Of a stretch of 64,000 nt of DNA, positions 1-64,000 are shown in pieces. The DNA comes from Malus domestica. Lineage: Eukaryota > Streptophyta > Magnoliopsida > Rosales > Rosaceae. Where the stretch lies: contig NC_091673.1 in assembly GCF_042453785.1 (NCBI RefSeq), positions 2,859,501 to 2,923,500 on the forward strand. The letters are read 5' to 3'. Position 1 is the first letter of the stretch. Each line of letters starts with the position of its first letter. A program made the position numbers and the translations under genes. Under the pieces are notes generated by a model. That model did no database searches. It saw only the letters and a list, made by a program, of their open reading frames with translations, and was not told the origin of the DNA.

Positions 1-3000
1 TGGGAGTCGTCCACGATAATTCGCGTCGTTCATTCGGAACGTTGACGTTCTTATCTCCCCTTAACGGCGGGAAGATTATCTCATAGAAGTGACAATCCGC
101 GAAACGAGTGGTAAACAGATCGCATGTCAAAGGTTCTAAGTAACGAATAATCGAAGGAGAATCATATCCGACATAGATTCCCATCCTTCGCTGAGGCCCC
201 ATTTTTGTACGTAAGGGCGGCGAAATTGGCACATAGACCGCACAACAAAAAACGCGCAGATGCGATATGTATGGTTCGCATCCGGTGACCAACTGAAGGG
301 CACTAAATGGTTGTGTCGCAACAGGCCTCAGGCGGACCAACTTTGCTGCGTGCAATATTGCATGGCCCCAAGCAGCGATCGGGAGCTTGGTACGTATGAC
401 CAATGATCGAGCAATCATTTGTAAACGCTTAATGAAAGCCTCTGCCAGGCCATTCTGGGTGTGAACATGGGGTACATGATGTTCAACTTCAACCCCAACC
501 GACATGCAATAGTCATCAAAAGTTTTAGATGTGAATTCTCCAGCATTATCCAATCGAATAGATTTGATCGGATAATCAGGGTGGTGAGCCCTGAGCTTGA
601 TAACCTGAGCCAACAGTTTGGAGAATGCAGCGTTCCTTGTGGACAAGAAGCACACGTGTGACCAACGTGTAGAAGCGTCAACCAAAACCATAAAATATCT
701 AAATAGTCCACAGGGAGGTTGAATCGGTCCACAAATGTCCCCCTGAATCCGTTGTAGAAAAATGGGAGGATTCGAACGAATCTTGTCATAAGAAGGCTTA
801 GTAATAAACTTTCCCATAAAACATGTTTGACATAAGATTTCATGGATCGAACCTAAGCTTCGGGTTAGTGGATGCCCGTGTGAAGTTTTGAGGATACGGC
901 GCATCGCTATTCGTCCAGGATGTCCCAAACGATCATGCCAAAGTGTAATTTCGTGCGCGGTCCCTGTGGTAGGGCCGGCCACATAGTGGCATTCGATGGG
1001 GCGTATGGTCGTAGTATACAGACCACTCGGATTACGCTCCATCTTCTCTAGAATACACTTCTGGCCATATTCGTAGGAAGTTACACACAAAAATTCAACT
1101 CCATTTTCTACGTGGGTTTCAGCGTGGTAATTGTTATCTCTAATGTCCTTGAAACTTAGTAACGTTCTTCCGGAACGTGGAGAATAGAGTGCCTCAGCAA
1201 TGGTCAAGATTGTACCATTGGACAACATTATACGTGCCTTACCGTATCCTTCTATCAGGTTGGATGGGCCTGAGAGGGTTGTCAGAGGTGCATTCTTAGG
1301 TACGAAGTTAGTGAAATAGATGCGTTCACGCAAAACAGTATGCGTGGTTGCACTATCTGCCAGACAACTAACTTTCCCACTAGTCATACCTAGAATGAAA
1401 AATTAATTTGAATTGGTCACATGCATAAAAGTTTATAAAAACAAGTATCAATTCAAAATAATTTCATTTATTCAAGGATTAAAACTGAATATCCAAAATA
1501 AATCGCCAACTAACAATCCAAAACATGAAGGAAAATTGTTCAAAATCAACCAAAAAACAAGGTGGGGTGCGGCAACTATGTGGAATTCGGCCCCAATTGT
1601 CTTATTTCAACTAAAAAAAAGTCTATGTCTAAGATTCTAATCTTCCATAGGAGTGGTATCCTCCTGAAAGTCAGAAACCTCCATTTTTGTAGTCTCCGGT
1701 TCGTCCACTTGCATGAAGTTTGATTCAAACTTCTTACGACGAGAATGATATTCATCTACAACCTTTTTGGGAGCACGGCAAATACGGGACCAATGGTCCT
1801 TTGAACCACAACGATAGCACATATCGTCATTCATTGTGGCAAGTGCTTTGCCCTTATTCTTGAAGTTCGGGGCCTTAGGAGCGAGGTTTGGGCGCTTCTG
1901 GGCTTTGTTTCCTCCCTTGGATGAGCCTTGACTCTGTTGACCTTGGTGGGATGGCTTCTGGCTGCCCTTACCACGCCTCTTTTGGCGTTTTGGGTGCTGA
2001 TTAGTGCTATAATGTGCTTTAGGCACAGCAGTAGCTCCAGTAGGTCGAGCTTAATGATTCTTCATCAACAGCTGGTTCTGCTTTTCAGCAAGAAGTAAAA
2101 CAGAGATCAAATCCGAGAACTTAGTGAACTTCTGAGCTCTATATTGTTGCTGCAGGACAATATTAGAAGCAGAGAAGGTCGAGTAGGTCTTCTCCAGGAG
2201 ATCCTCTTCAGTCAAAGTTTCATTGCAAAACTTGAGAAGTGATCGGATTTGACAAACTTCAGAATTATATTCATTCACAGACTTAAAGTCTTGGAAGCGC
2301 AAGTGCTGCCAATCGTGTCTTGCTTCAGGCAAGAATATGTCATTTTGGTGATCGAAACGATTAGCCAAAGTGACCCATAATGCACGTGGATCCTCCTCGG
2401 CAAGGTACTCAGTTTGCAGAGCGTCATGAATATGTCTTCGGATGAAGATCATAGCAGTGGCTTTTTCAGCTTCGCCAACAGGTTCAGTTGTTGCTTCTTC
2501 AATAGCAGGACGCAAGTTCTTGGCAGTGAGGTGGAGCTTCACATCTTGAACCCACTTGAGGTAGTTCCTTCCATAGACCTCCAAAGCGGTGAAGTCGAGT
2601 TTGTTCAAATTCGACATGTTCGTATCACAAATAGATGGACAAGATGTGGTTAGTGTAATGGAGAAAAATCAATCCATTCACATAGGAGTAGAACACACAG
2701 GTTCTAATAGACATGTATTGGTTTAATTTTGCATGAAAAACTTCGGGTTTTCATGGGTGATATGTTTAAGAGAAAACTTCAGGTTTTCAAACAAGGTATG
2801 TTTATAAGAAACTTCATATGCAAACAAATATGTGCAAAAATATTGCATGAAAAACTTTATATTCCTGCAGGCAAACACAAATATATATGCAAACAAATAT
2901 GCAACAAATATATGCAAAAATATTGTATAATGATAATTGAATTAATTTATTTGGTCTTCGGGGCCAAATTAAAGTGTGGGTGAAAATATAAAAACCCATA

Positions 3001-4326
3001 TTATTTAAAAATATTAAATAATAAAATCTCGGGGCCTAAAAATATAGGCAAAGCCCACAAGTGGCACATGGAGCTCACGGGGATACATGGGCAAGGGGAA
3101 TGGCTGATGTGTGCAGCCCCAAATTTTTTTATTTTTTTTTTTCCCGCACGGACTGGGCCGTGACATCTCAGAGCAGCAGCAAGCCCGGGACAGGAGCTCA
3201 CTAGGGCTCGGGTTTTTGGGATCAAACACCCCAACGAGTGTTGGGTGTGTGTCGCCGGAGAAGAACACCGGACCTGGCGCTTCTGGCGTCGGTCGGGGTG
3301 TTGTTTAAGACTCGATTTGAGTCATGGTGACCATGGGGGTGAACGGAGATTTGAAACAATCTCGATATTCATTGTAAAACCCTAGAAATTTGATTGTAAT
3401 TTCAAAAAAAAATCGAATTTTCAGACAAAAATTCGTCGGGGACGACTGCAGGTCGTCGGGGGTAACTGGGCATGGCTGCAGGCCATGTTGGTTGACGATT
3501 TCATAGGTGGCGACGCCTTCTGGGCGTCGGGTCTGGGTGTTGGGTCTGGAGCCGTGGCTCCAGGATTGGTTCTCGGCTCAGGAAAGCATGGGGGATGAGT
3601 TGGGCCATCGCAGGCTGCGGGCCTGGTGGCTTGTGGCTTGCATGGTGCAAGTGCACGGGTTCGAACAGAACCCTAATTCCCCAATCGCAAATTTTTTTTT
3701 TTTAATTCAATTATATTATATGCATGTATAATTCTAATGAATCACATATTTACGTTGATGCATATGCAAATAATAGTTTCAATGCATGTACATATGTAAG
3801 ATTCAATTCATGGCAAATATCAAATTCACATAATTGTAGCAATTTTGGTTATGAAGCATACACAATTTATGTAGAATCTAAAATACGTTAAACGTAAAGT
3901 TGGGTCATGCATCATGGTGAATGTTCATGCTATCAAGGCTTGCAAAATATCGAGTTAAAAGCCGTTGTTTGGAAAGAACCTGATTGCGTGATGATATGGA
4001 TGAACTGGTTTGATGCAGAAAAAATCTCCAATGTCAGATTCCTAAGCGCAGCGGTAGGAGCGTGCTGATTACGTGTTGTGGTCTATTTTTATCTAACAAA
4101 ATAGAGAGGGCCGGCGGCAGTGGGAAAGAGAAGAGAGGTGTGTGTTTGTAGAATTGTAGGGGAATGTGTGTGTTGTTATCCCTCCTACATTGTGCCTTTA
4201 TTTATAGTAGTAAAGGGAGAGAAGATATTCCTTCTTCTTCAAGTAATACAAGTTGTAATAGGAATGGATAACTAGAATCAAATCTAAAATAGGATTTACA
4301 CAATCATACTTATTCTAGGAATGTTT

Positions 4327-4332
<6 letters not shown>
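1..4332 (-). mobile_element. Ty1/Copia LTR retrotransposon, left end outside window
   Basis: Copia-type element read on the minus strand. From right to left it shows a short 5' LTR (4074-4332), a long non-coding leader (about 2620-4073), a gag region beginning near 2617 with a UBN2-like domain, a CCHC zinc knuckle (residues CYRCGSKDHW near 1830) and a pol part with integrase-like sequence (about 400-1380). The far pol and the other LTR would lie left of base 1. The coding parts sit in separate frames and the element looks broken in several places, so it is treated as a fossil. Lineage within Copia was not decided. Age cannot be estimated because only one LTR is visible. Confidence 0.85.
4074..4332 (-). 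repeat. 5' LTR of the left-edge Copia element
   Basis: A 259-bp segment bounded by the perfect inverted ends TGTTGT and ACAACA. It ends next to the leader of the Copia element, and a (TA)n tract starts immediately outside at about 4334. It contains a TATA-like stretch (tttatttatag near 4198). The partner LTR is not in the window, so the boundaries rest on the terminal inverted hexamers and on the element's direction. Confidence 0.7.

Positions 4333-4363
<31 letters not shown>
4333..4363. repeat. (TA)n microsatellite
   Basis: About 14 TA units lying directly between the Copia LTR and the hairpin cluster. Probably an insertion hotspot or slippage tract. Confidence 0.9.
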
Positions 4364-4366
<3 letters not shown>

Positions 4367-4720
4367 AATCCAACGGTAACCGGCGCCAGCCGTTGGATTC
4401 AAATTTGTTCATACTATTCGTGTTGGTTATAACCGACACTATTTGCAATTCAAATTACTATTAGTGTCGGTTATAACCGACACAAATAGTAATTAATAAT
4501 ATTCTGCTAGCCGTTACACTTATTCTTGTCGGTTATAACCGACAGGAATAACAAAACATTAAAAAAAAATATAGCTAGCCCTCCAGCCCTCTCCGATCCC
4601 GTGGGGCCTTCCCAGATTCCAGAACCCTGGTCTAGTCCTCAATTGGAGATGGTTTTAGGACTATTTTTGGCCCTCTGGACCTCTAGCCCCTTTCAATTGA
4701 AGATGGCCTTATAGGGCTAA
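4362..4720. repeat. Hairpin-rich repeat, probable DNA-transposon remnant
   Basis: Four strong palindromes lie in under 200 bp: an inverted repeat of about 14 bp (TTTGAATCCAACGG with its complement, 4362-4404) and three near-identical 20-mers, GTGTCGGTTATAACCGACAC or close variants, centred near 4430, 4474 and 4536. The following 170 bp has two related 'caattg(g/a)agatgg' phrases, typical of short non-autonomous transposons. No terminal repeats or target duplication could be fixed, so the superfamily is open. No gene is seen up to 5203. Confidence 0.5.
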
Positions 4721-5203
4721 AACGAACCTTTTGACCCTGCTTCGGTTGGAAATTACTTAATTTCTTTTATGTCAACGTCCAAGCCCAGCTGCCCAAACCA
4801 TTTTCTGAGATATTTTTTTTGTACATGAGTGGTTGAACATGAACTGTAAAGTTGGGTCACAACCGCAGATTCCCCAAGTGTTGTTTGCTGTCAAAGACAA
4901 GTCTAGTAGGAAGGTAACCGTTATATCTGCAACTTACCCAGATCAGTGTATGTTAAGCTTCACAGTTTTTTTCGGTTGGCAACGAAGCATAAGTCCGAAA
5001 GAAAACAAAAAAAATACATGAGAATATCACGTTTGGTCACAAAAATCCAGTTATATCTGCAACTAGCAAACGATAACGAAAAAAACCAACAAAAATAAAA
5101 TAAAAAGCACCTTGGGGATCCTAAATAAAAGTTAACTAAAAAATGAAAATAACATGGACAGACAACTGAACATGGTCAAAGCATAAAACCCATGATTTCC
5201 TTA
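4721..5203. other. Intergenic, 3' flank of the aspartyl protease gene
   Basis: No coding signal or recognisable repeat. Probably includes the 3' UTR of the protease gene, which ends at 5204. Confidence 0.5.
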
Positions 5204-6670
5204 CTAACATTGGTTGGGGGAGAACCCGACCACGGAATTCACTAGATCGAAACCGACACGTGTCCCTTGCTGTTGGACATTCCCAATGATTGACAGCGAA
5301 GAGGGCGTGGGCGCGAACGCAAAGCAAAACGTCCCGTCCGAGTCAACCGGTATCAGGAAATTTTTGGCCGGTAACGGTAACACTTTCCCATCGGCGAAGT
5401 GAAACGACACCGTTGGAACCTCCACGCTCTTCCTCGATGACAAGTCGTAACACGCGTCGAATAACGCTGCCCCTTTCGTAACTGGCAAGTCCTTAGTGCC
5501 TTTCATGAACGCGTCGCGAAGCACGTTGTATGTGTCCGTCTGCAGTCGAGTCACCGCTGTGCCGGAGTCGATGATGATTCCGCCGTTTCCGCTCCCGTCT
5601 ATCTGGAAAGCGGACTCGGGAATCGGGAGCAATGTGCCACCGACGCTGAGTCCGGTCACACCGAGATAGTAAAACGTGTCGAGCTGAGAGTTGCGGCGTA
5701 ACGGAGCCGTAACGGCGTTGGGACGGAGCGGCGAGTTGAAATCGAGAGTCGATGCAGAGTCGGAGTCGCGGTCCACGAGGCAGTAGGAAAATGACGTGGC
5801 ATTGAGCTGGGATGGAAACGAGAGTGAGCCGCCACCGAGTCCGAGAAGCCCAGCCGCTCCGATGAACAAGCCCTCGTTGGTGTGGCCACAGCCGATGGCA
5901 ATCTCCTCCGCCGAAGCCCCGCCTATGCTGATTGTCTCCGTCACAAAGTCGCCGACAGTGTACGAGCCGTCGCCGTACGCCACCTCGTAGAGACACGTGC
6001 CGTTCCGACACTCAAACACATCGAGGGATTTGCATTGTTGGGATTCGCACGAGAGCGGCGAGAAGGAAGTCGAGGAAGCCGGCTCGAATATAGGGTCGGC
6101 TTGCTGGTAGCAATCGGCGCAGGGTGCGCACTGCACCCAGCTGATGTCGCTCCCGGTGTCAAGCACCACGTAGGCCTGACTCGGCGGTTTTCCGATCCCG
6201 ACTCGGGAGAAGTACTCGCCGCTACCCTGACTCGTCCCGGAAATAATGGGGCCCTCAAAACCATCCGCATCGAGCTGTAACCCGCTGCCGGTTTCCACGG
6301 GTTTAAGGTCCGACGTGGCAACACCTCTAACGGCCAGATCCAACCGATTGGTGAGAGATCTGACTCGGGCCGAGTCGCGCTCGAGTCGAGCCAAAGTGAG
6401 GGACTTGTAGTCGCTGTGAGAAGGCGCGTGGAGTGAAATTCGGGAGTGTAACGGTATAGAAAGCGAGCTATGGTCTTGCTGGTACAATGCCTGTGCCGTT
6501 CTACTTGTATCCTCCGCCGACAGAGCTCTTAGTGTCGTCTGAATCGAAGCGGCGACGTCGAGCACCGTCGTTTTGGAGGTCGACGGCGAGCTCCGGGAGT
6601 GGGCAACTTGGGAATGACAGTGAAAGAGGAAAGCAAAGAGAATGCAGGAGAGGAAACCCATTCCGGCCAT
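5204..6670 (-). CDS. Eukaryotic A1 aspartyl protease (ASPG1/At1g25510-like)
   Basis: Single-exon gene for a 488-residue secreted aspartic endopeptidase. Residues 1 to about 25 form a signal peptide. A propeptide-like stretch carries DYKSLTLARLERDSARV near 87-103, a phrase typical of the group. The two catalytic motifs are DTGSD (171-175) and DSGTA (368-372). The plant-specific cysteine-rich insert CAPCADCYQQ (181-190) marks the nucellin/CND41-like plant subfamily. The C-terminus SIIGNVQQQGTRV...FSPNQC is intact. Length fits the family (about 480-500). From memory it is closest to Arabidopsis At1g25510 and its paralog ASPG1 (At3g18490), which is linked to ABA and drought responses. The chosen ATG gives the signal peptide and lies about 40 bp below a TATA box. 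The gene is GC-rich compared with its surroundings. Substrate unknown. Confidence 0.95.
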   Translation of the reverse strand: MAGMGFLSCILFAFLFHCHSQVAHSRSSPSTSKTTVLDVAASIQTTLRALSAEDTSRTAQALYQQDHSSLSIPLHSRISLHAPSHSDYKSLTLARLERDSARVRSLTNRLDLAVRGVATSDLKPVETGSGLQLDADGFEGPIISGTSQGSGEYFSRVGIGKPPSQAYVVLDTGSDISWVQCAPCADCYQQADPIFEPASSTSFSPLSCESQQCKSLDVFECRNGTCLYEVAYGDGSYTVGDFVTETISIGGASAEEIAIGCGHTNEGLFIGAAGLLGLGGGSLSFPSQLNATSFSYCLVDRDSDSASTLDFNSPLRPNAVTAPLRRNSQLDTFYYLGVTGLSVGGTLLPIPESAFQIDGSGNGGIIIDSGTAVTRLQTDTYNVLRDAFMKGTKDLPVTKGAALFDACYDLSSRKSVEVPTVSFHFADGKVLPLPAKNFLIPVDSDGTFCFAFAPTPSSLSIIGNVQQQGTRVGFDLVNSVVGFSPNQC

Positions 6671-6709
6671 TGAGGTGTGTTCTGGGGAGAGAGTGGGAAT
6701 CCAATGCTG

Positions 6710-6716
6710 TTATATA
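6710..6716 (-). promoter_or_regulatory. TATA box of the aspartyl protease gene
   Basis: TATATAA on the minus strand, 40 bp upstream of the start codon at 6670. This implies a very short 5' leader of roughly 10-15 nt, or use of a slightly different start site. Confidence 0.5.
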
Positions 6717-6719
6717 AGA

Positions 6720-7385
6720 GGGAGAAAAGTGGGGATAAATTACTACGGGAATTCACGTAAAGGACATTGGAAGAAAACAAAGGCAGATTTGTGGGGTGGA
6801 GAGCGGAGGAGGAGGAGAGTTTGTGGATTGAATTTCACTATCAGGCTTTGTAATATTAATTGCAAAGGAGTTTTTGTTTAGGGTTTCACTATCTTTGCAT
6901 GTATGCTATTAGAATTGTAGTATATGTATTGGCACGAATTGTATGTAAATTTGGCATCATTTCTAATTTAACGTTTAGACCGATTTCATCACTCGAACAT
7001 TAAACGGTGCAGTTTAATTAGATTTAAGCTAAAACAAGTGAATAATTACAATATTATGTTTGTGAACATAGACTACATTTTATGTTACAGATGAAAAATG
7101 ATTTACACATACTCATTTAGACTTAATAATAGTAAACTTAAGAAAAAAATGGTTCCATAAGGAGTTCAGTTTGGTTTGGGTTCCATTATCTTTGCATGTG
7201 TGTATTTTTCTTTGGGATTTGTGATTTGCTAAAAAGATAGAGAGGAGCTTAAGGTTAAAAATCTTAATTAAATTGCACTCAAAGGATTAGGTGGTGTTTA
7301 TATTGGGACTATGGGGATATGCGTCATTGTGGTTATATATAATGCTTTCTACATCTAACTACTCTTTTTTGACCAATTTAGAGAC
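6720..7385. other. Intergenic, upstream of the protease gene
   Basis: AT-rich DNA holding the protease promoter. No gene or clear repeat seen. Confidence 0.5.
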
Positions 7386-7596
7386 GAATAACTGATCATC
7401 TTTGTGAGGATCCTAAGGATTTTTAACTTGTGTCTGTTTATCGTACATCGTGCATCTAGTTTTCATCCGATACTATTTATATTTAATTAAATAAAAATAT
7501 TTAAAATAATTTATAATCACACGATATACGATGAAATAATATGATTTGAGGATCCCTATGATCCTCACAAAGAGGATCCAAAGATGATCTTCATTC
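7386..7596. mobile_element. Mutator-like MITE, family A (copy 1)
   Basis: A 211-bp foldback element flanked by the exact 9-bp direct repeat TTTAGAGAC (7377-7385 and 7597-7605). Ends are GAATAACTGATCATC and, in reverse complement, GAATGAAGATCATC. The core is the family's inverted pair 'cgtacatcgtgc ... cacgatatacgatga' around an AT-rich loop. A 9-bp target duplication points to the Mutator superfamily. Relatives in this window are at 10350, 22556, 42015 and 61390. Confidence 0.8.
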
Positions 7597-7605
7597 TTTA
7601 GAGAC

Positions 7606-8810
7606 TAAACTAATTGAGCAATGCTATGAAGATTAAATTTTTTTTAACTAAATTTGTAAACTAAATGATGTAGTTGTAGATAATTGGATTATTAATTATG
7701 ATCGGTTAACGTGCTTGTTTTTTATTAGTGACACACTCTTTTGATTTGGAATTTGGTTTAAAAAATTTAATCTCCCTAGCATTACTCATGAGGCAGATGT
7801 CTACCCTTCTGTTTTGGTACCCTTCACATCCTTTCCTATTTGTACGATCACTGTTAAATCATGTCAACATTTTATATTCTTATTATTTTTTTGTCTGATA
7901 TGACTTAATCGTAATTACATAAAATAAAAAGGGATGAAAAATGCATCGAAACAGGAAGGCAGACAATCTGCCTCCCATTACTCAAACTAATTTAAGGAGT
8001 GGTTTGTGGAGGGTTGGTGCCCAAAAGCAAATTCAACCTGCAGGGGAATAGTGCAGGTCAAAATCCAAAAGTAAAAGCTTGAACTCATGTACTTGCCATG
8101 ATTACCATTAATGATGCGGGACCCATAATCTAATTATGTAACAAACTAAGTATCATAGTCTCATGCACCGCGTGACCGTAATTATCATTTGATGTGGGAC
8201 TTATGGCCTTTGGTCAATGAAACTTTAGTGCAATGAGCATATGAGATGGATTTCTTTGTGTCAGTGAGTCCATGACATACAAGTTGATAACTTATCTTAT
8301 ACAGATTATGGTGAGATGAGAAAATCAAATCTAGATTTCAAGTGTCAAAGTAAGGACACTAGAAGTCCCACTGTTCTTTGTTATTTAATCGACGTTTTAG
8401 TTTTTTTAGCGTCATGTATATTTTTATATGCCCGAGCCTAAGTGGCGTAGAGAAAAACTTATGTGACATGTATAACCATTTTCTCTTTCATTTTTGTCAA
8501 TTAAGTTTTTATATAAGACACTAATTTGTTCAACCAGACTAAAGTTATAAGGGCACCCAACAACTTTTATTAGATAAAATCAAACACGGAGCATCGTTTC
8601 AACAATAGCTTCTCCCCTTTGTGTAAGCTGTTTTAATATAAAATGAGGTGTGATAACAAACTAGGTTTTATTAGTGCTATAAAAAGCAGTTTAGGCGTCG
8701 CCTAGTTGGTATTCGGGCGGCGAGTAGGATTTGGAACAAGAAATGTTTGAGAAGTGAGTTAGAGGTTGGTAACAAGAAATATTTAATTGTTCAACCAGTC
8801 GAAAGGTCCT
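7606..8810. other. Intergenic DNA
   Basis: AT-rich sequence with no supported gene. No repeat boundary found. Confidence 0.5.
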
Positions 8811-8815
8811 TTCTC

Positions 8816-8998
8816 ATGGAAAGGGATCCTCTTCTGATCCATTCCACCAAATCCACCATAATTCGGGCTCTTGAAATTTGATCTAACGGCTAAAATTATT
8901 ATAACTTTTAACGGGACCCTTTGTTTGTAGCTGTTGAATCAAATTTCAAGGGCTCGTATTGATTGATTGGGTAGATTTGATGGAAGGGATCCGGAAAT
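8816..8998. mobile_element. Foldback MITE
   Basis: About 180 bp in which the left half (ggatcctcttctgatcc ... gggctcttgaaatttgatc) is repeated inverted in the right half (gaatcaaatttcaagggctc ... gaagggatccgg). Long imperfect terminal inverted repeats and no coding capacity indicate a MITE. No target duplication could be fixed. Confidence 0.6.
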
Positions 8999-9452
8999 GA
9001 TCAATTTCTGAAGCATCTTTGTTTCAAAATAAAATTCTTACCAAATAATACTGAATGACCCTTCATTTTGGTTGTTTGGACACCCTTGTATTGTACTCAG
9101 CTAAGAATTTGGGCCGGCCCATTGTTTTCATCCTTGTGGGCTTGAAATACATTATTTTGAAATGACCAAATTGACGTACGTGGTCCACAAGCCCATGAAT
9201 TAATTAATGACGTATTTCTTGAAGCATTATGACGTTTACAATGATATTCTTTATAAATAATAGATGTATGATCGATTCTCAACTGATTAAAAAGGTGGCG
9301 GACGAAATAATAGACATTCTCGTCTTTGATGCGTCATGGAATTATATTATTGCTATAAATTAAATCTTACCCATCAATAAGTCAAATAATAAGTAAATAT
9401 AATCAACATATGTAATGATAACATTAGCGTAAAACTCAAAGTTGTTGATTAA

Positions 9453-9830
9453 GGGGATGTATTCAATTGGGAATTTGAGAGATTTTAATGGATTTTTCCG
9501 GAGTTTAACTAATTTGTAGAGATTCTATGTAAAATTTTGATTCAATTCCTTTGAAATCTCATGGAAATATGTGAGATTTGTTGATGTTTAAAATACACTA
9601 CAAAATCTCTCCAATTCCCTTTAATTCCTCTTTTCCAAATTCTCTAAATTCTAATTCTAATTGAATACACTCGGACTTATAAGGATTTTAATAAACTATC
9701 TTAAAATCCTGATTGAATACATATTAAATTTCAGATAATCACTTAAAATTCTGATTGAATACCCCTAGATTTATTAAAAGAATTAAAATCCCTCAAAATC
9801 TCAATTGAATACACTTTGGTTACAAGGTTT
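9453..9830. mobile_element. MITE-like element ending in GGGG(A)TGTATTCAATTG
   Basis: The start ggggatgtattcaattggga and the inverted end ctgattgaatacccc (near 9768) form terminal inverted repeats. Several inner copies of 'gattgaatac' and 'caattgaatacac' repeat the end sequence, one of them outside at about 9810. This suggests a rearranged or doubled Tourist/Stowaway-sized element. Exact borders are uncertain. Confidence 0.45.
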
Positions 9831-10177
9831 ATTAAGTAATCCCCATCTAATTGTACTTATCTTCATGGATTATTAAGTAATCCCCATCTAATTGACTAGA
9901 TAGTTATAATATAAGAATATGATTCCTTACGTTATTAGTAGGACCTTATCCTCTTTCAGTCTTTTTCTAAACATAAAAGAGTATAATTTAACTTTTTAGC
10001 AATTCTAATTTGTAGATCCGTGGAGGATATTTTTTAGTAAAAAAATCCTATTCATAGTGTTTAAATATTGATTTAAATGGAATATGCCAGCATACAATGT
10101 TGATTCTGTATCAACTTGAATGGAGCACTGCTCAAGCAAATTTACCTAAATTTAAGTCTATAAACACTTAAACTATC

Positions 10178-10345
10178 ATATGGTGGCCCAGAGGTTGGAG
10201 ACGAATTTCAAGTTCATATTCTGCATTGCATGTCCAAAGTTCGATTTCTGGTATTGATAAATCACACGATAGTAGCCAAAGGAGACTGAATGCCTCTATG
10301 AGTATTTCCAGACCAAAAGTTGAGTCATTCAAAATATAAAGAAAA
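10178..10345 (+). mobile_element. tRNA-derived SINE-like element
   Basis: Shows an internal RNA polymerase III box A-like TGGCCCAGAGG near 10184 and a box B-like AGTTCGATTTC near 10240, about 50 bp apart as in tRNA-derived SINEs, followed by an unrelated tail. No clear target-site duplication, so it is an old or partial copy. Confidence 0.5.
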
Positions 10346-10349
10346 GGAG

Positions 10350-10521
10350 GGAAAATGATCATCGCCGGATCCTTTTCTTAGGGATTATAAAGGTCTCGCG
10401 ATCGTAACCGTTCATCGTACATAGTGCGGTCAATTTTTGTTAAGTATTATTTATATTCTAACTACACGGTGTACGATAAACGATCACGATGGTGAGATTC
10501 TTAAGATCGGATTCTTTTTCC
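10350..10521. mobile_element. Mutator-like MITE, family A (copy 2, degraded)
   Basis: Carries the family core 'cgttcatcgtacat ... gtgtacgataaacg' between ends ggaaaatgatcatcgcc and, inverted, ggaaaaagaatccg. No exact 9-bp duplication is visible. Confidence 0.6.
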
Positions 10522-10924
10522 AAAAAGAGAACCCAAATTGAGAGAGTGAATACAATGCGCGTAAGTCAACGTTTGGACTGTTTATTAGAGCTGCTGGAGC
10601 ATCCAATCCTCTCCCAAAGGACTTTTTAAAACCCTTTTTTTGCCTACTTTTTGTTAGGCATCGGTTCTTTGTTAGCAGCCTGCTTTAACATATTAAACCG
10701 CACGCTCCAGACATCCCATCCCACACGCTTTTGCTTCTGTTGTGCTGTTGTATCTCGGTTCGGAAACTCCAACGAACCAGCCGAGTCAGGCATAAATCGC
10801 CCCGCCAACCTCCCCCCCCCTCACTCACCGACGGCAGAGCGAGTCAGAGCGAATCCCAAACTCTGACTCACTTCTCTGCGCCAGCAAGAGCATTCAATCC
10901 TTGTTCTACGCTACTCATCGAAAA

Positions 10925-13127
10925 ATGAGTACAGTCGTGCAGGTAATTCAATCTGTGTAATTCATCAAACCGCGTTCGTTTTTGTTTTGATCTGGATTTG
11001 TTTTAGCTTGATTATGATGATGCTTTCGTTGATTAGGGTTTCACCAAGTCACTTGCCATGACTGTGCTCTCGGAGATCGGCGACAAGACCTTCTTCGCCG
11101 CCGCGGTTAGTTTACACGATTGCAATTTTGTTTCTTTTTACCTTTTGGTTGTTTTTGAATTGTGGAAATTGGAATTACAACCTAATTACACGCGATGAAG
11201 AAAAGAGACGATTCGAAAAGAATTTCGGCATGTTAAAGTTTATGGATTCAATACTATTAAGAACATCGAGTTTCTGCTGAATTTTTTAGTATATGTATGA
11301 TTTTTCAGAGGACGTACTAAAATTTAAATGCTTTCGGTAGCAACTTATCGAGCATCATATGGTGTATATGTATGTTTTCGTATATGCATATATAAATATA
11401 CTTGTGCCCGAGTTCCCTATGCGAAGTCCCTTGGGTACGAAGCGAAACCCATGAGGGCCAGAACCACATCCGAAATCCATATTCTTGTATCTGTATACTA
11501 TTTTTTTGAGTAGTAATCTAACGGTGTGATGTTTTTGCTATAAGATCCTTGCGATGCGCCATCCTAGAAGACTTGTTTTGGCCGGTTGCCTAGGAGCTCT
11601 GATTGTAAGCATTTCCCTCCCACTTTCATATAGGTGGTGTACTCCGTTGTATAGATCTTGCATGTTTCTTGTTTGAGGTCTCACATATATCTCAAATTTT
11701 TGTTGAGTTTTAGGTGATGACTATTCTTTCTGTTCTTGTCGGCTTGGCTGCTCCAAATCTGGTAAGCACTCTGATTCTGCCACCCTGAAATTGATTTTCG
11801 TGGGGCTTGTTTTAAGATCTAAGGGAATTTACTTTCGTGATATAAGGGTTACTGGTTGTCCCACTTAGAGCATCGCTTAACGTTGACCAGTTGACATATT
11901 TATATAATGTTAGCTTAATTTGGTGATGTTTTTCTGTTCTAATATGAATACTGAATGCTGATCTTGAATTACAGCTCTCCCGGAAATGGTCCCATCACAT
12001 AACAACAGTGTTGTTCTTTGGTTTTGGACTATGGTCCTTGTGGGACGCTTTTAAAGAAGATGGGTAATGGGTTTTTTTTTTTTTTTTTTGTAATTTATTT
12101 AACCTTTTTCTATTTGTTGGGGAATTTAATTCTGGTTACCCTACAGGGGTGATGATGAGCTTGCAGAAGTTGAAGCAGAATTGGTTTGTTTCTCAATTTT
12201 TATTCCTAGCTTGCATTCAATTCAAATCCTTTCTGACTTCACCCTTTTGGTGCCATTAGGATGCTGATCTAAAGGCTAACGCAGGAGGCAGCAAACGTAC
12301 TAAGGTGCTCCTCACACACACTCTTTCTACCATGTGCAATTTTGAGCTACAGGTTTATGAACGTTTATTACTTTTCAGGATGATGATGACAAGAAGCAGA
12401 GACGCTCATTTCTCTTGCAGTTCTTCTCACCGATCTTTTTGAAGGTTTTTATCTTATATGGATTATGAAATTCAAATTTTTGCATGGCTATAACTTAACC
12501 GCATCTATCATGCTCATGCCACAGGCCTTTTCCATTACTTTTTTCGGTGAATGGGGCGACAAGAGCCAGGTGAGCATTTGGCCCATTGAATATATAATCT
12601 CATTCATTATTGCTTCAACACGATTTTGTTTTGACCTGCTACTCTTTCAGCTAGCGACCATCGGTCTGGCTGCAGATGAGAACCCATTAGGCGTGGTTCT
12701 TGGTGGAATCTTGTAAGTTTCCATCCTTTATAACCTGAACGGCTTCTGGATCTTGTAGTCACCTTGCATGCTCATTCTTCTAATTCACTTTTATCCTTTG
12801 TAGTTATTCCTTTTATTTTTATTTCTGCCCAATTTACTGATTGTGCTTCCTCTTTTTCTCAGAGGACAGGCATTATGTACGACTGCCGCTGTCCTTGGTG
12901 GAAAGAGCTTGGCATCTCAGATATCGGAGAAAATAGTAATATACGCCCTGCCTTTGTGCTTAACATAATATAGTTCTCGTTTTTATATATTGTGCCCGTT
13001 GGCTGGAGTCAAATATGTGGCATCAAAGTTGTAAGTTATAATTGCTTTGTTTCAGGTTGGTTTATCGGGTGGAGTTCTTTTCATTGTTTTCGGAATCCAA
13101 TCCTTCCTTTCGACAGTGGAGGCATGA
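10925..13127 (+). CDS. GDT1-like protein 4/5 (UPF0016/TMEM165 family)
   Basis: Twelve short GT-AG exons: 10925-10942, 11037-11105, 11545-11604, 11714-11761, 11975-12063, 12147-12183, 12260-12304, 12379-12444, 12525-12569, 12651-12712, 12863-12935, 13056-13127. They join in frame to 227 residues, matching Arabidopsis GDT1-like 4/5 (about 230). The family signature E-x-G-D-K-[TS] occurs twice, SEIGDKTF (residues 18-25) and GEWGDKSQ (152-159), each in one half of a six-helix inverted-repeat fold. A charged loop (about 96-135, rich in D, E and K) joins the halves. Family members move Mn2+ or Ca2+ against protons; the short form without a plastid leader is expected in Golgi or other endomembranes. 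The start was chosen because MSTVVQGFTKSLAMT matches the family's short N-terminus. Confidence 0.95.
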
Positions 13128-13543
13128 TACCCAGAGTCTGATTAATGATTAGTAAGTATGTTGACTACATTTCGCACCATGTATTATAATTCATAGCAAA
13201 TGCATGGAATCATCGTCAAAATTTCACAACGAGAAGAATACGATACCTGTTCTAGAATATGTTTTTGATGACGACTCTTCTTCAGGGACTGAAAGATGAT
13301 TTGTTGACTAAAAAACATACATCTACTCACTGCAAGGAGTAATTTACAAGCATTGATTGTTTATCATAGCGACGAGCATATCAGAAAAAGAACTGAGTCG
13401 AAGAATTGCATTGTTTTACAAGTCTGTACCAATATTGCACTCTGGCATGTTTGGAATTGCCGATGAGAACACTTCTGCTATACTCTGTTGTTGCATGCCA
13501 TTCCAATTAAATCTATGTTTCCGTTGGTCTCGATATATTTATA
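13128..13543. other. 3' UTR/intergenic after the GDT1-like gene
   Basis: No other gene seen. Probably holds the 3' UTR and poly(A) site of the GDT1-like gene. Confidence 0.5.
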
Positions 13544-13697
13544 AGAAAAACTAATGAAAATGGTTTGAAAACTGAGTTTTAACGATAAGGACAAAATAAA
13601 AGGTAAAGTGAATAATACCACGATTGATTTTTTAATGTAAAAATGTGGTTTTTCGTTAAAATGAATAGTATCGGAAGTTTTTCGTTAAAGTTTCCTA
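13544..13697. mobile_element. Mutator-like MITE, family B (copy 1)
   Basis: A 154-bp element flanked by the exact 9-bp direct repeat ATATTTATA (13535-13543 and 13698-13706). It begins agaaaaactaatgaaaatgg and ends with the inverted form cgttaaagtttccta. The same sequence occurs at 46654 (inverted), 47898, 50469 (inverted) and 58887. Confidence 0.8.
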
Positions 13698-13706
13698 ATA
13701 TTTATA

Positions 13707-14175
13707 TTATGAATGGAAATACTCCTAGTTTTAATTCATTTCGATGAATTGTAATTGGACAGGAGTACTCAGGATGATGAAATTGATCAAAATTTCAGAA
13801 ACAAGGACGTACGCAAAAGATTTTGCGTTGGAAGCACTTGAAGGCGCCTTTGGTTGTCTGAAAGTGCTTTTGACCTTCACATAAGCAAATCCCAAACCAA
13901 CCCTAAGTTGTTTAAATGTAAAGGAGCAAATTAGGGAAGCACCATCCATATAAGGTAACACAGAGTTCAGCAGACCACTGTAACTCAGAAGATAAACAGT
14001 GCAATCGCAAAACACTAAAATTAAGCCTTTTTTTTTTTTATTAAGCTACCACCCTCTTGTCTTAATTTGACCACAGGATGACCGCGATTTCATATCAGTC
14101 GGGGTATTGGGGTTATGTACACCATCTAATGCTCGGGTATTCGTCACACCAATTGGATTCTCATCACGCACGTCG
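13707..14175. other. 3' flank of CLPS1
   Basis: Convergent intergenic space between the GDT1-like gene and CLPS1. A 94-codon minus-strand open frame (13731-14015) resembles no family I know and is most likely part of the CLPS1 3' UTR or chance. Confidence 0.5.
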
Positions 14176-15954
14176 TTAGCATCCGTCACCTGCAGGTTCA
14201 ATTGAACTCAGAAGTCCATTGTGTCTCAGTTGCATGCAGTGTTCTTCAGCGTCGGCCTGAGCACATATGATCACTACCGACAAGCCATTGTGGTGTGCTT
14301 CTTGCATAATATTCACAGCATTGTCAAGGGTCATCCCCGGGATAACCTTCATCAGTACTTGCACAACATATTCCCGTTTGTTGAAGTTGTCGTTGTGCAG
14401 TATTACACGATAAGGAGGAGCTGTCTTCCTTGATTTCCTGAACAATTTTGGGCAGTCTAACGTTAACTCTCATCTAATTTTACAAAGGAGAAACCATGAA
14501 CTCAAAGGAAAACCGCAAGTACCAAATACAACCGGAACCAGGTGAATGTGAAAGGATCATAAGTTTTAATAGTTTGTCGAAATGATCAAGTTTGATGCAA
14601 CATGATACGCACAGGTACGACATTGGATAGGAGTGGTGCAAACCCATTTTGTGGCATTATGTTAAACAAAGCACTCGTATGGTGTAGCGATATAACTTTG
14701 TGTTTCCATACCTCAAATCAAACTCAGAATCACGGGCAGGAGCTGCTTTCTCTCTAACTGGCCTTTCCAATAGTCCTCCCCCTTTACCAGGTACTGCTGT
14801 TGATACAGCCACCGGAATGCTAAGATTGGTGCATGCTCCTTTACAAAGGGGGTGTCTGTCTCCTGCTCAACACGTTTTATAATAAAAACTCACCAATTGG
14901 AATCACTCGGGCATATATATGTTAAACAATAAAGAAACACCATAGAAACACACTATTCATACCAACAAATTTTTTTTTTGAGACAAAACATTTAGCAACA
15001 GAAAGCGAAAATTCAGAGGATAGCATAATCTAGATTCTAGAACCACCACAACATCTACATGTCTACGAATCTCCGGGTTCTGAAAACCCAAATCTTTAGA
15101 ATTGGCTCTCTGATTGCCCTGGTGTAGATACTAGAGATGCTGGATCTTTAGGACTGCACAAAAATCCTTGCAACCCTTTTAAGGAAACCAACATGTAGAT
15201 GGCATTAGCATAAATGCATCCGGAGGCAGTGGCAAGTAATCCAGAAGTTGCTGCTCGCATTACTCGATCTTACATTAGCGAAAATGGAAACTCCACCACT
15301 CCCAAAACAGAACGCATGGGAAACCCGCCCAAGTTTAGACACAAGTACACAAAGAACTAACTTGCATTGCACTCCCCAATCTGCCCTACCTACATCTTGC
15401 AAGATACTGGACAATTTGATATAAATTTTGTTCTAACCGAAAAAGCTTTCGATTTTCGAAAAACTTTTTTGTTTACAAAACTTTTAATTCATCAAACAAT
15501 ACAAATGTACACTTACACATACAATTCAAGCAATTACATAATCCTTCGGCAGCATCAACAGAACTATTTGGGAACCACGTATACAGCTATATAACAATAT
15601 GGGGTTTTTCTTGGCACTTCATGTTCTGTGAAAGAAGTACAGCACTCTTCCATTTACACAGGAAAAAGAGACCCATCAGAGAGAATCAATTTTCGAGGCG
15701 TATTATACATTAAATTCCATAACTTCAATAAAAAAACAACAAAATCGCTAAAAATTTACAGGAACCAAGCTTTGAATTGAAAAATCCAATAAAATCTACT
15801 CCTAATAGTAAAGATGCTGAAGAAATCAAAGATTTTGACGGAAACCCAAAATTTGAAAAGAGGGAAGGAATTGAGAAAAATGGAGTAAACCTGGTTTGGG
15901 GTTGAAGACGTGGTTCGGGGAGAGAGGGATTCTCCCACAAATCGCAGTCTCCAT
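14176..15954 (-). CDS. CLPS1: ClpS-like N-recognin, chloroplast (CLPS1)
   Basis: Three exons on the minus strand (15891-15954, 14712-14862, 14176-14437) join in frame to 158 residues, close to Arabidopsis CLPS1 (159). Exons 1-2 encode a plastid transit peptide starting METAICGRIPLSP, with the conserved FDLR before the fold. Exon 3 encodes the ClpS core with PPYRVILHNDNFNKREYVVQ and VCAQADAE-like residues (here IICAQADAEEHC). The Asn-Asp pair in HNDNF and the following helix form the pocket that binds N-degron residues. ClpS hands such substrates to the stromal ClpC-ClpP protease. The first intron is about 1 kb. A weak TATA-like TAAATAAATA lies near 16010. In Arabidopsis CLPS1 also neighbours a GDT1-like gene (At1g68650/At1g68660). 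Confidence 0.93.
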
Positions 15955-16670
15955 TAATCTTTCTTTTGTCTTGCGCTGTGCTGCTGCTGCTGCACTGCGC
16001 CGTGCGATCTTATTTATTTACTGGATTTTCTGGTTGTGTTTTTAACCGACACAACAAGAAAATGATCGATGAATTGGTGCAGCGCTGTGCTGTTTCTGGT
16101 GGGACTTTGCTGGTTTTTCCAATTCACTGAACGTCGTCGTCTAGACCCTACCAAGTACGAAATTTTTATGAGTGATTACTTAATTATCTTAAATTTATAT
16201 TCTTTTTGTCAAATTATAAATCCAATTTCTTCACCAAATAAATAAATAAATTTAATTTTAAATCAAAATTTTAAATGTGATGGGTGACCACAAGAAAAAT
16301 CACAAGCTACTGATTTGGATGTGTCTATTTATTTAATTAGAGACATGACATATAACTGTTTCCACTAAATGAGATGGACAATGCAACTACAATTTAGTCA
16401 TTAGTGTGAATTGATTTGAAATTTTTGAGACTTGAAGGTGGAATATCCAATCCGCTTTGATTATTTGAATAAAAATATTATTTAAGCCTCGCTAGTAATA
16501 ATGTAGTTTGAATTCGTTTTTAACAAGAATTGAATATATAGTCTCTCGCTCACTTATGAATTAAAGCCTCGCTAACGAGTGATAATGTACTACATTTTAT
16601 TGACTTGTTAGATTTCCCTTTTTCAAGAATAATAATACCCTAATATTGACAAAAGGCCTCATATTGGCCT
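15955..16670. other. CLPS1 promoter region and intergenic DNA
   Basis: Upstream region of CLPS1 followed by AT-rich DNA. No gene seen. Confidence 0.5.
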
Positions 16671-16938
16671 TATCACATCCCAGACTGGCTCTACCGTAGC
16701 ACGATATTGTCCGCTTTGGGCCCTGGCCACACCCTCACGGTTTTGTTTTTGGAAACTCACACGAGAACTTCCCAGTAGGTCACCCTTGGGAATGCTCTCT
16801 CGCCCAAACTCGCTTAACTTCGGAGTTCCAATGGAATCCAAAGCTAGTGAGTCCCTAAAATGCCTCGTGTTATAGATAGGAGAGCATGTACATATAAGAC
16901 ACATCACCCCTCTCTATTGGTCGATGTGAGATTTTACA
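16671..16938 (-). mobile_element. Solo LTR of a Cassandra TRIM retrotransposon
   Basis: A 268-bp segment bounded by the exact 5-bp direct repeat GGCCT (16666-16670 and 16939-16943). Read on the minus strand it starts TGTAAAATCTCACATC and ends CTGGGATGTGATA. Its middle carries the 5S rRNA-derived stretch of Cassandra (GGAGTTCC, TTAACTTCGG and CTTCCCAGTAGGTCACCC in plus-strand form). No second LTR or inner part is present, as expected after LTR-LTR recombination. It is a fossil, more diverged than the complete copy at 48733. Confidence 0.88.
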
Positions 16939-16943
16939 GGCCT

Positions 16944-17217
16944 ACTTTAGCTAAAAAATAAAAAAGTAAAAGCCCAATTTGACCCACAAAAAAAAAAAAA
17001 ACCCTCAATACACTTTTGATTTTGTTTTGTCAGAATCCATTGTGATTCTTGACCATTAAATCCAACTTATAATTCATTATTCTTTGCATATATAACGAAA
17101 CATACTAGAATTTCCGCAATTTTATACTAAATTGTTGCCAGCGTTTGTTTATTTTCTTCTATTTTGGAGTGGCTTTTGTGAAGAACTACTTTTGAATTTC
17201 TCTAGAGGACACTGAAT
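16944..17217. other. Intergenic DNA
   Basis: AT-rich with poly(A) and no gene seen. The last 8 bases are the target duplication of the next element. Confidence 0.5.
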
Positions 17218-18302
17218 TAGGGGTGGGCAAACGGGTACTAGACTCGCTGGGCGGGGCGGGTACATGCAATTCGGGGAAGGTACGGGGTGGGTTCAAGAAA
17301 TTTACGGGACGGGACGGGTCCAAAAGGCCCAAGAAACAGGGCCCTGACCGGACCCGTTTCTCCCAAGCCCACTTAATTTTCCGGTCCAAAAGTCCAAGTA
17401 CTGCGTTGGTTTTGTGTAGTACACTAGTACTTGTACTACATTTCACTTACTTTTTTTTCACTCTTTCTTTATTTATTTCTGTTTTATTTTTTTCACTGAT
17501 TTCACTTTTTTTTTTTTTTTTCACTCAGACCCTCTTCTTCTCTATCCCAAGAGACCCACGATCCCCAAACTCCATTAAGGACAAGAATGAGGACTTAATC
17601 GAGAGACTGCCATCCAGTGGTTGGGCAACAACCAGTTGTCGGATGCCAATCAGTTCGAAGACAAGATGGAGTTGGAGAGCATCTGCAACCCAAGCACAAG
17701 GTGAAATTATTTAGGTTTTGTGAACTTGAAATTTTATGTTTTATCTAGGACTTGAAATTATAGATCAATGCCTCTTTTTTTTTTTTCTTTTTTTTTCCCC
17801 CTATTTGCAGAACCTTTTGGTCGATGAATAGGAAGAGGAAATTACAAGGGAATTGATTGAAATTGCTTAGATTCAGAAACCCTAAGGTATTCCCTTTCTT
17901 TTATTCTTTGAATTCATAGCCGATGAGAAGGCAAATAGGATTTGTGGGTTTGTATGAAAGAGTTATGTGAGAACCCTAATTTAATCCCTAATTTGCCTTG
18001 AGAGTGCAGATCTTGCAGTGGTTGTTTTGATGGAACCGCCGATAATGATATTGTTCGAAGAAGCGAATCTTCAAATGAGGAGAACGAAGAGGAAGAGGAA
18101 AGACCACCAAACTTGAGGCGTGAGTGAAAGATTTGCACCCGTGGGGACCCGTAGGAACCGGCCCGTTTCAAAAGGGCCGGGTTAGGTCCGGATCCTATTT
18201 TGAAAAATCCAAAACCTGCCCCGCCCCACCCTGTTGTATTTACAAACGGGTCCGGTCCGGTTTCTTCAATTTTGGGCCCGGCCCAGCCCGTGCCCACCCC
18301 TA
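17218..18302. mobile_element. Non-autonomous hAT-type transposon with captured Hsp70 fragment
   Basis: A 1085-bp element with perfect 12-bp terminal inverted repeats TAGGGGTGGGCA/TGCCCACCCCTA, flanked by 8-bp direct repeats cactgaat (17210-17217) and cactaaat (18303-18310) with one mismatch. Both subterminal regions are rich in ggcccg/cgggtcc repeats, as in other hAT elements. There is no transposase. The middle (about 17570-17705) translates on the plus strand to a decayed piece of the Hsp70 C-terminal domain: [18 protein letters not shown] followed by ELESICNP, which aligns with QWLDxNQxAxADEFEDKMKELExxCNP of cytosolic or ER Hsp70. Other inner sequence is unidentified. A 163-codon frame across the left half is a by-product, not a gene. 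Confidence 0.85.
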
Positions 18303-18681
18303 CACTAAATACTTCTTTTCCCACCATTTATGGATTATAAAAAGGGAAGTGTTATTGACACTCCAAAAATCTCATTCTACACTTCTCACAAGTGTATTTT
18401 TCTTTCCTAATATAAAAAGTTTGGAGTGTAGAATGAGATTTTTAGAATACTAATAACAATTCCCTATAATAAAAAAGCAAATGGACAGCCATTTCTAACA
18501 TTACAAACCAGAAAACAAAGGAAAATGATGCACGGTTTGCTTTGGTAGCTTGATTAATTCTTGAAGGAAGGAGGATAACAGAACATTATTTGATATTAGT
18601 CCTTACTAGTTAATCCGTAACTTGGATAATACATAATTTTCGTCCGATTAGTGGCGTAATAATCCGCTTATATATCCTTAA
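18303..18681. other. 3' flank of the amino-acid permease gene
   Basis: Contains a short inverted pair (ctccaaaaatctcattctac near 18360, with gtagaatgagatttttagaa near 18428), possibly a small foldback element of about 110 bp. The rest is probably 3' UTR. Confidence 0.45.
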
Positions 18682-21600
18682 TTACGTGTAAAACCGATAT
18701 GTTGATGCATCAGCAATGATATTACGAAAACCACCAACTGTGGAAGCCAACATGATGAACACTCCAATGAATATGCAAGCCTGCAAACACAGTCATCATA
18801 AGACATGGATATATTGCTAACTGGTTATGTACCGATGTCGATAATCAATCGTATATATATGCCATATCGACAATAAGTAACATTAGATTCTTTGGCTTAC
18901 CCAGTTGACGAGCCATTGGATGCTGAATCTCTTTGGTTTCTTAATTCTCAGCCACATTATACAAGGAAGCTGTGGAAAAATGCTCAATTAGTTAGTTAAT
19001 TTCTTGCTGAGGATGTAGTTTTGTAATTTCTGCAATAAGAAATTAAGAAAATAAAAGTGAGAGAGGCTTACAAAGTATGAAGTGGGGGCAAAACCAAATC
19101 CACCAAAGAAACCAAGAAGGTCTCCAAAGAAAGGGAAGGTGACTCCAATAAATAATGTAAATGCTGCAACATAGATATAGTAATTAAGGACTTAATTAAT
19201 TAGGGTTTAATCAACCAGAAATGACACAGAGACGCAGACTTATGGGAAATGGTAATCTCACCAACATAAGCTGATCTCGTGATTACTCTAAGTGCAATTC
19301 CAGGTGGGAAGTTTACTTTTTTCATCATCATCCTCTCAAGCATGTCAAAAACAGGCATAGCATAAACCTGCACGTTTTTCAGTCACATCCTTAATTAGTG
19401 TAGTTCTACTAAACCCTAAGTTATTAGAAATCACTTATAGCCCTTCTAAAAGTAGTGCCAAACAGACCAGCTAGAAGTTTTTATATGGATTTATAAAAGT
19501 GATGCCGGAGAGGTTCTCTTGTGCAGTTAATTAAGATTTAGTTTTAATGGTGCAATCGTCCAACAAATGTTTACCACGTGTTAAAAATTTGCCCAATCCA
19601 TTCAATAAACGATTGACATATGGTAAGTATTAATGACATGAGAAAATGATGAGAATCTCTCGTGGTGTTGAATGCGAATGCTGACTCGGCAGTTATACCT
19701 GGTAGCTGCCAATGACATGGACGACAACCATTAGGTTAGCAGCAGCAATGAGCCATGCAGGTTTCTTAAGATCCATGAGCACGTTATCATCGACATCTTG
19801 ACCAAAAGCCCAGTACCCGATCAGGGCCACCGGGAAATAGCAAATTGCGTTGATAAAGTAGGCTCCCAGGGCACCTTTCCACATGGGAATTCTCGACGGC
19901 TTCTCGGGAGTCGATGGAATTGTGGCCTGGATTTCAAGCGTCACTGCATGCCCGGCAAATGCAAAAGAGATTTGACCTAATGCATTGAAAACCCTAAACA
20001 TGTAATCTGCAGGGCTTGTTTTCTTGTACGCGTAGCTCACGTTTTCAATCCGACCTTTGCTTAAGCAACCTGCCCAGGCTATAGTTGAATAACTGCAAAT
20101 TAACAACAAATTCAAGTTTTTTAGGTAAGTTTTTTATTTTTTTTGAAATTAGCCTTCTAAAGTTCTCTTGCTAGGTTTAAGAGTAAGTCTTCGGTAGGAC
20201 TGCCCTACATTGGTGGGCAGGACTGCCCTACATTGGTGGGCAGGACTGCCCTACTTTGGAGTTGGGTGAGATCAAATTACAACGGTCTCATGTTTTTGTG
20301 AGATATATGTTTTATGAATGACATGGTCGGACATCCCCAACCAAGTTTTTCTAGAATTTTAGAAGGGAAATATGCACAAATATTTTAGGAAAAAAAATTG
20401 TGTAAGGTCACTTTATTATCTATTTCGTGACCCTCTACTTCTAATTTTGCTTAAAAATTTGTAACCGATTCTATTTATCCATGTCTCATTTTGGGTTGAT
20501 TGCTCTAATTGATGCTCTAGAACAAAACTATACCGAACTTTGACTTGAGTTTGTGTAGGGTATGTAAAAAGGAAATTGACTTGCTCACCCCTCCTTTTTT
20601 AACCGTTAGATTGATCAAACCAAAACAATATTATCAAATATAGCCAAAAACTAACCCTTAATTTCAAAAATGTCATTTTTTATAAAATCTTTCAAATGTA
20701 TCCAAAATTCCACTTAAATAGATATAAATACCCTCAAATTTAACAATCACATAAATTAAAGGTTTTTTTAGCTAGAATGATTCGTGACATTGACATAACT
20801 TCTTAATCTGGTCTTTAACAATTAATGATAATCAATAGTAGTATTCTTGAATTTGTTATCATGAATCATTTTTGTCTTTCTTTGAATTTGTCCAATCGTG
20901 ATCATTTTAGTTTTTTTTGTGAAAAATCTATCAATTGCTCTGTTAGTGTGATGATGTGGCACCATGTGGGTTTCACAAATATAATCATATAACGACATGT
21001 GGATTAACTTTAAAAACTATTTTTTTATATTTAAAACTAAAAATGATATTAGTAAGAAAAAAGGCGTTGAAGGCATGATTGAAATTCTACTACTCCCGCT
21101 TGCGGTAAGCGCAGTGGCGCTCAATGTTGGTGATGAGGGGGTCGAAAGAGATAGGGTTGTTGTGGTGGAGTGTAGAAGCGAAGGTGAAATTGGACTGAAG
21201 CTTAAGGCAACAGTAGCTAAAAAGCCTTTAATTTATTTAATTGTTAAATTTGTGAGTATTTGTGTCTATTTAAATGAAAATTTGGATATATTTGAAATTT
21301 TTTATAAAAAGTGACATTTTTAAAATTAAGAGTTAATTTTTGGCTATATTTGATAAATACTCATTTGCTATGTCACAAAGTTCCATTCTGTTTTGGCTTT
21401 TAACAGATTTTGTTTGCCTAAAGCAAACTTAAATCAGATTTTCCTTCACATGGAAAGTGAAAAATTAGAGTGAAAATTAAAATTACTACCTTAGCGACAT
21501 GATGGCTGCTGCTAGAGAAACACCGGCAACAGAGTTGAAATTGGGGAGCTGGGAAAGAAAGAAATGAAGGGAACCAAAGATGAGAATCCAGTACGATTGC

Positions 21601-22274
21601 TTGACTGGTGTGCAATTGGCACATGCCAGCTCCACAAACTTCTTCAGACACTTTCCTCCGGTGACCATGTACACTATGTCACATCCAACCTGCACAATCA
21701 GTTGTTGCGGAAGCACAATCCACGGCCCGAGCTTTGGTCCAAAGGCATGCCGCCCGAGGTCTATATATCGGTCGAATCGAGTTCCCGGAACACATTCATG
21801 GAGCTGAATCATCTGCCACATTGTGTTCAAGGTCATGCACCATGATATTGCCAGCACCATTGTCCCTGGACCCCTGAAAGAAATAGTTGGTAAAAGAATA
21901 GGGTTTAGCGTGTAAGTATACAAAGCAGTGTATTTTCTTTTTGTCGAAACAAAGCAGTGTATTTGGTTTAGGTAAGTTGGATTGTTCTGTACCATCCTAA
22001 GTATGCCATGGCATAAGGCAGGCTGAGTACACCGGCACCGATCATGGCGGTGACGGTGTGAAAGGTGGAGTACCACCATTTGGCTCGGCGGGCGTTGTCC
22101 ACTGGCTCCTCCCTCCATTTGTCGTCCGAAACAACTTCCTGCCATAGTTTCAAGCATCGACATGAAAAAATTTAGAAAATATATTACAGTGAAGATCGCA
22201 AAAATTGGAAGACCAGATAGCTTTGTGTGAGTAAAGAGTGTGGTGATGCGCACCTTTGGAGAAGTTGTAGCCAT
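18682..22274 (-). CDS. Lysine histidine transporter-like 6 (AAAP amino-acid permease)
   Basis: Eight GT-AG exons on the minus strand (22254-22274, 21993-22138, 21490-21873, 19699-20092, 19262-19367, 19072-19163, 18901-18969, 18682-18780) join in frame to 436 residues, near the 440 of Arabidopsis At1g25530. It is a proton-coupled amino-acid importer with about 10-11 membrane helices, expected in the plasma membrane. Family phrases are all present: [97 protein letters not shown] and the end NIIADAS. The first exon is very short (MATTSPK); this ATG was chosen because it splices cleanly to [12 protein letters not shown]. Intron 3 (20093-21489) is 1.4 kb and holds an inverted-repeat transposon and a 23-bp tandem repeat. 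A TATA box lies 160 bp upstream and a MITE lies about 280 bp upstream. Substrate range is unknown for this clade. Confidence 0.94.
20196..20260. repeat. 23-bp tandem repeat, 2.8 copies
   Basis: Unit aggactgccctacattggtg plus ggc, repeated at 20196, 20219 and 20242 (the last is partial with one change). It lies in intron 3 of the permease gene. Confidence 0.9.
20590..21410. mobile_element. Long inverted-repeat DNA transposon in permease intron 3
   Basis: The stretch about 20625-20782 returns in inverted orientation at about 21217-21375 with high similarity (for example tatcaaatatagccaaaaa against tttttggctatatttgata). This gives terminal inverted repeats of roughly 150 bp around a more GC-rich middle with an unidentified 105-codon frame. 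Long TIRs suggest a Mutator-like non-autonomous element. Outer borders and target duplication were not resolved. Confidence 0.6.
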
Positions 22275-22434
22275 TTTGTTTCTCTCTTTCTGCAGTGAAG
22301 ACAGAAACACTTTCAATGTGGGAGTTGAGTGATCGTCATCGTGTTGTGTGTATGTAGTGGTTTGATGGCCCAAAATATGGAATGAGGAGAGGCTTTTCAA
22401 TGTGACCGTCACACGAGATGTTACACCACGTGTC

Positions 22435-22442
22435 TTTATATA
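22435..22442 (-). promoter_or_regulatory. TATA box of the amino-acid permease gene
   Basis: TATATAAA on the minus strand about 160 bp before the start codon, implying a 5' leader of about 130 nt. Confidence 0.55.
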
Positions 22443-22555
22443 AATAGTAGGACATGTGTGTTAAAAGTTTAATAACTTAAAAATTAAAATTTTTCACCAC
22501 TTACATAGAAACACGTACTACTATCCGTGTTCCCATCACAACAAAAAATTTCTTT

Positions 22556-22798
22556 GGAATGAAAATCCTCTCCGGATCCTCTTTGTGAGGATCTCTGGAT
22601 CTTCCAATCATATCCGTTCATTGTACATCATGCAATCAGTTTTTATCAGGTACGGTTTATATTTAATTTTAAATAAAAAGATTTACAATGATTTTTGATT
22701 GCACAATATACAATGAATGAATATAATTAAAGGATCTTGATCATAAAGAGGATCCGGAGAGGATCCTCACAAAGTTAATCGGAAAGGATCCTCATTCC
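22556..22798. mobile_element. Mutator-like MITE, family A (copy 3)
   Basis: A 243-bp foldback element starting ggaatgaaaatcctctccgg and ending with the inverted aaaggatcctcattcc. The core 'cgttcattgtacatcatgc ... gcacaatatacaatgaatg' is the family hairpin. It lies in the promoter region of the permease gene. No exact 9-bp duplication is visible. Confidence 0.7.
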
Positions 22799-24890
22799 AA
22801 AATATGTGAAGAAATGTGGAATATGTACATTTGTGAGCCCCACTTATCTTTTGCTTTTCCCGCAGAGACTTGTGCTTTTCCAAGAGTGCTTATCGGATGA
22901 GTTGAGCAAAGCAAATCATATAGGCAAAAGCGGTAAATATTTTAGGTTGAGATAACAAACCGTCTTGTGTATACTTGGCAAAATATGTTAAAGTTAAACC
23001 GTCTACTTAAAATTTTATAAAGTGACGCAAGCTAATATTGCAAACAGGATTTTACGAGACCTCACATTTGTCATATTCTGTGAGTGGAGATATATCTCGA
23101 TTGAACACTTTCATTATGTCAGTTTTTGAACATGTGAAATCAACGTAGTATCAGATGAAACTTAATATAAGAAATTCTTTGTGAGATGACTCTAAGGACG
23201 ACGTGATTGGTGTAATCCTACTCAAGTTTATCTTTATCATTTTATGCATGAATCTAAATATGAAAAATCAGTTCTTTAAAACGAGTGGAAACAAATTTTA
23301 CTCTCATTTTAGCTGAGATAATTAAAATTGTGATTGCATTCACTCCACCCACTTTGATGTTATATACAGAAGGAATCTAAGGACCCCATGTTGACAAGCA
23401 TTATTTCTTTATGCTCCCTTGTCAAATTTTCTCTACAGAAAAAGGCCCTTGTATGCAATTATTTATTTCTACCCCAAGTGTTGAACCAATGATTACTATC
23501 ACTACACTTAATGCTAAATACAATCGTTTAGACAATTATCGAGTTGGTGGGTGAATGTAGCCACCTCAAATTTCAATCACTACTTTTTAGTCAAGATAGT
23601 TTCTGAAATTGTCATAACTCTACATTTTGGTTCATGAGATTTAAAATCGATAAAACTGATCTCTGAGATTGTCCATTGTCAATCACTTTGGTCTTTATGT
23701 GAAAAATCTCCTATAATTGAAGAAACCACTAGTTCAATGGAGGGATTGATTTGACAAAAATACCCTCAATTTAACAAAAATTTCTCATAGAATAACCAAA
23801 ATGATTGATAATGAATGCTCTCAGGAATCACTTCTATCGATTTTAAATCTCAAAGACCAAAAACCAAAATGATGAGTTATGTCAATCTCAAATATATTTT
23901 TTTTTTGATAAAAAGCCCACTTGATACTTAAATACTTAATAACATTGGCTTTATAAAGAGGGAATAGTAATGATTAAAGGCCAAGGGAAGGGAAGGGATG
24001 CTCTTCATCATTCATGTATGGGAGTTGTTGGCGTGGGAGTCGTCTTCTTTCTTGCTTTCGAGTGTCCCCAGTCACTTAGCAATTTGCATGCCCAAAAGCC
24101 AAAAGTGATCGACTGCCAGGCACTGCTGACCACAAAATGAAAGGTTAACTAGTATGGTATCTTGTTTAATTGATCTTACGCTAAATCAACGTTATCTTTA
24201 TATAACAGAGAAATCGAGATACGATACTCATAGATTTTACGATGGTTTTTGTAGAATTTTGTAAAACCGATTAAAATACTGCCTCTTAATAGAGCAAATG
24301 AACGAGGAGAGTTTATAACAGAAGTTGCAAAGACTCCTCTGTGCGTTGGTTAGGATCGTTTTCTGAGTAATAAGCAAAACAAAAATCTTAACGCTCGAGG
24401 GACACTAAAAGACTAGATGAAACTCCAAGCAGAATCCTCATCTGAGCACTTAATCATAAGCAAATTTAACAGTAGAACCTCCATTAGAAGAACCCAGATG
24501 CAGGTATCACTTACCAGGTATATTCCTTTCCAAATCAGCCGGGTTACTAATAATCCTCAGTTTTGATAAACCAAATATTCAGGATCCTTCTCCACGTCAG
24601 CAATCCATGGTAAAGGACTCTCCAAGTCAGCAATCTCAACACCAACATTTTGAATTAATCAACTCGCCGTCATCAAGTCAGCTACACAAGTTGGATACCT
24701 CTTCAAACTCTTCAACAGATAGAAAGGAATCACAATCCTTCCTTATCTAAAACTCCTGTGTAACTTAGTTTTGAATTTCAAATGTAATCAACTAATATGT
24801 TTATACTGTAACCTTATCTTGTAATCTATATATAATGAAGTCCATACCTCACTCATAATCAATTGAGTTGAGCTTATGCAATCAATATTT
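22799..24890. other. Intergenic DNA between the permease gene and the MED25 relic
   Basis: No gene seen. The stretch 23560-23900 (acattttggttcatgag ... and its inverted echo aaaccaaaatgatgagttat) looks like an old short inverted-repeat element. The stretch 24500-24880 resembles LTR-like DNA with a TATA-type region, but no partner or boundary is visible. Confidence 0.4.
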
Positions 24891-24893
24891 ACT

Positions 24894-25525
24894 GTTGGAA
24901 AATAGTTATTTATTTACACTATGTTTGGATGAAGAAATTTAAGATTACCAAAAAATTTTAAAATGATGGAAATTGAATTGATAGGATTTTATTTTCTAGA
25001 ATTTGTGAATTTTCTTGTTTAGTTAGCCTAAAAGAACAATGGAATTGAATACGGAATTTGTTATACTTAAGCTCTCTCAATCATAGAAATTAGAAAATGA
25101 CACCTATGTACATGAAATTTAAACTTGGGAATTGGAGGTCTCAAATTCCAAGTTTTTTTTTTCACGCGGAAATTCTAAATTTCTATGTATATGAATCCAA
25201 ATAAGAGAATTCGTGCATATCAATTTACAAATTCTAATTTTTATCTAAATTTCAAGTTTATTTTCTTCATCCAAATGTAGTGTTATTGTTTAGATTTGGG
25301 CTTAAGCTCATTAGAATTAGGTTTTCGTTTCCTTGCTTATTAGGGACTAGGGTTAGTTTATTATAAATAGAGAACTTTGTTATTCAGAGATAATAAGTCA
25401 GTCAAGATGTAGTCTCTTCGGTTCATGTTGCCTTCTTGGCAATTTCATTTAATAAAGTTTTATATTCAGTTAGTTCGTTTGTTTGTTGCGTACTCTGATA
25501 TTCAACTTTTCCAACCCTAGCTTAA
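24894..25525. repeat. Candidate solo LTR or transposon end with nested MITE
   Basis: Begins ttggaaaatag (about 24897), ends near the inverted acttttccaa (about 25514) and has a TATA-like ttataaatagagaac near 25362 and an aataaa signal near 25451, as an LTR would. No target duplication was found. It is interrupted by the MITE at 24917-25282. Weak call. Confidence 0.3.
24917..25282. mobile_element. Tourist-like (PIF/Harbinger) MITE
   Basis: A 366-bp element with 20-bp-class terminal inverted repeats (cactatgtttggatgaagaa and, inverted, cactacatttggatgaagaa), flanked by the exact 3-bp duplication TTA (24914-24916 and 25283-25285). TTA target sites and this size fit Tourist elements. It lies inside the LTR-like segment. 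Confidence 0.8.
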
Positions 25526-25745
25526 ATTCTTTCAAGTACATCATCGGCTTGAAGAACCTACAAAAGCATCACAAATTTCTATCCAACGAGTAAAGTAAGC
25601 TAAGCTACGGTTTCATAAATTTCATTTAAAAAGATAGGCTTCAGAAACTGATAACTAAAATTCCAATCATTAGGGGTTCACTGGTTGATAGTAAAGTTAT
25701 TCATATGCTAGTCCCGGAGTGTTTTTAACAAGTTGAGGCTCTTAT

Positions 25746-26568
25746 TTAACCCATAAAACCCTCTCCAGGCATATTAGGACCTTGTGACAAAACTTGTCCC
25801 CGTGGAACTAACTGCAACCGGCCTTGACATAAGCTCGGCCATCCCCGTCCCAACCAACTGTTGTTGTTGGTGCTGCTGCTGCAATTGCTGAAGTTGCGGC
25901 AGTTGCTGTTGTGATTGAAGTTGTGAGAGCTGCTGCTGTTGTTGAATCTGAGGGTGCTGCTCTTGAATCTGTGGATGTCTCCGAGGATGCTGTTGCTGCT
26001 GACCGGGTACTTGCATGTGGTGGTGTTGTTGACCGCCTACTTGAATTTGTTGCATTTGCTGCTGCTGTTGTTGACCGCCTACTTGTGGCTTAAACACAAC
26101 CATATCCTGAACCAAAGGTAGACTTTGCTTCAACAAAAACCAGGTTGTAAGAGAGTTACAATGCCGAGTCACAACCTCATTTGGAGTACCGCCACAGGCC
26201 TCGAGTTCAGAAAAAAATTTAAACAGAAGGTGCAGGGTATGCAGGGAGCCTTCAGAATTAAAAGCACCTTGTACAGGCTAGAAAGCACTTTAATCGACCC
26301 CACAAAATCTTTGAAAAATACAAGGTCCATATTGCAGGTTTCTTTTAGCACTGAAGGTACCTCACATATTTGTTGTGGATTTACGAGCTAATAGTTGGCG
26401 GCCATAAATACTTAATATTGAAAAAAAACTAATGATAAGAAATTACAATCCGCAGTAAAAGAAAGACCCAAGTCAATAACAAGCTCACCCCTGGAAACAG
26501 CATTCCAATCAAGCGGTATGCTTTGTCTGAAACGGAGAATAGTAGTGTCTGAGAGGGCAATTGGATCA
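25746..26568 (-). pseudogene. MED25 (PFT1) 3' fragment, pseudogene
   Basis: Two exons of the gene for Mediator subunit 25 survive on the minus strand. Exon 26489-26568 encodes QLPSQTLLFSVSDKA and RLIGMLFPG from the end of the activator-interacting domain. After a 382-bp GT-AG intron, exon 25746-26106 begins DMVVFKPQ and continues as the glutamine-rich tail. Frame is then lost: the longest frame stops at 25774, while the true MED25 ending (GQV, SQGPNMPG, GFMG, stop at 25746-25748) lies in another frame. No upstream exons for the von Willebrand-type domain or the middle region are found before 27.3 kb. The retained intron shows this is a DNA-level relic, not a processed copy. Its place between LHT-like 6 and HHO equals that of Arabidopsis MED25 (At1g25540). 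Confidence 0.85.
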
Positions 26569-27350
26569 CTGCACACTGAAAAAAGTGGGAAATCAGCTTT
26601 TTGAGGAGAAGAAAAATAGCAGAATAGTTCTCGGTTTCATGTGTACATTCGAAGGAAATCTACTGCAGAAGGTCAAATAAATTAGAAAAACTAGCTTTCG
26701 ATGCTGAAGTCTCACAAGGATGATACTAGAATCAAGAATTACCCCACTTCAAGCCAAGAGAGCCACTTAAATGCATAAATTTAGTTTATCACAGCACTCA
26801 GAGGTAATTCAGTTTAAACAGATAATTAACCAAGTTCATATGAGAATGTCACACAGAGTCTGAGGAAGTACTCTGCTAGATCAGAATTTACAGATAATCA
26901 AGTGGTAATCCAAGATGCTATATATATATATTTTGTACAAATATTACACATCCACAAATGATAATCAAGTGATAATCAAGTGATAATCCAAGATGCTATA
27001 TAATCAAGTGATAATCAAGTGGTAATCCACAAATGTCACACAGAGCCTTAGATCAATCGCACATCCACAAATAACACCTTACGGAGATCGAATCAGATGA
27101 TCAATTTTCAGAGAGATTGTAACCTCAAAATCATTAATACAAATATTATTTTGTACATGTGTTCTTGTCTCGTTTGTTTCAGGAATATTTCGTGTTTACA
27201 ACAACACTCGTTTATAAAAGACGAAAAACTGACGTTACTGACGAGCGTGAGAGCGATGCACTTCTAAGAGCATTTTAAATCAGAATTCAAAGTTAGTGCG
27301 TTAAGCAAGCTCGTTTGTTGCAAGGCATCTCCCACCAATTAAAGAAAAAT
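26569..27350. other. Degraded upstream part of the MED25 locus
   Basis: I searched this stretch by eye for further MED25 exons on the minus strand and saw none. It holds an 11-bp repeat cluster (26893-27030). Confidence 0.45.
26893..27030. repeat. Short tandem/dispersed repeat based on ATAATCAAGTG
   Basis: The 11-mer ataatcaagtg occurs about six times, partly in tandem, and the longer phrase taatccaagatgctatata is duplicated around an AT tract. Confidence 0.8.
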
Positions 27351-27504
27351 AAGAGCTCATTTGAATGTGCCTTTAAAATGACTGAAAGTGCTTTTGGTGA
27401 AAATCTTTTTGGGAACAATCCTTAGTAAAAATATTAATAAATCCTAAAAAAACACTTAAAGTGCTTCCTAGAAGAAGCACGTAACTAGTGCTTCTTGTAG
27501 AAAG

Positions 27505-27793
27505 TGATAAACCAAGTCCGAATTCAAAGGTTCCCGCCACAACACTTACTGAAGATCGTAATCCGATTAGTCAAAAGGAAGGCTGAGATAAGCCTTATCT
27601 GTTGAAAGTATTTTGAATTTAAATAGGTTATTTATCATTTGTATTATCTGTAAATTTGGTTTGAAGAGTTTGTTCTTCATCCAAATACTTCTCCTTGGTT
27701 TGAAGAGTTTGTTCTTCATCCAAACACTTCTTGTAATCACTATAAAACAACATCAAATGGAATACGCTCAGATCAACAAGCACAATTCTTTTA
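27505..27793 (+). repeat. 5' LTR of the Copia element
   Basis: 289 bp. It contains a doubled phrase ttggtttgaagagtttgttc, also present in the 3' copy. Confidence 0.92.
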
Positions 27794-30700
27794 TGGTATC
27801 ATCCCTTTCCAAGTCTTACGACATATTCCCTTCCCAATACAATGTCTTCTTCCGCTGCCCTCACCAATGTTTCTGCTTTTCTTCCTCTAAAACTTGATCA
27901 CCATAACTATCCCTTGTGGCGTGCCCAGTTTGTTCCACTCCTTCGGAGTCGTAGTTTGATGCCTTATGTTGATGGCACTTCTCAGTGCCCTTCCGCTTTT
28001 CTCCTGGATGATGACGGTCAACATACTGACACCATCAATCCTCTCCTTGAACCTTGGATCCAGACTGACCAGATGGTTCTCTCGTGGCTCACTAGTTCCC
28101 TCTCTCCTCCTGTTATGCATGTTGTCGTCAAATGCATTAGTGCTGCCGAGGCCTGGAAGGCGTTACAGGACCGATATGCACCTTCCTCACACAATCGTGT
28201 TATTCAACTCACACAATCGTGTTATTCAACTTCGCGGGGAACTTCTCAATCTCCGCCGTGGTGATCTCAGTATTGCAGATTATTTGGATAAACTCAACAC
28301 CTTGGCTGATCAGTTGGCCTTATCTGGTTCTCCCATTGCTGACGCGGACTTAATTGCCACGATCATGAATAATGTCGGCCCGCTGTATGAGAACACAGTT
28401 GCCTCAATCCAAGCCCGAGAAACTCCTATCTCGTATGCTGCTTTGGAAGCACTGCTTCTTAGTGCTGAAACTCGTCATCTTACCTTCAATTTGTCTGGCG
28501 ACACTTCTGCTTTGACTGTTATGGCTGCTACTCGTGGCCGTCGAAACCCTGTTCCTGCAGGTTTTGCGCGTGGCGGAGGCCGTGGCGCTGTCCCTCCTCG
28601 TGGTGGAAATCAGACTCGGCCAAATGCTGTTGCTGCTCCTAATCCAGGACGTCCCCATGACGGTATTCTTGGTGCAGGACCCTCACCGTCTGATCGCACA
28701 CCCCTTCGCTGCCAGATTTGTCGTCGTAATGGTTACTCTGCCATTGATTGTTACAACCGTATGAATACGTCTTATGAAGGTCGTGTTCCAAGTGCTCGTC
28801 TCACAGCCCTTGCTGCACAGTCTACCCCTGTACCCCAGTCTGTCTCTACTGCTCCCACAACGTGGCTTCTGGACTCTGGAGCCAACACCCATATCACCAA
28901 TGATCCTGGTCAACTTACAAATGCACAGAAGTACACAGGCACAGATCAAGTCGGTGGTGTTCATGGTGGTCAAGGTTTGCACATTTCCCAAATAGGCACA
29001 TCTTTTATTCACTCTCCCACTAGCTCCTATCCTCTTTCTAATACTTTATATTGTCCTGATGCCTCTCAAAATATATTATCTATCAATCAATTCTCTTCTG
29101 ACAATGATTGTTTCTTTGTCCTTCATCCTAATTTCTTCCGTGTTCAGGATATCCGCTCGGGGAGGATCCTTTTCTCAGGCCGGAGTAACACTGGTGTTTA
29201 TCCATATGCCAGTTTTAATTTCAATAAAAGACATGGACTATTTTTGTGCATGGGAGTCAAGGTTGATGATCGTATTTGGCACTCCAGACTCGGTCATCCA
29301 TCGTCATTTATTTTAAAACATTTAGTTTCTACTAGCAAAGTGCCTCTTACTAGGCACCATTTTAATTCTGTCTGTCATTCATGCCCTTTGGGCAAAAGCA
29401 AGAAATTGCCATTTTTACCATCAAATTCTATTTCCCATTTTCCTTTACAACTTATTCATTCTGATGTGTGGACGTCCCCTACTTTGTCAATTTCTGGTTT
29501 TCGATATTATGTGATTTTCATTGATGATTTTTCGCGATATACATGGCTATATCCTTTAAAACTAAAATCTGATGTGTTCTCCACATTCATCAAATTTCAA
29601 ACTGAAATGGAGAATAAATTTCAACGAACAATCCAAACTTTTCAAACGGATGGTGGAGGAGAATATATTAACAACAATTTTAAATCTTATTTAGAAAAAC
29701 ATGGCATTCATCCTCAATATACATGCCCTCACCATCCTGAACAAAACGGTATGGCAGAACGTAAACATCGTCATTTGGTTGAAACTGGTCTCACTATTCT
29801 TGCTCATGCGTCCATGCCACAAACCTATTGGGCTGAAGCTCTACATACTGCTAATTTTTTAATAAATCGCCTGCCAACTAAAGTTTTGAACTTAACTTCT
29901 CCATACACAAAATTATTTCACCGAGAACCATCCTATGATTTTTTTAAGGTTTTTGGGTGTGCTTGTTTTCCATACCTACGTCCATACATGTCAACAAAAT
30001 TGCATTTTTGTTCTAAAAAATGTGTTCTCTTAGGTTATTCTCAAAATCAATTAGGGTATAGGTACCTTGACCCATGCACATGTCGTGTCTTCATGTCTAA
30101 ACATGTTCTTTTTGATGAAAATTGTTTTCCATTTCATGCAAATCTCAGTGTTACTCCCGTACCATCCTCTCTACATGATAACCGTCCCATTACTCTTGGG
30201 ACCCCTGAACTCACTTTTCCATCCCCCCCCCCAAATTCGCCACCTAATCCTACTTTATCCCATACTTCCATTACCCATTCCAACACTCTTTCAGAAACTC
30301 ACATTCCCTCACCCGTCTCTATCACACACCATTTGACTCTTATTTCCTCTCCCATCCACTCACCTTTACCCTCCTCCCACCCTACCCTACTATCCCCCCC
30401 CCCCCCATTTCCACACATCCAGTAAACAATCAATTACCTTTAACGTCACTTCAACCTACCCCACTACCCCCCCCCCACTTTCGACAACCCCATCAGCTCT
30501 AGCACCCCCCACTATCCATCTTATGGTTACACGTGCAAAAGATGGCATTTCTAAACCTAACCCTAAGTATGCCCATACGTCCACCATCACTGCTATGTCG
30601 GAACCTACATGCTACAGTCAAGCTAATAAATTTCAGGAATGGAGGACAGCTATGGCTGATGAATTCAATGCCCTACAACGTGCGGGCACATGGTCTTTGG

Positions 30701-32125
30701 TACCCTATACTCCTACCATGAATGTACTACCCAATAAATGGATCTTTCGTATTAAACGCAAGTCTGATGGGTCTATTGACAGGTTTAAGGCTCGCCTTGT
30801 GGCCAATGGTTTTCATCAACAACTAGGTCTTGATTATGGTGAAACTTTTAGTCCAGTGGTGACCCACTCAACCATTCGTCTTATTATTGCTATGGCTGTT
30901 CATTTTTCATGGCCTATCCGCCAACTGGATGTTCAGAATGCGTTTTTACATGGTTCCATATCTGATGAAGTTTACATGAAACAACCCACCGGTTTTGTTG
31001 ATCCTCAATATCCCACACATGTCTGTAAATTGCGCAGATCGTTGTATGGACTTAAACAGGCCCCTAGGGCATGGTTCCAATGTTTTTCTAATCATCTGGA
31101 ACACCTTGGTTTTGTGGCCTCCCAAGCAGACTCATCTCTTTTTGTGTATTGTCATGGTTTAATTCGTATTTACTTATTAATCTATGTTGATGACATACTT
31201 ATCACATGCAACAACATTCAGTGTATCAACTCCTTGATCAAGGACATGTGCTCGGTTTTTTCAATGAAAGATCTTGGTCCTCTCACTTATTTTTTGGGTA
31301 TGGAGATTCATCGCTCCAGTCATGGCCTTCATCTCTCACAGTCTAAATATATTTCTGATTTGCTTCAACGTACAAACATGGTGGACTGTAAACCGGTCTC
31401 CACTCCTGCAGTCAGTGGCAAAAGCCTCAACTTACCCTTACAAGACATCACCGAGTTCAGGAGTGTGGTAGGTGCGTTCCAATATCTTACTTTCACCCGC
31501 TCTGATATTGCCTTCTCTGTCAACCAGGTTTGCCAGTTCATGCATCAACCAACCACCACACACTGGATTGCTGTTAAACGCATCCTTCGTTATTTGAAGT
31601 CCACTCCCGATCATGGACTTGTGTACAAACCTGGACCTCTTACCCTCACTGCCTTTGCCGACTCTGATTATGTAGGAGACCTCGATGATCGCAAATCCAC
31701 TGGCGGGTTTTGTATATTTCTTGGTCCAAACCTTGTGTCCTGGAGTTCTAAGAAACAAAAAGGAGTTCTCGCTCTAGCACAGAATCAGAATACAGACAAC
31801 TTGCCATAACTGCAGCTACTATTTCATGGTTTCGTCAACTCTTTAAAGACCTGCATCTTCATCTGTCTCATCCAAAGGTGTGGTGTGATAATATTTCTGC
31901 AATCTCCCTTGCCTCTAACCCTGTTTTTCATGCACGGACCCGTCATGTGGAAGTTGACTATCATTATATTCGTGAAAAGGTTACTCGTGGTGAACTTCAG
32001 GTGGGCTATGTCGCTACTCAAGATCAGGTTGCTGATTTTTTGACTAAAGGCCTGTCTACTTATCGTTTCAACTATCTTTTATCCAAGCTTCCCGTTCGCC
32101 GGCGACCGCTCAGCTTGCGGGGGTG

Positions 32126-32414
32126 TGATAAATCAAGTCCGAATTCAAGGGTTCCCGCCACAACACTTACTGAAGATCGTAATCCGATTAGTCAAAAGGA
32201 AGGCTGAGATAAGCCTTATCTGTTGAAAGTATTTTGAATTTAAATAGGTTATTTATCATTTGTATTATGTGTAAATTTGGTTTGAAGAGTTTGTTCTTCA
32301 TCCAAATACTTCCCCTTGGTTTGAAGAGTTTGTTCTTCATCCAAATACTTCTTGTAATCACTATAAAACAACATCAAATGGAATATGCTCAGATCAACGA
32401 GCACAATTCTTTTA
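32126..32414 (+). repeat. 3' LTR of the Copia element
   Basis: 289 bp, same length as the 5' LTR with about seven substitutions, followed by the target duplication GAAAG. Confidence 0.92.
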
Positions 32415-32501
32415 GAAAGCACTTAAAGTGCTTTTGAAACCCAAGAATATTTTTTCTAAAAGCGTTTTCAGTCATTTTAAAAGCACATCCAAACGAACCC
32501 T

Positions 32502-32999
32502 AAGAAACTTGTAAACATGGCAATTTCTACTATACATTGTACATTAAATTTGACAAAAATAAAATACATGTCAAATATCAATGTCCTTTGACATTTAAAA
32601 ATAAAAAATAATAATAATAATAAAAAAAAAAAAAAGAGAGAGAGAGAGAGGACCGGGTGAAGCCCGCGTCCGGAGCCCAACCCAGATTAGACGTCGTATA
32701 AATAAATGAAAACTTGGCCGATAAGGAAACGAAACCGGTGGGCAGGTGATCTCGAAAACGACCCAGCGAAGACACAGCCCATTTGGTCTTTAATAACCAG
32801 CAGGAAACCGCCACACTCCCAACCAACCAGAAGCTGATCGCTACTAGGAATCTTTCGACAATTCGCAGTTCCGTAGGATTGGGATTTTGGATTCGACGAA
32901 TACGAGAATGCTTGGGATTTTCCGAAGAGCTGTCTAAGGTTTCAGTGACTTGTCGTAGAACCCAGATACTGTCATCTGGGTTTTGTTGATTCGGCAAAG
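32502..32999. other. Promoter and 5' UTR region of the BRO1-domain gene
   Basis: AT-rich stretch, an (A)n(GA)n tract near 32620-32650, then a more GC-rich leader up to the ATG at 33000. No separate gene supported. Confidence 0.5.
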
Positions 33000-35141
33000 A
33001 TGATGCTGCACTTTAATGACCCGGCAAAGTTGAAGACCAAGAAGGTAGCTTTTTCTTCTTTTTTGGAGAGTTTGTATTGAGCTTTTTTTCTTTTTTATTG
33101 TATGGGGGTCGTTGAATTCTGAGGTTATTGCATACCCAGCTGCTCAAATTCTCCATCTTTTCGATTTTGTGCGTAAATCCAATTGGGTTTTCTGAAGTTT
33201 TTTTGGGTTAATTAAGATAAACTTTGGCGATTAATTCATATAAGTGCATGTGTCCAATAAATTATTCATCATTGTTGCTTGTTCTTTGTGTAGTTAATGA
33301 TTTTGATACTAATTTCCCAATTGTTGTGCTGTCAGATTGTGTTCGAGGAGGTTTACGCTGCTCGTGATTCCGCGACACTTGAGCAACTGAAAGAATTGAG
33401 CTCTAAGCGCAGAATGCTTGAGGAGTCCATCAATGAGAGCAGCTCCATCAATGGCGCCATTGCAAGAGAAATGTCCGGAGGGCTAACTTCTCGTAATCAA
33501 CAGGTAATTTTTTGGTGTGGCGCTTGGTATTTCGAAGACGCCTTAGTTTTTACTTGCAGATTAATGCCACTTTATGAAAGTTTTGACATTGGCACTATAC
33601 CCCAGTTTATAGGCAAATTCTGCCTGCATTTAGGTTCTTTAATTTCGGTATGGATGCATTTTTGTTGAATTCGTGCCATTGTTTTTAGTAATCTAATACT
33701 AGTTTAATTCCTTTCTTCAATCTGAATGTATTTCAGGTTGTGAGATAATATTATGTATTTCAGGTTGTGAGATAATATTATATGGAGAACTTTTCGTGTT
33801 TTTAGTACAAATTAATTCCTTCTGTTTGAATCTATTGAATTATGTAATCCAGTCTTTGATGGCATTTGCTGTCCTACTATGTCTCAGGTTCTTCACAACC
33901 TTGAACTGTATCTTCCCTTGTTGGAAAATTTGATTTGGCACGTTGATCGGGTCAAGAGCCACCACCAGATAGTTCGATGGACTTCAGAACTTAAGATACA
34001 ATGGACTAGTGTTCTTAGTTCATCTTCTTTCTTTAACTTGAAAGGATCGAAATATTTTCAAATCAACAACTTGCAGTTTGAGTTGTGCCTGACCCTTTTC
34101 CTCTATGGCGCAATCCTTCGGGAGAGGGCATTAGAAGTTCTTCCTGCAGGTAGGGATAGGGCACTAGTGCTCTTACTTTCATTTTTCACTTTTAAGATTT
34201 GTATTTTTTTTTTCTTTTAAGACCAAGGATGTAAGATTAACTAACTGGTTTCTTCGCATTGTCATAGACCTAGTGCAATCTGCCACGCTATTCCGAGAAG
34301 CTGCTGGTGTTTTTCATCACCTTGCTCATCAAGTTATTCCTTTTCTACAACACTCATTGGTTGGGGAAAGGCCACCAGAAGTTGTCTCATCAGTGTCTGC
34401 TGCCATGAGCCTCATTTGCTTGGCCGATGCCCAGGTCAGCCTTCCTTTCCTCGCTAGTTTTCCTTGTTTAGGTTTCGTGACAGAATTGCGGATGTTTGCT
34501 TGTTCTTTGTGATAATTTATGTTCGTTATGAAAATGTAACAGGCCGTAACAATTAAAAGGGCTGAAGAGAAGGGTACTACTGTCGGTCTTTTGGCAAAGT
34601 TGCACCATGGTATTGTAGAATTGCTTGATGAAGCTGCAGGCCTTTTGCATACGGCAAAGGAATGTAAAGACACTTCTTCGGATGTTGCGGTATGTCTATA
34701 TTTACAGTTTTATTCTACGATATATTCATCTCAATTTTTGGTGAAAAATCAACAATGCTTGAACGTGTTCACTCTTTCCGGTTTCTGCAGGACTTTTTAT
34801 CATCCTGCAAAATGCTACACGAGTTACAAGCCCAGAAATACTTTGCGGAAACCCTAAAGCGTTCCAACCAATTCGGGGTCGCTGTTGCAGTTCTTCGATT
34901 CACACTGACTAATGTGAAAAAGAACATGCCCGGCAAAGAATCGTGGAAGTCTGTTCTCAAAGAGGAAATTGACAATTTTTCCGAATTGCTCAGAAAGCAT
35001 GAACATGAAAACGAATTTGTTTGGCACGAGAAAATCCCCTCGGAGGAAATGTTGTTGCCAAAACCCGAAGGTAACAAAATCGCAAACATCATCCCTTATC
35101 AACCGAAAAAATGGGAAAGACAGCTTGCCTTCAAGATTTGA
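33000..35141 (+). CDS. Endosomal-targeting BRO1-like domain protein
   Basis: Six GT-AG exons (33000-33044, 33336-33503, 33888-34149, 34268-34434, 34543-34689, 34791-35141) join in frame to 379 residues, slightly shorter than Arabidopsis At1g73390/At1g17940/At1g13310 (about 410-420). BRO1 domains are boomerang-shaped helical folds that bind ESCRT-III proteins; the role of this plant-only short family is not established. Typical phrases are LHFNDPAKLKTKK, LEQLKELSSKRR, IVRWTSELKIQWTS, YGAILRERALEVLPA, RPPEVVSSVSAAMSLICLA, EKGTTVGLLAKLHHG, the MPG-ESW phrase and the end PYQPKKWERQLAFKI. The first of two adjacent ATGs (33000 and 33003) is given. Intron 2 carries a 27-bp duplication (33729-33782). 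The position fits At1g13310 beside HRS1. Confidence 0.92.
33729..33782. repeat. 27-bp tandem duplication in BRO1-gene intron 2
   Basis: Two adjacent copies of tatttcaggttgtgagataa plus tattatg. Confidence 0.9.
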
Positions 35142-36067
35142 ATGTACAAAGAGAAACCAGTTCTTGTAAAGTATGTCCTGTCTCAAGCGAAGCAACACAA
35201 AATTAAGATTACTGGGTTAAGATTAGTGGCTTCCTCGTTTTGCTCCCTCGGTTACACAAAACATGCAACGTTTTTGAGATTTGATCAGAGGAAGGTTTTG
35301 CTGGTTTGTTGAACTGGATGTTCTAGAACTTTTTTGTGTAATTGGTGCCTATAGCCTATAGGATTGCAACTTTTTAATGGATTTCTCCTACAAAATATAT
35401 GAAACTTGTACATTATATGACGGTGTGACAGACACACTAAATGATTACTCAAACTCACGCTTCACTGCTGCTTTTGGTTTTTGGCTTCTGTTCACCGTAA
35501 TTGTGAAGAAAAAAAAACTAATTTTAATGTGTTTACCAAACACTAAAAAATACCAACTTTTATAACTGTATTTTTTAGAAGCTGTACCAAAATGGTACTA
35601 AAACGAGTCATCTGGCCAGACATCGGTTAGAGATGGCCTAAGTACTTCACGCCATACTTCACGAAAGCACTTCTTTAAGCATATTTTAATAGAAAAAAAT
35701 TTAAAGAGAGGATTCAAATTATATTTTAAACTAATTTAAATTGAAAATTATGCTATTTTCGGCCAATGCAAGTGCAACTAATTTGGTTTCATTCTTTGGT
35801 AATCCAATGACCCAAAATTAGAATAATAATACTAAAAAATTGCGTTTACTTAGAAATTAGAAGGAAAAAAGTAGTAATTATTAATTAAATTTCATGTTGT
35901 TGTGGGTGAGCCCGTGGCAAGTGGCGGCATAAAATCCATTTGAATTTTTTAAAGAATTTAATTTAAATTAATAATAAAGTAATCAACTTTGCGCTTCAAT
36001 CGACTTCCAGGTTCTCTCTCTCTCTCTCTCTCAGACCTGAATTGTCAATTTATATACATATTTTCAG
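35142..36067. other. 3' UTR of BRO1-like gene and intergenic DNA
   Basis: The first few hundred bases look like 3' UTR. A CT microsatellite at 36013-36032 precedes the pseudogene. No convincing first exon of the following pseudogene is seen. Confidence 0.5.
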
Positions 36068-37912
36068 GACTGGTAGGGTTGTTTCCGCTGTGGTTTCTGC
36101 GGAAAACGCAGTTCAATCGAGCTTCTCTGGCACTGATGGGTTGAAGCTCACTTATTTGGAGGTGGGTTTTCAATTTTGTTATCAGTACTTCTTAAATTTG
36201 ATTAATTTTGGGTATTTTATTTTATTAAATATGTAAATAAATTTTTACTTTTAGGGGAAATAATTGGTTGTGCACTTGGTGCGATGGCAAGTGCCTTCGC
36301 CCATGAGCGGTAGGTCTCGGGTTCGAGACTTGGGAGCAGCCTCTCCATAAATGGGGGTAAGGCTAGCCGACATTCACCTCTCCCAGACCATGCGTAAAGC
36401 GGGAGCCTTGTGCACTGGGTACGACTTTTTTTTATGGAAATAATTGGTTGTGGGATGTGGGTGGGGCGAAAATATTGGTGGATCCAATTTTGGTGGGTAA
36501 TTTGGATTTTGGAATCCCCTGGCTTTATGATGCTGCCAAGAAGTTTTTGAAGAATTTCCAGGTACTCCTTTAGTTCCAAATACAATTTTCTGAAGTGAAT
36601 TGCCTTCGATTTTCCGTTTTAATTACGCAAATGTTGCTATTATTTTGTAGAATGTTGTGGAGTTGATAGGCCTGTTTTGATTGGGTTTGCAACTTTAGTG
36701 CAGCTAAGTGATATTCCAGAAGTTGATTGCTTGCTTATTACCCAAAGCCTTGATATCACTGCCATTTGAAGACGTTAAAGCCCCTCTCCGAGAAGTACCC
36801 GAATCTTAGAGTTATAGCTACACCAAATGCTGAGGCCTTGTTGGATCCCCTTTTCAGCAATGTAAGTATGGAACTAGTGTTTCCTTTTCTGACTGCACAA
36901 ACATTTCATGCCAAAGTCATATGTTTCGTAACAACTGAAGTTACCGAATCTTAATGCCATTTGGTTCAACTTGGCTCAATTGTTTCTGAAACTTGCAATA
37001 CCGGCGTTCAAGATAACTTAAGTTCAGAAGCATAATGGCGTATTCTCTATTTCTATTTGAGATTTACGCTAATGCTTTAAGGTCACGTATTTAGAACCTG
37101 GTCAGAGCTCTGTCATTGAGGCAAGAAATGGTTCTACAGTCAAAGTTCAGGCCACCGCAGGGCCAGTTCTAGGTCCTCCTTGGCAGCGCCCTGAAAATGG
37201 GTAAGGTTTTGCTTTTCGATCGCCATTGTGACAAACGTGAATTCCATTTTCAAGGGACGCTACAGCTCTTTTCTGGTGTAATATGACTTGTAGTCTATAT
37301 AGTTGAGCGGATTTTAACTAGATGTTATCTTTTATATAATATGTGACCAGATATCTTGTCATCACTCCAGAAGGAAAAAGTACACTTTACTATGAACCCC
37401 ATTGTGTATACAACACAAGTTCACTGGAGAGCAAAAGGGCTGACATTGTTATCACACCGGTCATAAAGCAGCTTCTGCCTTACCTTGGTCTCAGGACAAG
37501 AAGATGCACTTCAACTTGCAAAGCTGCTGAATGCCAAGTTCAAATTCTATTTACCTTAATACTAACATGTTGATGTAGATAAGGATTGTTTTATTGGACG
37601 CGTATCAACGCCTTTGTTTTACATTTTGTAGGGTCATTGTCCCGATGACAAATGGGGACTTGGATGCCAAGGGGCTTCTTCCTAGTTTAGTTTCGGCTGA
37701 AGGAACAGTCGAATCATTCAAGGTTGTTTTCTTCTTCTCATGGTATTTTTGTTGTGGTGAAGTATTAAGATTTTTTCCTGCAATATTATGACAATTGAAG
37801 ATGTGGTTATATTATGCAGGAACTTTTGTCCAAGGAATTACCAGATGCACAGGTACTGCAGCCAACTCCTGGTGTCCCGTTACAAATCCCGCTACGTCCA
37901 AATCTTCCGTGA
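36068..37912 (+). pseudogene. Metallo-beta-lactamase-fold hydrolase (At1g29700-like), pseudogene
   Basis: Recognisable exons on the plus strand: 36068-36161, 36255-36561 (split by a SINE), 36704-36861, 37082-37200, about 37351-37540, about 37632-37722 and about 37820-37912. They encode pieces such as GLKLTYLE, KILVDPILVGNLDFGIPWLY, EVDCLLITQSLD, LRVIATPNAEALLDPLFSN, GPVLGPPWQRPENG, YYEPHC, RADIVITPVIKQLLP and KELPDAQVLQPTPG, in the order of the plastid-predicted hydrolase At1g29700. Damage: a SINE in the second exon; loss of one base at about 36760 inside the zinc-binding phrase (expected LDDHCH), which gives an early stop; and a second frame change near 37490 before the expected LVSGQED region. 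No start exon with transit peptide was found. I infer a dead gene; splice sites are still mostly good, so the loss is fairly recent. Confidence 0.85.
36273..36435 (+). mobile_element. tRNA-derived SINE (Au-like) inside a pseudogene exon
   Basis: A 163-bp insertion flanked by the exact 17-bp duplication ggaaataattggttgtg (36256-36272 and 36436-36452). It has a box A-like TGGCAAGTGCC, a box B GGTTCGAGACT near 36319, the phrase CCTCTCCATAAATGGGGG, the 3' part GTGCACTGGGTACGAC and a terminal T-rich tail, which are features of Au-type plant SINEs. The exact long duplication suggests a fairly recent event. It splits an exon of the hydrolase. Confidence 0.93.
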
Positions 37913-38130
37913 TATGTTTTCTGCAGATATACAGACACTGTAGCTCACTGAAAATATGTACACATCTCATCAAATTCGTAATTTGTAAATGGCTTTATTT
38001 TACTGATACAAATCCATTGTTTCACTTTTAATCTGTCTTCAAATGCAACTCCCAATGGGCTTCGCCTCTGAGTTACATAAAGTGAACAAAATTCCACTTG
38101 GAATAGCTTTTCGGACAAGTGGAGGCCCAA
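37913..38130. other. 3' flank of the hydrolase pseudogene
   Basis: Probable former 3' UTR with nothing further recognisable. Confidence 0.4.
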
Positions 38131-38649
38131 TACTCTTGTTACAACTTTTGCTAGTAGTGGATCGATGGCACTTTAAAAATGACATGCTTACCAATTAGCT
38201 TTTTTCAACAAACGATAAGATAATTTACATTAACTTATGGAGAGAAGAATTTGAAAATGGAACCTCGGGTGCAAGGGCAAGTGGTCTTAACCAACTAAGT
38301 TACAATCACTTGCCCAACTAGCTATTTTGTTTAGTAAAGTTTTTTCTTCAAATTTTAATGGAGTGTCAAACTGATACTACATGTTACACATACTCTTGTT
38401 ACAACTTTTGCTAGTAGTGGATCGATGGCACTTTAAAAATGACATGCTTACCAATTAACTTTTTCAACAAACGATAAGATAATTTACATTAACTTATGGA
38501 GAGAAGAATTTGAAAATGGAACCTCGGGTGCAAGGACAAGTGGTCTTAACCAACTAAGTTACAATCACTTGCCCAACTAGCTATTTCGTTTAGTAAAGTT
38601 TTTTCTTCAAATTTTAAAGGAGTGTCAAACTGATACTACATGTTACACA
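38131..38649. repeat. 260-bp tandem duplication
   Basis: Copy 1 is 38131-38390 and copy 2 is 38391-38649. They differ at only a handful of positions. Each copy contains a tRNA-like phrase cctcgggtgcaagg, perhaps an old SINE fragment. The high identity means the duplication is recent. Confidence 0.93.
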
Positions 38650-40276
38650 ACTCAAAATCTACACGAATATAGGATCTTATATGCACGGATAATGCATTTA
38701 ATGTATTTTTGTTCATGTTTTGACAAATGATATGTCAATGATTATTTACATGTTTTATATCATTTTGTGTGTCGAAAAGTTTGTGGGTTGACAAGAACAC
38801 AACCCAAATATAAAAATGGGTAAATGCGACCATAACCCGTTGCTATCCCTAAAAGAGGTCGCAATTAAACAAAGAATAATGGAAAATACACATAGAATGG
38901 ATCAAATATGATTGTAGTTTCCATAAAACAAACCAGTAATGAATTTGGACGAGTTGGCGTCCTTGATCAGGAGAGACTGAACCATTCCATGAAATTGCAC
39001 CAAGCTATACATATATGCATTTGGTCTTGTTTGTGTCCACAAGGGGATGAACATCTCATCGCAGCAAGTATTGACTTGCTAAGTTAGATTTACGAGGCCT
39101 ACAAGTTCATATATAATAACTGCATCATATAAATTAACAAGTTATAAGCGTGTGACGGTGTGAGTGACTATCGACAATTGATGCATTATGAGTTCCACTC
39201 GCATTAACGACAAAGAATCAAGTCACTAAGTGTCGGCAAGGCCCCAAGCTCTTCTAAAAGAGCTTCGTGTGATGCATGGGATGGGGTGGCACCAACCAAC
39301 CCCAGCGTTTTGTATGTCCTGATAATCCAAAGAGGTCTCTGATATTGTTCCTTCATGGTGTTGCTGGCAACCACATCAGGCAGCTAGCCAGCACATCAAT
39401 TTGGACTTGTACCCCGATCAACAGCCACCTCACTTGTAATATTCACTTCGATCGGAATATCATTTGGGTCGACTTCATACTGTAATATTCGAACAAATAA
39501 AGGACAAATTAAGCTGTTAAAGATCTATATATGTAAACAAAAGACTATATGCGTATATATTTATTGGCAAGAGACACATCAAAATGACAGTATATTCACG
39601 TCGTCGAAGTCTTTGACATTGAGAGGGTGGAAGTTGGATAATAATGTAGTTTACCGGTGTCGAAGTCAAATGGAAACTGCATGTATGCCATGTAATATTC
39701 ATGCAATTATATCAAATTTTGGCACCTAGCTAGATATACCGTATATCAAATATTTCTGTTTTCATTTGCAATGTGCATGGAAGATGGAATTCACCCATCT
39801 ATTCAAGCAGGAAAGTGTCGAAAGAAAAAAAAGTTTTCATTGATAGTCTGGGATTGATATTTAATCTCTCCATCATATCCACCGTTCAACTTAGAGAGAG
39901 AGAGAGAGAGAGAGAGTTAGTTCTGCATGATTCATGCAGGTAATAAAATATGAGCAATTCACCCAATTAACAATTATGCATGCCTTTGGTATGGGAATGG
40001 ACAAAATTTGTAATCTTGGGCATATTTGATAAGGTAACTAGAATATGCTTGGGAATATTTCAAGTGATGGTGATCTCATCAGTCAAAATTCTATTTATTA
40101 AGATGATAAACATTATACAACTTGAGAATAGTAAGCAAAAATACCGTCGAATATATGCTCAATATCCTCTTTACAAACCAGAAAACGACTTTAGCATTGA
40201 TTGCTTAATTCTTACCATTCTAATTTAATAAACAGCAAGAGGCACTTGGCCTTAGATTCCCCTGAAGGGACACACA

Positions 40277-40335
<59 letters not shown>

Positions 40336-42005
40336 TTTACTTGGACTTATCCTCCACAACTCACCTTCCAATTCCAAGCATCCATACCATAGCCCATGCC
40401 CATTTTCTAGAACACCTTTGACGATGTTCCTAAACTGATCAATATTTCTTTTGCGTGCTTGAAAATACAAATAAATCTTGTACTTCTTCTGGAAAATCTG
40501 ATATGTGGCTTTATGTCGGTCATGCTAAAAGACTTCTAGGGTTTTTGTTGTTCCTTTAAAAATTTTGATCACTCGAGAAAGATCAAGCGTTGCTTGAGTG
40601 AATTCGAGTGTGGTTATTATCTAACAAAAACTAGGGTTTTAGTTTTCCAAATCCCACAACACGAAAACTGGTCAATGGATGATGACGTTTATTTGTGTCT
40701 TTTGGCTCTAAATACACAAATAATTTTGTCACTAAAGATCGAGTTGTTTATTTTCTTTATTTGCTGTGTTGTCATTGATCGTAAGGAACAAGTTTGCTTT
40801 TTGTGTCAATATGTAAAGGCATGCTAAGTTCATCTGCTCTGCAAAGACCCCTTTAAATCCTAAAATAATACACGACCTAGAGCAAAAAAGAAAAACAATA
40901 AAGAAGAACATGAAAGCTTCATCGACATCTGATCAGAAACCCTAGACTTTTAGACAGACGTGACCTTCGTTATAAATTATTGTCCCACATCAAACCGCAT
41001 ATACGACTTCCCATCTGTGATCGAGCTGTGAATTATTTGTATGCCAGTTATGTTATGAAAAAATGAGGCCCCACATGAACCAATTAGCCTCAATTAATTA
41101 ATCTGACCTAATTATCTAATCCGATCTAGTCTTTCTTTATTCATATGATGGAATCTTCGACAAGTCAAGATTCTTGAGGATCAGAATACCCTCCCGATTG
41201 GTACTTCTCCGGAAAGATAAGTTTAAAAGTGGAGAAGCAAATTTCATTTTCTATAAATATTTGAAAATTATTAAAATTAAAATTAATGTGTCTAAGTTAC
41301 ATAGTCCTACGGTCCAATATATTCCTCTTCATTTGTAAATGAAATGTCTTAAATCAAGTTCTCGTCAAATACGAATTGGAACCAAATTAACATGGCTATC
41401 TTGTTGTGAGGCTCAATCTGCTGTCCATAATACAATGGAATATCCGAATGTGAACGACCGTAATGGTGTAGTTACATATTTATTTTGTTTTCTTGTATAC
41501 AAAATAATTGAATCGCAATGAAAGTAGCTCCAATTACACCTTGTCTTCGGTGTTTTTTGTATTGACACACACAAAAAATGATAAACATTTTCGGGGGCGT
41601 AGCTAGTCGTACATGCATTCCTAAATCCGCCACGTTTTTCTAAAAGAAGATAGTCACCGTCGGTGCTTATGTGCAGAAGATCTTAAGGGTTGATCAAGAT
41701 GACGAGATTTAATTTAAGTCGATGTCTTATTGTGGACGTGAACATTGTGCGTAATTATGTTGTCATTAAGCTAATCTAAATGGGTGTTTAGAATTATCAC
41801 GCCTTAATTTGTAGTTTAGAATGAAAGGTTTTGGTGATCTGTACAAAGTATAGGTCAAATATTAAGGACAAGATCTAGAAATTAGAGATTTGCATTATTG
41901 TTCATCTTATTAAGTTACATATGCCCCAATGAAATTATTGACCCTTCATGATTTTCTGAAACTTATCTTTAACCATAGGAATTTGGAACAGTCAAATACA
42001 TGTTA
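38650..42005. other. Gene-free intergenic stretch
   Basis: AT-rich DNA without a supported gene. It contains a (GA)n tract at 39894-39917 and a long (CT)n tract at 40279-40332. Open frames of 60-80 codons here show no family resemblance and no splice context. Confidence 0.5.
40271..40332. repeat. (CA)n(CT)n microsatellite
   Basis: Four CA units followed by about 27 CT units. Likely polymorphic. Confidence 0.95.
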
Positions 42006-42014
42006 CAATTTCTT

Positions 42015-42216
42015 GGAATAGGATCCTCTTCGGATTCACTTTGTGAGGATCTTAGGAATTTCCACATCCTAGTCGTTCATCGTACATCGTACGATCAATT
42101 TTTGTCAGTAGCTATATGTAATTAATTTTAAATAAAAAAAAGTCAAATGATTTCTGACTGCACGATACACGATGAAAAGCTAAGATATGAAGATCCTGCG
42201 GATGGGATCCAATTCC
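42015..42216. mobile_element. Mutator-like MITE, family A (copy 4)
   Basis: A 202-bp foldback element flanked by the exact 9-bp duplication CAATTTCTT (42006-42014 and 42217-42225). Ends are GGAATAGGATCC and, inverted, GGAATTGGATCC. The core 'cgttcatcgtacatcgtacg ... cacgatacacgatgaa' is the family hairpin. Confidence 0.85.
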
Positions 42217-42225
42217 CAATTTCTT

Positions 42226-43665
42226 TTCAAATGATCAGCATAACTTTTATTCAAAGGGATTTACATTTTTTAATAAAATGTATACTGGTTGCGGAGCTTA
42301 TTAAAATTGAACTTCAACGATCTCTATTTTTTTATAAGTTTTTATTGACAGACCATTCTTGCAAAAAATCATCTTAATCTGAAACTATTTACTCATTGAA
42401 TTATAAAGATGAAATTTTAATGTTTCTTGAACATAATATTCGTCAAATTTTTCAAACTCAATTAGATCTCTAACCATTTCCGATTTGGCAATACTTGCAA
42501 GGATAATCCATAAAGTGCAACATGAAAATAAACTGATCGGATCGTTGAAGTTCGAAACATGAAATGGGCCCCACATGACGTGTTGATATGTCACCGTCTC
42601 ACTAATAATTTTTTCCGTCCAGAAAAGTTATCCAGATCTAGCTTATCCATAACTCAAACTTGATATGTGGTGGATTTGTTAGAAAACATTTTACATATGT
42701 GAACACATGTTTTCCATGTACATCCACCAAACCATTAAATTTCATCATTATTTTTCTTCCCTGGTGCGAAGGAACAAGGAACAATCGCATGAGGCCCAGT
42801 CTCCACGCAACCACATTTTCTATGATTAATTTGTGGGCAACAATGGCCGAACAGGAGGTTTGAGTAGATCTGCAACATCTGTGATTTTCCTTATTTTCTT
42901 GGGTAGGAAGATTTCTCGTGGGTCAAGATTCTTGCGTTGCCATTTTTATATTTTTTTGGTAGACTTTGACGCAAAGAAGAGTACTATTCCACTTCCTCTT
43001 TGTCATTTGTCAATAAAGCTATAACTCCCTCTTCAAGTCATATATACCTTTCACCAAACCTTAAGCCAGTTGGACAAATTCAGATGTGGAAAATTAGCCA
43101 CTAGTAAAAGTAACTCACAAATGGGGTAATTATCACGTAAACAACACGTTGAGTTCACAAAATGCATTATTGTTACGTGATAAAACCGAACTCTGATATC
43201 AATTATTAAGAACCAATGAATAGAATTTGCCTCTAAAAACCGACTTTAAGCATATGATTCGAAAGAATTTTTAAATCGTGTCAAGATAACAACTGTTTTT
43301 ACAATATATATTGTCCTCGCATCCAGATAATTCAAACATAAAATCACCTCCAAAGTCGTACATATTCATTACACTTTCATATTCAATGTCAGCTGAAAAA
43401 CATCTATAGGATATAACAAACAATATAACATTAACATTATTTTTGGTCTTGCCCTCCAAATTCTGTATATAACTTATTCAAATTCAAAACTTCTACTGTC
43501 GCTGTCCCTCGTATCCAACACCTCTACATCTTCATACTTCGTAAACAACAGGAGGGAACAACAAAACAGGGTAAGAAACAAAGGTCAGAATAATGGGTGT
43601 GGTGGTAAATCAGAAACGACTTTCTACAAGGCTGGTTACAAAAATTTTACACCATTCTCACAAAT
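42226..43665. other. Intergenic DNA and 3' flank of the HHO gene
   Basis: No gene seen. The last few hundred bases probably hold the 3' UTR of the GARP factor that ends at 43666. Confidence 0.5.
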
Positions 43666-45376
43666 TTAAAACGCAGGGGATGGAGGGGTGTGAGGGGAGG
43701 ATGATGTAGCGGTCGAATTGGAGTGACCGCGGCCTTCGTTGTGGCTGACCCTTTCGTCTGAATGAGAGGGTTCGGGTTGCTTTAGCCGCAGTCTTTGGAC
43801 TGGTGGTGAGACCTGTGTGACAGCAGGAGTTGAAGCCACAGGTGCATATATTCCATTATTGGCTGCCTCCCCGGAAGCAGTGGTTGCTGCCACTGCTGCG
43901 TAGTCCTGGGGTGGCACCCAAATGCCTCCCACAACCACAAATTGTGGTGCTTGTGCGGCGTTGTTGTTGCCGCGAATTGTTGGAGTCGGTCTTCTAGTGT
44001 GTAAACGATATTTCTGCAAACAACGAAAGACGATTGAAATTAGGCTCTGCAGAATCAGCTAAAAAATTCACAATTTATTGTTGATCGGACAAGACAATGC
44101 ATGCTTCTTATGTGCCTATGTTTTAAAGGACATCCACTCTTGCTTGCACATAGAGAGGCACCTATACTGATGAATTAAAACAGATAGATAATCACATATA
44201 CAAACCTGCAAATGGCTTTTGACTTCATCATTAGTAAGTCCATCAACCTTCATTAACTCTCTAATTTGTTTGGGTGTAGCAGCTGAAAGAAAAAACCAAT
44301 CACATAGCACATCAAACACACATCCAATACAATCCAATCCAACATGCATCCAACCATATTAAATAACATATCCAACTAAATTAATCCCAATTCCATACCA
44401 TGTGAACCACCAAGCTGTTGAAGAGCATTTAAGAACCGGCGGTGCAATTCCGGCGACCAGTTCCGCCTTTGTTTCCTCTGACCCAGTCCATCTTTCTCTT
44501 CTTTCTTGTTGTTTTCACCACTGCCTCCGCTCACGGTGTCCGTGGTAGAACTAGTCGCCGCAGCCGAGGAAGGTTGTTTAGCCACCGGTACACTAGTCTT
44601 CCCAATGCTTTTCTCCTTTTGGAAAGGCTGAAAAGCACCCCCATTTCTATTTACCTCCATAACCAAAGCCTTCCTAGGCAATTCCTGCAATGACCCAACA
44701 CCCCAAAAATTAATACTTTCCTACTCTTTCACCTCAAATTTTCTCGGCAACTAAACAAAAGGGCAGTCACAAAATTCACCAAAGTTGATAAAGGTAGAGT
44801 CTTTTTTGTACCTCCTTGAGTGGTGCATCTGGGGTTGTATTCCAAAGCTGTACAGATCTAAGCCAATCTGATTTTTTCTTATCACCTCCTGCAATCTTAT
44901 CATCCTTCTCATTGTCCTTAGCCTCCTGAGACTCGTGCACTTCATCGTCCTCACTATCAGAAGATGAAGTCCTTTTTAATGGAATAAATTCCTCAAAAAC
45001 ATGCCCCTCACTCGAAGTCTGCTGAGAACACTCAGATTGTCCATGCATATAATCTGCGGTTGTATCTGAAACCGGCTGCTTGCACCTCTCAATAGCTGCA
45101 AAAATACCCAGAAAAACCCAAATCAGAAAACACAAAACCAGAACAAACCCACAAAAATTCAAGCAAAAGAAACGAACTTTCCGACCTAGAACACAAAAAT
45201 TAAGCTAAAAATTGATAAGGGTCTGTGTCGTCTGCAGTACCTTGAGTGACAAGCTCGAAGCAGAGAGGGAGCTCTCTCTGAAAAACTTGAATCTTATGCC
45301 TCTCCTCCTCCAAAGCCTTGACATACTCACGGAAACCTAGCTTTGAAGAAGCCTGCATTTCCTCTGTGGACTCCAT
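43666..45376 (-). CDS. HRS1/HHO (NIGT1-type) GARP transcription repressor
   Basis: Five GT-AG exons on the minus strand (45241-45376, 44812-45095, 44399-44684, 44206-44282, 43666-44013) join in frame to 376 residues. The N-terminus has the family's hydrophobic/helical box ([25 protein letters not shown] phrase, residues 15-39, then LVTQAIE). [10 protein letters not shown] follows near 127-136. The single GARP/Myb-like DNA-binding domain spans about 211-268 ([54 protein letters not shown]), followed by [14 protein letters not shown] and a low-complexity tail. Family members act in the nucleus as nitrate-induced repressors of nitrogen- and phosphate-starvation genes. Overall sequence suits HHO2/HHO3; the neighbours (BRO1, WIP, AOC) match HRS1. 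The start was chosen at MESTEEM. Confidence 0.93.
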
Positions 45377-46205
45377 AGCTGAAAAGCTTTTGCTTTTCCT
45401 TTATCTTTTCGGTTTCTGGGTTTTTCAGATCTCTGTCTTTATCTGGTCCTTTCCGTGGACTCAGAAATGGGGGTTGAGAATGTAGGATGGGTGAGATTAT
45501 AAGGCAGCAGGTGGGTGTGCGGGTGTGGGTGTCCAGCGCATAGATAGAAACGAACAAGGAGAATTGGGGCAAATGAGAGCTTCTTCTCAAAGACGCATAT
45601 GGGATCCAAGCAGAATCACAAAACGGAATAATCCACAAATTAGAATTAGAAACCCTAAAAAAGGAACAAAAGATTGAATTTTTAAGGCCTTTTAGAGAGA
45701 GAGAGAGAGAGAGAGATGTCGAGGTCGTGCCGTCGCGTACAACGAATCTGTCGGAGGTTGAATATTCGATGGTATTCGCATTTGATTCGCTTTTCTATGC
45801 CTATCCTGTGGGCTGGCGCTGACGTCACCGCCCTTGGCACCTAATCTTCTTTTATTGGTGCGGAGAGCGTGCTTCACAAGCGTTCCCACGACGCGTGTGA
45901 TTAGGCGTCAATGGACGTGGCCCTTCACGTCCTCTGAGGGCCAACTGCTATCCATCCCCATCCACACTGCCGTCTGTTTACGCTACGTTTCATCATTACT
46001 GCACCCACGCGCTTCGGTCAGTCGCTGGCCAATGGGATTCTGAAACGTTCATATTCTCAGACGGATCGAGAATATGCATCCCGGGATTCTGGATGGGCGG
46101 CGATTCCATGGAGCTGCGCGTTCAGATTCGGCAGACGGCTTTATATTGGTTGGGCTGCGAATAAAATGGATCCTCACAAAATAGGCCCACTAAACTTCAT
46201 AATTC
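45377..46205. other. HHO upstream region
   Basis: Probable 5' UTR and promoter of the HHO gene. A (GA)n tract of about 12 units lies at 45694-45716 and the next 400 bp are unusually GC-rich for this window. No gene supported. Confidence 0.5.
45694..45716. repeat. (GA)n microsatellite upstream of HHO gene
   Basis: About 12 GA units some 320 bp above the HHO start codon. Such tracts are common in plant promoters and leaders. Confidence 0.9.
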
Positions 46206-46210
46206 CTCAA

Positions 46211-46653
46211 GGAGATGTTTGTTTGCCCTCACTAAGTGGGATTGGACTGAACAGAACTAGCTGTTAGTCTAATACCGTGTTTGTTCCATGCTGGGACTAA
46301 CATTAATGAGACTAAAGGGGACTAGCATGAACAAAACCCTTCACTAAGAGCTCTTAGCGAGACCCCCCAATAACTATGGGACTAGCTAAGACTATCCTCT
46401 CCCGTCTTCGTCATGCTCAACAATCACTCCCGATAAACTCCTCGTCATCTCCGGTCACCTAGATCATAATAAAATATTAATAATTTATATATTAAATAAT
46501 ATAATATTAGAATTTGTTATTATCCAGCTTCTTAATCCAACACTGCATCAAACGCTTCACTAAGTTAGTCCAGCTTAGTCTAGTCTAAGTCAGTCCAACT
46601 TAGTCCTTGAAACTAGTTCAGTCCGAGATAGTCCGGCGCAACAAACGCTCCCT
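46211..46653. mobile_element. hAT-like MITE
   Basis: About 440 bp between ggagatgtttgtttgcc and the inverted gcgcaacaaacgctcc. The inner sides repeat 'agtctaatac/ggactaac' and 'gtccagcttagtctagtc' motifs in opposite orientation. The target duplication was not resolved, so the superfamily is tentative. Confidence 0.5.
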
Positions 46654-46815
46654 AAGAATCTTAATGAAATTTTTTCAGTACTGTTCACTTTTTAATGTTA
46701 ATGATATTTTTACCTTTAAAAGTTACTTTTGCTATTATTCACTTACACTTTGATTTTGTCATTTTTATTAAAACTAAAGTTCTTGAGGACTTTTCATTAG
46801 TTTTCCTTAGTTTCC
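46654..46815. mobile_element. Mutator-like MITE, family B (copy 2, inverted)
   Basis: Reverse-orientation relative of the element at 13544: starts agaatcttaatgaaa and ends ttttcattagttttcct. It abuts the preceding hAT-like MITE. No clear 9-bp duplication. Confidence 0.6.
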
Positions 46816-47897
46816 CTTGGTTATAACATGAGATGTATTTTTTGTCCCCAAAATCAAATATTATGTGCTACGGTAAAATTATGACTTATGTTGAACTAGT
46901 AGTTCTTTCCGTTAAGTTCGTCAAATTCTCCATTAAATTGCAGCAAATGCGAAATTTTGAATAAACATTGCATAGCCCATTGGATATGGCCCTCTAGTCC
47001 CAACATAACCAGCTGAGTTGGTATTTTTTTTTCGCTTAACTTTGATTCTTGAAGTGTTTCCAACTAACGATATCCTTACTTAAAACATGGGGAGTCTTAA
47101 ATTTATGAGGAAAATAAGTAATGTGTATATGATAGAGTTGCTAATTTTTTATGCATTGAATTTCGATTTTTTCTGGACAAATCCATTTTTAGTGAACACA
47201 TGAAGTCAAGAATTAGAATAATTAGATAAACACAGTGTTCTAAAAAAAAGGCCTAGTCGATAGACGGTGGTGAGCCGAGGCGTTTTCTTGCAAATTTGAT
47301 GGGCTCTAGGCTGAGCTAGACAGTTTTTTTTTTTAATGAAATTAAAAAAAAAAAAAAAATCAATCTAAGTCTAAGTGGTTTAAAATTGTGAACTTGTTGT
47401 ACATGTGTCATCCTACAATACTCCTCACTATGGTTATATGGCATATATGCTTAATGTATTTTTAAATTTTGGACTTGTTGGATATTCTTTTTGCATTTTA
47501 TCATTTTTTTATTATCTTATCCATGAATTTCATACAAGTATAATTTTTTGTAAATGTCAATATGCAATTATTTACAAGATATATAATAAATTTACTTAAA
47601 TCCGTCTACGACATCTAGACGCTAGACGTCAACTCAGACTAGTGCTTAACGTTTTTTAAACCTTGAATAAACATGTCATAATGTTATTAAGTATTTGGTA
47701 GCAGGATCAAAAGTGCTTAAAGTTGCCGAACCATGTGATCAACGTGAATGATTCTGATCTTGTGGGGCACTAAATGTAATCAAATCAGCAAGTATAAAAG
47801 TAACCAGATTTTTTTAACTAAAAAAAAAAAGTAACCAAACTTTTTCTTTCCGTCAGTGTTGATGTTGAAAAACAATGGGCTGAGCTTTTAAATTGTA
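46816..47897. other. Intergenic DNA
   Basis: AT-rich with poly(A)/poly(T) runs near 47330-47360 and no gene supported. Confidence 0.5.
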
Positions 47898-48036
47898 AGG
47901 AAAACTAATGAAAAGAGCTTGAAAATTTTGAATTTTAACGATAAGGACAAAATAAAGGACAAAATGAAATTTTTAGTGTAAAAATATGATTTTTTGTTAA
48001 AGTGAACAGTACTATGAGTTTTTCGTTAAAGTTCCT
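47898..48036. mobile_element. Mutator-like MITE, family B (copy 3)
   Basis: A 139-bp element from aggaaaactaatgaaaag to cgttaaagttcct, flanked by the 9-bp repeats taaattgta (47889-47897) and ttaattgta (48037-48045), which differ at one base. Confidence 0.75.
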
Positions 48037-48519
48037 TTAATTGTATACCACAAGTTTATAAATGGAACCCCCAAAACGGGCCTGCCCAAATATAATCTCA
48101 TCAGCCCAGCATAAAACGTGGTGAAACAAAAACCCTATCCAGGGCCCAGAGACAAACACATCCATTTGTTGCTGCTCCTGCTTTCATGAAACCTTTTGTT
48201 AGGAAAGATTTTTCACTATGCTCATAATACGGAGAGGTCCGCCATATATTATTATACAAGTTAAGATTTTTTTTTTTTAATTGTCTCTCCACTTGTATAA
48301 TGAAACATGACATATGGCCCGTGTCAAAGGCAAAATAAAAAATTCTCTCCCAAAGTAGTGTGATTTATAGTATTCTTTGCTCCATTGCACAAGAAGTTAT
48401 ATTCAAACTTAAATGTGAAATGTAATGGACAGTTTAAAAAAGTTATTATGCCCTTTTTCTTTAAGAACACATAAGAGATTAATTATAGTTTGATGATTGC
48501 ATGCGACCTTTTATTTATA

Positions 48520-48705
48520 AACAAACGATATTATCTATACTAAGGGGAAGAAGGTGAACTAAGCCTTACAATGGGCTAACAATAATGTAGTTCAAATTCG
48601 CCTTTGGCGAAAATCGAACCTAAGACATCTCACTCACAAGTGAAGAGGAATACCACTAGACCATAGTACTAAGTGGCTACATACGATCTTTTTTTTTTTA
48701 GTCTA
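48520..48705 (-). mobile_element. Short tRNA-derived SINE-like element, copy 1
   Basis: Read on the minus strand it has a box B-like AGGTTCGATTTTC and the phrase GGTATTCCTCTTCACTTG. A close relative follows at about 48706-49470, so the two lie head to tail. Confidence 0.55.
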
Positions 48706-49470
48706 ACGATATATTTTACACTAAGGGGAGGGTGTGACATCCCATATCGCGGAGGGGAGTGATCCTTAAATGTATATTCTCATCCCTACCTAGCACGAGG
48801 CTTTTTGGGAGCTCATTGACTTCGCATTCCGTAGGAACTCCGAAGTTAAGTGAGAAGGAGGCCAGAGCACTCCCAAGATGGGTGACCTACTGGGAAGTTG
48901 CTCGTGAGTTCCCAAAAACAAAATCGTGAGGGAATGATAAGCCCAAAGCGGACAATATCGTGCTACGGTGGTGGAACGGGCCCGGGATGTGACAAATTGG
49001 TATCAGAGCCTAATCCTGGCCGCAAGTGTGCCGACAAGGACGTCGGGCCCCTAAGGGGGGTGGATTGTGACATCCCACATCGCCCAGGGGAGTGATCCTT
49101 AAATGTATATTCTCATCCCCACCTAGCACGAGGCCTTTTGGGAGCTCATTGGCTTCACGTTCCGTAGGAACTCCGAAGTTAAGCGAGAAGGAGGCTAGAG
49201 CACTCCCAGAATGGGTGACCCACTGGGAAGTTGCTCGTGAGTTTCCAAAAACAAAACCGTGAGGGAATGATAAGCCCAAAGCGGACAATATTGTGCTACG
49301 GTGGTGGAACGGGCCCGGGATGCGACAGAGGGGAAGCTCGGTTAAGCCACACTATGACCAATCTAATTTGGTATTGAATTTGTCATTCACGAGATTCGAA
49401 CCTATGATCTCTCACATACAAGTGAAGAGGAATACCACCGGACCGTAGTACTGAATGACACGTACGATCT
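48706..49470 (-). mobile_element. SINE-like element, copy 2, split by Cassandra
   Basis: The segments 48706-48732 and 49333-49470 match the start and end of copy 1 (shared phrases aacgatat...actaagggga and caagtgaagaggaatacca). The gap is filled by the complete Cassandra element and its GAGGG duplication. Confidence 0.55.
48733..49327 (+). mobile_element. Complete Cassandra TRIM retrotransposon
   Basis: A 595-bp element with two 262-bp LTRs (48733-48994 and 49066-49327), flanked by the exact 5-bp duplication GAGGG (48728-48732 and 49328-49332). The primer-binding site TGGTATCAGAGC lies at 48998-49009, and a purine tract (about 49051-49064) precedes the 3' LTR. The inner part is only about 70 bp and codes for nothing. 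Each LTR carries the Cassandra hallmark, a 5S rRNA-derived segment of about 80 bp (about 48826-48908 and 49159-49241; phrases GGAACTCCGAAGTTAAG and GATGGGTGACC...CTGGGAAGTTGCTCGTG). The LTRs differ at about 17 of 262 sites (6.5 percent), so it is several million years old at usual rates. It looks structurally whole but is non-autonomous by nature. Confidence 0.96.
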
Positions 49471-50252
49471 TTTTAAAAATGTTAATAACAGCTCCGAACT
49501 TTTACATTTACTCAAATTTAAGTTTGAGATAAAGATCACATTTTTCTTTTGATTAAAATCCAGAATTTAGGTCTTAGCGTTGGCAATGACCTTGGTAATG
49601 TAAGTTTTATTATCAAGTTATAAACATTAAATTAAGTTAGGTATGAACTTGCAAATGACTTGTAGCTCAATTCGTTAAGTGCACTCATCATTATAAGTTT
49701 TCGTGTTCGATCCCTACCTCCTATATTGCTTGTATTAAAAAGACACACACAAGGTTTCTTTTTATTTGTTTTCACACTCTCCACAAAATAAGATTCTACT
49801 GATCAAAAATTTCAAATTTAAACATAAAAAGTAATTACACAGACGGAAGCACATAGAGATCCCTGTGTGGGGTGGAGTCAAAAATCAAATCTTAACGTGT
49901 GAAAGGATGGAGCTGGGACTGGGACTTGAACAGTAGTTAATATTAGAGGGAGGGAGAGAAAAGGGGGAGGGTGGGAGATCATTGCTCAGCTGGGGACTGT
50001 GACAAATCAATGGGGGCGGCTATGAAGTCTGATGAGATGGGCACTGTTGGCTTTTCCCAGTTTCCTTTTTCAGACAAGACGAAGGTTTTGGAAATTTTTA
50101 CTTTGTCTTTCCTGCGTTCCTAGTCTCACATACACAAATTTTGCAATGCAGTGACATGCGTGACCAACAGCTTTGTCCTTTTAGCTCCTTAGCACATGTC
50201 ATTCAACAACAATCCTAGGGACTGCATTCACTACTATATATACATATGATAA
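49471..50252. other. Intergenic DNA
   Basis: No gene seen. A tRNA-like stretch at about 49660-49740 (tgtagctcaattcgttaagt and a box B-like GTTCGATCCC) is probably a decayed SINE. Confidence 0.45.
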
Positions 50253-50412
50253 TGAGACTCTCTTAAAGTGAGACTCTTTATAAATTCTTTTAATATATAC
50301 CTCATTTTAATGTTATTTTTTGTGTCAACAATATAAAATAATGTGCCAAAAACATGAGGTGACTGAGAGTAAATAGAGACTCCCACTTTTGAGAGAGTCT
50401 CATTAGCATTCA
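50253..50412. mobile_element. Foldback MITE
   Basis: About 160 bp with terminal inverted repeats: taatgagactctcttaaagt at the left and, inverted, ctaatgagactctctcaaaa at the right. A looser relative lies near 51610-51720. Superfamily not decided. Confidence 0.65.
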
Positions 50413-50468
50413 TTATATACATACACCCCATCCAATATATACACACACAACATTTAATACTAAATGGT

Positions 50469-50627
50469 AGGAAATTTTAATGAAACACTCCTGGTACTGT
50501 TCACTTTTTAACATTAAAGACATTTTTATCTTGAAAAGTTACTTTTGGTACTATTCACTTACACATTTATTTTGTCATTTTGATTAAAACTAAAGTTTTT
50601 GAGGACTTTTCGTAAGTTTTTCTTTTT
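50469..50627. mobile_element. Mutator-like MITE, family B (copy 4, inverted)
   Basis: Reverse-orientation copy: aggaaattttaatgaaac at the left, then tactgttcactttttaa and gaggacttttcgtaag at the right. No clear target duplication. Confidence 0.65.
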
Positions 50628-53600
50628 AATTATTCACTCTATGTTTTGATCAGTTGCACTCTGGGTTAGGAGAGATTCTCTTATGTAATTAGTTTGCTAA
50701 GTGGCATTTGTTTATTGGATGGGTTGTGCCAGCTTTTGATAACGTGACAGTTATTATTGAATAATGACGTCACTAAAACTAAAACATGTTTGTATGTGAG
50801 AATCTCTCTCGAATTAGGATAGATCATTCATGACTGTTCGGAGACAAATGTTGTTTTGCCTTATGCTCTATTTCAACCATATATACAAGTATCTTTCTAA
50901 ACTCATTGCTGCTAAGGTATTTAAGAGATATACAACTTAAGTGGTTAAGAGCATAACTGTACCCATGAAGTAATGTGTTTAAAACTACAATTCCTTTTGT
51001 ATATAAAAAGGGTATCTATAATAGTGTATTTGCAATAGCATATTATAGACTTAATAGGTAGTCAAAATCCATTTTGTACTAATCTTGTTAAATCACAAGG
51101 CAAAACGGCAAAGATTTAAAGTGGTACAGGAACTTTCTGCAATTCGAATCGAACCCACATGCAGGCACTTGACCTTTGTCTCAGAGAAGTATCTGATTCT
51201 GATGAGCCATCAATTAATCACCAAAACAAAGTTCATGTTCAAAAGTAGCACCATGCATATTATAATAGTGATCTATATTTATAAAATTTATTTAGCTAGA
51301 CTCCTACGCTTATCAAACTACCATTCTCTCTCTCTCTCTCAGCTGCTAGCCATGCATGCATGCATGTTTTCGAGAGCACACTAGTTTTGTCAATTGATTA
51401 GTCATCTCATGATCATGGATCCACCGATCCAGTGCTAGTGGGTTTCTTAAACCTGATAAGAAACTTAAAAGTGGATCTATAGGGAAACCTATACTGTTTT
51501 TACCAGTCCTTTTTTGGTAGTCCATTGCCGTGGGGTTATGTGAACGGGAATTGGATCGATGGAGCGCTTCGGGAAGAAGCATGATGATGAACTTTGTCAA
51601 CTTACAGTTTAACGTTAATTATCATATTAACATTATAAAATATTATGTAAAAAAACATGAGGTAGTACTGTAGCAGAGAGTCCTATATTTGAAGTCTCTC
51701 CTAAGCATTTCTCTTGTTTTATCTTTTTCCTTTGTATCAATTTCTATCATGTCTAAAGATTGATAGGATGGTTTGAATTACAATCCATCTACACTTCCTG
51801 TTTCGGGCGGTATCCAGTCAAACTATGTCACTGCTGCTGCACCAATCGTTCTGGTTGGCCGTTCATTGTTCATCTAGAAAACAGATATGTATGTGGTACA
51901 GCAACGTGTAAGGTCAGTCCATAATTATTTTGTTTTTAATTTTCATTTTGCTTTACAATAAAAGATAAGTAAATGTGAAAATAGAGTAATGGGAAAGGAT
52001 AATGGGAGAGATTGTGGGAAAGAAGAGGAACAAATGTAGAAACTATATATGCAAAAAAAATAAAAAAAAAAATAAAAATAAAAAAACACATTCGAAATGA
52101 AAATAACATAAACTTGATTTTAGTTTTTGATTTTTAATTTTCATATCATTTTTTTTCCACCATCCATCCTCCATCCTTATTCCAATGTACACCATTTTAT
52201 TCCTCATTCTTTCCACACTCTTCGTTTTCTTTTAAAAAATAAAATATCTACAATACAAAAATAAAACACTAAAAATTAAAAACGAAATGTTTATCAAACT
52301 CACCTTAATTAATTTGTAGGAAAATTAATGGGGTGTTGTCAAAAGTGAACATAGCTTTTTTAAATTAGCTAGCATGTTGGAATGAGAAACAAACTGTTGA
52401 CACATTGAGTTTGGAGGTGCCAAGACAAAAGAATTGTCTAATATATCTTCACTTTCTGTTGAATATTGAGATTTTGCACATATACGTACCACGATGGCAC
52501 TTGTGCAAGGATTTTTCTGAGATTCTAATTGAAAAAGTATATAACATAAGCAGTAGTCTTAATAGTTGAATGAAATGTTACTTTTAAGCAGCTGGGTAGG
52601 GTGTGAAGTGAGCTCTCTTTACTTTCCTACAGTGCAGGTGGCTTGCCCTTAAAGAAAAACAGTACCACCCATGCCAGTTCTTGTGCATTTCATTTTTTCA
52701 AATTTTACTTCATATATATACACTTCAAAAACAAAAAGTAAAATTTGAAAATTAAAATGGTAATGTCCCTTTCCAGTTTCCACCAAAATTAATAATATTC
52801 GTATTATTTGGCACACTATCACTATCACCATGTCTTTTAATAACAAAAGTTGGGGAGATAAACTCACGCCTTCCAGTCTACAGTTCTCCATGGCCTCCAC
52901 ATACTGTATGCCAATATATGCGTGCATATCCATAGATTCATCTTTTAAAATCTCTGTATCTCTGTCTACTTTTGGATTGAGAGAGAAAGAGAGAGAGTAC
53001 ATAAGGGCAGAAGATGAATAAAGTAACGGATAATGTTAGGAAAATTAAATTTTGAAAATTAAAAGATATGGAAGTTGATGATTGATTTATTACTTAAGTG
53101 TTGATAAATGTGTTCATGCTTATTGGTGACACATTATTTAATTTCTAAATTTTGTCTCCAAATTTAGTCTCTCTAACACTATTCTAAAATAAATAGAGAG
53201 AAAGAGAGAGAGAGAGAGGGGCAGAAAATATTACAGAGAGCTAAGCCAAGGACTCGGGAATCCAGCATTAATTAGGGTTCCGGCGAGGATCCTTTTCCTT
53301 GGAGAAAAGCAAGTGAGAAAAAGTAAGGAGTGCTAGTGTTTTTGTCTCAATGCATTTTGCATTCTTTGCCGCTGCCACTACTCTCCTCCAGTTTTTATCT
53401 CCTCCATTCCCAAACACGCCAAAACCAAAACATCTCATCTCATATTGTTGCTCCTTTTCAATCCAATCCAGTCCACGTTCAACTTGCAGACCCCTCCCCT
53501 CTCACTCTCTCGATTTATTTTCCAGTATGCATGTATCACCGTTGCGTAGTGTTATAATTCAAATCAAATTGTAAAATGTTAAAAATAGACATCTCAATAA

Positions 53601-53995
53601 GTTGGTCAATGGCCTCTTATACATAAAAAAAAAAAAATACATCATGTGACAAGTGTTTCAGATATACAGAAAATTTTATCCTTTTTCACTCCAATTTTAT
53701 CTTCCAATGTCACTAACAACAGGCCACTCACTGATAAATTTGAAATTGGTAAAGATCCTGCGCCTGAAATATAGTGAAATCCATCGATCCCACAACACAA
53801 AAAACCAAGTACCCCCCAATAGATAAGTTAACATAATAAACTTTCATTTCTTTATTTATTGCCTTTCTGCCTTTCTCTCTAGTCCCCACTTACCTTCTCC
53901 ACCAACAGCCCAAAATCTCACTCCTCTCTCTCTCTCTCTCTCTCACTCTCTCTCTCTCTCTCTCATATAAACAAATAAACCAAATCACCACCACC
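50628..53995. other. Intergenic DNA and WIP-gene upstream region
   Basis: No gene supported. It contains A- and T-rich tracts (52050-52090), small GA/CT microsatellites (51324-51340 and 53195-53218) and, close to the WIP gene, a CT-rich leader (53922-53964). Confidence 0.5.
53922..53964. promoter_or_regulatory. CT-rich leader upstream of the WIP zinc-finger gene
   Basis: A nearly pure CT run of about 43 bp ending 31 bp before the ATG at 53996. Pyrimidine tracts of this kind are common in plant 5' UTRs and core promoters. No proven function. Confidence 0.5.
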
Positions 53996-55329
53996 ATGCA
54001 AACTCCCTTCACTAGTACTACCATAGATGAAGATTTTCAGGATGAGGACTCCATTTTTCTCTCTCTTGGCCCTCCTGGACTGGATAATCATGTCCCCAAA
54101 CAGTACCACCTCATCTACCACCACCAGTCTTCTTCCTCAACTCAGCCTGATCACCACCAAACTTTTTATCATGATTATCCAAACCCTAATCCTGATCCTG
54201 AGGACGGCACTGTCACTGTAGCTCTTAACATTGGGCCACCGAGTAGTGGAGGCGGTAGGCCAAGCTCATCGTTCATCAGCAACCCTAACCACAACCACAT
54301 TGGCGGTCCTGTGGAAGGGCAGTACTGGATTCCCTCTCCTGCACAAATCCTCGTAGGCCCCACCCAGTTCTCTTGCCCTGTCTGCAGCAAAACATTCAAC
54401 AGATACAACAACATGCAGGTAGTACTCATCATCGGCATAATTAGTAACACACAAATCAATACCACTACTAGTAAGTAATTACTAATAATGGCTGTTATCT
54501 AATTTTAGCAATTGGTTTCTCTACAGAAACCATTCCTCATGATTTACAAAACTTGCATTACAGTTTGTTTATTTCTCCTCTCCTTTTCAAAATTTTCCAC
54601 TCCAAAATCACAAATTATGAGTGGAATCATAGTTATACTGCCCTAATGTACAGATTTTTAATTTTATGCAACACTTGTGTTACAATTTGTTTATTTCTTC
54701 CGTGTTTATGAAACTCTTGTCTTACAATTTGTTTATTGCCGTTTATTTCTGCTCCCAAATTGTCATCTTGCATTCAAAATCACAAAAAAAGAGTGGAATC
54801 ATCAACATCTTTTACCCTAATCTATGTATTTTGTTTAGTTTGTGTTTACCCTCTAATTATTTGTATGTAGATGCATATGTGGGGGCATGGATCAGAGTAC
54901 AGGAAGGGACCAGAATCCTTGAGAGGGACAAAGCCAGCATCCTCAGTGCTGAGACTTCCATGCTATTGCTGCGCAGAGGGGTGCAAGAACAACATAGAAC
55001 ACCCAAGGTCAAGGCCACTTAAGGACTTCCGGACACTGCAGACACATTACAAGAGAAAGCATGGGACGAAGCCGTTTGGGTGCCGCAAGTGTGGGAAACC
55101 ATTTGCAGTGAGAGGCGATTGGAGGACTCACGAGAAGAACTGCGGGAAGCTCTGGTTTTGCATTTGTGGGTCGGATTTCAAGCACAAGAGATCGCTCAAA
55201 GACCACGTTCGTGGGTTTGGTGATGGACATGCACCTTATGCTGTGGAGCTGTGTACTGAGCCTGAGGAAGAAGATCACATGGATGACGAGGATGACGATA
55301 ACAATGACGATGATTTGGTTATTAATTAG
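53996..55329 (+). CDS. WIP-type C2H2 zinc-finger transcription factor
   Basis: Two exons (53996-54418 and 54871-55329) join in frame to 293 residues. The name-giving Trp-Ile-Pro is at 111-113 ([20 protein letters not shown]), followed by four zinc fingers of the WIP domain: [21 protein letters not shown] across the splice site, [38 protein letters not shown] and [17 protein letters not shown]. The N-terminal half is His/Pro/Ser-rich with a VALNIGPP motif (usual form VALxIGLP). The tail is strongly acidic ([14 protein letters not shown]). The protein is nuclear; relatives TT1, NTT, WIP4/5 and DOT5 regulate seed coat, transmitting tract, root-tip and vein development. The finger wording resembles WIP3 (At1g08290), while the neighbours match At1g13290 (DOT5/WIP6), so the subfamily is left open. 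The intron position after NNMQ is typical of the family. Confidence 0.93.
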
Positions 55330-57685
55330 TTAATACACAATTACTTGGAGTTTAACTTTTTGGATTAGCTAGCTAGCTAGGTATAATTAAGTAATTAGGG
55401 TTTTGGTTAGTAGTGAGTGATGGGACTGTGACTGTCTCTTATGTTTCATTTATGTCTTTTTCTTGTTTGTGAGAGAGTGCGGGAGTGAGAAGAGGAAGAC
55501 AACAAACAAGACAATGAATGGCCAGGGTTTTACGCATTTAATGTTGGAAGTGGCAGTTCAATCCTTCAATTAAAGTACGTACCTTTTCTGATACCTAATA
55601 TATTTTTATCTTTTGAAAAATGAATACATGTTGAGAGAGAGAGGGAGAGAGGGAGAGAGGGAAAGCGGTCAAGTAAATTCAGTGACTACAGAACACGGAG
55701 AGGAGAGCAGATAAATGTGCAGTGGAGTCACAGATTCTACTGTTCATAGCTTTTGCATTTGGAGAGATAGCTAGTGAAAACAAAATACTAAAAAAATATA
55801 CTAACACTTGGATCGAACGACCGATTAGTCCGTCCATATATTTTATATTCTGAGTGAGGGGAAAGTTTCTGGGACCACTGAAAAATTACTGTATTTGGGG
55901 TTTCACTCAAGGGTTTTCCTTTTTCCTTTTGAGAACAACTACAAACAGGTACTACGAAACGTTTTCAGACTCCTGTGGCTGTGAGCTTTGCCCTTTAATC
56001 CTATCTATCAATTTTCTGCATGCATAAACGGGCCCTTTTTCCTCCGTCTCCCAGTTATGTATTTATGACCCTTTTTTCCTTCGTCTTTTTCCCAGCTCAT
56101 CCTTTCTTGGCTTTTTTTTCTTTCCTTTTTTGGTTTTATATGTCATATATGTGTGCAGCAGCTGCCATACAACTCCAAAGCACGCATGTGCATCACGAGA
56201 TTGTTAATTTAATCGTTTTTTAATCTGCTAATTAATTAATTTGTGTCCGTGTGCAGCTTGTGTGAATGCTAGCGCGTTGCTTTTAATATTGCTTGCATGC
56301 AATATTTAGTTCTTCTTAAACGTTTTTATGTCTGCAAACATCGACCTTAGCTAAAAGACTCGAATGACTTGTACAGCAGTTTATGCAATTTTCTTGTGGT
56401 TATATACATCTACATTGTTATATTATATATATATACACACATACGTATATAATTTGAAATAATCGTGTATATTTTCTGAAAGTTAAAAGTAAAATTGAAA
56501 GAAAAAGAGATGAAGCTTTCCCAGCTGGTTTCAGTTGTTTTATGTAATAAACAGCAGATTCTGGGTCAAAAATATTTTCTGGGCAACCAAAAAAAGACTG
56601 GTTGGTTGAGTACTTTGGAAAAAATAATGGGGACTCTCATATGGCCAAGTACAAAAAGTGATGGTTGATACATCATACATGTATATAACAGGCTGAGGAC
56701 CTGAGGGCTTGCTAGCTTGTGATATATCAGATGTAATTAGATGCGCATGCAAACATAAATAAGAAGAGGCAGAGGATCGTCCGGATGCTGAGCAATAAGA
56801 TCTAATTCAGGCTAATTTAATTGATTTTGTTAGTTGGATACTTGAATTACATATGTCTGCCAAGTTCAATGGACATAAAACCCAAACGTACAAGGTCCAT
56901 GTGATTTGTACAGACTCAGTGCAAGTCACTGGTCGAATTTACCCAAAACACCAATACTTTACAAGATATGATCGACATGTAGATTCGATGCCCTAGTAAC
57001 TAGACGTTGAGAATGAATCCCATATCGATGGGAGGATAGACCTTCGATGAGCTGATAAGTAAGTTAGGTTATTTTCTATATTGTCAACTAGTTTTATAGT
57101 ATAACTCCAACTTTTTCCATTAGATAGTGCCTCCGAACCGCGTATTCCATTGAGCGAATGAACACATAAAAATGTGATTTCTTCTTGAATTGTAACGTTT
57201 AGTAAACTAAAAAGTTAAAAATGACACAACTGAAAACATAAGGACAACAAGAGAATTTGAAGTCAACTACAGAAACCAGAAGTTAAAGGGAAAATTTGAA
57301 ATCGATCCAATGGGTCCAATTTTTAGTGACTTTTGACTTTTGAAATATGTCCAATTTTTAGTTACTGGGGATCATATCAAAAGATCCCAAAGTTAAATTA
57401 GCCTTCTTTTCTAGTTGTTGTTGACCGTTTGGATGGGTACAAAAGGCAAGAATAATTGGGCCTAGCTGCAGGACCACTAGGGCAGCCCGATTGAATCAAT
57501 GCAGTATTAGTTGTCAAATGGATGGACCGACCCATATGCATATGTTTGCAATTCTTCGGTCTAAGAGACATTTCCAAATAAACCCAACCCAGTATCTGGT
57601 CCTTAGCCTTACTTGGCCCAGTTTTGGGAGGGCATGTGGATGACCAATTTGTTCAACAAGCCTCTTGGCTCCTCAATCGCTTCAT
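55330..57685. other. 3' UTR of WIP gene and intergenic DNA
   Basis: No second gene supported. A GA-rich tract lies near 55635-55665. Confidence 0.5.
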
Positions 57686-57689
57686 GATT

Positions 57690-58765
57690 TTCAATGCTCG
57701 TTTAGAACTACTTTTAGAATGATTGAAAGTGTTTCATGTGAAAATATTTTTTGAACCACTATTTAGTAAAAATGTAAGTGATTTTGAGAGCAGCTCCAGC
57801 CTTGTCAATAGGCCGGGGGACAGTGGAGAAGAAAAGGCCTGAGGGCCTGTCAACTTGCTCCAGCCATGAGGAGCCCGAGCTAGTGGAGAAGGTCCGAGCA
57901 GGGTGCCTGTCAATTTGTGACAGCCCCGGAGCCCGAGCTCCAAGCCCATTTTTTATTTTTTTCTGTCAGGCGCGTGCACCCCACTCGCGCGTGGGGGCGC
58001 GTCGCCCGACAGCTTTTCAGAAAAAACAGTCAACTTTTCAGCTTTGCACAGTTACCGTTGGGAAGCCACGTGGCTTCCCACGGTCCGTTCGATCTCAACG
58101 GCTCCTTCATTTGGACCGTTGGATCTCAACGGTAAAAAAAATAAAAAAATCTGATTTAATATCAACCGTTCGATCTGAGATCAACGGTCGATATTAATAT
58201 GCTTTATAAATAAAGAAAAAATAGTTTTAAAATTAAAAAAAGTTACCGTTGTGACACGTGGCACAATCTGGAGTGTTGGAATTCAAATTTTTTTAAATCC
58301 AACGGCAGAAATTAATTATTGGAAAAAAAATGGAAAAAATCCGAAAAAATTGTAAAAAATCTGAAAAAAAAATTGTAAAAAATTGTTTTTACTTTTCTAT
58401 AAATACCACTTCTTCTCCATCTTATCGAAATCCATCGCTAAATAATTGTTTTTTTTATAAAATGACACGTGGCGCAACGAGAACGATTTAAAAAATCTTA
58501 TCCGAAATTACAAATAATTTTATTTTGTATTATTTAAACAAACAAAAAAAACTAATATTTTATTGGCTATTGCCAGGGGGGAGGGCTCCAAGGGTGGAGA
58601 TGCAAATGGCAATTACTGTTCATTAATGGCAGTTACTGTTCAAAATGGTGGATTCAATAGTGGATTGCCAGGGGGAAAGGCTCCATGGGTGGAATTGCTC
58701 TGAAACCTAAAAACATTTTCTCTAAAAACGCTTTCAGTTATTTTAAAAGTACTTTGAAATGAGTC
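57690..58765. mobile_element. MITE ('AAAGC/GCTTTCAGT' family) split by a PIF/Harbinger element
   Basis: The outer segments 57690-57787 and 58701-58765 together resemble the MITE that is split by Copia at 27352-32501 (shared phrases atgattgaaagtg, tagtaaaaat and aaaacgctttcagt). The inner 913 bp are a separate insertion. Confidence 0.6.
57788..58700. mobile_element. Non-autonomous PIF/Harbinger-like transposon
   Basis: A 913-bp element with ends GAGCAGCTCCAGCC and, inverted, GAGCAATTCCACCC, flanked by the 3-bp duplication TGA (57785-57787 and 58701-58703). No transposase. The left part is GC-rich. Inner inverted phrases such as tcaaccgttcgatctgagat and acggtccgttcgatctcaac give further hairpins. 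A TNA target site and this end sequence suggest PIF/Harbinger. Confidence 0.7.
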
Positions 58766-58886
58766 ATCGTTCTGTAACTTTTTTTGTGAATCTAGAAAAA
58801 AATGTAAAATATTCTGATTGAATTGTAAATGAAAAATATTCTTAAGCACACCCATGCTTATTTTTTTTACAATTCAGTTTAATAAA

Positions 58887-59733
58887 AGAAAAACTAATGA
58901 AAATGGCTTGAAAACTTTGAGTTTTAACAATAAAGACAAAATAAAGGGTAAAGTGAATAGTACCATAATTGAATTCTAGAGATGATATACCCACCCACCA
59001 ACACTATTTCTCCACCCACTTTTTAATGATACTTTTAATGACAACTCTAACCTTTTGTAAAATGACTTATAAGGCCATCTTTAACTATTTTATTCTTTTG
59101 TTTTTGTATTAAATTATGAAAATAGAAGGAACAAAAACATGAGCCCAGCAAGTTGAAACCACCGCACACAGCACCAACCAAGTTGAATCCGCCGTTTTCC
59201 TCATCTCTTATGTCAATTCCTTCTTATCCATTCGAAATCTTCATCAAACACCATAGACCCATTACAATTACCTTAAGAAACCTTACTCTTTTTCTTTTTC
59301 TCTCATACCCATTTATAGTTTCAGCAATCCGTGTGGAACTGTGCTCAGTTAATCTAATTGACGTGGTTTTGATACCCCTCTTCTACCATTAGTCCTCTAC
59401 TTGAGTTGTAATTGCATAGAACGACTACGAGGTCGATCGAAGATGTTGCTCATCCTCATAGTCTTGATTAAATTAGAGACAGAGTTGGCTGGCGATGAGA
59501 AGGGGCTTGCTTGCCGTCAAGTGGGTGGATGTGTGGCGATGGCTAATTTTCTTTGTAAGGGATGGTTTAGGAATATCAGTGGGTGGGAAAAGAGTGTTTT
59601 TCGTTTTTACCTTTTGAGTGGGGTGGGAAAATAGGATTGTGGAGTGGATCTAATACCTCTCTTGACTTTTTAGTGTAAAAATGTGATTTTTCGTTAAAAT
59701 AAACGGTACCGGAAGCTTTTCGTTAAAGTCTTC
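58887..59733. mobile_element. Mutator-like MITE, family B (copy 5), split by another transposon
   Basis: The outer borders are flanked by the exact 9-bp duplication TTTAATAAA (58878-58886 and 59734-59742). Left part 58887-58972 and right part 59661-59733 align with the two halves of the copy at 13544. The inner 688 bp are a second insertion. Confidence 0.82.
58973..59660. mobile_element. Unclassified DNA transposon nested in family B MITE
   Basis: About 688 bp bordered on each side by TTGA (58969-58972 and 59661-59664). The ends show imperfect inverted similarity (tctagagatgatatacccac and, inverted, tcaagagaggtattagatcc), with C-rich/G-rich subterminal 'ccacccac' and 'gtgggtgg' phrases. Inner open frames resemble nothing known. 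Confidence 0.6.
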
Positions 59734-59742
59734 TTTAATAAA

Positions 59743-60025
59743 TCAAAAGATAATTAAAGAAGATAGATAAACACGTGCAATAGACAAAAAGTGTCTGAAA
59801 ATTATTAGTTGAATACATACTCGGAAATGCTTTAAACTAATATAGGATTACAAAACATGAACACAATAGATAGGGGAAAAAAAGGTAAATAAAGAGAGTG
59901 AAAAAACATGACTAGGTGAAAACCGAGGTTGGTAAAGACAATGTGAGATTACAGCAGAAAGTCCACCGCCACTAACTCGTCCTCTGCTTCCTTTTTTTGG
60001 CAAATTCCACAACCACCGTGGTTGA
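59743..60025. other. 3' flank of the AOC gene
   Basis: Probably the 3' UTR of allene oxide cyclase. No other feature. Confidence 0.5.
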
Positions 60026-61214
60026 TCAGTTGGTAAAGTTTTTGATGGTGGCACTGGGCTCAGTGGCCTTGGCGGCTGCCGACGGCTCGACGCTGGGAGA
60101 CGGAGCGACCGGCTTCCCGGTAAGCTCAACCGGCAAATCCTTAATGCCCTTCAAATAAAACGTGTAAAACAGCTTGATGGGAAACACAATCTGCTTCACC
60201 TTGACTTGTCCGTACACTCCCTCGAAGATCCCAGATCCACCGGTCACGGCCATGTACGTGTCCTCGTAGGTCAGATAAGCTCCCTGAACTGAAATGTGGC
60301 CGTAGTCTCCGAAGTAGAAGCTGTAGATTGCCTCGTACCTGTCTCCTTTTTTCTCGGGAAAGTTTTGGATCAAAACGCACAGGCCTGCTGTGATTCCAAG
60401 ACGTTTTTCCAGGTCGCCGGAGTAGATCTTGTTGCTGAAGGGGACGAGGTCGCCGAGGGAGTTGACTTCTTTCTTGCTCAGTCTTAGGTATGCTGGGCTG
60501 CCTCTGTCTCTCTCATTGATCTCGTACACATTCAGTTCTTGAACTTTTGCTGGAAAATTTTAAACGTAATTGATCAGTTGCTACTTCTAAGATTAAGCTT
60601 TTCTACAACTCGTTCAAGAAGCACTTATGTTAATAATCACTTTTGCAAGAAGCGCTTTTATCATACAACGGCTAAATTTATTTTTTTATAAAAAATCCAA
60701 GTACTTCTTAGAAAAGAACTTGGAAATAGTTCTACAAGTCAAAAGCACTTTTGAGTTTTACTGCCGAATTAATTCAAAAACACAACTAGCACTTCCAAAA
60801 TTCCAATCAAGCTAGTACACAACGTTTATGATTATTAGACAACGCTTTTAGCCATTCGAGAAGCAGTCACAGACGGTGACTAAGTTAAGAATTGATCAAA
60901 AGCAATACATAAAGACATCACAAGTTAAAAAAAAATAAAAAACCATGATCAGAAAGTGGTAGCTGGAAAAAGTGCTTACTGGGTCGTGAAGAATCAGAGT
61001 CAGCTGGTTCCTTCTTCTTGCCGAAGAAAGCTGAGGTGGTGAAGTTTCTGGGGGTTGAAAGGGATTGCTTGGTCGATGCGGATTTAAGGGTTGGGAAGGA
61101 GCGAGAGAGACTGAAGCCCAACAGTCTTTGAGCTTGAGAAGATGGAGGAGGAGACCTGATCGAGTTGGAGAAATGGAGGGAGGAGATCGCTTCGAGAGAG
61201 CTTGCAGACGCCAT
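60026..61214 (-). CDS. AOC: Allene oxide cyclase, chloroplast
   Basis: Two exons on the minus strand (60980-61214 and 60026-60549) join in frame to 252 residues, the usual length (Arabidopsis AOC2 has 253). The enzyme turns unstable 12,13-epoxy-octadecatrienoic acid into cis-(+)-OPDA in plastids, the step that sets jasmonate stereochemistry. Exon 1 encodes a Ser-rich transit peptide (about 1-75). The core starts [18 protein letters not shown] and includes [91 protein letters not shown] and [17 protein letters not shown], all diagnostic for the barrel-shaped AOC fold. The C-terminal tail ([17 protein letters not shown]) is longer and more Ala/Pro-rich than in the part I know of Arabidopsis. 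The next gene, a methionine aminopeptidase, is also the neighbour of AOC genes in Arabidopsis. Confidence 0.97.
60600..60830. repeat. Repeat-like stretch in the AOC intron
   Basis: Several 'aagaagc(a/g)cttttat' and 'aaaagcacttttgag' phrases in both orientations, similar to the MITE family at 27352 and 57690. Too degraded for borders. Confidence 0.35.
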
Positions 61215-61350
61215 GGATGGCAGAGGAGATGGAGTCCAGTCTCTGGAAGAGAAGGTGGATCGGAAAGTAAGTGGGAAAGTACTGGCAGTGACGAGGATAA
61301 ATTAGAATATTGGTATGGTGTTGGAAAATAAATAGTGAGATGGTAGGGGA

Positions 61351-61358
61351 TTTTTATA
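61351..61358 (-). promoter_or_regulatory. TATA box of the AOC gene
   Basis: TATAAAAA on the minus strand, 137 bp above the AOC start codon, giving a leader of about 105 nt. Confidence 0.6.
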
Positions 61359-61389
61359 GTATGATGCCTTTGTTTGAATAAGTTTATCC

Positions 61390-61612
61390 AACAGCATCCT
61401 CTTGCATTTTTTGGTGAGAGTTTTGGAAATTTGTAAATTGTGTCTGTTCATTGTATATGTTGGAGTTAGTTTTTGTCAGGTATTGTTTATATTTAATTTT
61501 AAATAAAACATTTAAAATGATTTCTGATCGTAAAATGTACAATGAACATATATAATTCATAGATCCTCAGAAACCTCGGAATCCTCGCAAAAAAGATCCG
61601 GCGAGGATCCGA
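61390..61612. mobile_element. Mutator-like MITE, family A (copy 5, degraded)
   Basis: About 220 bp with the family core (tgttcattgtatatgttgg ... gtaaaatgtacaatgaaca) and a GGATC-rich right end (gatccggcgaggatcc). It lies immediately upstream of the AOC core promoter. No target duplication recognised. Confidence 0.65.
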
Positions 61613-62601
61613 ATACTGAGTTTACATATGGTGTTGAACACGAGGGCTTCTTTTTTGTGTGACGAGTGGATGACGGTGCATGGTGTCGGCGGGTGCATTA
61701 TTTGGTCGGAGAAACATATTTTGTGGCAATCCAACTAAGATTTTGTTTCCTTAAGCTTAAACCCATGACTTTTTCTGGACGGAGTCCAAGCCCCAGTCTG
61801 TTTTAACCTGTGAACACATTAACTTATGCTCACAACTTGAAGAGAACTTTTGGTTAAAAACTTTCATGTCATGTAACGGTTCTTACAGGATACACACGAA
61901 TGATACTCTTTTATGTTAGTCTTCTTAAGATAGATCTCTAACTTTTATTTGTTGCATTTGACAAAATTAAGGCCTTAACTTATCATATGATATGATCGCG
62001 ACTTATTATCCCACCTCCATTTTAAGCCATCGCAAAACCTAACTTTTAAGGCTGTACATTTGCTCACTGCCCTAAAATGGTTTAAGGAAAAGAGTAAGTA
62101 CAATTTTTTTTTTTATCGAACGAGTGATTATCCAATTGGTTTGGCAATAACAAAAGAATTACTAGCAATACCTGCTGCTCTCACTAAAGTACATATACAT
62201 AATATCGATATATCACACTCACGGCTGATGATTTTAAATCAAGCATGACATAATCAAATCTCCACTATAAATTTCAAAATTCAAATTCATCTAACAACAA
62301 TCGACGAGAGTTTTTCTTGGTTAGGGAGAAACAATTATTTACAATTGAAAAATCTCAATGTTAAATAATTATTTACAGGCATTTTGCGGTTCCATAAGCA
62401 GTTGCATACTTTGCACTTTCGCTTGGTCAAACATGAGACTCTCGAAGGTGACTGGCCGCCTGCCCTCGGCTGGGGAAAATTCATTCGTCCTAAAAACACG
62501 TGCTGAACGCTACACCACCGTGGAGACTTGGACGGTAAGCGAATGCTTGTCCACGACAAACATGGTCGGTAATTTTAGGGAAGAAAAGGAAAAGTACCAG
62601 G
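61613..62601. other. Intergenic DNA and 3' flank of the aminopeptidase gene
   Basis: No gene supported. The part from about 62340 may be 3' UTR of the aminopeptidase gene. Confidence 0.5.
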
Positions 62602-63678
62602 TTAACATGTTGTCAAAATCTCAGCACCGGTTCTAGTAATCAGAATGGTATGTTCAAACTGCGCAGCCGGGCTACCGTCCGCGGTCAGCGTCGTCCAATT
62701 GTCCGGCCACGTTTTACACTCGATGCTTCCCATTGTAAGGATGGGTTCTGCAGCAAAAGAGAAATAACATTTTGTGTGATAAGGATCATTGGTCAGAATT
62801 CTACCGTCGCATGCTCAAACTTAGGATCTTGAATATGCCGCGCCGCTTTCAGTAAAATTTATGCATGTTTTACCGTCGACTTTACAAACTTGAAGAAGAT
62901 AAAGTTGCAGGTATATTGATTTCTGAGTATGGAAAGTACTGCACTCACCAATGGTAAATGTCTGACCTTCAACCATGGAACCAGACTGGTCATTCCCTGT
63001 CAAAAAATACATGACAATTATAAGCAGTTCATGTCTCGGCGGTAAAGATAGTAACGAAGGTTTAATATCGAGTAGTGGCTTACGGTGATGTAATATTAAT
63101 GGTTCAGAATGAAATACAGTCCCTACACCGTGCCCAACAAAGCGCTCTACTACGCCATAACCATATTTTTCAGCATGTTCGCTGAAAAAGAACCAAATAA
63201 AAACTTATGAACAAGGGAAGGAATTGTGCATTGTTGTTCAATGGTGTAAAATATGCAATTCTTTCCGGTCGAGGATTGACAATTAATCATCTAAAAGATG
63301 TCCAGAATAAGTTTTAGTCCAATATATCACAAGGAGGCGAATCAAACCTAATTCTCTTTCCAATTTTCTTGAAGCTAGCACCGTCCTTGCAAACTGCTAT
63401 GCCTTTTTCCAAGCATTCTTCGGTTACCTGCCACCAAGATAGATTGGTAATGCATAAATTGGACGTCTGTAACAAAATCAAAGCTTAATAAGGAATAGAT
63501 ATGTAGTATATTCCTAAACAGATACGAAACTCGGATGGATGTGAATGATAAAACCATGCTTCTGAATAACGACAAGATGCAACACTATCAAGCAGAAAAA
63601 GTTTACCTTCAGTAGTCGTTGGATTGATTCACTGACCTCCCCACAAAGAAAGGTCTTTGATGTGTCTCCATGATATCC
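62602..63678 (-). CDS. Methionine aminopeptidase 1, organellar type (MAP1B/C/D), partial
   Basis: The last five exons of a minus-strand gene (63607-63678, 63348-63427, 63084-63181, 62949-62996, 62602-62747) join in frame and cover the C-terminal half of a type I methionine aminopeptidase. The enzyme removes N-terminal Met from new proteins. Visible phrases are GYHGDTSKTFLCGEV, CLEKGIAVCKDGA, HAEKYGYGVVERFVGHGVG (metal-site His), TVFHSEPLILHH, GSMVEGQTFTIEPIL (metal-site Glu), ECKTWPDNWTTLTADGSPAA and QFEHTILITRTGAE (metal-site Glu). MVEGQTFTIEP and DNWTT are typical of the plastid/mitochondrial MAP1B-D group. Upstream exons lie beyond the right edge; 63679-64000 looks like intron. In Arabidopsis MAP1 genes sit beside AOC genes, as here. 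Confidence 0.93.
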
Positions 63679-64000
63679 CTGTCAAAGTAGACAGCACGAA
63701 TGTACTGAATCAGACCATTCATTATTGAATAATAGGAAATGGTACAAGAACTCAATGAACGAAAATACCCTACTGATTGCATCATACCATTTGTTATCAA
63801 ATAAAGGAAATCAAGCTTTGATACCAACCATTTTAATGAATTCACACATTAAACTACAGATAGCTGGCAGATAACTAGTATTTGTAAATGCAGAACTCAA
63901 TAGATAAATAATCAGGAAACTACGTTAAAATCAAAATTAAGCGAATGACATAAAACATTTTCTGGGAGCCGATTTGGTTAGAGAAAGGATACAAATGAGC
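63679..64000 (-). other. Intron of the methionine aminopeptidase gene
   Basis: AT-rich, with no coding match to the expected upstream exon (ending near VTVYLN). Starts with a good acceptor (tttgacag) at the exon border. Confidence 0.55.

What the first reader, a model, noticed from the sequence alone, without database searches (positions are those of the whole stretch)
5204..63678. Two Arabidopsis chromosome-1 blocks joined in one ancestral-looking gene order
The order protease, GDT1-like, CLPS1, LHT-like 6, MED25 relic, BRO1, HHO/HRS1, WIP finger, AOC, MAP1 combines (from memory) At1g25510-25520-25530-25540-25550, with CLPS1 from At1g68660, and At1g13310-13300-13290-13280-13270. The sister blocks in Arabidopsis each miss some members; here nearly all are together, with a single HHO gene at the point where the two blocks meet. 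This would be an unusually complete view of a segment before gene loss.
Basis: partly seen in the sequence, partly recalled or inferred. Interest (0 to 1): 0.75.

Follow-up and report, generated by a model that had tools for sequence, protein, structure and literature searches.

The report
Conserved gene-order block of flowering plants
This stretch of a fruit-tree-type genome keeps, in one piece, a run of neighbouring genes that thale cress seems to have divided between duplicated copies of the segment; the order is real, and it is ordinary old gene order rather than a new arrangement.

Summary
In detail: ten loci in the stated order (protease, GDT1, CLPS1, LHT-like, 3' MED25 relic, BRO1, HHO, WIP, AOC, MAP1), plus a missed lactamase-fold gene. 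The window is C13:2859501-2923500 of an unnamed 651-Mb genome, apple-type by inference. C16 carries 12 shared loci in the same order, median exon dS 0.23, so the order predates that duplication. Neither copy is complete: C13 lacks most of MED25; C16 showed no protease or BRO1 but two MED25 copies. The interpretation needs correcting: the Arabidopsis blocks are best read as overlapping sister copies of one segment, each with RAV and HHO (neighbour numbers partly recalled). That predicted a RAV gene just past MAP1; it is there on both contigs, on C13 6.3 kb beyond the window. Printed grape numbers agree: RAV g03070, AOC g03090, HHO g03110 on one scaffold. So: a retained ancestral segment seen against reciprocal gene loss, which is ordinary. 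Not tested: Arabidopsis, grape or peach sequence, and an HHO tree.

The parts
   Evidence: ORF; Pfam TAXi_N/TAXi_C
11037..13124 (+). GDT1-like cation/proton antiporter gene, several exons
   Evidence: Pfam GDT1
14179..15999 (-). CLPS1-type Clp adaptor gene (upper end approximate)
   Evidence: Pfam ClpS
18685..22150 (-). LHT-like amino-acid transporter gene
   Evidence: Pfam Aa_trans
25777..26659 (-). MED25 relic: 3' exons only (limits approximate)
   Evidence: exons; middle exon absent from C13; fuller copies on C16
27504..32414 (+). copia-type LTR retroelement between the MED25 relic and BRO1 (290-base LTR pair, 97.6% identical)
   Evidence: Pfam; LTR pair
33333..35138 (+). BRO1-like domain gene, the only copy found in the genome
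   Evidence: Pfam BRO1; whole-genome search
43669..45295 (-). HHO/HRS1 (NIGT1) GARP transcription factor gene
   Evidence: Pfam Myb_DNA-binding
53996..55326 (+). WIP-type C2H2 zinc-finger gene
   Evidence: Pfam
60029..61301 (-). allene oxide cyclase gene
   Evidence: Pfam; matches solved Arabidopsis AOC2
62611..63681 (-). MAP1-type methionine aminopeptidase gene, possibly running past the window
   Evidence: Pfam M24 below cut-off

Best explanation
The window is one of two homeologous copies (C13 and C16) of an ancestral rosid segment with the order PAN-type bZIP - choline transporter - protease - GDT1 - CLPS1 - LHT - MED25 - BRO1 - HHO - WIP - AOC - MAP1 - RAV. In the Arabidopsis lineage this segment was duplicated (most likely the beta and alpha events) and then thinned: the At1g25/At1g68 pair kept mainly the left genes, the At1g13/At3g25 pair mainly the right genes, and RAV and HHO stayed in all four. 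The apparent joining of two blocks here is simply the less thinned state. Shown here: gene content, C13/C16 collinearity, RAV at the predicted place, paralog divergence. From papers: grape gene numbers and some Arabidopsis identities. Inferred or recalled: the remaining Arabidopsis numbers, which Arabidopsis duplication it was, and the tribe of the plant.
For: Ten loci in order. C16 holds the same order at 3100525-3235885. The RAV prediction was met on both contigs (AP2 and B3 domains). Exon dS C13/C16: median 0.23 over all 18 rows printed, range 0.08-0.78. Grape scaffold VIT_01s0011: RAV g03070, AOC g03090, HHO g03110, STN7 g03010 with At1g68830, NPF3.1 g03400 with At1g68570. At1g25510 to At1g25560 are six consecutive genes with MED25 at At1g25540. 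The four NIGT1 loci are At1g25550, At1g68670, At3g25790 and At1g13300. A RAV gene and an AOC gene also lie about 30 kb apart on C9, so at least the right end is old.
Against: No Arabidopsis, grape or peach sequence was at hand. Several AGI assignments (MAP1, WIP, BRO1, CLPS1, PAN, transporter, GDT1, LHT) are recalled; the search meant to check the At1g13/At3g25 ones found no paper with three or more of six. Protease and BRO1 were found on C13 and not on C16, so the full 13-gene order rests on C13 plus the C16 MED25. The lactamase-fold gene between BRO1 and HHO is, by recall, not part of the Arabidopsis blocks. Grape positions of the left genes (protease to BRO1) were not seen in print. One short GDT1 exon row has dS 0.78.
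Confidence: 0.83

Rival explanations
1. The two Arabidopsis segment pairs are copies from the older eudicot triplication (gamma), and the C13/C16 segment is one gamma copy that happened to keep nearly everything.
For: Older paralogs exist in this genome: AOC on C12 and C9 with dS 1.35-1.62 or saturated, RAV on C9 and C17 at 56-59% identity, HHO-like genes on C2 and C15.
Against: A published tree puts one grape HHO closest to HRS1, HHO2 and HHO3 together (passages). The grape scaffold mixes AOC with At1g68-type genes.
Confidence: 0.13
2. The two blocks were separate in the rosid ancestor and were joined by a rearrangement in the lineage of this plant, before its own genome duplication.
For: Both homeologs share the arrangement, so such a join would have to predate their split; that alone does not exclude it.
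Against: Grape has RAV, AOC and HHO within five gene numbers on one scaffold that also holds At1g68-type genes. HHO and RAV numbers occur in all four Arabidopsis regions (that they sit among the other block genes is partly recalled).
Confidence: 0.04

Closest known systems
Reciprocal gene loss (fractionation) after the alpha and beta duplications of Arabidopsis, seen through an outgroup without them
   Same: One outgroup segment interleaves genes divided between paralogous Arabidopsis segments, with shared anchors (RAV, HHO).
   Different: The outgroup here is itself duplicated later (C13/C16) and shows its own complementary losses.
Syntenic chromosome pair 13/16 of apple
   Same: [quoted passage not shown] this genome shows the same pair of contig numbers with low dS.
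   Different: The contigs here are unnamed, so the plant is placed by inference only.
Reconstructed ancestral rosid gene order (PMC5322550, search listing only)
   Same: By its abstract it orders protogenes from grape, Arabidopsis, apple and others; this block is the kind of unit it would contain.
   Different: Whether this very block is listed there was not checked.

Membership tests
Homeologous segment from the duplication of this plant's tribe | A second contig with the same genes in the same order | tested here: met
   12 of 12 loci found on both C13 and C16 are in the same order, taking the first LHT/MED25 copy on C16; protease and BRO1 gave no match on the 140 kb of C16
Homeologous segment from the duplication of this plant's tribe | Low and fairly uniform synonymous divergence | tested here: met
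   Median dS 0.23 over 18 exon rows, both C16 LHT copies included, rows under 30 codons dropped by the script; 17 of 18 rows are 0.08-0.39, one short GDT1 row is 0.78
Reciprocally fractionated Arabidopsis segment (beta/alpha) | Shared anchor genes in all copies | tested here: inconclusive
   HHO numbers for four regions and AP2/EREBP numbers At1g13260, At3g25730, At1g25560, At1g68840 (only At1g68840 named RAV2/TEM2 there) seen in papers; the other three as RAV genes, and the neighbours, are recalled
Reciprocally fractionated Arabidopsis segment (beta/alpha) | Outgroup segment that holds both gene sets together with HHO and RAV | tested here: met
   Both sets on C13; RAV past MAP1 on C13 and C16 as predicted; transporter and PAN-type genes on the left
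Reciprocally fractionated Arabidopsis segment (beta/alpha) | Gene trees placing the outgroup copy outside both Arabidopsis pairs | not testable with these tools
   No Arabidopsis HHO or RAV sequence at hand; published tree known from text only
Pre-gamma linkage | A diverged paralogous segment with genes of both halves | tested here: inconclusive
   C9 has RAV and AOC about 30 kb apart, both right-half genes. Searches with protease, GDT1+CLPS1, BRO1 and MED25 listed nothing near there, but searches are DNA searches and one search scored only 40 of 4484 candidates; LHT was not searched (one search failed)

The most novel reading that the evidence does not exclude
The linkage is kept by selection: a jasmonate synthesis gene (AOC), the jasmonate coactivator gene MED25 and the nutrient repressor HHO have stayed neighbours since before the rosid radiation because they share regulatory sequence.
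Probability: 0.04. Interest if true: 0.5.

Novelty: new member of a known kind. Interest (0 to 1): 0.2.

Why it matters
It is a clear worked example of how one ancestral segment can be divided by complementary gene loss in Arabidopsis, and a warning that 'neighbouring block' language can hide paralogy: the Arabidopsis pieces overlap rather than abut. It also shows loss still going on in this genome: full-type MED25 was found on one homeolog only, BRO1 and the protease on the other only.

Tried and rejected
Joining by rearrangement was considered and set aside because both homeologs and the printed grape numbers share the arrangement. The HHO-like neighbourhood on C2 (18 kb) was tested for other block genes: only HHO matched; the AOC neighbourhood on C12 (10 kb) gave AOC only. 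The CLPS1-region matches on C6, C17 and C2 and HHO fragments on C16:15.9 Mb, C4, C14, C5 and C1 look like stray copies and were not followed. The PDB search with a MED25 exon gave nothing significant (4 matches, best E 0.18). Literature searches that could have shown the block described; I saw no such description in their listings or in the passages I opened, which is no proof of absence. Left wondering: the copia element may or may not have caused the MED25 truncation.

I lowered confidence in the best explanation from 0.85 to 0.83 (and raised the rivals by 0.01 each) because fewer Arabidopsis labels are checked than I had written.
Full report
What was checked. Open frames and exon chains show ten loci in the order given: aspartyl protease (-), GDT1 (+), CLPS1 (-), LHT-like (-), MED25 relic (-), BRO1 (+), HHO (-), WIP finger (+), AOC (-), MAP1 (-). 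Pfam supports 8 of the 10 above cut-off; MAP1 falls one bit short, and the MED25 relic is recognised by exon letters (motif recalled) and by its match to a C16 gene with a Med25_VWA domain. A copia element with a 290-base LTR pair at 97.6% identity sits between the MED25 relic and BRO1.

The homeolog. Blastn of the window against 140 kb of C16 (rows of 90 bases or more printed) and tblastn of gene pieces show GDT1, CLPS1, LHT, MED25, the lactamase-fold gene (only), HHO, WIP, AOC and MAP1 in the same order between C16:3125315 and 3223824. Off-diagonal matches are mostly dispersed repeats, apart from the second LHT/MED25 copy. No protease or BRO1 match was found on that stretch. BRO1 was found only on C13 in the whole genome (five matches, all C13). 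Nei-Gojobori dS between C13 and C16 exons has median 0.23 over all 18 rows printed, range 0.08-0.78 (rows under 30 codons were dropped by the script, and both C16 LHT copies are counted). Apple chromosomes 13 and 16 are reported to hold syntenic regions (PMC9720448, passages), so contig numbers and dS suggest an apple-type plant; this is inference.

MED25. On C16 the LHT-MED25 part is present twice, about 38-40 kb apart; of 11 non-self pieces over 250 bases, 9 are 92-97% identical and 2 are 84-87%. The MED25 middle exon hits both C16 copies and decayed pieces on C7 and C8, not C13. Upstream exons of the first C16 copy carry Med25_VWA; I did not establish that either C16 copy is intact. On C13 the match to C16 stops at 26931 and resumes at 35716; the copia element and BRO1 lie in between.

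Arabidopsis reading. Recalled locus numbers place At1g13260 RAV1, 13270 MAP1C, 13280 AOC4, 13290 WIP6, 13300 HRS1 and 13310 BRO1 in one run, with At3g25730 to At3g25790 as its sister; and At1g25500 to At1g25560 in another, with At1g68640 to At1g68840 as its sister. From papers seen as passages: the four NIGT1 genes are At1g25550, At1g68670, At3g25790 and At1g13300 (PMC7660924); At1g25510 to At1g25560 are six consecutive genes with MED25 at At1g25540 (PMC4560864); At1g13260, At3g25730, At1g25560 and At1g68840 are listed as AP2/EREBP genes, At1g68840 as RAV2/TEM2 (PMC3485569). If RAV and HHO are in all four segments, the segments are copies of one interval, and a RAV gene should follow MAP1 in this genome. 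A scan of C16 for it found a 512-residue frame at 3234350-3235885 with AP2 and B3 domains. Its best match elsewhere is C13:2929795-2931240, 83% identical, 6.3 kb past the window end. On the left side, choline-transporter exons lie at C13:2850780-2852288 and C16:3107119-3108274, and a DOG1-domain gene (PAN-type by recall) at C13:2837144-2837792 and C16:3100525-3101196.

Grape from printed gene numbers. On scaffold VIT_01s0011: g03010 STN7, paired with At1g68830 (PMC9003472); g03070 VvRAV1 at chr1:2,751,566 (PMC6794750); g03090 AOC (PMC11362058; PMC7449092); g03110 HHO, named AQUILO, closest to HRS1, HHO2 and HHO3 (PMC5888914), paired with At1g25550 (PMC11480701); g03330 IST1 protein (PMC10643163); g03400 NPF3.1, paired with At1g68570; g03430 NIMIN-2; g03520 Constans-like 16; g03730 MYB62, paired with At1g68320. 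PMC13121152 names numbers without functions. So grape interleaves an At1g13-type gene (AOC) with At1g25/At1g68-type genes. I saw 15 papers, all as passages only; 27 papers hold a gene number of this stem, of which I opened 10. Grape left-half genes (protease to BRO1) were not seen.

Older paralogs. AOC on C12 and C9 differ from the window copy by dS 1.35-1.62, one short C9 row saturated. C9 also has a RAV gene about 30 kb from its AOC. HHO-like genes on C2 and C15 are much more diverged, with no other block gene in the 18 kb of C2 examined. These are consistent with gamma-age copies. No left-half partner was listed beside the C9 pair, but not every left-half gene was searched and the DNA searches were capped.

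Verdict. The gene order is real and ancestral-looking. It is the expected state of a rosid segment without the Arabidopsis duplications, and the Arabidopsis pieces are best read as overlapping copies rather than joined neighbours. Interest is low.

Noticed in passing
   Followed up: partly
window 16673-16938 and 48721-49329: Dispersed repeats that match the same part of C16, about 3230837-3231650; the first holds a 5S rRNA-like hit at 16751-16866, 38.8 bits against a cut-off of 38. By recall this resembles 5S-bearing Cassandra elements.
   Followed up: no
C16:3132210-3189431 (loci L023-L028): Segmental duplication of LHT and MED25 with part of the CLPS1 region, about 38-40 kb apart; exon 3 of the second LHT copy is split between two frames, so it may be broken.
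   Followed up: partly
C16:15924215, C4:8367529, C14:12911398, C5:35629024, C1:28838088 and C1:28757740: Short HHO-like fragments at 68-78% identity, some with stops; they look like dispersed pseudogene pieces.
   Followed up: no
window 1-2668: Remains of a copia-type element on the - strand: a gag-like frame just under the Pfam cut-off and an integrase-like frame recognised by eye.
   Followed up: no
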